Source of the DNA: Xestospongia bergquistia
Taxonomy: Eukaryota > Porifera > Demospongiae > Haplosclerida > Petrosiidae
Assembly: GCA_963965975.1 (NCBI GenBank)
Contig: OZ014415.1
Span: 2,361,001 to 2,425,000, forward strand
Direction: 5' to 3'
Length of the DNA stretch: 64,000 bases
A program made the position numbers and the translations under genes. This document shows, one piece after another, positions 1 through 64,000 of this stretch. The notes beneath the pieces are model-generated. The model worked only from the letters and a program-made list of their open reading frames with translations, did no database searches and had not been told where the DNA came from. How positions within the stretch are numbered: the stretch's first letter is position 1; each line of letters opens with the position of its first letter.

Positions 1-2
1 CA

Positions 3-992
3 AGTTGTTCAATACAAAGTTGTAATGATAGTAAAGCTATAACAGAGTTAGATGAAAAGCTTAGTGCTAAAATTGAAAATGTAACTTCAATACTAGATGA
101 TAATCAAAAGCAACTCAATACAAAGATGAACCAGATTGAAGCAAAACTTGATCGTTTAATGGCACATGCAAATATTACTGATCTCTATCCTCCTTCTTCT
201 CTCCTACACTCCTGTGAGGAGATCAACACTAACTGGCCTGATAGTCCCTCTGACTATTATCTTATAGCTGATACTAATGGACATCCTCGTCATGTCTACT
301 GTCATATGGAATCACTGTGTAATTCTGAAGGAGGTTGGATTAGGGTAGCCTATCTCAACATGTCTGATCCTACAGGGAAATGTCCATCTGGATTTAGAAT
401 ATATAACGAGAGTGGAATAAGAGCATGTGGACGACCAGCATCATCACCAGTTGATAGCTGTCAATCAGTCAAGTTCCCATCCTACAGTATTAGTTACTCT
501 CAAGTATGTGGTCAAGTTATTGGATATCAACATGGATCACCTGATGCCCTTGCTCCTTACCGTTCACAGAAAAATAACCTCAATGGAGCGTATGTTGATG
601 GTGTTAGTCTTACTCATGGTAATCCTCGCAAACATATCTGGACATTTATTGCTGCTCTACAAGAGAATTTTTTCTATTCTAATGGCATACATGAGTGTCC
701 CTGTGCTCCTAACAGTCCTGTGACTGTCCCATCTTTTATTGGTAATGACTACTTCTGTGAATCAGGTTGTCCAGGATATCATGAACTTAATGTCTTCTAC
801 ACTGATCCACTCTGGGATGGTAAACAGTGTGGATTGATAGAGAAATCCTGTTGTCAAGGCCCTGGTCTACCATGGTTCTATAAGACACTTAACTCTCCCA
901 CTACTGACTATATAGAAATGAGAGTATGTGGAGATCAACCTACAACTGATGAAGATTCTCCTGTTGGTTATTATGAGATTTATGTGAAGTAG
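3..992 (+). CDS. Secreted fibrinogen-like protein, array copy 1 (5' end outside window)
   Basis: The reading frame is open from the left edge, so the start codon and signal peptide lie outside the window. What remains matches the intact copies downstream: a Cys-containing linker, a short heptad region ending in QIEAKLDRLM, then a domain of about 245 residues starting YPPSSLLHSCEEI and ending YYEIYVK. The motif order SCEEI, DYY.IADTNG, VYCHMESLCN, GGW is like the N-terminal half of fibrinogen C-terminal (FReD) domains; the second half is cysteine-rich and lacks the usual FReD calcium loop. Family naming is therefore moderate. A role as an extracellular, possibly sugar-binding protein is inference. 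Confidence 0.8.
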   Translation, partial: SCSIQSCNDSKAITELDEKLSAKIENVTSILDDNQKQLNTKMNQIEAKLDRLMAHANITDLYPPSSLLHSCEEINTNWPDSPSDYYLIADTNGHPRHVYCHMESLCNSEGGWIRVAYLNMSDPTGKCPSGFRIYNESGIRACGRPASSPVDSCQSVKFPSYSISYSQVCGQVIGYQHGSPDALAPYRSQKNNLNGAYVDGVSLTHGNPRKHIWTFIAALQENFFYSNGIHECPCAPNSPVTVPSFIGNDYFCESGCPGYHELNVFYTDPLWDGKQCGLIEKSCCQGPGLPWFYKTLNSPTTDYIEMRVCGDQPTTDEDSPVGYYEIYVK

Positions 993-1556
993 GCAAGATT
1001 AAAGAAACTAATGTATTAACTACACACAGGCTAAAATATTGCATACATATTGATTAATAATTATTGAATTTGTTATAAAATTACTACTATGTTTTTTTGT
1101 TACATTTGTAATGAGTTTAAAAAGAGTTTAGAATATAATTACTAAAAATATATCATCTTTCAATCTAGATTTGAGGAAAGTTAATTTTGATAAGGAATAT
1201 CTAAAGTCAATAATTTGATGATATTAATTCTGACTACCAAGGTCTTTTTCAAGGTTTTGACATCAAAACAAGCTATGAATATAATTAAGTTATCAAGTAT
1301 ATCTAAACTGTGGTCAACATAGTGTTTAATTGATTTATCATTGCTTAAGTTGAAAGACAATAAATTCACCTCAAGGTCAAATATCATTGATTATAATGAT
1401 AATAAGTGAATTACCAAAGCTAATACATCCTTAAAGGAGGATCAGTTAGTCACAAATACCAAGTTTATGGTCCTAATCCTCAGCTAATAAAAAGACATTC
1501 AAACATAACAAACTAGCTATTATCTTTTGAGCTGAACAGTGTCTACAGTCTACAAA
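993..1556. other. Intergenic, array copy 1 to copy 2
   Basis: AT-rich, no coding signal seen on either strand. The last 150 bases hold a degenerate copy of the promoter-side module shared by the array (around 1410-1440, with a CCTTAAAGGAGG core). Confidence 0.5.
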
Positions 1557-2526
1557 ATGACATTATTTATTATCTTTGGCCTTGCTATTGGTTTAGTTCA
1601 TGTCAACAGTGACAGTCATGTTGGAGGATGTACAGCTACTTATATAACTACATGACCAATAACTCCTCCTGCACATGGTTCTTATAGTAATGGCAGCATA
1701 GCTATTGAAAAAAACTTGAGCAAGTAAATACAAATATTAACCAGATCAAAGCCAAGCTTGATCATTTAATGGCCCAAGCAAATATTACTAATCTCTATCC
1801 TCCTTCTTCTTTACTACACTCTTGTGAGGAGATCAACACTAACTCGCCTGATAGTCCCTCTGACTATTATCTCACAGCTGATACTAATGGACATCCTCGT
1901 CATGTCTACTGTCATATGGAATCACTGTGTAACTCTGAAGGAGGATGGATGAGGATAGCCTATCTTTACATATCTGATCCCACAGAGGAATGTCCACCTG
2001 GATTTAGACTATATATCCAGAATGGTATAAGAGCATGTGGACGACAACAATCATCACCAGTCTTTTATTGTCAATCAGTCAAGTTCTCCTCCTACAGTAT
2101 CAGCTACTCTCAAGTATATGTAGTCAAGTTATTGGATATCAATACAGATCAACACAATTCCTCTTGACTGTTCATAGAAAATGACCTTTATGGAGCGTAT
2201 GTTGATGGTGTTAGTATAGCTCATGGAAATCTATATTTCATTGCAATGTTGTCATTCATTTACTTTCTTGTTTTTTCTTTCTATATTTATGATGCTATGA
2301 TTACTTGTGATTTGAATGTGTCCTTTACAATATAATGTAGAATGTATTATACTCTGGGAAAGTAAACAGCATGGACTGATAGAGAAGGCCTGTTGTCTAG
2401 TTTACCATAGTTCATAAAACACTTAACTCTCCTACTATTGACTACATAGGAATGAGTGTGTGGATATGAAGTAGGGGAAATAAAGATTCTCCAGTTAATT
2501 ATTTTGAAAGTTATGTTAAATGTTAA
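1557..2526 (+). pseudogene. Fibrinogen-like array copy 2, broken
   Basis: Starts with an ATG and a good signal peptide (MTLFIIFGLAIGLVHVNSDS) aligned with intact copies, but an in-frame TGA follows in the Cys-rich linker (TYITT then stop). The fibrinogen-like domain reopens (about 1769-2167) and reads to TYSQV-like sequence, then loses frame. A central block of roughly 250 bases, including the WTF and CPCAPNSP parts, is replaced or deleted, and the C-terminal LIEKACC and DYIEMR region near 2340-2526 is only recognisable as fragments. Several independent lesions make this an old copy. Confidence 0.85.
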
Positions 2527-3819
2527 ATGATGATAGAAACAATGAAGAGTGAAATAATACTAATAATTACATATGGTTTGTTTTTAATTCATAGAAACCA
2601 TTTAAATAAAAGTTGAAGTCATAAAAGTACAGTGTGAAGTGGGAACATAAAGCAGACAATAACAACACACTATACTTTTAGTCCAAAATATTCAGTAAAG
2701 GAGATGTGCAGGTAATTTTTTACATGTCAAAGTCATAGTATGTACTTGTACATTGATTACATAGATGTAATTGATTGTATAGATACAAGTAGGATTGAAA
2801 ACAGTGCAGTGTGTTAAAGATTATGGCTATTATGACAAATCATTTCATAACAATACACTTGACTACCCTATACCCAATTATTACATGCTTTTCACAGCAA
2901 GAGCGTAGCTGCAAAATTAATATTTGGTCAAGGGCAAAAATTAAAGTGTAAAGTTTGAGTTGTAGAAGTATGTTTTTCATTCACAAAATTTGTATTGCGT
3001 GAAAATTACCAAGTGTACAATAAGTGATGATTTATTTCTTAAAGTTAAATGTAACATTTAACACAAATATTATTATTATCAACATGTATCTGATCTTACA
3101 TGTTAAACACTAAACTAAAAAAATCCTATAACATTTAACAAGACCATAATTTTTTAAAAATCAGTGTTTTAGAAGATACTGACTTCAAACTGAAACACCG
3201 ACTAGAACTACAAAGATTGCATAATTAATAGCAGTGGAAGATTAATAGCTATTGAATGTTAGATATATAGAAGAGCAAGTTAATTCTGTCATACCCATCG
3301 TCATACAATTAGGGCATATGAAATTCATTGGATGTCATATGCGTTGACAGTTAAAGGATGTAGTATTATTTCATTCATCACTCTTGAAAGTCACATACAA
3401 CAATATATTAAAACAATGAAAACAAATATAACCTGTTACACACACATATATATACAAAACATGTGGTTCAAAATGATTAGAGGACCAATATATAATCCAA
3501 TAATATCAGTCTCCATTATTAAAATAATACTAGTTAATTTAATGTGTAAAGTTAACTCTGTAGTAACCTTTGAATCATTAGTATTTTTATGAACAATTAA
3601 AAACTTTTAATGAAGACAACCTTATTAGAAATAACTGATATTTAAACAAGGACAAGTCATCAGTGAACCTACAAATTGAATAAATAACCTTCCACAAATT
3701 TTCCCAAACCATTAAAGGTGACCTCATTATAATAACCAGCTAATTTTGTAAATTATAAAAAAGAAAGTAAAAGTATAGGACCTTTAGTTTAATTCTGTAA
3801 GTAAAGCAGCTATCATCTA
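2527..3819. other. Intergenic, array copy 2 to copy 3
   Basis: No gene seen. The first 300 bases (about 2580-2830) are a diverged copy of the DNA after array copy 6 (about 13010-13110 and 13700-13760), without the fold-back element that sits in that copy. Bases 3380-3490 resemble 44775-44890 and look like a dispersed repeat. A degenerate promoter-side module lies at about 3690-3725. Confidence 0.5.
3380..3490 (+). repeat. Dispersed repeat, copy a
   Basis: Shares a stretch containing CAACAATATATTAAAACAAT and GAAAACAAA with 44775-44890, including spacing of the following AT-rich and ACATGTGGTTCAAAA-like parts. Two copies 41 kb apart in unrelated settings suggest an interspersed element of unknown class. 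Confidence 0.4.
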
Positions 3820-4915
3820 ATGATGCAAATGATGATTCTCTTTGTCTTGGGGTTTGTATTAGGTCTGACTCAAACTGAAAGTAGTAGCAGTTGTACAGCT
3901 ACATGTACATCTACCTGTCCTTCTACTAGTTGTTCAATACAAAGTTGTAATGATAGTAAAGCTATAGTTGAGCTAGGTGAAAAGCTTAGTGCAAAGATTG
4001 AAAACGTAACTTCAATACTTGATGACAGAATGAATCAAAAAGCAACTCAATACAAAGATGAACTAGATCAAAGCCAAGCTTGATCGTTTAATAGCACATG
4101 CTAATATTACTGATCTCTATCCTCCTTCTTCTCTACTACACTCCTGTGAAGAGATCAACACTAACTGGCCTAATAGTCCCTCTGACTATTACCTTATAGC
4201 TAATACTAATGGACATCCTCGTTAAGTCTACTGTCATATGGAATCACTGTGTAACTCTGGAAGAGGACGGATGAGGGTAGCCTACCTCAACATGTCTGAT
4301 CCTACAGAGAAATGTCCACCTGGATTAAAACTATATAACCAGAGTGGAATAAGAGCATGTGGACGATCAACATCATCACCAGCTAATAGCTGTCAATCAG
4401 TCAAGTTCCCCTCCTATAGTATCAGCTATTCTCAAGTATGTGGTCGAGTTATTGGATATCAATATGCATCACCTGATGCTATTAGTCAGCATACTGGAAG
4501 AAGTAAAAGCATTAATGAAGCATATGTTGATGGTGTGAGTCTCACTCATGGTAATCCTCGTAAACATGTCTGGACATTCATCGCTGCTCTACAAGAGAAT
4601 TTCTTTTGGAATCAGAATACTGCATGTCCCTGTGCCCCTAACAGTCCTGTGACTGTTCCATCTTTTATTGGTGGTGACTACTTCTGTGAGTCAGGTTGTC
4701 CTGGAAACTGGCAGTATAATGTCTTATACACTGATCCACTCTGGGATGGTAAACAGTGTGGACTTATAGAGAAGGCCTGTTGTTCTGGTCTACCATGGTT
4801 TAATAAGACATTTGACTTTCCCACTACTGACTATATAGAAATGAGAATATGCGGAGATGAAGCAGCAGGAAACGAAGATTCTCCAGTTGGTTACTATGAG
4901 ATATATGTTAAATGA
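3820..4915 (+). pseudogene. Fibrinogen-like array copy 3, lightly broken
   Basis: Begins with a signal peptide (MMQMMILFVLGFVLGLTQTE) and a CTATCTSTCPS linker nearly identical to the linker of copy 1. Two lesions are visible. An extra A in an A-run near 4038-4042 (five A where copy 1 has four) shifts frame just before the coiled coil. A TAA at about 4223 replaces the His codon in HPRHVYC. Everything after that reads open to a normal YYEIYVK end with typical loops. Because the damage is so light, this may be a recent loss, a polymorphic allele or partly an assembly error. The 3' flank is nearly the same as that of copy 5 (8432-9499). Confidence 0.85.
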
Positions 4916-5060
4916 TGAACACATTGATAATTAAAATATAATACATAATTACAATAAAATAATTAATTTTTTGGCTAATATTTAATTATTTTTGATACAA
5001 AAATGATTTAAATTTAACTGAAGCCACTAGAGATTAGAGTGCAAGGAATGGCTAACTAAA
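4916..5060 (+). repeat. Duplicated 3' flank shared with 9500-9650
   Basis: Starts GATGAACACATTGATAATTA right after the stop and runs to the block ending GGCTAACTAAACAATAATAT; the same order is found after the stop at 9499. It shows that array copies 3 and 5 derive from one duplication of gene plus downstream DNA. Confidence 0.85.
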
Positions 5061-5091
5061 CAATAATATATCTGGATAAAAGCACTATTGG

Positions 5092-5325
5092 AGTGTATGT
5101 TGATGGTGTTAGTCTTATTCATGGTAATCCTCGTCAACTTATCTGGACATTTATAGCTGCTATACAAGAGAACTATTTCTCTTACAATGGTCACCAAAAG
5201 TGCCCTGTGCTCCTAACAATCCTGTGACTGTTCCATCTTTTATTGGTAATGCCTACTTCTGTGAATCATGTTGTCCTGGAAACTGGCACTATAATGTCTT
5301 ACACACTGATCCACTCTTGGATCAG
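5092..5325 (+). pseudogene. Fibrinogen-like fragment (middle part only)
   Basis: Encodes relics of the segment from YVDGVSL through WTFIAAIQENYF, CPCAPN, VTVPSFIGN and TDPL, cut at both ends. A base is missing in the CPCAPN region so frame changes midway. No start, no signal peptide and no C-terminus. It lies directly after the duplicated flank of copy 3. Confidence 0.8.
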
Positions 5326-6010
5326 TCATTATAATACATTTAATTTGACTGTTCTATCTTTAATATGAAGTACAAACACAAGTGGTCCAATACATTTACA
5401 TAATGATTCTTTTGATTTCAAGAATAAATATCAATCAACTATTCATAGCTACATACATACAGTAAATTTAAGAGAGGGCAGTTCTATGACTGTGTTTACT
5501 TATTACTTTACCATTTAATAGTCCAGAGTCAACATATTTAAAACTAAATAAATTGTGAAACATCTCTGTGGTTAACATTGTATCAACAAGAATCTATAAT
5601 TAATAGTAATAGCATTATTAGTAGAAAAATCATGTAATGTAATTATTGTTATAGTATAAAAAGTAAAAATAGTAGTAAGTCTTATATATGTATTAGTATA
5701 TAGAAACAATTTTCTTTTCATGCATAATTTAGTTTTAATAAAACAGATTACATAAACCTTCACAAAAAATTATTATAGATTTGCAGTTTTTAATAAATCA
5801 GTTAAGTGCTTCGTATCAGATATCAGATCTACTGAACAACACAAGTATTCACATGTACTATAATCAATTATGCAAATATAATGTAAATTGATAACTATGA
5901 ATCTAATTAACGAATCTGACCGTATATTTTAATTAAGCGATTTAATAAAAGATAATTCCCACTGTTGTGTGTATCTTATGATTTACGCGAGATGTTATCT
6001 AAACTGAAAA
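5326..6010. other. Intergenic
   Basis: AT-rich, nothing coding seen. It directly precedes an intact gene and so should hold its promoter, but the promoter-side module of the other copies is not clearly recognisable here. Confidence 0.4.
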
Positions 6011-7042
6011 ATGCTGACAGTCATTATCTGTAGTATTGCTATTGGTTTAGTTCTTGTCAATGGTGACAGTCATACTGGAGGCTATACAGATACAAGTACA
6101 TGTCCAATAACTCCTCCTAGACATGGTTTTTGTAGCAATGACAGTTTACCTATCGAAAAAGGATTCAAGCAACTTGATACAAATATTAAGACCAAGATTA
6201 ATCATTTAATGGAACATACAAATATTACCAATCTCTATCCTTCGTATTCTCTTCTCCATTCCTGTGAAGAGATCAACACTAACTGGCCTGATAGCCCCTC
6301 TGACTACTACACCATAGCTGATACTAATGGAGATCCTCATCATGTCTACTGTCATATGGAATCACTGTGTAATTCTAGTGGAGGATGGATGAGATTAGCC
6401 TGCCTTAACATGTCTGATCCTACAGAGGAATGTCCACCTGGATTTAGACTATATAATCAGAATGGAATAAGAGCATGTGGACGACCAGTATCATCACGAG
6501 CTGGTTACTGTCAATCAGTCAAGTTCCCCTCCTACAGTATCAGCTACTCTCAAGTATGTGGTCAAGTTATTGGATATCAATATGGATCACCAGATGCTAT
6601 TGCTCGACAACGTCCACATAAAAATCTCAATGGAGAGTATGTTGATGGTGTTAGCATAACTCGTGGAAATCGTCGTAGACATATCTGGACATTTATGGCT
6701 GCTATACAAGAAAATACCATTCTATTTGGAGGTCAAAGTCAATGTCCTTGTGCTCCTAACAATCCTATGACTATTCCATCTTTTATTAGTAATAATTACT
6801 TCTGTGAGTCAGGTTGTCCTGGAAGCTGGCAACATAATGTGTTATATACTGGAGACCCACTCTGGGATGGTAAACAGTGTGGACTGATAGAGGAGGCTTG
6901 TTGTCAAACTCCTGGTCCACCATGGTTCCATAAGATACTTAAGTCTCCTACTACAGACTATATAGAAATGAGAATATGTGGAGATCAACCAACAAATGAT
7001 GAAGACTCTCCCATTGGATTTTATGAGATATACGTAAAATAG
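6011..7042 (+). CDS. Secreted fibrinogen-like protein, array copy 4 (intact, 343 aa)
   Basis: Single-exon gene. Residues 1-18 form a signal peptide (MLTVIICSIAIGLVLVNG). A Cys-containing linker and a short heptad region (KGFKQLDTNIKTKINHLM) follow, then the fibrinogen-like domain from SCEEI near residue 87 to the end. The linker here has lost the usual CTATCTATC pattern (YTDTSTCP), so chain-to-chain disulphides may differ. Loop 1 is ARQRPHKNL and loop 2 is TILFGGQSQ, unlike any other copy. Extracellular location follows from the signal peptide and many paired cysteines; binding target unknown. The start is the only Met in frame before the signal peptide. Confidence 0.88.
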   Translation: MLTVIICSIAIGLVLVNGDSHTGGYTDTSTCPITPPRHGFCSNDSLPIEKGFKQLDTNIKTKINHLMEHTNITNLYPSYSLLHSCEEINTNWPDSPSDYYTIADTNGDPHHVYCHMESLCNSSGGWMRLACLNMSDPTEECPPGFRLYNQNGIRACGRPVSSRAGYCQSVKFPSYSISYSQVCGQVIGYQYGSPDAIARQRPHKNLNGEYVDGVSITRGNRRRHIWTFMAAIQENTILFGGQSQCPCAPNNPMTIPSFISNNYFCESGCPGSWQHNVLYTGDPLWDGKQCGLIEEACCQTPGPPWFHKILKSPTTDYIEMRICGDQPTNDEDSPIGFYEIYVK

Positions 7043-7254
7043 TAAAGACTGTTACATTATATACATGTAATTATATTCCTGCTAAAAATTTGGAATTAAA
7101 ACTTAAAAATTTTCCATTTAGTTATAAAAAGATCAATTTTTTTATGAGAGAAGTGCTGTCATTTACTACCCCTACATTATATTCCTGATAAAATTTGGAA
7201 TTAAAACTTTTATGCTAGTTACATGTAGAATAGATCACACATCAAAAGTTATCC

Positions 7255-7356
7255 AACCAGAATGGAATATAAGCATGTGGATGTCCAGCATCATCACCAC
7301 ATTATTGTCCATCAGACAAGTTCCCTCTCCTACAATATCAGCTAGTTTCAAGTATG
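7255..7356 (+). pseudogene. Fibrinogen-like short relic
   Basis: About 100 bases align with the region from NQNGIRACGRP through QSVKFPSYSIS of the family, with small indels. No other part of the gene is left beside it. Confidence 0.75.
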
Positions 7357-8431
7357 ACTAGAGCTGAGGCTATTAATAAGACTAGTATATCAAACTAGTT
7401 TAGTTAACATAATGCTTTAAACAATTTTTATAATAACTAATACCATTCCTAATCATATTATCTACTTCAGCGAAAAAAAAAACTGTTTCTCATTACTAGA
7501 AGACTACCACAAGTTATTTATTGAATAATTAACACAAGGTCGAACAGTCATTATCTACCATGACTAAATAAATGTCTCTCCATAAATGGTCTTAGACATA
7601 ATACCTCCTAGATATTCTCAGTCACATATTAACACAATTCACCAAAAAAAGTCAAACTGACAACATACAGTTTAACTTTAAAATGTTTGAGTTAAAGGTG
7701 ACTTTATTGAAGGGCAGTTTGACTATGTTAACAGCAAATACCATAACAAAGAAAGTAAAGAGAAGTCACTATTGGAGAGTGGATATTACTGGATAAAATA
7801 CAAATAAATTTATAATAAGACATATTGAAAGAAAGGAATGAACTACCAATAACAACATGTAATTTGCTTTGATTTCCCTTGATTCAAAAACATTATATTC
7901 AATCTCACTTTTAAAAGAACATGTGGCATTAAAACATGCTATTATAACACTTGCCTTTAATTATATTGAAACATTTACAGACCAACTTAAAGGAAAATGG
8001 TTGTGCTCTGACATTAAAGTATTGATATTTGAAGGCATCAAATTGTTAGGGCACAACAAGACACCCAAGCAATCAATTGCTTGTATATAATGAACCAATG
8101 AAGACTCCATGTAAACATTACAGCAGTTAAAAAGACTGGAGATATGTCTAATATATTAACTTAGTTGTTATCAAATATAAAACAGTATTAGCTTTAAAAA
8201 AGTGATGCTTATTTTTTAGTACCAGAAAAGTATTAAACTATTTATTTGTATCTTAACAAACCACTATCTCATGTTACATTCCTCAAGAGAGAACACTACC
8301 ACAACTATTGAACTAGACCATGAAGCCAAACTAATTGAATGTCACTCTACAAACTTTCTCAGATCTAATACTTCCTTCAGTTTAAGTCAAGTTTAAGAAG
8401 GGATTCTCAGTAATACATTTCATATTTTTAA
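7357..8431. other. Intergenic with promoter-side modules
   Basis: No coding signal. A degenerate promoter-side module is seen near 7565-7620 (ATAATACCTCCTAGAT) without a gene after it, and a better one at about 8270-8385 (CTACAAACTTTCTCAGATCT then ACTTCCTTCAG), 50-75 bases before the next start codon. Confidence 0.5.
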
Positions 8432-9499
8432 ATGAAATCGTCCCACTTACGAAAGAAAATGCCTGCCAATTGCAAAATGTTATTTCTTCTTATGTTGGGT
8501 TTTTGTATGGAATTACTTCATATCAATGGTGACAGTCATACTGGAGGATGTACAGCTACTTGTATAGCTACATGTCCTATTACCACTTCTAAACAAGGAT
8601 GTAGTGACTGTAAGGAAATTGAAGATAAGCTCCAACAACTAGATGCTAAACTTGATCGTTTAATGGCACATGCAAATATTACTGATTTCTATCCTCCTTC
8701 TTCTCTCCTACACTCCTGTGAGGAGATCAACACTAACTGGCCTGATAGTCTCTCTGACTATTATCTCATAGCTGATACTAATGGACATCCTCGTCATGTC
8801 TACTGTCATATGGAATCACTGTGTAACTCTGGAGAAGGATGGATGAGGGTAGCCTACCTCAACATGTCTGATCCTACAGAGGAATGTCCACCTGGATTTA
8901 GACTATATAACCAGAGTGGAATAAGAGCATGTGGACGACCAACATCATCACCAGCTAATACCTGTCAATCAGTCAAGTTCCCCTCATATAGTATCAGCTA
9001 CTCTCAAGTATGTGGTCGAGTTATTGGATATCAATATGCATCACCTGACGCCATTGTACCTCATAGTGGAAGAAGTAAAAGCATTAATGGAGCATATGTT
9101 GATGGAGTGAGTCTCACACATGGTAATCCTCATAAACATATCTGGACATTTATGGCTGGTCTACAAGAAAACTACTTCACTTATAATTACGGTGCACATG
9201 ATTGTCCATGTGCTCCTAACAGTCCTGTGACTGTTCCATCTTTTATTGGTGGTGACTACTTCTGTGAGTCAGGTTGTCCTGGAAAATGGCAGTTTGATGT
9301 CTTATACACTGATCCACTCTGGGATGGTAAACAGTGTGGACTGATAGAGAAGCCCTGTTGTCAAGCTCCTGGTCTACCATGGTTTAATAAGACACTTGAC
9401 TTTCCCACTACTGACTATATAGAAATGAGAATATGTGGAGATGAAGCAGCAGTAAATGAAGATTCTCCTGTTGGTTATTATGAGATTTATGTTAAATGA
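8432..9499 (+). CDS. Secreted fibrinogen-like protein, array copy 5 (intact, 355 aa)
   Basis: Single exon. The first Met (8432) precedes a basic stretch; Met codons at 8459 and 8477 give shorter, more standard signal peptides (core MLFLLMLGFC). In related copies the start reads ATGTGCAAAATG; here the aligned first codon is AATTGC, so the ancestral start is lost and 8459 is my preferred start, with 8432 possible. CTATCIATCP linker, coiled-coil heptads (IEDKLQQLDAKLDRLM), then the fibrinogen-like domain. Loop 1 is VPHSGRSKSI, loop 2 is TYNYGAHD. An AATAAAA signal lies about 40 bases after the stop. The closest relative by loops and flank is broken copy 3. Confidence 0.88.
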   Translation: MKSSHLRKKMPANCKMLFLLMLGFCMELLHINGDSHTGGCTATCIATCPITTSKQGCSDCKEIEDKLQQLDAKLDRLMAHANITDFYPPSSLLHSCEEINTNWPDSLSDYYLIADTNGHPRHVYCHMESLCNSGEGWMRVAYLNMSDPTEECPPGFRLYNQSGIRACGRPTSSPANTCQSVKFPSYSISYSQVCGRVIGYQYASPDAIVPHSGRSKSINGAYVDGVSLTHGNPHKHIWTFMAGLQENYFTYNYGAHDCPCAPNSPVTVPSFIGGDYFCESGCPGKWQFDVLYTDPLWDGKQCGLIEKPCCQAPGLPWFNKTLDFPTTDYIEMRICGDEAAVNEDSPVGYYEIYVK

Positions 9500-9650
9500 T
9501 GAACACATTGATAATTAAAATATAATATATAATTATAATAAAATAATTAATTTTTTTAAATTTAATTCCTTTTGATAAAAAAATCATTTAAATTTAACTG
9601 AAGCCACTAGAGATTAGAGTGCAAGGAATGGCTAACTAAACAATAATATT
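9500..9650 (+). repeat. Duplicated 3' flank shared with 4916-5060
   Basis: Same order of sequence blocks as after the stop at 4915, with a few indels in the T-rich part. Confidence 0.85.
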
Positions 9651-10059
9651 ATACATTTATTGCATGGCATGCTTCACTAATCACTACCAGGCAATCTTTT
9701 AATTGTTTTGGACCATGTGGTATGAATATGGTTATCTACTATTTAAAGAAATAAACAAAATTTAACCTCATATTTTAACCACTGACACACATGTATGATA
9801 ACATGATAGCATTAGCCTCTATTGTCAACACCTCTATCATTAATGCAGTTTCTCCTCTATTCCTCGACTGTTATGAAAATAAGCAAGACTAATGAGCCTG
9901 ATAGTCCCTATAAGAAAACTATAATTTATCGATCAATCCATTTCTAGTCTATTACTGCATTGTATACCTATAGACTATATATATGATGTTCTTTGTTATC
10001 CATCCTTCTCTAATTGTAATTTAAACAAAAGTTTAATGTTGTTAATGGGGATAGATCTG
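9651..10059. other. Intergenic
   Basis: Nothing firm. A block of about 20 bases near 9888-9910 (AATGAGCCTGATAGTCCCT) resembles the NWPDSPS coding part of the array genes and may be a tiny relic. Confidence 0.3.
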
Positions 10060-10310
10060 GGCCTTAGTGCGCATGTGCAGTGTACATGAGAGCACATACT
10101 TTGCTGTAATCACCCATGAAGCTAACAGCTTTATCCTCTGTCTCCCTTCTTGTCATAACTGTGAAGACCACGACTGATAAGGTCTCAATTCCATTCATGA
10201 AAGAGCAGCTCGAGTTCTTAAGAATCTGGATGAGACCTTCACCGAGAAACAGGTTGAGACTTCGGCTAAAAAAGTATTGTAGACTTTGTAGGATAGAGAA
10301 TTAATAATAT
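10060..10310 (+). other. Coding-like fragment of unknown origin
   Basis: This stretch is less AT-rich than its surroundings. In one frame around 10190-10290 it reads HERAARVLKNLDETFTEKQV and then SAKKVL before a stop, which looks like decayed coding sequence, but it has no start, no clear splice sites and stops upstream. I do not recognise the family. It may be an exon relic or part of an interspersed element. Confidence 0.3.
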
Positions 10311-10619
10311 TAGTGTTTTCTCTTAAAATGACTTCTTTTCTCCCAACACATAATATAATGTTAATTTGATTTGCTTAATTGTTGGTCATTATAACAGTGT
10401 TAAAATAAACAATTAGTAATATGTTTGGATAAGTGATACCATTATCAGTATCAGTATGTTGCTTCCTGTGATTATACTCTGTATAATGTTGTTACTACAA
10501 CACTTTGAGACTGTGCCATCATTATGTTAGGTTCAACTAAAACTGAATAAGTCTAATACATATTTTCCTGGAGTAACAAGATACAAAAAGTCAACTGTTT
10601 GATGACATTGACTAATATT

Positions 10620-10985
10620 ACAGGTGGAGAAGATGGAAAAAGAGTAAGATCTAGTCTAAACCACACCCTTTATACACGTGGTGAACTAACTTCGAAAGAA
10701 CGAACTTCCGAGTTGGCAGCTGCAATCGAAGTAGATGGTACACATTGTACTAAAGGGCCATGAGGATCGGGTAGGTTGTTCTTTTCCCTCTTGAAGTATC
10801 GAAATAAGGCCATACTGAATCTAAGACTCGCTGATCAACAACGTGATAACGTGCGTGCAACGACGTGTACGCATTAATGGGCGTGGCACATTGCACCTAA
10901 TTAACTTTCGTGGTTTGTTTCTCAACCACGAAAACCACGAAAATTTTACCCCCCGAAAAAACCCGCTATACGGTATGAAGTATAT
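10620..10985. repeat. Interspersed repeat with CCACGAAAA hairpin
   Basis: A CpG-richer block bounded on the right by TTTCGTGGTTTG, a short loop and CAACCACGAAAACCACGAAA (10906-10941), then CCCGCTATACGGTA. The hairpin and the CGCTATACGGTA end recur, from memory, in sponge genomic and UTR sequences. This is recall, not a search. In one frame the left part reads LYTRGELTSKERTSELAAAI, which may be coding derived. Confidence 0.45.
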
Positions 10986-11240
10986 AGCTCGAATAAAATT
11001 GGCAGTTTACACAACAACCTAACCAGTTTATATAAAAGACTTCATTAATAACATACATGACAATCATTGAGTATTACAGTATACAGCTGCGCCTTTTATC
11101 ATGTGAGTAACATCATCATTCTAGTCACAACTAATTTATGACCTTACATTCAAGTCTTCTATAAACTTTCCCAAACATGTCACTTGACTAAGGTCAATAA
11201 TTTGCTAGCATCTGCAACTTTTTAAAGTTTATAAATCACA
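10970..11240 (+). repeat. Upstream duplication unit, copy a (with 14040-14330)
   Basis: From GCAGTTTACACAACAACC through the ACTTCATTAATAACATACAT block to TTGCTAGCATCTGCAACTT, the order matches 14040-14330 with scattered changes. Here it lies about 450 bases before the start of broken copy 6; the other copy lies directly before intact copy 7. Confidence 0.85.
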
Positions 11241-11519
11241 TTTGAAACAATTAAGCTACAGACAGGATTAATAAGCAGTGCAACTAAATGTTTTATAAAC
11301 TACTAGCAACTTCATGTACAGACCAATATGAGGAGATGCTTAAGTCAGTAATACATTTAAATAACCAGTGTTGTGATTAATAAGAAAACATTAACCACTT
11401 TCTCATGACAAGTTATACCCTTCAAAAGAGAACTCTGCCACAAACTCTTTTTATCATGATTTATCACATTTAAATTTCTAACTTAAGATCACATAATAAT
11501 TGCCCAACTATTGACAAAA

Positions 11520-11566
11520 TCAATGTCCTTCTACAAACTTTCCCAAACCTAATACCTCCTTCAAGG
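11520..11566 (+). promoter_or_regulatory. Shared promoter-side module, best copy
   Basis: Reads TCCTTCTACAAACTTTCCC, AAACCTAATACC, TCCTTCAAGGAGGA, about 120 bases before the ATG at 11688. Recognisable versions sit 50-150 bases before the starts near 1557, 3820, 8432, 14382, 16059, 16676 and 19996. The last part is a short palindrome (TCCTTCAAGGA). Conservation across copies is seen; a regulatory role is inference, because duplication alone also spreads flanks. Confidence 0.45.
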
Positions 11567-11687
11567 AGGACTTTTCAGTTATTCTAAGTTTGTTGTGCCT
11601 AAAATCCTTAGTTTATGAAAGGGCACTCACAAAAAAGAAGTGTCAGTTCTCTATCTACTGAGCTAAAGAGTCCCTGCAACAATAGAA

Positions 11688-12942
11688 ATGCTAACTGTCC
11701 TTATCTTCAGCTTTGTTGTCACTCTAGTTCATGCTAATATTGCTAGTATGTTAAACAACTATTCAACTACTATCTCACTGCAACAGGCTATACCTAACCT
11801 CACTATACTAGTCAATGACACGTTGACCAAGTCTGCTCAGAGTTGTCTAGCTAATGCTGATAGCAGTAGTAATGTTGCTATCTTAGTACAACTAACAATG
11901 ATGCATCAACTACTCAATCACAACCAAACGAATAAAAGAAGTTGCTGTCCTATACAGAATAGTAATAATGATAGTAAAGCTATTATAAAACTTGGTGAAA
12001 AACTAGTACAAAGATCGAAAAAGATTCAACTGCATAGAAGCAAACTTGAAGAATATGTTTGATGTCAAGATAGACAAACTCACAGCTAAAGTAAATCATT
12101 TGATGACAGTGACTAATACCACTAAACCCACTGACTATCCTCCTTCTTCTTTACTACACTCCTGCGAGGAGATCAACACTAACTGGCCTGATAGTCCCTC
12201 TGACTATTACATCATAGCTGATACTAATGGACATCCTCGTCATGTCTACTGTCATATGGAATCACTGTGTAACTCTGGAGGAGGATGGACGAGGGTGGCC
12301 TGTCTTAACATGTCTGAACCTACAGAGGAATGTCCACCTGGATTTAGACTATACAAAGAGAATTGAATAAGAGCATGTGGACGACCAGCATCATTATCAG
12401 CTGGTTACTGTCAATCAGTCAAGTTTCCCTCCTACAGTATCAGTTACTCTCAAGTATGTGGTCGAGTTATTGGATATCATTATGGATCACCTGATGCCGT
12501 TCATTCTCATTCACAGTCAAATAACCTCGATGCAGCATATGTTGATGGTGTTAGTATTACTTGTGGTAATCCCCATCACCATATCTGGACATTTATAGTT
12601 GCTCTACAAGAGAATAATTTTGCTAGTGACAGTAACAATGAGTGTCCCTGTGCTTCTAACAGTCATGTGACTGTTCCAACTTTTATTAGTAATGATTACT
12701 TCTGTTAGTCTGGTTGTCCTGGACAATTTCAAGCAAATGTATTTTATTCTGAGGACCCACTCTGGGATGGTCAACAGTGTGGATTGATAGAATAGGCCTG
12801 TTGTCTAGCTCCTGGTCTACCATGGTTCTATAAGACATTTAACTTTACCACTACTGACTATATAGAAATGAGAGTATGTGGAGATGAAGTTAGCAGTTTG
12901 TAAGACTCTCCAGTCGGTTATTATGAAATTTATGTTAAGTAA
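11688..12942 (+). pseudogene. Fibrinogen-like array copy 6, broken
   Basis: Begins with a signal peptide (MLTVLIFSFVVTLVHANI) and an unusually long Asn/Thr/Ser-rich linker of about 100 residues that the other copies lack. A frameshift near 12050 separates it from the heptad region and fibrinogen-like domain. The domain carries at least four in-frame stops: TGA after RLYKEN, TAG in YFC.SGCPG, TAG in LIE.ACC, and TAA in the acidic end. All family landmarks to YYEIYVK are still present in order, so the copy died fairly recently. Its 3' flank is related to that of copy 2. Confidence 0.88.
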
Positions 12943-13168
12943 TGAACATATTTAGAGACATTGAAGAGTAAAACATTACTAATTACATTTGATTTGTTAG
13001 ATTTCCTTTTTAACTCAAAGAAACTATTTTAATAAAAGCTGAAGTTACTAAAGCACAGTGTGTGGGGGGTGGGGGGGGGTGGAAATATAAAGGAGACAAA
13101 GACAGCATACTATACATAACGTGACAGAAAGTCAATCTTCTTTTTTACAAGCATATGTATATATTTTA

Positions 13169-13690
13169 CAGTAAGATTGTGAAACTAGGGATTCCCTAAA
13201 ACCTTCAGTAAATTCATGAAATGACTATTTTACTTAGGGATTTTTGAATTCACTAAAATCTCTAGGGATTTCGTGTAATTACTGAAATAATACTCTATTT
13301 TTTGCGAAATCACTGTTATTCAAATTTTAGCCATAAATAATAACACTAAATTTATCTGTAAGCAATTATCATTCATCATATTCATTAATAATTCAACAGC
13401 TTCTGTTGTGATATTATCATATTAAAATTATATAACACTAGTCATTATTATAAATAAATAAACTAAAACTAAACTATCAAAAAAATAATTTTATGTACCT
13501 CACTATGTTATTTCACAATCTTCCTAATATGGATCTAGTGAAGTTGAGAAATAAAACATTTTTTCAGTAATTACACGAAATCCTTAGAGATTTTAGTGAA
13601 TTCATGAAATTCTTAAGTAAAACAGTCATTTCACGAATTTACTGAAAGTTTTAGGGATTTTGTGAAATCCCTAGTTTCACAATCTTACTG
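13169..13690. mobile_element. Fold-back MITE with TA target duplication (mariner-like ends)
   Basis: Two inverted arms of about 120-130 bases (13169-13288 and 13562-13690) begin CAGTAAGATTGTGAAACTAG and are flanked on both sides by TA (13167-13168, 13691-13692). CAGT ends plus a TA duplication suit Tc1/mariner-type non-autonomous elements. The core (about 270 bases) is AT-rich with no transposase. The related flank after broken copy 2 (2.6-2.8 kb) lacks it, so it inserted after that duplication. Confidence 0.85.
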
Positions 13691-13799
13691 TAACATATAT
13701 ATATATGTACAGGTAATTAATTGTATGGATACAAGCACAATTGAAAGGTGGTGCAGCTTAATACTTTCTAGATTGTCGGTGACTATTTTATGTACAGAC

Positions 13800-13895
13800 C
13801 AATATACCAGGCCCTCTGATTATTACATCATAACTAATAAAAATGGACATAATAGACCATGTATTATGAGAACATGTATTAAATCAGTAATATTT
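13800..13895 (+). pseudogene. Fibrinogen-like short relic
   Basis: About 80 bases encode RPSDYYIITNKNGHN, matching the SPSDYYIIADTNGHP part of the family. Then it decays. No start and no other domain parts. Confidence 0.6.
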
Positions 13896-14039
13896 TTTAA
13901 TAAACAGTGCTGTGTTAAGTATGAAGGCACAAAACTGTGATAAGCACATTCAACTGTATCATGAATGAATTATACAATAAATTATTAGAGTATCCTGTGT
14001 CAATTTTTAATCTATCACTAGCACCATTTATCTTTGGCA

Positions 14040-14330
14040 AACCATGTATGAAGTAGCTCAAATAAAATTGCCAGTTTGTTAAGCTATACTATACAACAAC
14101 CTAACAACTCTCTACAGTTTATATAAATGACTTCATTAATGACATACATGACAACCACTGAGTATTACAGCTGTGCCTTTTATCATGTGAGTACCATCAC
14201 CATTCTAGTCACAACTAATTTATGACCTTACATCCAAGTCTTCTATAAACTTTCCCAAACACATCACATGATTAAGGGTCAATACTTTGCTAGCATCTGC
14301 AACTTATTAAGGTTTATAAACGACACCTAA
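14040..14330 (+). repeat. Upstream duplication unit, copy b (with 10970-11240)
   Basis: Same blocks as 10970-11240 in the same order, ending about 50 bases before the start codon at 14382. Includes CTATAAACTTTCCCAAACAC, the core of the promoter-side module. Confidence 0.85.
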
Positions 14331-14381
14331 AACAATTAAGTTTGTGCAGTAGCTATTACACAGTATTATCTAACTAAAAAA

Positions 14382-15422
14382 ATGCTGGCAGTCATTATCT
14401 TGGGTCTTGCCATTGGCTTAGTTCATGTCAATAGTGACACTCAAACTGGAAGATGTACAGCTACTTATGCAACTATATGTCCTATGGATCCTCCTATACC
14501 TACTTCTTGTAGTTGTGACAGTTTAGCTATTGAAAAAAGATTCAAGCAACTCGATACAAAGATGAACCAGATTGAAGCCAAACTTGATCGTTTAATGACA
14601 CATGCAAATATGACCAATCTCTATCCTCCTTCTTCTCTACTACACTCCTGTGAGGAGATCAATGCTAACTGGCCTGATAGTCCCTCTGATTATTACATCA
14701 TAGCTGATACTAATGGACATCATCGTCATGTCTACTGTCTTATGGAGTCACTGTGTAACTCTGAAGGAGGATGGATGAGGGTAGCCTATCTCAACATGTC
14801 TGATCCTACAGAGGAATGTCCACCTGGATTTAGAGAATATAACCAGAGTGGAATAAGAGCATGTGGACGACCAGCATCATCAGATAATAGCTGTCAATCG
14901 GTCAAGTTCCCTTCCTACAGTATCAGCTACTCTCAAGTATGTGGTCGAGTTACTGGATATCAATATACATCACCTGATGCCATTAATCCTCGTTCACAGT
15001 CAAATAACCTTAATGGAGCATATGTTGATGGTGTTAGTCTTACTCATGGTAATCCTCGTAAACATATCTGGACATTTATGGCTGCTCTACAAGAGAACCA
15101 TTTCTCTGACCATGGTTACCAGGAGTGTCCCTGTGCTCCTAACTGTCCTGTGACTGTTCCATCTTTTATTGGTAATGACTACTTCTGTGAGTCAGGTTGT
15201 CCTGGAAACTGGCAGAGTAACATCTTATACACAGATCCACTCTGGGATGGTAAACAGTGTGGACTGATAGAGAAGGCCTGTTGTCAAGCTCCTGGTCTAC
15301 CATGGTTTAATAAGACACTTAACTCTCCTACTACTGACTATATAGAAATGAGAGTGTGTGGAGATCAATCTACAAATGATGAAGACTCTCCTGTTGGCTA
15401 TTATGAGATTTATGTGAAGTAG
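14382..15422 (+). CDS. Secreted fibrinogen-like protein, array copy 7 (intact, 346 aa)
   Basis: Single exon; signal peptide MLAVIILGLAIGLVHVNSDT, Cys-rich linker (CTATYATICP and SCSCDS), heptad region KRFKQLDTKMNQIEAKLDRL, then the fibrinogen-like domain. Compared with other copies it has an extra Cys (PNCPVTV instead of PNSPVTV) and a two-residue shortening after CGRPASS. Loop 1 is NPRSQSNNL and loop 2 is SDHGYQE. N-glycosylation sequons are visible (NMSD, NKTL). Likely secreted and multimeric through the coiled coil; target unknown. Confidence 0.9.
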   Translation: MLAVIILGLAIGLVHVNSDTQTGRCTATYATICPMDPPIPTSCSCDSLAIEKRFKQLDTKMNQIEAKLDRLMTHANMTNLYPPSSLLHSCEEINANWPDSPSDYYIIADTNGHHRHVYCLMESLCNSEGGWMRVAYLNMSDPTEECPPGFREYNQSGIRACGRPASSDNSCQSVKFPSYSISYSQVCGRVTGYQYTSPDAINPRSQSNNLNGAYVDGVSLTHGNPRKHIWTFMAALQENHFSDHGYQECPCAPNCPVTVPSFIGNDYFCESGCPGNWQSNILYTDPLWDGKQCGLIEKACCQAPGLPWFNKTLNSPTTDYIEMRVCGDQSTNDEDSPVGYYEIYVK

Positions 15423-16058
15423 TAGTTGTTTGATTTTTATACAAAATAATTGTACTAGTGTTCAAATTAGATTGCTGCTAAAATTTATAAAAACTTGAAA
15501 ATTTTTAATATAAATGGTACATCCTTATTACTCAAATAAACAATTAAATTAATCAGATTAGCCAATTAAAAAATTAAAAGCTCCAGTAAAAATACTAGAG
15601 ATAGAGGATGGACTAGTTTGAAAAAAATCCCTCAGATACTGGATAGTTCTAATTCAATGCAGTATGTATGTTAATAGTCGTTACAACTGATAGTAAAGAA
15701 GACCTATATTGTTAAGGTAGGAGGAGCAACTGGAGGAGCTATTCAATTAAATCTTAAAAATAACAGAACAAAAGATACTGTTGCTAGGTTACATGATATT
15801 TAATAGTATCATTAGTGTGCTAAGCCATTTATGCATATCTGCTCAACACACCCAGTAATGTAAACAGAAAAAGCCAAGTATTATAGTATTACCCTTGTAC
15901 CTTAGCAAACCACAAACTATTGAGCCAGACCACAAGTGATTAACATGAAAATCCCTTTACAAAGTTCCCAACTTCCTTAACAGGGACCCAACTTACTGAA
16001 AATGATCATGAACCAATAAGACATTATTTCATATTCAGTTGAGCTAAGAGCACCTACC
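15423..16058. other. Intergenic
   Basis: No gene. The last 160 bases resemble the upstream regions of other copies (CCACAAACTATTGAGCCAGA near 15912, then CCCTTTACAAAGTTCCC near 15952). Confidence 0.5.
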
Positions 16059-16250
16059 ATGTGCAAAATGTTATTCCTCTTATTATTGGGTCTTTGTATA
16101 GAATTACTTTGTGTCAATGGTAACAATCATATTAGAAGATGTATAGCTACATGCCCAATAATCCCTCCTACACGTGGTTCTTGTAGTAATGACAGTAACA
16201 CTGTTGAAAAAAGTTAGCACAAATCAATACAAAGATAAGCCAAATTGTTT
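16059..16250 (+). pseudogene. Fibrinogen-like N-terminal relic
   Basis: Keeps a start and signal peptide (MCKMLFLLLLGLCIELLCVN), the linker (RRCIATCP) and the beginning of the heptad region, ending in a TAG after NTVEKS. The whole fibrinogen-like domain is missing; AT-rich sequence follows. The promoter-side module is present upstream. Confidence 0.8.
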
Positions 16251-16675
16251 GATTTCAAAATTTAGATTAAATGAATAAATTTATCAACCATACATAATAA
16301 CAGTGAATAAATGAATGTTATTTATTGTACAAGAAAAAGCCACAAAACATTTGTGGATGCCTAGTCTCCTTAACAGAAATGCATTCACTTATTACTTTCT
16401 TGTGTTAAGCAAGTGGGCATCTGAAGACAAAAGTAATGGTGCCTTCATGTATACTGAAACCTGTTACATCCCACCCATATAGTAGTATTCAACAAGGTAG
16501 TGACCCTAACTGTGAAAAGATGTCATTATCTAAACTTTCTCAAACCAAATATCTCCTTCAAAAAGGAAATTTAAGTGACAAACGACTTCTTCATGGCCTA
16601 TATAATCCCAAGACTATAAAAGAAAAGCTTACCATGTAAGATTAGTGTGAGCAAAGACAATCCACGAAGAAAGAA
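16251..16675. other. Intergenic with promoter-side module
   Basis: No gene. The module is well kept at about 16525-16566 (CTAAACTTTCTCAAACCA then TCTCCTTCAAAAAGGA), about 110 bases before the next start. Confidence 0.5.
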
Positions 16676-17713
16676 ATGCTGACATTCATTATCTTGGGTC
16701 TTGCCATTGGCTTAGTTCATGTCAATGGTGACAGTCATACTGGAGGATGTACAGCTACTTGTACAGCTACATGTCCAATAATCTCTCCTAAACATGATTT
16801 TTGTAATAATGACATCATGGTTATTGAAAAACGATTCAACCAACTCAATACAAAAATGAACCAGATTGAAGCTAAGCTTGATAGTTTGATGGTGAATGGA
16901 AATATTACCGATCTCTATCCTCCTTCTTCTCTCCTACACTCCTGTGAGGAGATCAAGACTAACTGGCCTGATAGTCCCTCTGACTATTACCTCATAGCTG
17001 ATACTAAAGGACATCCTCGTCACGTCTACTGTCATATGGAATCACTGTGTAACTCTGAAGGAGGATGGATGAGGATAGCCTACCTTAACATGTCTGACTC
17101 TACAGAAGAATGTCCACCTGGATTTAGACTATATAACCAGAATGGAATAAGAGCATGTGGACGACCAGAATTATCACCAGCTAATAGCTGTCAATCAGTC
17201 AAGTTTTCTACATACGGTATCAGTTATTCTCAAGTATGTGGTCGAGTTATTGGATATCAATATGGACATCCTGACTCTCTTTTTCCTGGACGTAACATTA
17301 ATGAAGCATATGTTGATGGTGTTAGTCTTACTCATGGTAATCCTCGTAAACATATCTGGACATTTATGGCTGCTCTGCAAGAGAACTATTTCTATCAAAA
17401 TGGTGTTCATGAGTGTCCTTGTGCTCCTAACAGTCCTGTGACTGTCCCATCTTTTATTGGTAATAACTACTTCTGTGAGTCTGCTTGTCCTGGACACTGG
17501 CAAAGGAATAAATTCTATCCCGGGGATCCACTTTGGGATGGTAAACAGTGTGGACTGATAGAGAAAGCATGTTGTCTAGCTCCTGGTCTACCATGGTTCC
17601 ATAAGACACTTAGCTCCCCCATTACAGACTGTATAGAAATGAGAATATGTGGAGATGAACCAGGGACACCCGAAGACTCTCCAGTAGGCTACTATGAAAT
17701 CTATGTTAAGTGA
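16676..17713 (+). CDS. Secreted fibrinogen-like protein, array copy 8 (intact, 345 aa)
   Basis: Single exon. Signal peptide residues 1-17 (MLTFIILGLAIGLVHVN), CTATCTATCP linker at 25-34, heptads about 51-72, fibrinogen-like domain 81-345. Conserved landmarks: SCEEI (89-93), VYCHMESLC (117-125), RACGRP (159-164), YSQVCGRVIGYQYG (184-197), YVDGVSLTHG (212-221), CPCAPNSP (247-254), DPLWDGKQCGLIE (284-296), MRICGD (322-327), YYEIYVK (339-345). Loop 1 (about 200-210, SLFPGRNI) is three to five residues shorter than in the other copies. Loop 2 is YQNGVHE. Its downstream flank of 850 bases is duplicated after broken copy 9. Confidence 0.9.
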   Translation: MLTFIILGLAIGLVHVNGDSHTGGCTATCTATCPIISPKHDFCNNDIMVIEKRFNQLNTKMNQIEAKLDSLMVNGNITDLYPPSSLLHSCEEIKTNWPDSPSDYYLIADTKGHPRHVYCHMESLCNSEGGWMRIAYLNMSDSTEECPPGFRLYNQNGIRACGRPELSPANSCQSVKFSTYGISYSQVCGRVIGYQYGHPDSLFPGRNINEAYVDGVSLTHGNPRKHIWTFMAALQENYFYQNGVHECPCAPNSPVTVPSFIGNNYFCESACPGHWQRNKFYPGDPLWDGKQCGLIEKACCLAPGLPWFHKTLSSPITDCIEMRICGDEPGTPEDSPVGYYEIYVK

Positions 17714-18560
17714 TGAACATTATAAGCGCCATATTGAGAGGAATATGTAGATTATATGTTTGATTATTTCTTTTGATTCAATAATGTTTAAAGCTAAATT
17801 TAAAGAAGGGAGGGAGTGCTAAAATACAATGATTGTAGGCGATGCCTCCAATTGCCAACCCAAAGAATTTTTATAGATTGATTCTGAGATTTAACAGCAA
17901 CCAATTAAAACCTTAGTCCAAGACTCAAGTTGTTGCCTATCGCTACATTTGACCTCAATTAGTGTTCATTTAAATCTCAAATATTAGTTGCTTTGTAAAC
18001 TACTTGATGCTGGAAACCAATGACTTTTAATTTATAAAGAAAAGGTCAGCAACATTATTACTGTATTGTCATTATAGTCATCAACAAGACATAGTTTAAT
18101 AAATTAACTAACTCATCCATTTATTGGCTTGCAAATATTTAAACTGCCAACAAGTTTTAATGCTATTGCCTACCAAATACTATTAAACAATGCAATTATA
18201 TCTTGTTTAAAAAAACACCAGTTAAATCTGTGTCAGATGCATACATGTGTCATCGAAAGATTCATTCTTTTTTAGTTATTTCTAGACTCTTAATAGCCTA
18301 CCAATAGCCAGTAGTAAGGGGAGATGGTAAATCCTCCATCACCTATGTTTTGTGCTATACACTTGCAAGCTAAACATATATATACAAGTCATTTTTGAAG
18401 GTCAATGTTAACAAAATGTTTTGCTTAATTTTAATAGTAGCATAGAACTATAGAATCAAGAGTATTAGCATGAATAAGTAGTTACAACTGTCACACATAT
18501 AGTATGTATGTGTTCAACACTACAAAAGCATTCACATAAGCATCATTGTGTACATTCTAA
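17714..18560 (+). repeat. Duplicated 3' flank, copy a (with 21056-21720)
   Basis: Blocks such as TGCCTCCAATTGCCAA, TTTAAAAAAACACCAGTTA, GTGTCAGATG and CATTTTTGAAGGTCAA occur in the same order and orientation at 21140-21580. The match ends near 18545, just before the relic at 18575. No coding signal in it. Confidence 0.85.
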
Positions 18561-18574
18561 ATGAAGGTAAATTA

Positions 18575-18861
18575 GACACTGTGAGGAGATCAAGACTAAC
18601 TGGCCTGATAGTCCCTCTGACTATTATATCATAGCTGATACTAATGGACATCCTTGTCATGTCTACTGTCATATGAAATCACTGTGTAACTCTGAAGGAG
18701 GATGGATGAGGGTAGCCTACTTCAACATGTCTGACCCTACAGAGGAATGTCCACCTGGATTTAGACTATATAACCAGAATGGAATAAGAGCATGTGGACG
18801 ACTAGAATTATCATCAGCTAATAGACTATTCATTTTTTCCAAAAACAATTACTTAAAATAA
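18575..18861 (+). pseudogene. Fibrinogen-like fragment (N-terminal half of domain)
   Basis: Reads open from the CEEIKTNWPDSPSDYY part through VYCHMKSLCN to RACGRLELSSAN, then breaks off into unrelated AT-rich sequence. The RLELS variant points to copy 8 (RPELS) as the closest relative. No start, no signal peptide and no second half of the domain. Confidence 0.8.
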
Positions 18862-19995
18862 ACAATTGCCACTTCAAAAAGTTATATATAGATAGTGCTC
18901 AGTTGCAATGTTGTAGAGACTATGAATTATGTTGGAAGTGACAAATTGTAGGATCAAAAGATTGGAACCTTTAGATATGAAAGAGACTACTTGAAAAGAG
19001 GAATTAGAGAAATTTACCCAAATAAGAGTACCGTTACATAATAATCATATATGGCGAATTAAAAGAAATATTATTTAGAAGTTTTATAGTATTTATGAAT
19101 ACTAGTAATATACTTAAGTGTTAAAATGTATATTGTACATTAACACGTTGTACAGTATAGAGTTATAGTATTGTCCAATTCAATTATCATAGGATGTTGG
19201 AGATAATATTAATAACATTACTAACTTTAAAACTAATGTCAGCACCAGCAATTGTACCTTAGTAAATCCCTTTCTCATGACAAGTTACTTCCTTCCACAC
19301 CACCAAATATTGCGTCAGACCATAATGCTATTATCCTTAAGACTATATGAATGTCCCTCTACAAACTATTCAAACCTAATACCTCATTCAAGATTGGACC
19401 TCTAAGTAATCAAAAACTTATTTAAAAAATATATTTATACCATTGCCAACGATATTATCACTATTATATTATAATTATTACTATTATAGTTTTGTTTTTC
19501 ATGAAAAACAAAACTACCACAAACACTTGTTTCTCAAAACCCCTTAATTCCTTCAAGAGAGAAGATTATTACAAGCTATCAAGCCAATAAAACAAGGTCA
19601 GTCATTAACCTCAATGATAAAAAATTGTCCCTCAGTAAACTTTCTCACACATAATATCTCCTTCTACACACCCAATAATGATCACTGCAAAACATCAAAC
19701 ATTAAAGTATTATCTGTACTTCCTAGTAAATCAGACAAAGTAAAGACAACTTATCTCTCCCTCAAGAGAAAGACAACCATAAATTATTGAGTCAAGCCAC
19801 AAGTGGTTAACTTTGAAAACTATCTGAACATCCTTCTCCAAACTTCCAGCCTAATACCTCCTCCAATGGGGATTTCTAAGTAATACACAATGTATTTGTG
19901 ACTGACATACACAACCATACATAAAAGAGCCATACAAAATATAACATTTTACTAGGGTGATTTTTTATAATAGTTTGAGCTATAGAGTGTCTACC
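18862..19995. other. Intergenic with repeated promoter-side modules
   Basis: No gene. Three successive degenerate copies of the upstream module lie near 19330-19400, 19590-19660 and 19790-19880 (each with a CTACAAACT- or TCCAAACTT-like core followed by AATACCTC or AATATCTCC). This suggests several dead promoters stacked ahead of copy 9. A short hairpin TTTTGTTTTTCATGAAAAAC lies near 19492. Confidence 0.5.
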
Positions 19996-21055
19996 ATGTG
20001 CAAATTGCTACTCTTCTTAGCATAGAGGCCTTAATATATTAGGCCTTAGCATAGAGTTACTTCATGTCAATAGTGACAGTCATACTGGAGGATGTACAGC
20101 TACTTATACAACTACATGTCCCAATAATCCTCTAACATCTACTTCTTGTACCAATGAAAGTTTAGCTATTGAAAAAAGATTCAAGGAACTCAACATAAAA
20201 ATGCGGCAGATTGAAGCAAAACTTGATCATTTAATGGCACGTGCAAATATTACTGATCTCTATCCTCCTTCTTCTCTCCTACACTCCTGTGAAGAGATCA
20301 ACACTAATTGGCCTAATAGTCCCTCTGACTATTATATCATAGCTGATACTAATGGACATCCTCGCCATGTCTACTGTCATATGGAATCACTGTGTAACTC
20401 TGGAGGAGGATGGATGAAGGTAGCCTACTTCAACATGTCTGATCCTACAGAGAAATGTCCGCCTGGATTTAGACTATATAACGAGAATGGAATAAGAGCA
20501 TGTGGACGACCAGCATCATCACCAGCTAATAGTTGTCAATCAGTCAAATTCTCATTCCACAGTATTACTTACTCTCAAGTATGTGGTAGAGTTACTGGAT
20601 ATCAATGTGTGTCATCGAACATTGAAACATATTGTCAACCTAAAAATAACCCCATTGGAGCATTTGTTGATGACGTTATAATAACTCGTGGTAATCCTCG
20701 TAAACATATCTGGACATTTATGACTAGTCTACAAAAGAACTACTTCCAAAAAGGTGGGCAATGTGTGTGTCCTTGTGCTTAAAAGAGTCCTTTGACTGTC
20801 CCATCTTTTATCAGTAAAGACTACTTTTGTGAACCAGTTTCTTCTGGACAATTTCAACAATTTCAATTCTTTTTTTGTACTGGTCCTCTCTGGGATGATA
20901 AACAATGTGGACTGATAGAGACAGTCTGTTGTCAAGACCTACCATGGTTTCATAAGCCACTTAACTCTCCCATTACTGACTATATAGAAATGAGAGTGTG
21001 TGGAGATGGAGTAAAAGACACACAAATTGCTTATTATGAGTTCTATGTTAAATAA
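19996..21055 (+). pseudogene. Fibrinogen-like array copy 9, lightly broken
   Basis: Starts ATGTGCAAATTGCTACTC but meets TAG after nine residues; a 30-base local duplication (GGCCTTA twice) has disturbed the signal peptide. From about 20045 the frame is open through the linker, heptads and first two thirds of the domain. It hits TAA at 20780-20782, in the CPCA-PNSP motif, and then runs open in the same frame to YYEFYVK. Its loops are strongly diverged (SSNIETYCQPKNN), GCPG is replaced by SSGQ, and the second half differs most of all copies. Confidence 0.85.
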
Positions 21056-21720
21056 TAAACATAATCAGAGTGAAATATTTTCTTGTTACACATAGTTTGC
21101 TTGATTTTTCAATTCAAAAAAAATATTTAAGCTAAAGGAGGATGATAGTGCCTCCAATTACCAATCTACCAAAATTTATTAGACTAATTTTGCGATTTGT
21201 CAGGATCATTTTAATTTTAGTCCAACTTGTCTGTTATTATATTTGACATTTCCTTTTAACTTCAATTATTAATTGTTAAATATAGTTTACAAACCCATCA
21301 ATCTTGTTTGATTGCAAAATACTAATATTAAATGTTATCACCAACTAAATACTAATAAACACAGTGACTGTATCTTGTTTAAAAAAAACACCAGTTATAT
21401 TTGTGTCAGATGTACATTAATATACCATAGAGAGATTCATTCTTATTGCAGTTGTCCATATTTCTAGATTCTTAAATGTCTACTAATAGCCAATAATAAG
21501 GAAAGACATTAAATCTTCCACTATAATTATAGTTGTAAGTTATATATACACGTTTAAGTCATTTTTGAAGGTCAACGTTAGCACAACTATTTTACCTGCT
21601 TTAATAACAGCATAGAACAATAGAGTCAAGAGTGTTGGCTTGAATTAATAGTTATAGTTGTCACATGTATGTGTATATGTTCAATACCTCAAAGCCTCCA
21701 CGTGAGCAATAATATTTAAA
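21056..21720 (+). repeat. Duplicated 3' flank, copy b (with 17714-18560)
   Basis: Same blocks as 17714-18560. The homology reaches about 21715, which overlaps the open frame trailing from the last visible exon of the minus-strand INPP4-like gene. That trailing frame (stop near 21661) is thus array-derived flank and probably not a real protein end. Confidence 0.85.
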
Positions 21721-21767
21721 AGACTGCTCAAACGCTATCATGAAATATAGGTACAGTATGGACTCAC

Positions 21768-23086
21768 CACTTGGAGATGGTAGACATCGAGTACATTTAC
21801 CACAGCAACATCCAATTCGCTTAAAACCAGGTGATTTTTTTCTCAACGTGAGATTCCTTCTTTCAGCTGTGACAGGAATAGCTGAAGATGTGTTGATCGA
21901 TGAAATAGTAAAGGATGGCATGGGATTTCCAGGACGAGCTCGTATCAGATCTCCTATGGCTTCAAGAACAATGGATGATTGAGTAAGAGCTAATAGCTTC
22001 TGGACCTACAAAGAAGAAAAACCACAAAGATTATATGTTATATATAAAATGGTAGCTTAGCATAAAGTACAGTGTACATGTAAGTAACCATGGTAACTAA
22101 ACTATGGTTTGTTTAGAAGAGAAACCACAAAGATTATATGTTATATATAAAATGGCAACTTAGCATAAAGTACAGTATACATGTAAGTAACCATGGTAAC
22201 TAAACTGTGGTTTGTTTGAGACTGATGATTGTTTCTTAATTAAAATATTGTCAATAAGAAAACAAAAGTGTCAACAGTGTCAAACATTATGTGGTATTTT
22301 ACTATACTGATACGACAGAGATAATTTGATACTATAGGATTTCTTCATTTTTGTGGTTCTTAGTACAATAATATTCATAAAGTGACTGAGTTTTCTTTTA
22401 CAACCCTCCATATAAACTGGCATGTATAATCTCCCCATAAGGAATCATTAGCAGCTGCAAAATCAAAACAGTTTATACAGCTGCATACTTGAAATAAGTT
22501 CTATACAGTGGTATATAAAATTATGCACATGTACTGTACATGTACTAAATATACATGTACCTGTACATGTATATTAAGTACATGTACATGTGTACATGAA
22601 AGGGCATGTAGTGTTTAAACAATAGACAATAAGAAAGTGTTCTATTGTATTGTAACTATTGGTTACTATTGGTTACTATTGGTTACTATTATCTTTTGTA
22701 TTCATTTGGTGTTAAATTATGTATTATATAATTAATGAGTCAATGATAAGGTCAAATTAACACTAACAAACTTAAATTGTGCAAATTAGAACTTTTAATT
22801 CTTTTGAGTATCCAATTGTTATCTTATCAATACAGTGTGGTATACATACCTCAGTGGATATACCAGTAAAAGCTGTATTCATTTCATGTTGTTTAGCATT
22901 ACCAGCACTCCTAAAGAAGATACAAGTATATATTATATAATATATATATTATATAATATATATCATAGTTTAATTTTATTTTATTTAAAACTGATGCTTA
23001 CATAAATAGCGCATTTTTATAAACTTCAAGTTTTGATCGGATATCACCCAATTTAGCTAAAAAATAAACAAAAGCATGAATATATA

Positions 23087-23171
<85 letters not shown>

Positions 23172-25929
23172 ATATATAATTGTATTATACTGTTTATAAT
23201 TTACATTGTTTTCTAAAAACTCATAAACTTATAATATCAAGAACATTAATTATATATTAAATTTATTGGCATTCTAATACAGTACAACTCAATTTATTTG
23301 AAATCATTCCTCATTACTTTCAACAAAGAGCCTCAATAATTTCTACAATTAACTCAGTGGTCTAGCATAAGAAGATAGTTTACTTACAATCCAACTACTT
23401 TAATACTACATATACAATAATTTCTAAATATTCCTACAACATATTAAAGATACATACTTAATTCCGCTTTGACCAAATTGGCACTACTTGAAACACCTTT
23501 AGATACAAAACTAGGACAGCTTTTTAACTCAGAAATGACACTCTTTAAACCCTGAGTTCTTGGGCCTTTTTCTGTGTGATACGAGGGAGAACCCATTGTT
23601 ACTATATTATAAGTATGTTTCTCTTGTTGCTGTCCTTCTGTGGCAGCAGCAGTGGCTTGTCTCTCATGATTTGAGCACACGTGAAGTTTTTGTATATGAA
23701 GATTCAAAGCTAGGAATTGAAGATTGGGTTCACGAAGAGAAGAAGTAGGCTTAAAACCAATTGAGTCTTGAGTAGAAGAAAATAGATACAGTTAATATTA
23801 GTATTTACATGTATCATTAAGTGAGCTTTAGAAATAAGGATAAATAATGAATACAATATGTGTAATTGTGTTGAGTAATACATAAAGAATGGATGCTTGA
23901 TATGTACAATGGGTCATCAGTGCATTTAAATGTATTACCTGCAATTTGCTCAAGTTCTGAAGTAGTGGATTGATAGAGAGCGACAGATTGAAAGAGAAAG
24001 GTTTGATATACTCTTAATGGTGCTTGCCAACTCTCTGAAAGCTAGAAAAATAAAAAGATGAAAACAATTTTAAAGTAATATAAAATTTCAAGTAAGGTTA
24101 TAAATTAAAATACCACACCCACAACTATTTTTTAAAAATAATTTGAATGCGAATAACAAAATTTTGAACAATTAAATACAGAATACTAAAGTACATTCTT
24201 ACAGCTCCAATGTTATAATTAAGTTCATCCAAACGTAAATTTTCTTGTCTTCGTAAACATTTACTGTGTGTGTGTGTGTGTAAAGAGGGAGGGAGAGGGA
24301 GAGAAGAGATTACAAATATGATATAAAAAGACATTTTTTCTTACAGTAGTTCTAGAGGTACTAAAATATTAAACAAACATTCAGATAATTCTTCAGTGAC
24401 AGTTAGCGTTTCCTTATCAGATACAGGTATCAAATAATGTGACCAAACACTGGACCTTGATACTTCACTAAATAAAAGAAATTAAATATTATGTCAAATA
24501 ATATTAAGTTAACTAATACTATATCAGATAATATAATACTAAATAAAATTATACTAAGTATACTATACTAAATGTATTATACTAAATAGTATTATATTAA
24601 ATAATATTATACTAAATAATATTATACTAAATGTATTATACTAAATAATATAATACTAAATAATATTATACTAAATAATATTATACTAAATGTATTATAC
24701 TAAATAATATAATACTAAATAATATTATACTAAATAATATTATACTAAATGTATTATACTAAATAATATAATACTAAATAATATTATACTAAGTAATACA
24801 TTTATAATATAATAAAAGAAAACATTATTGTTCCTATTTGATTATCATAAGATGTTAGAGATAACTTACGATAACATTGTAGGTTGTCTTTTCAATGCTT
24901 CATGAAACTATAAAATGTCACAAACATCAGTAATGAATAATTAATAGCAATAAATACAATATAATATAATATTATCAAATATGCTTGCACAATAACCACA
25001 CCTCCTTTTTGCTTCCATCAACAATACAAGATTCATTAGTTAGTATATATAACAATATAATATATTAATTATTTTTAACCCACAATATGATCAAAAAAGG
25101 TATCTTTTTTTAAATAATTATTATTCACCTTTTTTACATCTTTTATATGTATTGTTAGTAATCCACGATCAACACCATCTTTACTATTTGAAATAAATCA
25201 TACTATACTATATTATAGATTATATTCACATACTCTAATTTTAATTCAACACAATTTTCAACTCCTATGGTGACTACATTTCTTACACTATAATTAACAC
25301 TACCAATTATCTCTTCCTACGAGAGACAGAGAGAGAGAGACAGAGAGAGACAGAGAGAGAGACAGAGAGAGACAGAGAGAGAGACAGAGAGACAGAGAGA
25401 GACAGAGAGAGACAAAGAGAGAGAGCAGAGATAGAAACAAACAATTCATGAGTGTCACAGTAAATCATATGTAATCTCTTACCCTTCCCATAGCTATAGC
25501 AGTGTCAAGGCTACATTCCTCTTCACTACTTGTACTACCACTACTACTAGTAGATCTTCTGCCACCAGTAATACTGTCCTGATGAATTGACACAACTTTG
25601 AAAACAATAGACCCTCCTACCCAGCAATGTTTAGGATCAATCTGTACAGGAATATGATGCCAATAGCTGGGATTTGTGGAGGACTAAAGAGAAAGAGGAA
25701 AAAAGGAGGAAAGTGAGACACAGAGAAAGAGAGCAGAAAGCAAAAAGTAGACACTTATACATTAAAAATCAGTAAATTAATTCTATGTTATTACCTCTAC
25801 CACTTCAGTTGAAGCTAACAATGTCGATTTTCCATCTTGATTATAGAAAACATGAACCATTGTGTTAGGAGGTTTGCCATTATGTAAGTGAGGTAAATTA
25901 CTACATTCTGAGTAAGTGTGTGAGTAGTC

Positions 25930-25998
<69 letters not shown>

Positions 25999-26008
25999 GT
26001 GAGAGAGA

Positions 26009-26105
<97 letters not shown>

Positions 26106-26522
26106 ACAACGAATATATAAGATACCATTTCACAGATATGGTATCTATGTTAACAGTCATAACAATTAGAATCATTTCAACATAATGTTTATCAATAATA
26201 TATCCTCTTAGTACACACAACTTAGCTTCAATCTTGAGGAAATTCTTACACATTTACATGTACATATACATGTAAATATATGATACATATATCAGCAATA
26301 TAATTATAAGTAATTTTTAAGATGCTACTTCTCATGTGTACAGAAAACATTATCATACAATCAAACTATTATACTCCCAACTTAGTTCTATAATAATAGT
26401 TTATACATTGTATGTTATGATTGAGCTATAGCATGTTACTCACTTAGTTGGAATAAAAAGCATTGAGGTTCACTTTGTGCATTCTGTTGTTGTGCTGAAG
26501 ACTTTAACAACTGTGCTTTTGC

Positions 26523-26565
<43 letters not shown>

Positions 26566-26680
26566 TGAATGAATATCACTTTAACGACACCTAAACATTA
26601 TTGTTATTGTTGTTGTTGTTGCTGTTATTATTATTATGTTGTTGTTGTTGTTGTTATTGTTATTGTTGTTGTTGTTATTA

Positions 26681-26712
<32 letters not shown>

Positions 26713-29700
26713 TATGTCATATATATTATATAAACATACTATTTCAGAACACACATATATAGATATTAGATATACAATTGATATTGTTGTCTATCAGATA
26801 GCAATGTCCCTTTTTTTATGGTAGAAGCAGAATACTTGTGATTTTTAGTTCATCTATTACTGTCAGTTTATTACAGAATGTATGTATTTAATGAATCAAT
26901 ATAAGGAATTTAATACACCAGTTAATCATATAATAGTTAAAGGAATTATACTGAGGTATAAAAGATAACATTAGCAACATTAGATACTGCTGCTCTAATC
27001 TTATTATGAAAAAAAGGTATTTCTTTGTATACATCAGTAAATAGTATGCATTTTTGGCATTAATATTTTCATGGTTCATATACTAGTACAATTCTTTTAC
27101 TATATCAAAAAATTACAACAACTCTAACAAATCGTTAATGATTTACAAGGCCATAATTAATGAGAACATTACCTTTCTGTGATGGTCGTCGATATGTCAG
27201 TCTACGAACTCCTGAGAGAGAAATAGATTAATTAATAGACAGATTGTTATTAATAATTAATAGATAATGAATGGGATCTGAACAGATGAGTATATAATAT
27301 TTGAAATGTACCAGATGGTGAAAAACTGAGATGTGGAGGTAACTTAGATAGAGGAGACTTCCCAGAAAATCCTTGGTGTTTCATCAAAGGATCCTAACAC
27401 AAAGACAGAACATTGTTACAATCACAAAAAATGACTACTATTAAAAATCTACTAATTGTGTCACATGATTATCAATTTATGTACATGTACATGTATTAAC
27501 CTTTCCAGTTAGTGTCAGATACTCTTCTTGTAAGCTGTAAAGTTTAAATTTTAATTTCTCATAACTAGGATAAAATATTTATGAGGTATTTCAAAACATG
27601 ACTGAGTTTACTAACCTTGACTTTCCAATAGCTTCTATCCACCCTTGTTGTTCTTGCTTGGAGTATGCTTTTAACATGTATGTTCGAGAATCATCACCCT
27701 CAAAGGCTTGAGGAGAGAGAGACAGAGACAGAGGGAGGGAGAAAAATAGAGAGAGAAAGAAACAGAGAGACAGAGACAGACAAACCAAGAGACAATTAAA
27801 ATATGAATAAGAAATAATTTAATATCTTACTTAATGCAAAGCTAAAAGGTTGACTTTCATTGTGAGTGTTTTCAACTTTAAATCTCTCAAGAACTATTAC
27901 ACCCACTGGATCACCAGTAGACTAGAATAAATAAACACAACGTGTATGTATATTATACATCACATGTATATATAGTACATGTACAATTATATTAGGACTA
28001 TATCACATTAAGTCGGTAGTATTATTTAGATCACTAGTAAAAATCACACATCCAAGGATATTTATACAATCCAAAGTTATTTAATATCACTCTCTCAAAA
28101 CACACATCTGACTAAGCAAAAGCATTTCTTTGTCTTGTTCAAATTTAGCTTTCAATGTGAAATATGAAATACTTTTGTCAACTACTTTTCAATAGTATAA
28201 TGGTAGGAACACTCCAGTAAGTACTGATGTTTACTAATATAGAGCTTACTAATGGTAGCTATCTTAGGTCACTATAGTAAGTATTGATGTTCACTATTCT
28301 AGAGCTTGCTAATGGTAACTATACTAGGTTACTGTAGGAAGTACTGATGTTCACTATTCTAGAGCTTACTAATAGTAGTTGTCCTAGGTCAATGTAGTAA
28401 GTACTACTGTTCACTATTCTAGAGCTTACTAATAGTAGTTGTCCTAGGTCAATGTAGTAAGTACTGATGTTCGCTATTCTAGAGCTTACTAATGGTAACT
28501 ATACTAGGTCACTGTTTTAAGTAAATACTGATATTTACTAGTCTAGAGCTTACTAATGCTAGTTATCCTAGGTCACTGTAGTAAGTAGTGATGTTCACTA
28601 TTCTAGAGCTTACTAATGGTAACTATACTAGGTCATTGTGGTAAGTAAATACTGATATTTACTAGTCTAGAGCTTACTAATGCTAGTTATCCTATGTCAC
28701 TGTAGTAAGTAGTGATGTTCACTATTCTAGAGCTTACTAATAGTAGTTGTCCTAGGTCAATGTAGTAAGTACTAATGTTCACTAGTCTAGAGCTTACTAA
28801 TGGTAGCTATCCTAGGTCAATGTAGAGTAAGTACTGATGTTTACTATTCTAGAGCTTACTAATGGTAACTATACTAGGTCACTGTGGTAAGTAAATACTG
28901 ATGTTTACTAGTCTAGAGCTTACTAATGCTAGTTATCCTAGGTCACTGTGGTAAGTAGTGATGTTTACTATTCTAGAGCTTACTAATGGTAACTATACTA
29001 GGTCACTGTGATAAGTAAATACTGATATTTACTAGCCTAGAGCTTACTAATGGTAGCTATCTTAGGTCACTGTGGTAAGTACTGACGTCCACTATTCTAG
29101 AAGCTTACTAATTGTAGTTTTAACTAGTCTAACTAGTAGCTATCCTAAGTCATTGTAGTAAGTACTGATTTCATTATAACTCCAGGTAGTTTTGATGGTT
29201 ACTATTAACAGTTAAGACAAGGTAGTTCAATATATTTACTAATATAACTAAATATGGCAAGTGAATGATCAGTAAATTTGTGTTACTAAAAACAATAGAA
29301 CAATATACATTACCTTATTTTATCACATACTACTAAAAAGTTTACACTAAATTACCAACTTACATTAGCAAAAATGAAATCATTTACTTAAATAAAATAC
29401 TTACTGAGTTATGTAAACATTTTAAAATTAGTATATAATGAATATGCAAAGTAATGTGGAGAGAGAGAGAGAGACTTACCTCCCAATCTTGCAATTCATC
29501 AACTTTAAAATAAAACAACAAATTTCCTTTTAACCTAAACCACCTCTGTTTGTATCCTATAGTAATAAAGATAGAACTGGTATAGGATCCAATATATAGA
29601 ACTGAGAGCTATGAATTAATAGATCCAATGTATAGGAATGAGGACTATAAATAGATCCAATGTACAGGAATGAGGACTATAAATAGATCCAATGTACAGG

Positions 29701-30163
29701 ATGAGGACTTTGAATTAATGGATCCTATCTATAGGACTAAGGACTGAATTGATGGATCCAATCTATAGGACTGAGGACTTATTTAATGGATCCAGTGTAT
29801 AGGACTGAGGTCAAAGTTAATGAATTAGGTCATAAATCTTAGAGTTATGAATATTAATATTGTAATTAAACTATAAGGTCTTTGGGTTCATGTTAACCCA
29901 CTTCATCCATCCATCCATCCATCCATCCATCCTGTCCACACATACATTCTATGATGCAACTATCTATCCATCCCTACATGGCCATACAGCTATATACAAT
30001 GGTGAAAGCACTTTGTGTTGGTCATAATAATATGAGACAATCATGACATACCTTGACCAAGACCAGCTCCTTTCTTCTCAAGAAGACCTTCCTTGTCTGG
30101 ATCTAAATTGATTGCAAAGTAGGAGAGTTCTTTTTCGTTAAAACGAATGGATGACCGGTACAT
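21768..30163 (-). CDS. INPP4-like PH-C2 protein, about 21 exons, catalytic part not found
   Basis: Exons from the 5' end: 30163-30052, 29556-29480, 27921-27831, 27706-27616, 27564-27501, 27393-27312, 27211-27173, 26521-26444, 25907-25795, 25683-25483, three uncertain small exons (about 25316-25287, 25184-25129, 25034-25002), 24907-24870, 24467-24345, 24263-24203, 24041-23939, 23766-23458, 23056-23002, 22910-22850, 22005-21768. Phases agree wherever both boundaries are clear. The first five exons give a PH domain (KEGLLEKKGAG, YKQRWFRLKGNLLFYFK, EQQGWIEAIGKS). Next comes a C2-like part (PPNTMVHVFYNQDGKS, STNPSYWHHIPV). The middle region matches the INPP4A/B type (HYLIPVSDKETL, FLALNLHIQKLHV, TYNIVTMGSPSYH). 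The phosphatase CX5R motif of this family (CKSAKDR) was not found. The last visible exon ends at a strong GTGAGT donor, so exons may continue beyond the array or be lost. Known INPP4 proteins degrade PI(3,4)P2. Confidence 0.7.
22019..22226. repeat. Tandem duplication, 103-base unit, two copies
   Basis: ACCACAAAGATTATATGTTA occurs at 22021 and again at 22124, and the following 100 bases match with few changes, including CATGGTAACTAAAC. Lies in an intron of the INPP4-like gene. Confidence 0.9.
22531..22605. repeat. TACATG-rich palindromic stretch
   Basis: Several overlapping copies of TACATGTAC and TGTACATG form nested self-complementary segments within 75 bases, in an intron. Confidence 0.6.
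23074..23180. repeat. (AT)n microsatellite
   Basis: About 100 bases of nearly pure TA repeat with small interruptions, in an intron between the exons at 23458 and 23056. Confidence 0.95.
24555..24800. repeat. AT-rich minisatellite, 59-base period
   Basis: A 59-base unit built from ATTATACTAAATAAT blocks repeats about four times almost unchanged, in an intron of the INPP4-like gene. Confidence 0.9.
25321..25430. repeat. (GA)n/(GACA)n microsatellite
   Basis: About 110 bases of GAGA and GACAGA units directly beside a small exon acceptor. Confidence 0.95.
25933..26103. repeat. (GA)n microsatellite with GTGA interruptions
   Basis: About 170 bases, starting 25 bases upstream of the acceptor of the exon at 25907-25795. 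On the transcribed strand it is a long CT tract, i.e. an extended polypyrimidine tract. Confidence 0.95.
26523..26713. repeat. (TAA)n and (GTT)n microsatellites
   Basis: A TAA run at 26523-26566, a GTT/TTA-rich run at 26600-26680 and a further AAT run to 26713. They can pair as an imperfect hairpin, since GTT/ATT and AAT runs oppose each other. Confidence 0.9.
28203..29150. repeat. 60-base minisatellite, about 15 copies
   Basis: Unit pattern GTAAGTACTGATGTTCACTA, TTCTAGAGCTTACTAATGGT, AACTATACTAGGTCACTGTG repeats with changes; some units carry an extra TAAATAC block that lengthens them. It fills more than half of the intron between the exons at 29480 and 27921. Confidence 0.95.
29577..29830. 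repeat. Short tandem repeats, GATCCAATGTATAGGA type
   Basis: Seven or so diverged units of 32-42 bases, each with GGATCCA and ATAGGA(C/A)TGAGGAC, in the first intron of the INPP4-like gene. An (ATCC)n tract follows at 29903-29932. Confidence 0.85.
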
Positions 30164-30320
30164 TATGAACTGTAGGAAAAGACGATATAATGCTCATTCA
30201 AATGGGCGGGCAACAGTATAACTAACCACGCCTCTAAAAAAATTTTTTTTAAATCAAAAATTTTAAGGGAAGACAATTAAAAATTTTTCAATAATTGTTC
30301 ACTCTTATTTACACAATGCT

Positions 30321-33302
30321 TTAAGTAAATTTCTTCAATTCTATTAGGAGTTCATCAGGTCGTTCACATTGCCAAGACTGCATTCGTAAAGTACCACGAG
30401 CAGCTTCAACATATCGTGTCAAAAACATAGTACCAACAGACACAGCATCAAAACTGCCACGCCCACAATGACTCGGACAATCCATGCCATAAATAGACTC
30501 CATAACTTTGTATAATTCAGGATATTTGCATTCACTGCTTGAAAGTGTATGTGTGGGTGTGGCTTCTGCTTTTGTGGGTGCGGGTGTGTTTTGGGAAGCA
30601 TTTTTCATGTACCAATAACACATTTCTCCACCATATGCTAATGCCAACATGTGTGTGTCACTACGAATACCTGGATAGATAGATAAATGAAAGTAAGTTG
30701 ATGTTATGCAAATAAACTTGATCAATCATTTCATGATTATTACATTTAGCGTTACCATTTTTCAATAAATCATGTAGTCTGTCATCATTAGTAGTGTTCT
30801 CTTCTTCCACTTGAGATGTAGCACGAAGTTGAAATATCTCCTTCATATGAATTATACCTAATCTACAACACTAGATCAAGAAATGATAGTGATTATGACT
30901 GTTAGTGCCTCTTTATCCTTTCATTTCCACTTATCTATCCATCCATCCATCCATCCATCCATCCATCTATCTATCTATCTTTCTATCTATCCATCCATCC
31001 ATCCATCTATCCATCTATCTATCTATCTATCTTTCTATCCATCAATTCATCTATTCATCCATCCATCCATCTTACTTCCTGTAGCCAGTTACAATCGGCA
31101 CTTTCAACTCTCTTATCATTATTCATTACAGTATTTACATACATATACATCAACGCTCCTACTCTCCAATGTAGACACTCCACCATATCAACACCTAGTA
31201 TCCCTAAAACCTGCAAAACAAATCAAACCAGTAATGTCTAGTAATACAAGTCTCGCAAGGCCAAAAGACCCTTTGCTTAAAGAGAAAGGGTCTGGTCTAC
31301 CATACATAGTACAATTGTCTCCTTCCCCAACATTCCTGGGGAAACCACTGTTTGGTCAACAGGTACTTGAGCAACCACAATGTGTTTATATAGTAGCATG
31401 ATAATATTATGTGTTAATTACTGCTAATAAAGTATTCATGTGAAACTCATCCTTTTTGACAACTGTACTATGCGTGGTAGACCTGACCCTTCCTCTCTAA
31501 GCAAAAGGTCTGACCTCACGAGACTATAGTAATACAACAACAAGGTCATATATATAATCAAAAAACAATGCATAATTTCAGTAGTAAACATGGAAGAGAT
31601 AAAAGGTCACCTTACTAATAAAGTCACATTATTTATATACATGTATATTTACATATACATGTAAGATTTCTCAGTTATTTCATACTTTATATTATCTGAT
31701 ACAAAGTTATCTTACTTAATGTATAATACATGTACATATTATTATAACTAATACTCTCAAAGTACATGTTGTTATTATATTGTCATTATCATAAACTGTT
31801 GTATATAAAACTTGTGCTATTACAACAAATGTAATTTCAATGTTATCTTTCAGTATGAATTCACTAACAAGTAGTATAGGGATTACCCTATGTAGTACAT
31901 AATTATGTCATACTACTATATTGGCATCACTATATACCTCAGAGTGTTTCTTTCCACAAAGTTTAATTCCATTAGAAAATTGATCTGAAGGGAAATAGGA
32001 AACATCAAATATAGTATTAGTGCAAATATATACAGTATATCACAATTCATATCATAACCATAATATTAATATAATTATAATATTAATTGTGCTCACTAAT
32101 ACTAGTAATTTTTGAAACACAACAATTTAATGAGCCATGTCCAATCCACTATATATTAACAATATTATTTATTAAGATATGCAATTTCACTACATATACT
32201 ATAGCTATAAAATCCAATAACTTATGAGTACGTGCAATTATGTCAATAGACTTTAATTATACCTAATATCCCTAATATGGATTGAGGAGCAGTACTCTCG
32301 GGAAAGTCCTCATCAACCAGTAAACACTCTTTATAGTATGTAACATCTAAAATAGACTGAAAAAACAAGTAATATTGTTTAATAGTTTTAAAATAACATA
32401 ACAATACATTTAATAACTAGTAGTTTATTAATAATTATAGTTAATAACTAGTAGTTTATTAATATATTACAGTTAATAACTAGTAGTTTATTAATACATA
32501 TTACAGTTAATAACTAGTAGTTTATTAATATATTACAGTTAATAACTAGTAGTTTATTAATAATATCATAGTATATTCCAAAATACTAGGCAATAAGTAT
32601 ATTGTGATTTTAATTCATCAGATAAGGAGAGAGGGTATAATATATTCATTCAACATTCCTTTGAATATATGCACCTGAGTATATTTCTGTAATGCTTGAT
32701 ATAAGGACTTAGTTCTATCTACTTCTCTCATTTGGAGTAGACCCACAGATAGTTCAGCAGAAAGTAATGCTTTACGTAAGAACTCTACATATGGGGGACC
32801 TAAATCACAGAATTAATCTTAGTAAATAAGCAATGACAATATTTACATTATCTATAAAACATTTGTTGAAGTGAGTATGAACAAAAATAAAACAGTGACT
32901 ATGAAAAAATTCTAACTACCTATCAACTTTATATAGTATAGTAGGTAATATTACTCTACTATATGTGGCATCGTTAATATTCAGATACTCTAATACCTAT
33001 AGTCTCATTCCCAGACTCCTATCACAGGAATCTGTTAATGAAACTAAAGGTACCAAAAATGTCATAGCTATACATTAATATTGTACCCAATACTATATGA
33101 CAATCTAAGTTATATTACACTGTTGAAGAACAATTATATATGGTTGTATAACTATAGTACATTCTCATTCAATAAGAACTGTTACGTTACGATACGTGCC
33201 TTCAATTTGGCCTGCAGCTGTAAGCATCTGCTGACATTGGTCCTTCTGTTTTTGGCACAAGTCCAACACTTCAGCTCGACTATAAGCCTGTTCAGTAGAC
33301 AT
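30321..33302 (-). CDS. RIMOC1: RIMOC1 (RAB7A-interacting MON1-CCZ1 complex subunit), 322 aa
   Basis: Seven exons: 33302-33200, 32799-32675, 32356-32263, 31984-31938, 31210-31076, 30870-30756, 30670-30321. They total 969 bases and read without a stop. Matches to human RIMOC1 (C5orf51, 294 aa) that I recall: SILDVTYYKECLLVDEDFPE (human AILDMTYFEENKLVDEDFPE), MVECLHWRVGALMYMY (human LLECLSWRRGALLYMY), SDTHMLALAYGGEMCYW (human SDIHLLAMMYSGEMCYW). The human protein stabilises RAB7A and works with the MON1-CCZ1 exchange factor in mitophagy. No enzyme motif or membrane segment is visible. Odd points: the first intron has to use a GC donor (GAAG then GCACGT) to keep frame, and a short Pro/Thr-rich insert sits after KNASQ. 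The gene is divergent from the ADAP-like gene. Confidence 0.88.
30936..31070. repeat. (ATCC)n/(ATCT)n microsatellite
   Basis: About 130 bases of ATCC and ATCT units in the RIMOC1 intron between the exons at 31076 and 30870. Confidence 0.95.
31249..31526. mobile_element. MITE with 10-base target duplication (MULE-like)
   Basis: Ends are inverted: AGTCTCGCAAGGCCAAAAGA on the left, and the complement of the right end reads AGTCTCGTGAGGTCAGACC; similarity continues for about 65 bases. It is flanked on both sides by TAGTAATACA (31239-31248 and 31527-31536), an exact 10-base duplication. A 9-11 base duplication with long inverted ends suits Mutator-like non-autonomous elements. It sits in a RIMOC1 intron, 38 bases from the exon at 31210. 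Confidence 0.85.
32395..32570. repeat. Tandem repeat, TTAATAACTAGTAGTTTATT
   Basis: Five units of 31-37 bases in a RIMOC1 intron. Each holds the short palindrome AACTAGTAGTT. Confidence 0.92.
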
Positions 33303-33655
33303 GACCAATTAAACACACTCAGCCACACCCTCGAATCTCCTAAGTTATTAATTATTTTAAATCATATGCCCACCCACACATATTCTAAAAAATCAAATCG
33401 CTGTGTGTGCGTCTCTTTCTCTTGGCGTCTTCTGTAGGTCAGTGGTCTATAATCTTAACAGTATCGTTACTTTTGTTTATTTTATATCAAATACTTATGT
33501 GCAATGTATTAGTGACAATGTTACTAATGCTCGTTAATATTATAAATATCTGCTTGTTGGTCGGTGCTTCAAGTTTAGTGTAGAGTGTATTGTGTTTGGT
33601 GTTTTCATTTTGTTCATCTTTCTCTCACACACACACACAACAGCCTACTCTTCAA
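33303..33655. promoter_or_regulatory. Divergent promoter between RIMOC1 and the ADAP-like gene
   Basis: The two start codons face away from each other and are 353 bases apart, so both promoters must lie here unless non-coding first exons exist further out. No clear TATA box; a CA repeat (33626-33640) lies just before the ADAP-like start. Confidence 0.5.
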
Positions 33656-36600
33656 ATGGCATCTGAAGATCTTTACGATGAGCTTCAAGTTGGAGGTGAA
33701 CAGGATGATCTTTATGAAGACCTAAATATTCCTGCTAATGGACATCCACCTCAAGTATTTCGTCAAAATCTACCACCACAACTACCTCCATCACGAGTTG
33801 ACCCTCGTGCCAAGACTCTACCTAATAAGAGTGTGGGTCCTCCACCATCTATTCCAACCAGAGCACCTACAACCTCTCTCACAGGAGGTGGAACAATTCG
33901 CACATTGCCTTCTCAACAAACAAAATCTCCAAAAAAGAAAGACAAAAAAATGGAATCACCACCGAAAAAAAATCCAAAATCTCCACCTCCAGCTGGAGGT
34001 ATTGATATGAATGAGATCTTGAAACGGAGACAACAAATGAATTCTCGTGCGCTTGAAGACTTGGACAAGAGTCGACAACAACAACAGGAAGCAGATACTG
34101 AAGATAAACATGTTGCTCCTTGGTTGAACCAGCTTAAAAAAACAAACCGTACATCTGCAGAAAATAACGATGAACCAAAGGAAGAGGAGGTCCCTGAGTT
34201 TATTAGAAAACGACGATCGATGAGTCTAATGAGTGAGGAAGACGAAAGTGTTACAAAAATAGACAAACCCACTCCTAAACCTCGTTCTGTAACCTCAATA
34301 TCCTCAGAACCAGACAAGCCTCCACCAGCTCCCAAACCTAAACCAGCTGCAAAACCTCCAAAACCTGCTGTGGCTGAGAAACCTAATAAACCACCTCCAA
34401 TTAGTCCCAAACCATCCAGTGAAGGGAGTCCTAAATCAATACCAAAACCTAAAGCACGAACATCAGTTAATTCTGAGCCTCCTTCCTATCCAGCTCCATC
34501 AATACCTCCACCTCGTGTCCCTCTTGAAGATGAACCATCTTACACACAACCAACCATCACATCAAAGATAAAACTACCACCTCCTGTTCCTGAAGAAGAA
34601 GTGCCACCTCCTCCTCCACCTAAGACACACCCACCCCCATCTGTCCCTCCATCTCAACGAACAGCCCCATCCTCAGATAGTGAAGAGGAACGACCTCCTA
34701 CTCCTCCGAGAACATGTCCACCTCCATCATTGTCTCAACAAAAACCAAATGTCCCACCTCATGTTCCTAACATGAAAGCCCCTCCTTTCCCTCCAAAGAT
34801 GCGCCCGCCTCCATCAGGTCCTCCATCCCCACCAAGAACAAAGGCTCCACCCCCTCTTCCTAATCAAGAGGTAGCTACATCTGAAGAGTCCCAACCTATG
34901 CCATACCCACCTCGATCTGTTCCTCCTAAAGCAGGAGAGTTGACCTTGCCTCAATCATCGCCGCCACTAGTTGATCGTCCTCCGTCAATTATACCAAAAC
35001 GACCAGCACCTCTTCCACCTACTCTTTCTCCGGCAACGCATGGAGAACCAACCCCCACAACAACAGTTCTTAGATATCGTCGTTTGCCACTACCTCCAGT
35101 GGATATTAACAACCCCCCTCCTTTGCCCTCACGCGATGCTAAACAACTATTACTATCATGTAAGTTGCATAGTCAGCATAACATCTGTGTAATATATCTA
35201 TCTAAATGTTTATCATTTGAAAATTATCATCAAAAAATAATACAGCTGTTTAGTTAACAAAGAACAGAACACACACACAGTAATGCTCTATTATTAACAC
35301 ATTACTCTCTGGGTGCTCCAGTAAAAATACAGCTACATTATACATGTATCTTGTCAATAAACAGTTCAGGTTGTTGATTTGTGTATAATGTACATATGTC
35401 TATACACAAACTTTGAAAGTGATTCTTCTCTGTGTTAATGCTATTACACTCACTTGTCACTTTACTTACGTAATCTTACACATTATTAACTCTGAAATGG
35501 ATACACCAAATCCCACTAATCTCATTACTCACTACTATGTACGACATGTACTTGTAATTGTCCCCTGTATTGATAAACCTCTACAGTCATAAGCATGGTA
35601 TGAAAAATATGGACACCAATTATGCATCACTACTACTCTAAAACTAACGGGATTAGTGACTGCTTACATAATAGCCAGTATAAAATAAAATTTATATACT
35701 ATAATATTTGTCATACCTATTACATATATTACTCGAGGTTATGTTTAAAGGAGAATTAGTTAGTAGTGGTCAGTTTGTCTAGCCACTTGACTATCAGTGA
35801 AGTTAAACAACACTAAGTATTGAATAGCTCTACTCTATACATTTAAGTCTTTGTGTTTTAACAAAGGGACTTCTTTTGACTGAAAATTTCACTTTTAAAA
35901 AAAGAATAACCTGACGTAGTACTTCCAGATAAGTTGTGGTGGCTTCCCTATGTTTTCACATAATGACCAGCAATATACTATGCTTTTATAAGTAGGGTTA
36001 TCTCATATCCCATTGTCATAACTTGCATGACATGACTGAATTATTTATCTAACATGAGTAAGTTTGTATTAATATGTGATATACATGTTGTTGAAACTGT
36101 GTTCAGATGTTTGCCTATGAATCTTAACTAAACAAATGACCAGATGGATGAATGATGGATGGATGGATGGATGAATGGATGGATGACTTATAGAGATTAT
36201 TATAGAAATATTTGTATGTTTTCATATCCTGTTTGTCTGTTTGTCAGTAAACTTCAATAATGTACTTGCAGCCATAACAAATTATTGTATTGATTCTAAT
36301 ATCAATTCTTGTATGTACTGAGTATGTGGTTCTTAAGTATGTTTTGTCTGTACTCATTTTTGATGGCTTACATGTAGTTAGCTCATATGTATTACTCTCT
36401 CTCTCTCTCTCTCTCTCTCTCCAGCAATACCTCCTCATAGAAGTCCTCCCTTAATTCCAACTGAGTCAATGGTAGAAGAAGAAGAAGAAGACATTTATGA
36501 TGATACTGCAGCAGTCTCCTCACCACCAAAGTAAGAAAGAAATAGTGATAAGGGTATGAGAGAGAGAGACAGACAGACAGAGAACATTAAAATTTTCAAA

Positions 36601-38102
36601 TGATAAATAAAATCTAGTCAACACTGTTTCAGTTCAAGTTATGCATGATTAATCACAATGACAGATATCAGTTTATTGTAATACAGTTTATTGTATTGAA
36701 AATTTTATTCATATATTATACATAATTATTATTTGATTATTTTGGTCATTCTTGACATAACTCATATCAACACACTGAGAGGGGGAGACACCCAGGAATA
36801 GTTTTCCATCCCCCACTTTTATAGGGGGCCCCCATTATGAATTTGATGTTAACTTCGTCAATCAATTGGCAAATAGCAAAATGTTTTAATTGTTTTCAAA
36901 ATATATATACCATTGCTATTAAATAGATGCTGGCTCAGGTTATTTAGCATGAATTAATAGCCTCACTCATATCATGTGTTGCTCATTGTTGTGATAACAG
37001 AAACCTTACAATGTACCTCCAGTTATCATATCTATATAGGATGTGAAGTAATATGTATGTATGCATTGCTAAATCTCTTATGATAAAGTATGATAGTAAT
37101 CCATGCCAGCTAACTTGTTATTGAATTCTTTCAAACTATACAGTTGTATAGTACAAATCACACTACATGTACTATAAGTACTACAAATCACACTATATGT
37201 AATATAAGTACTCCAAATCACACTACATGTACTATAAGTACTATAAATCATAATACATGTAATATAAGTACTATAAATCACACTACATGTAATATAAGTA
37301 CTCCAAATCACACTACATGTAATATAAGTACTCCAAATCACACTACATGTACTATAAGTACTACAAATCACACTATATGTAATATAAGTACTCCAAATCA
37401 CACTACATGTAATATAAGTACTCCAAATCACACTACATGTAATATAAGTATTATAAATCACAGTACATGTAATATAAGTACTCCAAATCACAGTACATGT
37501 AATATAAGTACTATAAATCACACTACATGTAATATAAGTACTCCAAATCACACTAGATGTACTATAAATACTATTAATCACACTAGATGTAATATAAGTT
37601 ACCTTCAAACAATGGTTGTAGGTACTAAATTGTATATATAAACTTTACTAGACAGAGACAATAGTTACTTGGCTAAGTTTACTTTTCCTATTCATGTACA
37701 TAATGAGTGTATGTACTACTCTTCCTCTTGTGTCTCCAATAATACTATATATGTCTATGTGTAGCATTTAAATTTTGGCAGACTAAATATGTTATTTTGT
37801 TATTTTACCTGCATGCAAAAATTTACTATTAACAAATATTTTGGGTGTGGGAGTCATGGTATCACAAATATTTTGCAAAAAAAATCAAAATGAGCTTTAA
37901 TACAAAACACATCCTATTAATAAGTAATTAATATTAATTAATTAATAATATTAATCCAATTAATTCTAATTGTTTTGATCAGCAGTTAATACATGGACTT
38001 TAATTTTATCTGTTGCTTTTAATTATCTTATACAACAATAGAATAAAACAATGCAACTGCATACAGATATACATATACAATATAACTATATTCACTATGT
38101 AT

Positions 38103-38134
<32 letters not shown>

Positions 38135-38998
38135 ACATATACAATATAACTATGTTCACTATATATTACATATATATAATATTATATATATTATATATAT
38201 ATACAATATAATTATATTCACTATATATTACATATATATATATACATATACAATATAACTATGTTCACTATATATTACAATTACATATATATAATATTAT
38301 ATATATTATATACATATACAATATAACTATATTCACTATATATTACATATATATATGTATATATATATTATATACATGTATAATATAACTATATTCACTC
38401 ATTTCTTTTATTTCTTTTAGTGCATCTGAAGTAGATGATCAAGAATTATATGACGATATAACGGGTATTAGTATAGCTCCACCCCCTCCTTCGTCCACTC
38501 TCCCATCTATCCCTCCTCCCTCCCAAAATGGTTAGTATACATTGTCTTTAATTTGTAAACTAGCACTTTCCAAATAGCTCTTCCTCCTAAATTGCCTGAC
38601 CCACCTCCTCCTTTATCAACTCTCCCATCAATTCCTCCTATTCCCCAACGTGGTTAGTAGTACCTAATTTACAAACAAGTTTCAATCACTTTTTTGTAGG
38701 TCCTCCTGTATTTGCTGTCCCGCCCCCTCCTGTACCAGTGTTAGAGGAAAGTGAAGAGTACGATGAGCCACCCAAAGATGTAAGCAGTATCATTGTAATA
38801 TCAGTTTTTATTATTGCAAATACATTTATTATAAGCTCAAAACTAGATACAACAAAATTCTAGACAGTCTTTTCCTAAGACTCAAACATTTTGATTCTCT
38901 CTTCATATAATATCAATATATAATTTTTGTCTCGTTCCTGTGTAGCTACCAAATAGTCCAGGACACAATATTATTGAGTAAGTACTATGATATTCAAC

Positions 38999-39054
<56 letters not shown>

Positions 39055-39569
39055 TGAACACTCTAACCTCAATAATAAGACACTAGTACTCAAAATAGAC
39101 AATAGTAACAATGTATTGGCAGTCAATAAAACATTAGTTTCCAATGACAACAAATAACAATCAATAAAAATAACACATATAATATATACATAATTATAAA
39201 ATAGTGTATCAGTAATTGCTGAGCACAGAGCCAAGACAACAATATACAAGTAGTAATCATTGTCACATGGGAAACTATCTATGTTGCACTTTTGAACCCA
39301 CAACCATAAAGTAACAAGAATAGCTAATGAAGCAGTAAATATATGTTATTATCCAGCTACTCTGTGTAGCAAGAATACTTACCAACTTATTATTGGATTG
39401 CTACTAGTGACTTATTATCAAGTATATTTAGTCTCTATAGATTTTAAATCTTGCTTTAGAGTTAAGCTGGACTATATTACTGTCATGGCAATAAATCACC
39501 ACTATATTTATTTTACAACAGAACAAAGCATGTTGCATTAAATGTATCTCCTAATATACTCTATTACTA

Positions 39570-39600
<31 letters not shown>

Positions 39601-40693
39601 ATTGTACTAGTATTAACTATTTAATACCAAGATATAATATTATGTACATAGAATATAACAATCATTTGAAGTGGTCAACCATTAAAAAAATAGACCTCAT
39701 ACTACAGGATATGGTTTCTTTATCTTACTACAAGTATTACATCATAAAATTACCCATAGAAAAATTGTTATTAATCTATTTTATTATTACAGACAGGAAA
39801 ATGACGATGATAAGCTTTATGATGATTGTGCTTTTGAATCAAATCAGCTGCCAGTGGAGTCATCATCTCTTCCAAGATCTCCTGTATCACGATCATCTCT
39901 TGCACTACCTCCTCCTCCTGATACTGAAGTGTCACCGAGAACATCACCTACATTAGGACACAAGAAAGGGTAAATGGATGAATGAATAGATTATATGGAT
40001 GGATGGATAGATGGATGGATGGATGGATAAATCAATGGATCAATAGTTGAATGGATCAATGGATCAATAGTTGAATGGATAATGGATTGATGGATGGATC
40101 AATGGATCAATAGTTGAATGGATAATGGATTGATGGATGGATGGATAAATTAATGGACTATTATTTTTTCCTATGCAAACTTAAATAAGTTATCACCAAA
40201 TAATTAAATAAATAATTCTGTAAGTATAAGTTAGTTATATTAGTGTACTGTGACACAAAATAGGCTACGTGTGTAGACCTTTGTTATTATGTACAATATA
40301 TTGAGTATACCATGGCTATTCTGATACCATAGAAGTTCACAGAGCTCAATATCTGATGATAGTGATGTGATGTCAGTGATATGATGTCAAGTATAAGTGC
40401 CTTGTAAGAACTTTGAACTTTTATAATATCATGTCAACAAAAAATTAGTGTATTCTAAAATCATACTTAACAAGATTGTATTGAATGGCTTTTTTTATAG
40501 GTTGACAAAAGAAGAGAAACGGTTAATAAAGGAAGAAGAGAAGAAACAGAAAGAACAGAAAAAGCTTGAGCTACAGAGAGAGAAAGAACGAAAGAAGAAG
40601 GAGGAGATCAAAATGAAAAACAGACAAAAGTCAATTAAGCAATTTAAGGTACTCTAGTCAGAAAAATCAAATGATCAATACATACAAATACAT

Positions 40694-40756
<63 letters not shown>

Positions 40757-41797
40757 CCCCCCCCCTCTCTCTCTCTCTCATATAGGAATTTAAACTTCCT
40801 GATATTTTACAACCACTTTATGCTGTAGAAATCACTGAAGAACGTAAAGGTAGTAAAGATCATATGGCAGTATCTAAAGGAGAGAAACTGTCAGTGATAC
40901 TAATTCGTCATGACAAACTACATGAGAGCAAGTTCTTAGTTGAGAAAGATGATGGCACATGTAAGAAATAATATCTATATTTTATATTTTAAGTGTTGTT
41001 ATAAAAATCTACCATACAAAACATGCACTAAATGAATTATTGGAATTATCTTTTTTTTTCTATACTGCTTTACACAGTGGGTCTTGTAGACAGAGCCATC
41101 ACTTTCAGAGTAAGTTAACTTATATTTCCTTTCTCATTATCACTCTTCCCATCCACCTCTCTTTCTCCTCTCTCTTATCCACACAATCAATTGCTTCTAC
41201 ACATTGTCCTATCTTACCACTCATACAATCCAACACTGTTCTTTCTCTTGTGTCCATCAGACTATATACGAGAGTGCTCAACCATTAGAGTAAGTAGTGA
41301 CCTCTATATTCTGTTTCATTTACTTAACTATGTCTCCTAGTTTGCAATCACCAGCTCCTGAAGATTTTGGCTATGGTTACGAAGATCTCTATGAGGCAGT
41401 GGATATAGAAATAACAGATGGACCTCCTCCAGCACTTCCTGGACACCCTCCTCCTTCACGACATCTATCCCCTCCAATTCCAACTGAAGATGGTAGGCTT
41501 ATATACAACTCACTTGTAGAAAGATACGAAAAATAACTTAACCACTTAACAATCAGATTTAGCTGAACCACTCTATCAATTGGATTACCAGAACCTTATC
41601 GTAGTAATTAGTACATTGTATATAAAACAATTCTTAATAATAATGACACTTTGTGGTTAAGCACATATCTACTATAAAGCCTTGCATTTAGTTACAAGCC
41701 CATGTGCTTAACATCCAATTTCATTTCTTTTTTATTGTTCTCTGTAGATGAGGAGCCTCAAGATGTTTATGAATATTTACCAGAATGTGATGATTGA
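33656..41797 (+). CDS. ADAP/FYB-like adaptor protein, 889 aa
   Basis: Thirteen exons: 33656-35159, 36425-36530, 38421-38530, 38578-38652, 38700-38779, 38946-38977, 39793-39969, 40501-40648, 40786-40960, 41078-41109, 41261-41289, 41341-41492, 41748-41797. They total 2670 bases and stay in frame. The start MASEDLYDE is preferred over an upstream in-frame Met because it opens the first tyrosine motif. Residues 1 to about 650 are a disordered Pro-rich scaffold with many PPLP- and PPPP-like stretches. Then comes a Lys/Glu helix (LTKEEKRLIKEEEKKQK) running into an SH3-like fold (EFKLPDILQPLYAVEI, VSKGEKLSVILI, DDGTLGLVDRAI), the helical-SH3 arrangement of FYB1/ADAP and PRAM1. Repeated acidic tyrosine motifs (LYDEL, LYEDL, IYDDT, LYDDI, LYDDC, LYEAV, VYEYL) resemble ADAP sites that bind SLP-76 and Fyn SH2 domains. 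A role in signalling to actin or adhesion is inference. Confidence 0.85.
35160..36424. other. First intron of the ADAP-like gene
   Basis: Nothing coding seen. Contains a GGAT tract (36144-36184) and ends in a CT tract (36396-36421) that serves as polypyrimidine tract before the acceptor. Confidence 0.6.
37143..37605. repeat. 30-base minisatellite, about 15 copies
   Basis: Unit TACTATAAGTACTACAAATC plus ACACTACATG with few changes, in an ADAP-like gene intron. Because 30 is a multiple of three and the unit has no stop in some frames, both strands carry long spurious open frames (about 165 and 176 codons). Confidence 0.97.
38065..38400. repeat. AT-rich tandem repeat, about 90-base units
   Basis: ATACAATATAACTATATTCA followed by CTATATATTACATATATA recurs about five times in the intron just before the exon at 38421. 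Confidence 0.9.
38999..39054. repeat. (CA)n microsatellite
   Basis: About 55 bases of pure CA, in the intron after the exon ending at 38977. Confidence 0.98.
39971..40150. repeat. GGAT-rich tandem repeat
   Basis: GGATGGAT runs interleaved with a unit GGATCAATAGTTGAATGGAT, in an ADAP-like gene intron. Confidence 0.92.
40695..40780. repeat. (CT)n microsatellite before an acceptor
   Basis: About 85 bases of CT with a C run, ending six bases before the acceptor of the exon that encodes the SH3-like core (40786). Confidence 0.97.
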
Positions 41798-42232
41798 AAA
41801 GATTTTATTTTTGTTATAATTTCAGTGAATAATGTCACATTTTTTATTAATATTTTAACTATTCAAAGTGACACATCTAATTTAGTAACCTATTTATGTT
41901 TTGACTTTTTTAATGTTTTTTTAAATGTTTTTGGTTGTTTTAGCTGTTATATTTCTGTGTAAAAATTGCAAATAGAATATCCATTATTCTGGTACCTTGA
42001 TGTCTCTTAATAATTTTGTATAAATGAGAGCTAGAGAATTTGGTTTAATCAAAGATTTTTAGATCGTTTTAATTTGAGAATAAAGTTGACAGATATATAT
42101 ATACAAACACATATATATATATGTCTGATTCCCAAAACCAAATTTAAAAACAAGTTATAATGAGCTGAGCTAGTATAGATAATAGAGTAACAGATGTGAT
42201 TTGTCAATACAACATATAATGAGCTATAATTT
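41798..42232. other. Convergent 3' regions of the ADAP-like gene and SIRT6
   Basis: The two stop codons face each other 435 bases apart. AT-rich with several AATAAA-like signals; nothing coding seen. Confidence 0.6.
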
Positions 42233-45200
42233 TTAAGTGGTCTCAGTCTGAGTCTTTAAAAGATGGTTTGGGGCTGGAGGTAGAGAAACTCCTAGCTGTT
42301 TCATGAGACGTATAATGATTTCATCCACATAATAATGTATCACTAAATCAGCTTGCTTGTCCTGTTAAAAAAGAAAGGTCTGTTCATGCAATTCAACTCT
42401 ACAAAAACTTTACACTAATAACTTCAATATACATTAAATTAGTTGCCAGGGGTTCATACAGGATTTGAACTTTGGGAGGGGGGGGGGGGAATTCAGTCAA
42501 TGCTTCTCTTATGTCTCATGCAGTATTGTACTATATATGCATGCTGTATTTCATTGTTCTTTCTTTAGAAAATTATCACTTATTGTATTATATGTCTACA
42601 TAGGCGACTGTCTGATTCAAATCTTGAACATTTAATGAAGGTTGCAATAGAAGGACCTCCATTAAAAGATGTTGACTTTAATGTAATAATGGATATTTTC
42701 AAACAAAAAAATAGTCGCATTGAAATTTAACTTAAATAATTATAAAAATAAAAAAATATATGGAAAATTCTTGAGGGGGGGAGGGGGGGGGGAGATAACC
42801 CAGGGCTTCCCCCCCCCCCCCTGTATGAACCACTGGTTGTGTTGCCAAAATACTTTCATAAGCATTAAAAATAATGAATTTATTAGCAATCAAAATTATT
42901 ATCTCTGCTTCAAAAATTAATGAAAAAAGGGGCAAACTTATTGGGCTAAAATAAAGACATACAGCATATATGCTATAACACCATCGATAAGCTCAGAGAG
43001 GATGAATTACAATTCAATTATAATAATACATTTACATGTATTCTATAATGCTTACTTATTATAATGATATATTACTAATGTTATCAGTATATCTTGTGTT
43101 TCCCTATTCTAAGGATATAACTAAAGTGTTATAATTTATTTACTTCTTCAACAATTAGTTAAGTTATTAAAGAGTACGTACATATTTTGTTGGTTGAAGA
43201 TTACAAATGACTAATCTTCCTTTGTTTTTTTTTACACGTAAAGGTAGTTTACCAGCTGGTACTATTTGTAATGAAGTACCAAGACATAGTGATAGGTCAG
43301 CCTTTGATGAGTGTTGTTCAGCTCTTTGGATATCTTCAAGAGGTAATTCATCCTCCCAGTCCAAAATAGTGTCTCGTAGTTTACCCCTATGGAAGGATAG
43401 ACAGAGAAAAGAGTGACAAGAAATGAAATGGCAAAGATGGAGACACACAAACCTGCATCTTCCTCTTGCTCCACCTCCAGTACATCTGTTACCAGTCAAC
43501 TTCAGACCCAGTGTAGGTATTACATGATCTCTAACGTACTCTCTATAATATGACCATTAATTAATATACAACCATTCATCCTTACTTTCCACATTTCTCA
43601 CATTTTTCAACAAACATATTCCCATGTAGTTCTGATAAATGATCCCTAGAGAAAACAGGAGCCAATAATGCCATAAAGATAACATTAGTGTTTATAACAT
43701 GTACTTGTAACAACTTTACACTAAAATACTCATTTCTCCAAAATTTATTTTATACTTTGTACCCAGAATACACTTTGTATGCCAGGTGGCTTAAGATAAT
43801 TTAGAGTCACATGCTTATAATAATGTATAATATACATAATGTGTGTATGTGATTTGTACCCATGACATTCATCGTAACCAATGACTACTACACCTACAGT
43901 GAGTGCTTTTCCCATTGCCACTGAGTATGTTTAAAAACACTTCTTAGAATGAATGATCATAGCATCTGAGACTTAACTCTGTGCTCTACTGGTATAGCTT
44001 AGTCAGGTCCTCACACTAAATGAGACAGGATATGATCTGTAATGCCATGTAATAATAATTATTGTGGCAAAATTTGTGTAACATTCCATTTGCACATAAG
44101 TCCTTAATGCAAAGCAGACCAGACCCTTTCCATTTACTGTGAGGGTGTGGCTACACCAGAGTAGTACTCCATAGGACATAATACAATCTTAGAATTATTA
44201 TTTCCACATCATCATCTTTACTTGGTTACATAAAAACCAGAGAAATATTAAATACTACAAATATATAATTATATTATAACTGATATCGGAAAACTCTATA
44301 CACACCTGTCTAAGCCAGACTTTAAGTGAAGACCATCAACATTTTGACTAATAATGTATTTGACAAGGCCTGCCTCAACCAGTCCCACGAGTGCTAGATG
44401 AGTAATAGTAGGTAGAGCATCTTCAAATTTGATATCTGCTTCCACTTTTCGACCCTCTTTCTCAAGTGTCCATACTCCTTTTGGTCCACGAAAATCAGGA
44501 ATACCTACAAGATTAACACAAAAACAATAAACAAGAACGCAAAATGTAAAAATCATCCTAATGTTATTTTGATGATACTGCATGTTTCTGCTATAAGAAA
44601 CAGGATTATTGTTACCTTTGAAGACGGGATAGTTTGCAGAAGCTGTGGAATTACTCAAAGATATTTTTTCAAGTAACAGAATTCATAAGCTTTGATCACT
44701 CATGCCCAATAGAGGAACAAGTCAAAGTAATGATATTCATTGGTTGCTATGTGCACCAGTGGTTCTGTATGCAGATCAATTTCATTCATTGTTCTCAAAA
44801 GTTGCATACAATAATACATTAAAACAATGAAAACAAACATACCTAATTAAATATATATAGATAACATGTAGTCAAAAACAATCTTAGGACCACATGGTAC
44901 ACTGTGAATGCCAGGCAAAAAACAAACTTAAAACTCCTCAATATAAAAAATTTATTAACACACAATTGTATGTTCATCTATCAAAGTATCCAATCCATCC
45001 ATCTACCTATTAATCAATTCATCTTATATTACATTATATATTGTTTGCATTAACTTCAAGTACAAATAAACAAATGATAAGTAATAAGCACAAAGTAGAA
45101 ATAAAGACATTAATTTTATCGTATGCCATTCCATCAATTGAAATTTTTAAGCTGCTCAGAAACATAATCACTAAATCAAAGCTCTCTAACAATGCAACAA

Positions 45201-46079
45201 CAAAAACAACAATAATCCTTATTATTTCAATGGATATATATTACTTACCAGCTGATGTGCTAACACCAGCTCCAGTATGGACAACAACATGAGATGAGTA
45301 GCGTAACCATTCAGCAAGCGTCTTTACTTTTTGTTCCACTTCCTCTAATGAATCACATATCTATAATGATATAATAGACAATGAATCACAGTGACTTGTA
45401 TAGTTGATTACTACATTCAAACAAAATAATGTTACTTAACTCAAAATGACTACCAACTATAAGAACATTGCTTTACTGTGTATAATTAATGTTAAAGATT
45501 AAAGGATGAAATAAATTCAGAAGTTGGAATGTATTTAGTAGACTAACTGCTCATGTTTATTGTAATAAACTTAGATTGCATCTAGTAGTCTAATTGTCCA
45601 TGTTGATATCCATTGTTGTCAATGTGGTGTTTGTTATTTGCTCATACAATTTATGTCAGGCCTGAATCTCTCTTTCCTATATAAGCTTAATACTTATTCC
45701 GTCAATAAAGTTCAGTACATCACTCTTCAGTTACCACAAAGGGTTAAATAACAAATGGGAATAGATCTAGACACTCTACTACATGTAATAAATCACCCAA
45801 GAGTAACCAATAGGAAATAGTATTAATAAGTTGACAATCAAGGGACAAACCAGTCTGACTGACCAGACTGTAATAATTAATTAATATTATCCTGTGTGGA
45901 CGTGTCCAATATTTACAAATTAGCTTCAATTTATATAATTATATAGAGATCATCCCCTGTGCTCATTAACTATTTAAAAAATAATGATAATAGGAGTATC
46001 TTATCTTACTCACTTCTGGAATACCACAGACTCCTTTGTCTTCATAGTTTGATAGTCTAGAAGCATAATCAACAGACAT
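42233..46079 (-). CDS. SIRT6: SIRT6, NAD-dependent nuclear deacylase/mono-ADP-ribosyltransferase, 286 aa
   Basis: Seven exons: 46079-46014, 45360-45249, 44504-44306, 43645-43586, 43542-43453, 43386-43182, 42361-42233; total 861 bases in frame. It starts [19 protein letters not shown] like other SIRT6. NAD pocket: [20 protein letters not shown]. Catalytic region SQNVDGLH then LHGNMF with the general-base His of the HGNMF motif. Zinc-site Cys pairs CEKC and, after the exon junction, [10 protein letters not shown] plus an earlier NRC. Then [24 protein letters not shown] and NLQPTK, all typical of class IV sirtuins. Family members deacetylate H3K9/H3K56 and act in DNA repair and glucose control. 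The tail after LGVSLP is only about 20 residues, much shorter than the disordered tail of human SIRT6 (355 aa). It shares a very short divergent promoter with an UNC93A-like gene. Confidence 0.95.
42447..42835 (+). mobile_element. hAT transposon remnant
   Basis: Left end CAGGGGTTCATACAGG; the complement of the right end reads CAGTGGTTCATACAGGGGG, the CAG.GGTTC start typical of hAT elements, each followed by G- or C-runs. Inside (about 42600-42729) a plus-strand frame reads [20 protein letters not shown] and ends [12 protein letters not shown]-stop, which is the end of the hAT transposase dimerisation domain. The rest of the transposase is deleted. No exact 8-base duplication is visible. It lies in the last intron of SIRT6, antisense to it. 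Confidence 0.8.
44775..44890 (+). repeat. Dispersed repeat, copy b
   Basis: Shares sequence blocks with 3380-3490 (see there); lies in a SIRT6 intron. Confidence 0.4.
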
Positions 46080-46139
46080 TTTGGAGTAAGGTGGGGTTTA
46101 GGGCAGACTGAATGGGTGGGGCTCTCGGCGCAAGAGGTC
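46080..46139. promoter_or_regulatory. 60-base divergent promoter, SIRT6 / UNC93A-like 1
   Basis: Only 60 bases separate the two start codons. The interval is GC-richer than its surroundings (GTGGGGTTTAGGGC, GGGTGGGGCTC) and has no TATA box. Either transcripts start inside this interval with tiny leaders, or the 5' leaders overlap the opposite coding region. Confidence 0.6.
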
Positions 46140-47903
46140 ATGAACCCTTTAGCAGCTTCAAGCAGTCTCTACGACCTAAGGAGACAGAGTGAACTTCCAT
46201 CTCCTCATGATCTGAAAGATTATCTCCAGGACATTAATAGGAGACCATCATGGCTGGGACAAGAGAGAGAGACGTGTCAATGTTGTACATGGTCACCAAG
46301 AGCTAAAGCCTATAAGAATGTAGTGGGAGCTGGACTATCTTTTATGTGTCTTACTAGTGCACTGGTAGCACTAGTTAGTTTACAAAGTAGTCTTAATGAT
46401 GAAGATGGTTTGGGTTTAGCTACATTAGCTATAGTAAACTTTTCATTCTTGATATCTGGTTTGTTTGTCTCTACAGTCATTCGTATTTTAGGAACAAAGT
46501 ATACAGCTGCGCTATCATATGCTTTAGCTGGACTTTACATCATAGCAAACTTTTATCCTCGATGGTATACACTAGTACCAGTCGCTGTACTTGTAGGTAT
46601 AGGACTGGGTCCACAATTTGCCTCACTCAATGTTCATATTACAACTATTGCAATACGTTATGCTCCAGAACTTAAAGAGAATCCTGACTACTTGGTTTCT
46701 CTGTTCACTGGTATTCACACGATGTTCTTTAAGTTTTCATATATTCCTGGTAACTTGGCAACTACTATTATATTATTCAGTGAGCAAGCTCAAGTATCAA
46801 ATAGTAGTGATGATACTGGAATAATTGATACATCACTAGGCAGTGTATGTAATAACACTGAAGCTGCTACTCTTGATCCTTTGTATGTTTATATTTTGCT
46901 ATCAATTTTTGTTCTCTTTGATTTACTGGCTATTATCATATGTCTTACCTTAATGGATCATCTTGGAACAGAGACTAGATTTCGTTCATTTGGAAATGCT
47001 GTTAAAAGCTACTTAAAGAAACCAATTGTTGCTACATTTAAAATGTTTGCAGACTGGAAGATTTACATGATAATACCAATGATGATACTGGATGGATTTC
47101 TCTCATCATTTGTGCTTGGAAATTTTGCCAAGGTAATAAACTGTATATATAGGTTGTTTCATACATTGTACCAATGTTTCTATGTAGGCATATGTATCAG
47201 ACTGTATTGGTGTTCATTGGATTGGTTTGTTTGCCATGACTTATGGTATATGCAGTGGTCTGGCTGCTGTAATTGGTGGCCGTCTAGTAAAATGTGTTCC
47301 TCAGTTCATTATTGTCTATTGTTTAACTGCTATACTTTTATCTGTTGTACTTTTCTTGGTGTTTTGGGAGAAAACTCCAAGCTATGTTCTATCATTTGTT
47401 CCCACTGCTTTATTAGGAATTGGTGAAGGGACGTGGCACTCAGTTCCTCCAAGTAAATAAATCATTTTGTAATACTGCCTAAAGCATGTCTATACAAAAT
47501 CAATCTATTTGTATTACTTATGTAGCAGTGTCTACATAGCTGTCATTTCTTTATTAATAAATAATATAAGGCTAATGATTTAATTAATTATTATTTCTAT
47601 TGTTTGTCAATAGGTCTAGTTGGTATTTTGTTTCCAACCAAACAAGAACCAGCTTATAGTGTTATTCGTATGGGTCTTTCTACTGGGTACTTAACAGGTT
47701 TTCTTTTGGCTCTGTTTTTCAAAACTCCAATTCTTTTATGGATAGCATTCTCTTTGATTTTGATATCTCTAACAACATATTCTATACTTGTATTCAAGAC
47801 ATATACTAAAGAGCAGCTCTTTCCTTGTTATGCTAATCGTGAGGAAGAGAAAAATGATGGTGATATTGAATGTAAAGTGGAAAATGAAACAAATATAGAA
47901 TAA
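46140..47903 (+). CDS. UNC93A-like membrane protein 1, 515 aa
   Basis: Three exons: 46140-47132, 47188-47452, 47614-47903. They give a multi-pass membrane protein of the UNC93 branch of the major facilitator superfamily. N-terminal cytosolic part with SSLYDLRRQSELPSP and a conserved CQCCTWSPRAKAYKN, then helices starting VVGAGLSFMCLTSALVALVS followed by LQSSLND, the LQSS(L/I)N signature of the family. YTLVPVAVLVGIGLGPQFAS marks helix 4-5. A loop with VSNSSDDTGI and CNNTEA has glycosylation sites. The C-terminal half begins with AYVSDCIGVHWIGL. The start at 46140 is the first true ATG. Human UNC93A is poorly understood; UNC93B1 escorts Toll-like receptors. Function here is open. Confidence 0.9.
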
Positions 47904-48607
47904 TGCAATTGTATTATAAGATTTCCTAATAATCTATTTATAATTATAAGATGTTGTTAATAAAATGTAATATAAACTGAATTGTGAAAAATATATTACA
48001 GAATCATTTTTAGTGGGAAGTAAGAAGCAGACTGAGATATGTATATATATTATTAATTTATATAATTTTCAGTCTGGATTGGTCACAATATGCTAGACAA
48101 TAATAGTTATTATACTGCATGAATTTAATTCTGTAGAATTATAAAGGAATAAATTTAAGTCTTTACACTAAGGTGCAATAATATACCTTTTTAGTTTACC
48201 TGGATTGTTATAGAATTCAAGATTTCATGCTAATATAAGTTATCAAAGTTAATCAATTTATTAATTTAATTAATTGATAAAATAACATACAGTTAGTAAT
48301 TAATTCACCTGAGGTTTGTACCTGCCATTAGTTATAATAGAAATTGGTTGATTAAAAAAATCAGTGAATATTTTTTGGTGTACTGATTTTTATTTTATTC
48401 AATCATAAACAGTCTTTCTTACTTGATTTATAGTAAATCTGTAGTGAGTGCATATATGACATCTTCCCTCACATCAGACTCCTCAAGTTATTATGTTCAA
48501 ACATAATGAAATATTAATTTTAATAAGTTCCAAGATAAAATTACTAATAGATTACATAAATATTTAATTATAACATGAGCTCATTCATGTCTGTCTCACA
48601 GAAAATA
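47904..48607. other. Convergent 3' regions of UNC93A-like 1 and 2
   Basis: AT-rich, no coding signal. Several AATAAA-like signals for both directions. Confidence 0.5.
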
Positions 48608-50826
48608 TTATTCACTAATCTTTGGGGTGTGGTTTTCATTTATTTCAGCTTCTTCATTTTTTTCAATTTTGGAACAGCAAGGAAAGAGTTGTTCTTTAGT
48701 GAGGGTCTTGAAAACTAGTATTGAATAAGTTATTAATGATAATATAATCAGAGAGAATGCTATCCACAGCAGAACTTGAGTTTTCAAAAAGAGAGACATT
48801 GAAAATCCTACTAAATAACCTGTGGCTAGTCCCATACGAATAACACTGAATGCAGGCTCTTTCTTTGTTGGAAATAAGATACCTACAAGACCTAATATAA
48901 GATAATAGAAATGTGATTATAATTATATCAGTCTTCATCCTCATCACCATCATAATAATAAAATTGTATATAATCAGGACTACTAGAACAATAATTTTGA
49001 TCCCATATGGTATTAGGTTAATAAATAGACAACAGCTCTATTATATATAGAAGTATAGTCTTGTAATAGTTCTTGGCTCTCCAGATATACTTTATACTGA
49101 CTGTCCATTAGTATATTTTTCTTAATTCATAAATTCCATTCTTTTAAATTATATCTCTTATACTGTCTAAAGCAATATTAATAATAACAATATTATCAAA
49201 CCTACAGCCTAAATTTTGACTTGACATTTTTTTTTTAGAAAAGGATGCCACGTGTTATACAAATTATAAATTGTTATGCCACAGATTCTTGGCTTACTTG
49301 GTGGAATCGAATGCCATATCCCTTCAGTCATTCCTAACAAAGGAATAGTTATAAATGGCACAATATAACTAGGTTCTCTCTTCCAAAGCAACAAAAAGAG
49401 GACTACAGAAATCGATAATATCCCAGTGACATAAACAATAATAAATTGAGGGATACATTTCACCAGACGACCACCAGTTACAGCACTTAGACCACTACAA
49501 ATACCATATGGCATTACTACTAAACCAATCCAATGAACACCAATGCAATCTGATACATATGTCTATAAAAAAGAATACATAAACACAATATGGCCAAAAA
49601 AGACCATATTCCTCCTATTGGCTTAACAAACAAAAGTAGAAAGGTCACATGTGTTCTTACTAGTTTGATATTACGTGTAATTTAAACTGTAAATATCACA
49701 ACTAGAAATTATTTTCTACTTAATAACTGACCAAATATATTGTAAGACTTGTTTCATAATATTTTTTGCAACTCACCTTTGCAAAAATTCCTAGCACAAA
49801 TGACGACAGAAATCCATCAAGTAACATCATAGTAAATATCATATAAATCTTCCAGTCTGCAAACATCTTTATTGTAGCAATGATAGGTTTATTAAAGTAG
49901 ATTTTGAAAGCATTTTTCCATGAACGAAATCTAGTCTCTGTTCCAAGATGATCCATTAAGGTAAGACATATGATAATAGCCAGTAAATCAAGGAGAACAA
50001 AAAATGAGATCAACATATAAACATACAAAGGATCAAGAGTAGCAGCTTCAGTGTTATTACATACACTACCTAGTGATGTATCAATTATTCCAGTATCATC
50101 ACTATTATTTGATACTTGAGCTTGCTCACTAAATAATATAATAGTAGTTGCCAAGTTACCAGGAATATACGACAATTTAGAAAACATTGCAAGAATACTT
50201 AAGAACAATGAAACTATGTATTCTGGAGTTTCTTTTAGAGTTTTAGCATATCGCAAAGCTGTAGTGGTCATATGAACATTGAGAGAAGAGAAAATAGTTC
50301 CAAGTCCCAAACCTAAGCACACTGCTCCTGGTACGAGTGTATACCATTGAGGGTAATAGTTTAGTAGAGAAAATACCGAAAAGAATACAATAGAGATTAA
50401 AGCAGTATATTTTGTTCCAAATATATAGATTATTGATGAATTAAAAAGACCAGAAACAAGAAAAACTCCATTAGTTATTGCTAATGAAGCTATCCCCAAA
50501 CCACCTTCACTATTGAGACTACTTTGCAGACTAACTAGTGCTATCATTGCACTTACAACTAACATAAAGGATAGCCCAGCTCCTAGAAGATTTTTGTAAG
50601 CCTTGGCTTTAGGTGTCCATGTACAACACTGACATGTCTCTTTCTGTTCTTCCAACAATGATGGTCTCCTTTTAGAGTTCTGGACAAAATCTTTGAGTTC
50701 TTGAGGAGATAGAAGTTCACTCTGTCTCCTAATGTCATTCAGACTATTAAAAGTTTGGACAACGTCTTTTAGCTCATGAGAAGGCGCTTCTCTTTCACTA
50801 TGGTTACACAAAGTATTTGAAAACAT
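48608..50826 (-). CDS. UNC93A-like membrane protein 2, 532 aa
   Basis: Exons 50826-49777, 49562-49298, 48891-48608; total 1599 bases in frame. Same architecture as copy 1, with the middle exon again exactly 265 bases. It is the most diverged of the four: the N-terminus is about 20 residues longer and holds two related segments (SHELKDVVQTFNSLNDIRRQ and SPQELKDFVQNSKRR), as if the tail motif were duplicated. Helix 4-5 reads YTLVPGAVCLGLGLGTIFSS instead of VGIGLGPQFAS. The segment around SDDTGIIDTSLGSVCNN is identical to the other copies, which hints at gene conversion or strong constraint there. Confidence 0.9.
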
Positions 50827-51079
50827 GACGCAATAATTGTCTCATGCCATGACCTTCACGCCCCTTAATTATATGTACGAGTATGTATCGTCCCCAGACT
50901 CCCACTTGTTAACGCGGAAAGCGTGGTCCTTTGCAACTCTCCAATGAAAAGAGAAGAAAGTCATCATCTAATAATAGAGCAAGTACATGTCAATAGAAAG
51001 AGAATGTAAGAGTTTACTGTTTAGTAAAAAAATAATACAAAACAAATACTCTCCATAAAGTCTTTTATTTAAGACAGAA

Positions 51080-51400
51080 CTAATGAGGTAGATATCGGCC
51101 AGCTTGTCTCATTACCCATATTGGTACTTTCTCTATCTCCTCGTCTTGTGTGGTTCTGAGAATGAGGCCATTCTTTAGTGAAAGGAAAGACTTGATGGTG
51201 CAGCCATTTTGTAGACAAAGGTAGTTCATGTAACGAGAGAGTTGATGGCCCTGAACTCTTGATAGATGGTTAATTTTAATAAACCCCTCCCTATAATAAC
51301 TAGTTTTAGTGGGAAAATTGATGCCAATTTCATTTGCCATTCCTAGGTAACTCTTTGAATTAACGTAAAAAGATCTTGCTGTCTCTGCTTCCTTCATCAT
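51080..51400 (-). pseudogene. Truncated uroporphyrinogen decarboxylase (UROD) N-terminal fragment
   Basis: The last 33 codons read LKNGLILRTTQDEEIEKVPI then WVMRQAGRYLP, the conserved N-terminal UROD motif (P.WVMRQAGRYLPE in heme-synthesis UROD, which turns uroporphyrinogen III into coproporphyrinogen III). The frame stops one codon after YLP (H, stop), exactly where E(F/Y)R should follow, and no further UROD exon is seen. About 70 codons of unrelated open sequence precede it, starting MMKEAETARSFYV. An AATAAAAG signal follows the stop. A broken exon-1 copy is the best reading; a novel short gene built on it cannot be excluded. Confidence 0.7.
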
Positions 51401-51667
51401 ATTTTGCTATCAATTTGTTAGAGTTATGAACAAAATGAATATTACACAACTGTAACAAATGAAAGGAGATGTTGTTACATCAAAGATGAAGATAAAAGGT
51501 TCCTTTTGAAGACCTCTATACATCAACTTTATACTTACCCACTAACCCAAGAAATGTTATGTCCAGACAGAGAGGTAAGAATAGGATATGTAGGAATATA
51601 GAGAGATATTGGAGATAAGACTGGATGGTTAGGGTGGCCTCATAAGTAGACTGGTTGAAAGACCAAG

Positions 51668-51762
51668 GGAACTACACAATTTTAAAACTTAAAAGCCATT
51701 GCTGTGAAGTCAGAGTGAGCATGCTTTGTTAGGCTTGGTGGGTTCTAAATTGTGTAGCGTCC
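51668..51762. mobile_element. Tiny fold-back element
   Basis: GGAACTACACAATTT at the left end is matched by the complement of the right end, GGACGCTACACAATTTAGAAC, around a 55-base loop. No clear target duplication, so class unknown. Confidence 0.5.
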
Positions 51763-52380
51763 ATTTAGTCCATGAGTCTAATCAATTTAATGAATCAATA
51801 GTAACACAAGTTGAAGGAACCAGTGAACAATTAAGAAAGCCCAGAAAGTACCTAAAATATAGTTGTAATATAATATTCCTCAAATAACAATTTACAAAAA
51901 CGATCAGTTTAAACAACATGTGCTCTCGTTTATTAATTATTAATGTTAATTACTATCCTACATAGTTATCTATATCTGACCAATCAGATTGCTTGATTTA
52001 ATAATTAGACTGTATGTACAATCTAATATACATCTAGTGAGTTTTTAAATGAGATTTGCTAGGACAAAAAATATATCTCTATCTATGCAGCATAATGTAC
52101 TGTACTTGTATTATCTTACATGTAATGTGTAGTAATTAATGTAATAAACCAGATAATGTGATGATGTACTCATGTACAGGAGATAAAGTAACATGTTATT
52201 TATTTATTATTAATAATGCCTTACAGTATACACATTTATTGAGTTATTAGTAACAAACAGATCTATAAACTTAATATTATACTGTATTACATTGTACTAT
52301 ACATTACATACAAGTACCTGTATATGCAATGTACATATGTGTATAATTACATGTATTATATTCTAATCTTTTATTTACAG

Positions 52381-53474
52381 GACCAAATATTTAGGTGAAG
52401 ATTTCGCTAATGCAGATACTAGTCTAACCAGTCAATTCTTTATTCATGACTTAGATCAGGTAAGTTAAATATCATGGATATAATATTATACTACATATAT
52501 TATAACATGAACTAACCCTAATTATTTTAATAAGAGCATATGTACAAACAGTCAAACACACAATATAGTAGAATATGTAGATATAAATAAAGTGTTACTA
52601 TATTCTGTTCAAGTTGAGAATGAACACTAACTCAGTGTTATAACTCAGGCTAGATATGAACTAGAGAGAAATTGTTAGCACCATTCAAAACACCTTGTTA
52701 GTCTGCAAATGTTAACAAAACTAGAGTGCTAGCTAGTTAAAGAAGTTATAAACTATAAATTGGATATAAAATGTTAGTGTTCTTTCCATTTCATGTTGAC
52801 CTGGTAACATGCATAATTTGCATGTTATTACTTGTATAAGTTCTAGCCTTTTTATTTGCTAATAATGTCAAAGTATCTTATTTCAATCGAAGATGTACAC
52901 TATAATATGGTAGTCTTTCTGTCTAACTTACAATAGAGATTTGAAAGATTTGTAAGGAGTATTATTCTCAATGTATGAGGCATCTACATGAGTCATTGAG
53001 AGAGTAACATCACTTACATCATTTCTAGTTGTATATAAAACTACCCCTGTAACTTCTTAAAACAGTGACCCATTGTCTCGATATTAAACTTGATGTCAGA
53101 ACCATCCATGCATATTTAATCAACCCCTTCATCATCCTTTAACCCTTTGTGTATGTGTCGTAGTAATCCTGAATGTTCTATCTGTATTTGTTTCAAAATG
53201 TTCTATATCTGTCTGTTGTATACAATTGAATTATTAACTCCTTGTTTCATAATTGTTCCCTTTGTGTGTGTGTGTGTTTTATAATCCTGTTTTGTTAGCC
53301 CTCTCTCTTTGTATAATTCTGAAATATTAACCCTTTGTGTCTGTCCTATTATCCTCTATTGTTAATTGCAAATCTATTTTTTCTTAACTGTAGATATTAC
53401 ATGGAGGAGAACTGATAGAGTTTTACAAATCTCATGTTCTACTCTGTAATATTTCTTCATATCTTTTAAATTGA
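52381..53474 (+). CDS. Unrecognised two-exon 3' gene end
   Basis: Exon 52381-52459 lies between a good acceptor (TTATTTACAG) and donor (CAGGTAAGT) and reads TKYLGEDFANADTSLTSQFF then IHDLDQ. Exon 53394-53474, after CTTAACTGTAG, continues in phase as ILHGGELIEFYKSHVLLCN and ISSYLLN-stop. The phase agreement and splice signals support a real or recently real unit, but no start or upstream exons were found, and I do not know the family. It could be a gene fragment left by the rearrangements around the UNC93A-like genes. Confidence 0.35.
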
Positions 53475-53568
53475 AAACAATGACTTAATGCTCACAAAAT
53501 GTTATGGTATGTTTGTCTCTGGTTTGATTAGCAAGAGTAACAGTCTACTCAACATATGAAAATAATTT

Positions 53569-53955
53569 CAGCAACTACATGCACTTTTAAGGGAGTAAAG
53601 AGAGAGAAAAAGAAAGAGAAAGAGAACTGACCTGACTGAATCTCCACGATTAAAAGTCTTCTCATGGACAGTAATCACATGAAAACATTAAAGAATTGAT
53701 TCCTGATAACATGCCAGAGTCTAAGACAGTAATCACATGGCAATCAGAGAATTGATTTCTGAACCAGAAAATTGATTCCTCACAAGAACCACAAAATTGA
53801 TCCCTATCAATAAAACCAGAGGAAAGAAGAACCACAGAATTGATTACTGTACCTATACTTGTATACTGTCAATCCTTGTGGTCATATGATAATAATACAA
53901 TTATTACCCACTTAGCTATGGATTCTAGTAGACAGTATCATATCATGTTCATCAC
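53569..53955 (+). repeat. Palindrome-flanking direct repeat, copy a (with 59519-59943)
   Basis: Starts CAGCAACTACATGCACTTTT and ends TATCATGTTCATCAC, matching 59519-59943 in the same orientation. The inner part is built from short AATTGATTCCT units, of which copy b has one more. Confidence 0.9.
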
Positions 53956-54150
53956 CAGACTAAAATGTGAAAAACCCACCATAATCAGCACCAGTACCTC
54001 AAAAACGTAAAATATATCTTAACTGCAGAATAATTTTTCGAGGGAGAATCATTCTGTAACTATTTTGAACTGGATTGCTGCTAAAAATTTGCATGAATGG
54101 AGAGATCCTAACCTTTTCCATCGGAGCTGTTCTTACAGGAAAAGCACGAT

Positions 54151-54230
54151 CAGGAGCATCAGCTTCTAGAGACCCTGTAAAGATCATCAGTAATCAGTCC
54201 AAGTAAGAGCTTCAAGGAGATCCAGTTAGA
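54151..54230 (+). repeat. Arm-end direct repeat, left outer
   Basis: CAGGAGCATCAGCTTCTAGA through GGAGATCCAGT. The same about 80-90 base block is at 57226-57313 (same orientation), and inverted at 60426-60501 and 63741-63826. It thus brackets the UNC93A-like gene in each arm. Confidence 0.85.
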
Positions 54231-54664
54231 ACATCGGTAGTTATACACAGGAGAACCAATTGAGAAAATCACTAAGTCCAGGTCAGGTGTCTGATAAGTT
54301 CACTTACTATGCTTCATTTTATCAACCTTACAAAGCTAACAGGCAAACCCCACTATTGGGTTCTTGTCAGAAACTTCATGAAACTATGTAACAATTATGT
54401 TCTGTAGAATTACAGCTACAAATTTGTGTCTTGGATTGATAATGACATAATTAGTATTACTGATAATGATTTCAATTATTGTGTATCTTCATATAAGTAT
54501 AATAGTGTACTAGCTAACCACTGAAAAATGAGGATACCCCATAAACCGGGACATTTGAATAAGTCACAGTGGTGTCTGGATATATGGATTCCACTGTATT
54601 GATTAATGCGTTAATAATAAATATTATATAAAACAATTTAATAAAATTAATGTTGACATTATTA

Positions 54665-56515
54665 TTATTGATTATTAGAATTATCACCTGCATCTACTTC
54701 CTTGTTATCCTTTTCCTCATGTTTAGCATAACAAGGAAAGAGTTGTTCTTTTGTATGTGTCTTAAAGACAAGTATAGAATATGTTGTCAGTGATATTATA
54801 ATCAGAGAGAATGCTATCCATAAAAGAACTTTAAAGTTTAAAAAGATAGCAGATAAAAATCCTATCACATAGCCTGTAGAAAGTCCCATACGAATAGCAC
54901 TGAATGCTGGTTCTTTTTTATGTTGAAATAAAATTCCAACTAGACCTGAAAAAGAATGTAACAGAAAATAAATTATGACATATGTACATGCAAAGGAATA
55001 CATTGATCAATACGACTATTTAAATAGCAATATTGAATGCCACAGCTGTGTCATGTGATTACAGGTATGTATACAGTATGACTTCTATTCTTTATATAGA
55101 GACATAGACAATACTATAATAATTATTACACTCAGCAAATTGCATGCATATACAATACATAAGCTCATTTCCCTGGCTTCCTCAACACACGTAATACTCA
55201 CTTGGTGGAACAGAGTGACATATCCCCTCACATATTCCTAATATCAACGTTGGAACAAATGTCAAAATATAACTTGGCTTTCTCTCCCAGAACAACAAGA
55301 ACAACACAGTAGACATTAGTATACTTAAGGAGATGTAGACAATAACAAATTGTGGAATACACTTCACAAGACGACCACCAAATGCAGCAGATAGAGCACT
55401 AGATATTCCATAAGTCATGGCAAATAAACCAATCCAATGAACACCAATACAGTCTGATACATATGTCTATATATGTATACAAACTTAAAATACTATCAAA
55501 ATGTCTATCTAATAACACTAACCTTGGCAAAAATTCCTAACACAAATGATGTGAGAAATCCATCCAGTATCATCATTGGTAATATCATATAAATCCTCCA
55601 ATTTATGAACATTTTAAGTGTAGCAACAATTGGTTTCTTTAAGTAGATTTTAACAGCATTTCCAAATGATTGAAATCTAGTCTCTGTTCCAAGATGATCC
55701 ATTAAGGTAAGACATGTGATAATAGCCAGTAAATCAAGGAAGACAAAAAATGATATCAAAATATAAACATACGAATGATCAAGAGTAGCAGCTTCAGTGT
55801 TATTACATACACTACCTAGTGATGTATCAATTATTCCAGTATCATCGCTACTATTTGATACTTGAGCTCGCTCACTGAATAATATAATAGTAGTTGCCAA
55901 GTTACCAGGAATATATGAAAACTTAAAGAACATTGTGTGAATACCAGTGAACAGAGAAACCAAGTAGTCAGGATTCTCTTTAAGTGCTGGAGCATAACGT
56001 ATTGCAATAGTTGTAATATGAGTATTGAGTGAGGCAAATTGTGGACCTAGTCCTATACCTACAAGTACAGTGACTGGTACTAGTGTATACCATTGAGGAT
56101 AAAAGTTTGCTAAAGTATAAGTTGTTAGAAGTATATATGAAAAAAGCGCAGTGTATTTTGTTCCTAGAATACGAATAACAGTTGAAGCAAACAGGCCTGA
56201 TACTAAAAACACACCATCACTGATAGCAAGGGTAGCTAATCCCAAACCTTGTTCATCATTGAGGCTACTCTGTAGACCAACCAGTGCTACCAATGCACTA
56301 AAAATAAACATAAAGGAAAGCCCAGCTCCCAGTAGGTTCTTGTAGGCTTTAGCTCTTGGTGACCATGTACAACATTGACATGTCTCCTTCTCTTGTTCCA
56401 GACATGATGGTTTCCTCTTAGTATTCTGGATAAAGTCTCTCAATTCATAAGGAGAAGGAAGCTCACTCTGCCTCCTTAGATCATATAGACTGCTTGAAGT
56501 TTCTATAGATTCCAT
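54665..56515 (-). CDS. UNC93A-like membrane protein 3, 512 aa
   Basis: Exons 56515-55523, 55466-55202, 54945-54665; total 1539 bases in frame. Architecture as copy 1. By my alignment it differs from copy 4 at 13 of the first 331 residues (for example KPSC against KPSW, LVALVGL against AVALIGL, RFQSFG against RFRSFG), with identical exon sizes. A Trp to Cys change sits just before EQEKETCQCCTW. The gene lies in the left palindrome arm and points away from copy 4, so the two share a long divergent upstream region. Confidence 0.92.
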
Positions 56516-57225
56516 GATAACCTTTCCATAGCTCCACCCACAGATTAGTTCTGATTAGCATTTGATGGGTAGGCTTAGCTCCTATCTGTTTAGGTGATAG
56601 TTTATTGTGAATAGCATAATGTTTTCATTAGTTAAAAATATAAATATGATTATAATTTAATCATTTGTGCATATTTTTGATGATCATCATGTTTACCACA
56701 TTTTCTAGCTGAGCTACAAAGAAGACAGAAACTGATTTTAAAACACAAATACAGCTAGGAATAGCACTCTTCACATATTAACTTTAGGCTTCTTAATTTA
56801 ATTTGCTCTCAGAGGTTTTAACCCTAGACAAAGTACTGGTGACATGCATTACTATTTTTAGTAAAGATGTGGTTACACAGAGAAGGCTCTATATAAGTGT
56901 TCTAATATATTGGTAACAAAATCTGGTCAGTAATGTATTAATATTAATACAACATTGTTAAATCAAAAGACTGTCTCACTTCTCTTCTACTCAAGAAAGA
57001 TTTCAGAGAAATGAAGAGCCTCTCTTTCTTGGGAGGTGACTACAGTCAATTTTGTGTGTTTAAGACAACGGCTATTAGTACGACACAGGAAGTGCATACT
57101 TCAATGAGAAATTAATACTATACCCTAGACCTTAAACATTAGAACCTAAGTGTATTAATTTTGCATTGCAGAATGTGCTTCTTGTACTGTTTATGAATAA
57201 CCACTACATGTATTTCAATGTCAGT

Positions 57226-57313
57226 CAGGAGCATCAGCTTCTAGAGATCCTGTAAAGGATATCAGTACTAGTGATTAATCAAAGTAAGAGATTCCAGGAG
57301 ATCCAGTCAGTCC
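57226..57313 (+). repeat. Arm-end direct repeat, left inner
   Basis: Second copy of the block at 54151-54230, with a short extra stretch in the middle (ATATCAGTACTAGTGATT). Confidence 0.85.
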
Positions 57314-57889
57314 TTCTATACAGAAAAAAAACATTTATTAAAAATTTTAAGGTTGCATGTACTGACTACTCAGTACTACTCATGAAGATGTTAGCATGGA
57401 GAATTGCCTTAGTTGTATGCAAACAAATGAAGACACTTATCTTCGTTCTAACTTTAAATATAAACTGTTACATTTAAATACATATATATAGTAGCTATTC
57501 ATACAGCACTGGAAGCACATACTCCAATGCTAAATTAATACTTTTAAGTTCTAATGTTAGGGTCTAGAGTATTAATTTCTCATTGAAGTATGCACTTCCT
57601 GCCCCATACTAATGCCATTGTTCTTAAATACATGAAAGAGTCTATAGTCAACTTCAAAAAAGAGAGACTCTTCATTTCTTGTGTGTGTGCTGTGTGTGTA
57701 GGTTGTTTGGTCCTTTTTCACTTCCTCTGTCTCTTTTCACTCTCCATCCAGCTGTCTCTCTATCCTTCCATCCACTTCTCATTCATTCTTTAGTAATCCA
57801 GTTGTTATTCTTCTCTTTCTCCTTCTATGTTCTCAACTTGTGGACTGACTGGACTCTTGGGAACTCTCTATCCTCTATTTCCTGCAATT

Positions 57890-58115
57890 GTTGGATTGGA
57901 GACCTTCACTGGACTTCTTGTTGGATTGGAGTGGAGACCTTCATTGGACTTCTTGTTGGATTGGAGACCTTCACTGGACTTCTTGTTGGATTGAAGACCT
58001 TCACTGGGCTTCTTGTTGGATTGGAGACCTTCACTGGACTTCTTGTTGGATTGGAGTGGAGACCTTCATTGGACATCTTGTTGGATTGGAGACATTCACT
58101 GGACTTCTTGGGGAC
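57890..58115 (+). repeat. 30-base minisatellite in the palindrome spacer
   Basis: Unit TTGGATTGGAGACCTTCACT plus GGACTTCTTG, about seven copies, some with an extra AGTGG. The length allows long spurious frames (repeated LDWRPSLD or TFTGLLVG) that I do not accept as genes. Confidence 0.95.
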
Positions 58116-59518
58116 TTTTCAACTCAGAGACTGTCTTATCTTTTTTTTTAATTTTAGTTGTTGTTGTTTTTTATTTTACTTGTTAATTGTTATTTTTGCT
58201 AATTTTTTCTCTCTTTCTGTATTTTTTCTTTCTAAATTTTAGTTGTTGTTTTTACTTTACTTATTAATTGTAATTTTTGCTACAATTAACAAGTAATTTT
58301 TTGTCTCCTTCTATATTTTTTCTTTCTCTTTTTTTCTGTATTTTTTCTCTAAATCTGTTAGTTTTAGAATTCAATTTCTTTTGAAACTGTAATACTTCTT
58401 ATCTTTAATAAGCAACTATAATTAGTTATGTACCATTGTTGTTGTATATTGTTGTGTATATTGTTGTATATTGTAATCATATTGATTGTTATTACAACAT
58501 ATCGTTACGCATCATTTATTCCTTTAGTTTTACAAGAAAAAATATGTCATTAATTTTAATTAATTGATTTTTAATTCATTTGATTAGCAATTGATTAAAA
58601 GTCTTCTAAATACATACAATATTACAGTACTTTATCTACTTTAGCTCCACAATTGTTACCAACAAGTATAACAGTTTCATCTTCATAATGTAATGTCACA
58701 AACAATGTTGACTCAAGCAAACAATTATAGTTATAGCAAAATCATATAACTTCAGTAATGATTTTTAATCAGCATTAATATTAATGAACAGCTAACAATA
58801 CAATGTAGTCATTTCAATTATTGTATGTCAATATACCTCATTGTAATGTTCATGATATTTTTGTTTTTATTAGGTATATAACTTGACAGTCCCTCATATA
58901 CCAAACATAAAAGTAACAATACTATAGACACCATCCTGACTTGGATCACCTTTGACTGTCGCATCATTCCATGTCCAGATAATTAGTAACTATATTTGAT
59001 TCTTTTTTAACTTTTTGTTTAATTCATATTATATTTTTATTTGTTTAATTTTTAAAAATAGTTCTAAATCAGTTAGCTTTTAAGATGATTCAAGTTGAAC
59101 ATAATATTTTCTGAATGTAGATCCCTTAAAGTAAAGCCTACAACATATCTATATTGTCACTTAGTATAACTTTACTATAATCAATATTATCTAAACTAAT
59201 TTTTAAAAATGACAATTTCTTATCTATTGAATTATATTCATTATATACAGGGACAAAAACGAATGACATTGCAATGACTACTAGCCCAAATTATAATAAT
59301 ATAGTAAATACATCTACAACGTTGTAAGTTAACAACAGTAAATATATAGTAGTAATACAGTCTATTATATTACTAATATAGAACTGAGGAAGCATTATAT
59401 AAGAGGTTGCCAGATGAGCTGCCATGTAGCTCCTCCATATTTTGATATACAAGTTGTTGTTAATACTAATACACTCATAGCTGGCAGCCATGGTAATGAG
59501 AGCTTTTTCGATCATTAG
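58116..59518. other. Palindrome spacer
   Basis: T-rich tracts on the + strand (58140-58340), then AT-rich DNA. No coding signal seen on either strand. Confidence 0.5.
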
Positions 59519-59943
59519 TCAGCAACTACATGCACTTTTAAGGGAGTAGAGAGAGAGAAAAAGAAAGAGAACTGACCTTACTGAATCTCCATGATTAAAA
59601 GTCTTCTCATGGACAGTAATCACATGGAAACATTAAAGAATTGATTCCTGATAACATGCCAGAGCCTGAGACAGTAATCACATGGCAATCAGAGAATTGA
59701 TTTCTGAACCAGAAAATTGATTCCTCACAAGAACCACAGAATTGATCCCTATCAATAAAACCAGAGGAATGAAGAACCACAGAATTGATCCCTATTAACA
59801 AAACCAGAGGAATGAAGAACAACAGAATTGATTCCTGTACCTATACTTGTATACCGTCAATCCTTGTGGTCATATGGTAATAATACAATTATTACCCACT
59901 TAGCTATGGATTCTAGTAGACAGTATCATATCATGTTCATCAC
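59519..59943 (+). repeat. Palindrome-flanking direct repeat, copy b (with 53569-53955)
   Basis: Direct repeat of 53569-53955. Here three copies of an about 42-base unit (ACCACAGAATTGATCCCTAT, CAATAAAACCAGAGGAATGA) are seen, against two in copy a. Confidence 0.9.
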
Positions 59944-60425
59944 TGAGTGCCCTTTCATAGCACTCTGTCTTAGCATCTTCATTTGTTTGCATACAACTAA
60001 GGCAATTCTCCATGCTAACATCTCCATGAGTAGTACTGAGTAGTCAGTACATGCACCTTCTAAGACTTAACTATCTGTAAACATAATTTGAAAGGGTTGG
60101 GTGATACTCTGGAGGTCAAGGTCACAGGGCTGTTTAAGTATATAATTTTATATAATTATTACTTAATTAATTTGAGCTCTTATTGTGTAGCTAGTAAGAT
60201 AATGACAGGAGTAGACAGTATAGAGGTAATGAGTTTCTTTGTAATGAATAGGTTATAATATGTCGTATATTAAATTCATGCCATGTATTACATATTATTA
60301 TAGTACATTGTATAGTACTAACATACCTTGTACAAAAAGAAAGAACTTGTGCTGTGTTAATGTAAGGCAGTAAATTTTAACAAATATTTTAAAATTTTTA
60401 ATAAATGTTTTTTTTCTGTATAGAA

Positions 60426-60501
60426 AGACTGACTGGATCTACTTAGACTAATCACTAGTACTGATATCCTTTACAGGATCTCTAGAAGCTGATGCTCCTG
60501 A
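60426..60501 (-). repeat. Arm-end direct repeat, right inner
   Basis: Complement of the block at 57226-57313 (AGAAGCTGATGCTCCTG on + strand). Confidence 0.85.
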
Positions 60502-61197
60502 CTGATATTGAAATACATTTAGTGGTTATTCGTAAACAGTACAGGAAGCACATTCTACAATGCAAAATTAATACATGTAGGTTCTTAGTATTAATTTCTC
60601 ATTGAAGTATGCACTTCCTGTGTCGTACTAATAGCCGTTGTCTTAAACACACAAAATTGACTGTAGTCACCTCCCAAGAAAGAGAGGCTCTTCATTTCTC
60701 TGAAATCTTTCTTGAGTAGAAGAGAAGTGAGACAGTCTTTTGAGTTAACATTGTTGTAATACATTACAGACCAGATTTTGTTACCAATATATTAGAACAC
60801 TTATATAGAGCCTTCTCTGTGTAACCACATCTTTACTAAAAATATTAATACATGTCACCAGTACTTTGTCTAGGGTTAAAACCTCTGAGAGCAAATTAAA
60901 TTAATAAGCTTAAAGTGAATATATTAAGAGTGCTATTCCTAGCTGTATTTGTGTTTTAAAATCAGTTTCTGTCTTCTTTGTAGCTCAGCTAGAAAATGTG
61001 GTAAACATAATGATCATCAAAATATGCACAAATGACTAAATTATAATCATATTCATATTTTTAACTAATGAAAACATTATGCTATTCACAATAAACCAGC
61101 TATACTATCACCTAAACAGATAGGAGCTAAGCCTACCCACTGACATATCAAATGCTAATCAGAACTAATCTGTGGGTGGAGCTATGGAAAGGTCATC

Positions 61198-63063
61198 ATG
61201 GAATCTATAGAAACTTCAAGCAGTCTATATGATCTAAGGAGGCAGAGTGAGCTTCCTTCTCCTTATGAATTGAGAGACTTTATCCAGAATACTAAGAGAA
61301 AACCATCATGGCTGGAACAAGAGAAGGAGACATGTCAATGTTGTACATGGTCACCAAGAGCTAAAGCCTACAAGAACCTACTGGGAGCTGGGCTTTCCTT
61401 TATGTTTATTTTTAGTGCAGCGGTGGCACTTATTGGTCTACAGAGTAGCCTCAATGATGAACAAGGTTTGGGATTAGCTACCCTTGCTATCAGTAATGGT
61501 GTGTTTCTAGTATCAGGCCTGTTTTCTTCAACTGTTATTCGTATTCTAGGAACAAAATACACTGCGCTTTTTTCATATATACTTCTAACAACTTATACTT
61601 TAGCAAACTTTTATCCTCAATGGTATACACTAGTACCAGTTGCTGTACTTGCAGGTATAGGACTAGGTCCACAATTTGCCTCACTCAATGTTCATATTAC
61701 AACTATTGCAATACGTTATGCTCCAGCACTTAAAGAGAATCCTGACTACCTGGTTTCTCTGTTCACTGGTATTCACACAATGTTCTTTAAGTTTTCATAT
61801 ATTCCTGGTAACTTGGCAACTACTATTATATTATTTAGTGAGCGAGCTCAAGTATCAAATAATAGTGATGATACTGGAATAATTGATACATCACTAGGTA
61901 GTGTATGTAATAACACTGAAGCTGCTACTCTTGATCATTCGTATGTTTATATTTTGATCTCATTTTTTGTTCTCCTTGATTTACTGGCTATTATCATATG
62001 TCTTACCTTAATGGATCATCTTGGAACAGAGACTAGATTTCGTTCATTTGGAAATGCTGTTAAAATCTACTTAAAGAAACCAATTGTTGCTACACTTAAA
62101 ATGTTCATAAATTGGAGGATTTATATGATATTACCAATGATGATATTGGATGGATTTCTCTCATCATTTGTGTTGGGAATTTTTGCCAAGGTTAGTGTTA
62201 TTAGAAAGACATTTTGATAGTATTTTAAGTTTGTATATATATAGACATATGTATCAGACTGTATTGGTGTTCATTGGATTGGTTTATTTGCCATGACTTA
62301 TGGAATATCTAGTGCTCTATCTGCTGCATTTGGTGGTCGTCTTGTAAAGTGTATTCCACAATTTGTTATTGTCTACATCTCCTTAAGTATACTAATGTCT
62401 ACTGTGTTGTTTTTGTTGTTCTGGGAGAGAACGCCAAGTTATATTTTGACATTTGTTCCAACGTTGATATTAGGAATATGTGAAGGGATATGTCACTTTG
62501 TTCCACCAAGTGAGTATTATTACATGCATCCAGGAAGATAGGGAAATTAGCTTGTGTGTTGTGTCTACATGTAATTTGCTGAGTGTAATAATTATTATAG
62601 TATTGTCTATGTCTCTATATAAAAGTCATACTATAGAATAGAAGTCATACTATATACATATACCTGTAATCACATGACACAGGTGTGGAATTCAATATTG
62701 CTATTTAAAAAGCCATATTGATCAATATATTCCTTTGCATGTACATATGTCATAATTTATTTTCTGTTACATTCTTTTTCAGGTCTAGTTGGGATTTTAT
62801 TTCAACATAAAAAAGAACCAGCATTCAGTGCTATTCGTATGGGACTTTCTACAGGCTATTTGATAGGATTTTCATCTGCTATCTTTTTAAACTTTAAAGT
62901 TCTTTTATGGATAGCATTCTCTCTGATTATAATATCACTGACAACATATTCAATACTTGTCTTTAAGACACATACAAAAAAACAGCTCTTTCCATGTTAT
63001 GCTAAACATGAGGAAGAGGATAACAAAGAAGTAGATGCAGGTGATAATTCTAATAATCAATAA
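61198..63063 (+). CDS. UNC93A-like membrane protein 4, 512 aa
   Basis: Exons 61198-62190, 62245-62509, 62783-63063; total 1539 bases in frame, with the same intron positions and exon sizes as copy 3. MESIETSSSLYDLRRQSELP starts the cytosolic tail; LQSSLND after the first helix and the CNNTEA loop are kept. The first exon holds about seven hydrophobic helices, the second about three, the last two. The C-terminal tail is acidic (HEEEDNKEVDAGD). Lies in the right palindrome arm. Confidence 0.92.
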
Positions 63064-63481
63064 TAATAATGTCAACATTTATTAAATTGTTTTATATAAT
63101 ATTTATTATTTAAGCATTAATCATTACAGAGGAATCCTTATATCCAGACACCACTGTGACTTATTCAAATGTCCTGGTTTATGGGGTATCCTCATTTTTC
63201 AGTGGTTAGCTAGTACACTATTATACTTATATGAAGATAATTTTTCACAATAATTGGAATCATTATCAGTAATACTAATTATGTCATTATCAATCCAAGA
63301 CACAAATTTGTAGCTGTAATTCTACAGAACATAATTGTTACATAGTTTCATGAAGTTTCTGACAAGAACTCAATAGTGGGGTTTGCCTTTTAGCTTTGAA
63401 AGGTTGATAAAGTGAAGCATAGTAAGTGAACCTATCAGAGACCTAACCTGGACTTAGTTATGTTCTCAATTGGTTCTCCTG

Positions 63482-63724
63482 CACTGTAAAAATTGATTAG
63501 TTAATTTAACCAATACATGGTTATGTGGGTTGCATATGTAAAAAGTAACCTTAATACTACTTTGATTACTAATGTACTATAAAATTATTGGTTATGTAAA
63601 AACATAAACAGTAGGACATTAGTAATGAAAACAGTATATGCTTACTTTTCTAGCAAAAATAAGTTTGTAATTGCAACCTATATAACCAAATAATGGTTAA
63701 ATCAACCAATCATTTTTTACAGTG
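63482..63724. mobile_element. MITE present in one palindrome arm only
   Basis: Inverted ends of about 65 bases: CACTGTAAAAATTGATTAGT on the left and CACTGTAAAAAATGATTGGT as complement of the right. In the left arm the aligned site reads GGTTCTCCTGTGTATAAC (complement of about 54238-54255) without the element, so the empty site is known. Only a TG doubling marks the insertion. Confidence 0.85.
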
Positions 63725-63740
63725 TGTGTATAACTACTGA

Positions 63741-63826
63741 TGTTCTAACTAGATCTCCTTGAAGCTCTTACTTGGACTGATTACTGATGATCTTTACAGG
63801 GTCTCTAGAAGCTGATGCTCCTGATC
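63741..63826 (-). repeat. Arm-end direct repeat, right outer
   Basis: Complement of the block at 54151-54230. Confidence 0.85.
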
Positions 63827-64000
63827 ATGACTGCTCTATTTGCTTTTCCTGTAAGAACAGCTCCAATGGAAAAGGTTAGGATCTCTCCATTCATGCAAAT
63901 TTTTAGCAGCAATCCAGTTCAAAATAGTTACAGAATGATTTCTCGCTCAAAAAATTATTCTGCAGTTAAGATATATTTTACGTTTTTGAGGTACCGGTGC

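What the first reader, a model, noticed from the sequence alone, without database searches (positions are those of the whole stretch)
1..21055. Fibrinogen-like tandem family with constant frame and short hypervariable loops
Across intact and broken copies the domain is nearly identical except for a few short patches. Loop 1 between GYQYG.PDA and YVDGVSL reads ARQRPHKNL, VPHSGRSKSI, NPRSQSNNL or SLFPGRNI. Loop 2 between LQENYF and CPCAPN reads YQNGVHE, TYNYGAHD, SDHGYQE or ILFGGQSQ. A third patch follows CPG (HWQRNKF, KWQFDVL, SWQHNVL). A fourth lies before EDSPVGYY. Variation limited to loops in a secreted, coiled-coil, disulphide-linked protein is what diversified recognition molecules such as snail FREPs show. 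The reading as a sponge self/non-self or microbe-binding repertoire is inference.
Basis: partly seen in the sequence, partly recalled or inferred. Interest (0 to 1): 0.85.

Follow-up and report, generated by a model that had tools for sequence, protein, structure and literature searches.

The report
Sponge lectin-like genes with variable loops
A chromosome, most likely of a sponge, carries a row of very similar, probably secreted binding proteins that differ mainly in four or five short loops, as expected of a recognition repertoire; only a small part of each protein resembles fibrinogen, and the whole domain also occurs in some bacteria.

Summary
The window has the second part of a 62-kb array of 14 intact open-frame copies (five in the window, one across its left edge) and 18 broken stretches. 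Over the 14 copies the frame is 86% identical, loops L1-L4 34%. The same loops vary in other arrays sampled, L1 excepted in two of six groups.

The rest, which holds the loops, is a predicted beta-sandwich (pLDDT 92, pTM 0.90) without a Pfam match in the window copies. Fold matches are weak; procollagen C-propeptides (stalk, base, petal trimers) align with most residues. Relatives over the whole domain exist in Myxococcota.

Loop dN/dS (0.53) exceeds the frame (0.20, p 2e-7) but is below 1; the synonymous rate is also 2.5 times higher in loops, and copies clearly recombine. Positive selection is shown at two sites only.

Best reading: a secreted oligomeric lectin-like recognition repertoire. 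Ligand and role (microbes, food, self) are not shown. It is not a FREP. Loops lie between strands; clustering on one face was not measured.

The parts
1..992 (+). intact copy, 3' part (ORF starts 102 bases before the window; C5:2360898-2361992); L1 552-581, L2 669-695, L3 777-803, L4 936-950
1557..2523 (+). broken copy (pieces in several frames, part of the domain missing)
   Evidence: tblastn pieces 1557-1724, 1709-2266, 2352-2396, 2413-2520
3820..4915 (+). broken copy (frame change between about 4032 and 4082, stop just before 4226; the rest reads open)
5090..5322 (+). fragment of a copy
6011..7042 (+). intact copy, 343 aa; L1 6602-6628, L2 6716-6742, L3 6824-6853, L4 6986-7000
8477..9499 (+). 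intact copy, 340 aa (an in-frame ATG also lies at 8459); L1 9056-9085, L2 9173-9202, L3 9284-9310, L4 9443-9457
11688..12942 (+). broken copy of the type with the long N-terminus
   Evidence: ORF 11667-12062 and tblastn 12034-12939; stops inside
14382..15422 (+). intact copy, 346 aa, used as reference and folded; cap about residues 84-130, sandwich 131-346; L0 14874-14891, L1 14985-15011, L2 15099-15125, L3 15207-15233, L4 15366-15380
16059..16216 (+). N-terminal fragment of a copy (read by eye, not returned by tblastn)
16676..17713 (+). intact copy, 345 aa; L1 17282-17299, L2 17387-17413, L3 17495-17524, L4 17657-17671
18571..18801 (+). fragment of a copy (cap and start of the sandwich)
20036..21055 (+). 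broken copy (stop near 20780); last copy of the array

Best explanation
The locus is a tandem array of secreted, oligomeric, lectin-like recognition proteins. Shown by sequence or computation: a hydrophobic N-terminus, cysteines and a heptad-bearing helix, a short cap shared with fibrinogen, intelectin and bacterial GGGW proteins, then a predicted beta-sandwich; variation concentrated in loops between strands; recombination between copies; the same loops variable in other arrays sampled. Inferred: secretion; that the helix is a stalk joining (probably three) chains, as in procollagen C-propeptides; that the loops line the ligand site at the outer end of each petal; that each copy binds a somewhat different ligand, most likely microbial or algal surface glycans met by a filter feeder; and that duplication and gene conversion reshuffle loops on a shared frame while selection keeps loop variants.
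For: Loop concentration. Same patches vary in other arrays: C9/C2 group of 8, frame 0.20 vs L1 0.60, L2 0.59, L3 0.50; C2 7.7 Mb group of 5, frame 0.13 vs L2 0.65, L4 0.80; C11 group of 3, frame 0.10 vs L1 0.46, L2 0.43. L1-L4 lie outside predicted strands of three or more residues, with nearly invariant columns close by. omega loop 0.53 vs frame 0.20, p 2e-7; M2a over M1a 2dlnL 26.9, two sites, one in L2 and one in L3. Recombination: PHI 0 of 1000 at 50 and 100 nt; copy C5:2341044 has the L1/L2 regions of C5:2337260 (96%, 95%) and the L3/L4 regions and N-terminus of C5:2355184 (94%, 92%, 91%). Protein P0019, listed on a contig of the same length (852,434) as exact copies of two window proteins, differs from copy C5:2321994 at 10 of 33 loop and 7 of 227 frame residues (p 3e-6). 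Heptads (no shuffled control) and helix 45-74. Fold matches are beta-sandwich binding domains, among them carbohydrate-binding modules, lectins and procollagen C-propeptides.
Confidence: 0.5

Rival explanations
1. Loops are simply less constrained: tandem copies drift, recombination homogenises the frame, and length-tolerant loops accumulate changes without any role in specificity.
For: omega of loops below 1 and synonymous rate raised with it; pairwise dN/dS 0.65, bootstrap 0.40-0.97; many broken copies (18 stretches).
Against: Two sites with omega about 6.8; some loops little changed in near-orthologues while the rest changed (P0007, P0036), which free drift would not favour; the same loops vary in other arrays. 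L0 has omega 2.3 but is not different from 1 (p 0.09).
Confidence: 0.25
2. Structural or matrix role: procollagen-propeptide-like trimerising heads of a secreted matrix, glue or aggregation material, the loops setting which chains pair, as the chain recognition sequence does in procollagens.
Confidence: 0.1
3. Polymorphic self/non-self (allorecognition or gamete) ligands rather than microbe binders.
For: A contig with exact copies of two window proteins also carries copies that differ from ours (P0019, P0023, P0027, P0039), consistent with haplotype-level variation; sponges do show specific allorecognition (PMC5450542, passages).
Against: That contig's origin is inferred from its length; no population, expression or graft data. 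The main text of that graft study has no word beginning with fibrinogen or lectin.
Confidence: 0.08

Closest known systems
Placozoan intelectin-like proteins (up to 31 genes, Trichoplax sp. H2; PMC6321704, section 9 read)
   Same: Secreted, short FReD of up to 70 residues only at the N-terminus, C-terminal part of their own, about 10 conserved cysteines, clustered genes
   Different: Said to lack coiled coils; loop-limited variation not described in the section read; sequences not compared here
Fibrillar procollagen C-propeptide (COLFI; 5k31, 4ae2)
   Different: About 10-12% identity, no collagen triple helix seen, Z in the range the tool calls common
Intelectin-1 / XEEL (X-type lectins; 4wmq, 4wmo)
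   Same: Cap: best sequence match, profile hit E 4e-7 over profile positions 92-179
   Different: No sequence match in the carbohydrate-binding remainder
NCBIfam NF040941 GGGWT_bact and Myxococcota proteins that carry it (L059-L066)
   Same: Cap plus the sandwich, with motifs such as YVDGxSxTxG, CP and ED; 24-37% identity
   Different: Part of larger bacterial proteins; no tandem array noticed in the stretches read
Snail FREPs (PMC7588048, passages)
   Same: Fibrinogen-type label, coiled-coil region, diversified; gene conversion reported
   Different: FREPs have IgSF domains and a relatively conserved fibrinogen domain; here no IgSF and the variation sits in the globular domain

Membership tests
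Fibrinogen_C / FReD (PF00147) | match over the curated cut-off | tested here: not met
   one of six window proteins matches at all, 13.5 of 22 bits, profile 4-44; 25 of 107 relatives match at E up to 1, best E 0.011
Fibrinogen_C / FReD (PF00147) | fibrinogen globular fold beyond the N-terminal subdomain | tested here: inconclusive
   sequence profile hits end at the cap; ficolins and Angptl4 appear low in the fold lists
FREP | IgSF domain(s) upstream of a fibrinogen domain | tested here: not met
   no IgSF match in six window proteins, nor among the 25 families shown of 92 matched by 107 relatives
Intelectin (X-type lectin) | similarity across the whole carbohydrate-recognition domain | tested here: not met
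   profile match to 4wmq covers profile positions 92-179 of 366 only
GGGWT_bact (NF040941) | 46-residue cap over the 30-bit cut-off | tested here: not met
   five window copies 19.5-27.7 bits; three bacterial relatives 53.8-62.3; 128 of 129 rows of A2 match at E up to 1
COLFI | C-propeptide fold (stalk, base, petal) | tested here: inconclusive
COLFI | follows a collagen triple helix | tested here: not met
   no Gly-X-Y run seen by eye in the 14 copies
Placozoan intelectin-like family | short N-terminal FReD plus a C-terminal part alike in sequence | not tested
   description in PMC6321704 fits; no placozoan sequence was compared
Diversified recognition repertoire (works like) | loop-limited diversity above the frame | tested here: met
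Diversified recognition repertoire (works like) | positive selection on the loops as a whole | tested here: not met
   omega loop 0.53, below 1; two single sites positive
Diversified recognition repertoire (works like) | variable loops on one face | not testable with these tools
   coordinates are not returned; strand parity suggests one pole, by inference

The most novel reading that the evidence does not exclude
Sponges use a cap-plus-sandwich domain, shared over its whole length with Myxococcota and so possibly moved once between bacteria and early animals, as the scaffold of a germline recognition repertoire with over a hundred listed places in this genome: trimers with a coiled-coil stalk and three petals, whose four or five tip loops are reshuffled between copies by gene conversion and differ between haplotypes.
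Probability: 0.2. Interest if true: 0.9.

Novelty: new variant of a known kind. Interest (0 to 1): 0.6.

Why it matters
Sponges discriminate self and respond to microbes, but diversified receptors are hard to name in them. This array gives a concrete, cloneable set of 14 natural loop variants on one frame, so binding specificity can be tested directly. It also shows that proteins called fibrinogen-like or intelectin-like in early animals may share only a cap, and that the loop-bearing domain, without a Pfam match in the window copies, has bacterial relatives over its whole length.

Tried and rejected
Snail-FREP membership and a full fibrinogen domain were considered and rejected (see membership tests). 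A simple positive-selection story was tested three ways and held only for two sites: pairwise counts, site models with a tree per segment (branch lengths fixed up to a scale per segment, posterior without correction for parameter error), and loop/frame partition models. Decay of synonymous diversity away from the loops was looked for and not found (within 10 codons 0.153, beyond 0.172, p 0.71), so the raised synonymous rate is confined to the loops and may partly be alignment or saturation. Viral fold library: no match at E up to 0.001. Identifying the species from chromosome sizes in print failed. In the library searched no paper held two of the terms GGGW, fibrinogen-like, Myxococcota. The first fold (full length) gave no fibrinogen or intelectin among the 50 rows shown; the domain-only fold did, so absence in the first lists was not used.

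Rows dropped before counting: 22 of the 120 P proteins and 5 of the own-genome copies had no recognised domain start, and only pairs at 85-99.99% domain identity were counted (13). In one search the truncated L033 and L048 rows were left out and L024 stood in no group. Alignments A1 and A2 used 103 of the 120 listed relatives (short or duplicate ones left out).

Full report
What is there. The window is G000:C5:2361001-2425000 of a 146-Mb genome in 21 contigs. A tblastn scan of C5:2311001-2425000 with the protein of 14382-15419 finds an array from C5:2320098 to 2382055 with 14 intact copies (start, no internal stop, same end) and 18 broken or fragmentary stretches by my grouping. Five intact copies and six of the broken stretches lie in the window; the first intact one starts 102 bases before it. 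All 14 read as one open frame of 340-433 codons; there is no transcript to confirm it. A whole-genome search lists 119 matching places (117 of 770 first-look candidates were scored), among them more on C5 and groups on C9, C2, C4, C11 and C1; by the tool's own note such counts are lower bounds, and broken copies are included.

Host. Relatives of a flanking UNC-93-like gene (61159-62214): the only 2 of 79 hits with an organism name shown are from the demosponge Amphimedon queenslandica, at 56% and 52% identity. A sponge is therefore likely; the species is unknown.

Anatomy. Each protein has a hydrophobic N-terminus, 3-6 cysteines before the domain, a heptad-bearing stretch (hydrophobic residues at 67-100% of a and d positions in the best window; no shuffled control) that AlphaFold2 draws as a helix at residues 45-74 of the reference copy, and a domain of about 260 residues with 15-18 cysteines. 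Two copies (433 aa) have a longer region before the domain. No Pfam match is over cut-off in six window proteins. By profile, similarity to solved proteins runs over positions 92-179 of 366 for intelectin (E 4e-7), and fibrinogen chains align up to position 153. The NCBIfam cap model GGGWT_bact (46 positions) matches 128 of 129 rows at E up to 1, the five window copies below its cut-off. So only the start of the domain is fibrinogen-like.

Where the loops are. In the folded copy L0 is residues 165-170, L1 202-210, L2 240-248, L3 276-284 and L4 329-333. L1 to L4 lie outside predicted strands of three or more residues (L3 holds one isolated bridge residue, L2 a three-residue helix); L0 ends where the next strand begins. 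Nearly invariant columns lie close by, and one (a tyrosine) lies inside L3. If strands alternate and the first and last sandwich strands are antiparallel neighbours, as in galactose-binding-like sandwiches (recalled, not tested), all five patches fall at one pole. Coordinates are not returned, so this was not measured.

How variable. See the observation check. The pattern recurs in other arrays that I could read: C9/C2 group (8), C2 7.7 Mb (5), C11 (3), and in part in C9 6.4 Mb (3) and C9 6.6 Mb (2), where L1 does not vary.

Selection. Pairwise dN/dS is 0.65 in L1-L4 (codon bootstrap 0.40-0.97) and 0.24 in the frame; singly L0 3.73, L1 0.61, L2 0.82, L3 0.41, L4 1.07. Partition models with one tree per segment give omega 0.53 against 0.20 (p 2e-7), loop omega below 1 (p 2e-4), and a synonymous rate 2.5 times the frame; if synonymous rates are forced equal, loop omega is 1.14 but the fit is far worse (2d 30). 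Taken singly the excess over the frame is clear for L0 and L2, weaker for L1 (p 0.012), and not significant for L3 (p 0.17) and L4 (p 0.054). Site models prefer a class with omega 6.8 on 0.9% of sites (2dlnL 26.9); two sites exceed 0.9 posterior, one in L2, one in L3. L0 has omega 2.3, not different from 1 (p 0.09). So the loops evolve faster and less constrained, with little direct proof of positive selection.

Recombination. In the PHI test no permutation of 1000 reaches the observed value at 50 and 100 nt, 6 of 1000 at 200 nt. Copy C5:2341044 is a mosaic: its L1 and L2 regions match C5:2337260 at 96% and 95%, its L3 and L4 regions and N-terminus match C5:2355184 at 94%, 92% and 91%. A protein from another assembly contig, P0039, reads like the N-terminus of one array copy (C5:2321994) joined to the domain of its neighbour (C5:2320098) (read by eye). 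Gene conversion or unequal crossing over thus shuffles loop sets between frames; which of the two is not settled.

Between assemblies. The protein list gives, for each hit, the length of its longest contig. One length (852,434) comes with exact copies of two window proteins and with copies that differ. I take it as one contig of another haplotype or individual; this is inference. P0019 from it differs from C5:2321994 at 10 of 33 loop residues and 7 of 227 frame residues (p 3e-6). Over 13 near pairs the loop rate is 0.274 against 0.085, but of the five closest, three show no significant excess. Some loops are thus kept and some change fast.

Bacterial relatives. A pattern-limited scan of one genome for each of 84,980 prokaryote species gives 52 stretches, of which 8 encode a relative, all in records titled Myxococcota, Myxococcales or Deltaproteobacteria MAGs, 24-36% identity; five match from residue 5-10 to 263, two from 41 to 263, one 20-162. 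Three of the eight frames printed carry DCDD-rich repeats upstream, and the cap is above the GGGWT_bact cut-off in the three tested. In an unrooted tree of 23 rows the 11 own-genome rows and three unnamed proteins form one group (96/90) apart from the bacterial rows. Direction of transfer is open. A search with one of these proteins finds 104 proteins; 5 cover the whole query stretch, the others a part, mostly the cap.

Known kin. PMC6321704 (section 9 read) describes up to 31 placozoan intelectin-like genes whose fibrinogen-related part is short and N-terminal, with a C-terminal part of their own. This is probably the same kind of protein, so the family as such may not be new; I did not compare sequences. 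In one of two sponges tested, D. avara, several fibrinogen-domain genes respond to microbial patterns (PMC6208332, passages); these carry PF00147, whose cut-off the present family does not reach.

Mechanism. Most likely a secreted multi-armed lectin, loops as ligand site, repertoire built by duplication and shuffling. Shown: order of parts, loop concentration, recombination, raised loop omega. Inferred: secretion, oligomer, ligand class, site, function.

Noticed in passing
window 46056-62217: Several UNC-93-like transporter ORFs on both strands that look alike (46056, 49720, 55505, 61159); of the two searched, 61159-62214 matches PF05978 and 46056-47423 does not reach the threshold
   Followed up: partly
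window 44296-44682 (-) and 43167-43556 (-): Likely exons of a sirtuin gene: the first matches PF02146, the second has no match at E 0.001 but looks like a continuation
   Followed up: no
window 30321-30725 (-): Exon of a RIMC1 homologue (PF17716)
   Followed up: no
window 37078-37644: Repeat that is open on both strands as a repeated peptide (NHTTCNIST-like); by appearance a minisatellite
   Followed up: no
G000 C8 and C15 (and other contigs): A separate, very large family with Fibrinogen_C matches over cut-off (151 matches) in arrays elsewhere in the same genome; none of the listed rows lies on C5
   Followed up: no
L059-L066: Relatives of the domain in Myxococcota, three of them with DCDD-rich repeats upstream
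   Followed up: partly
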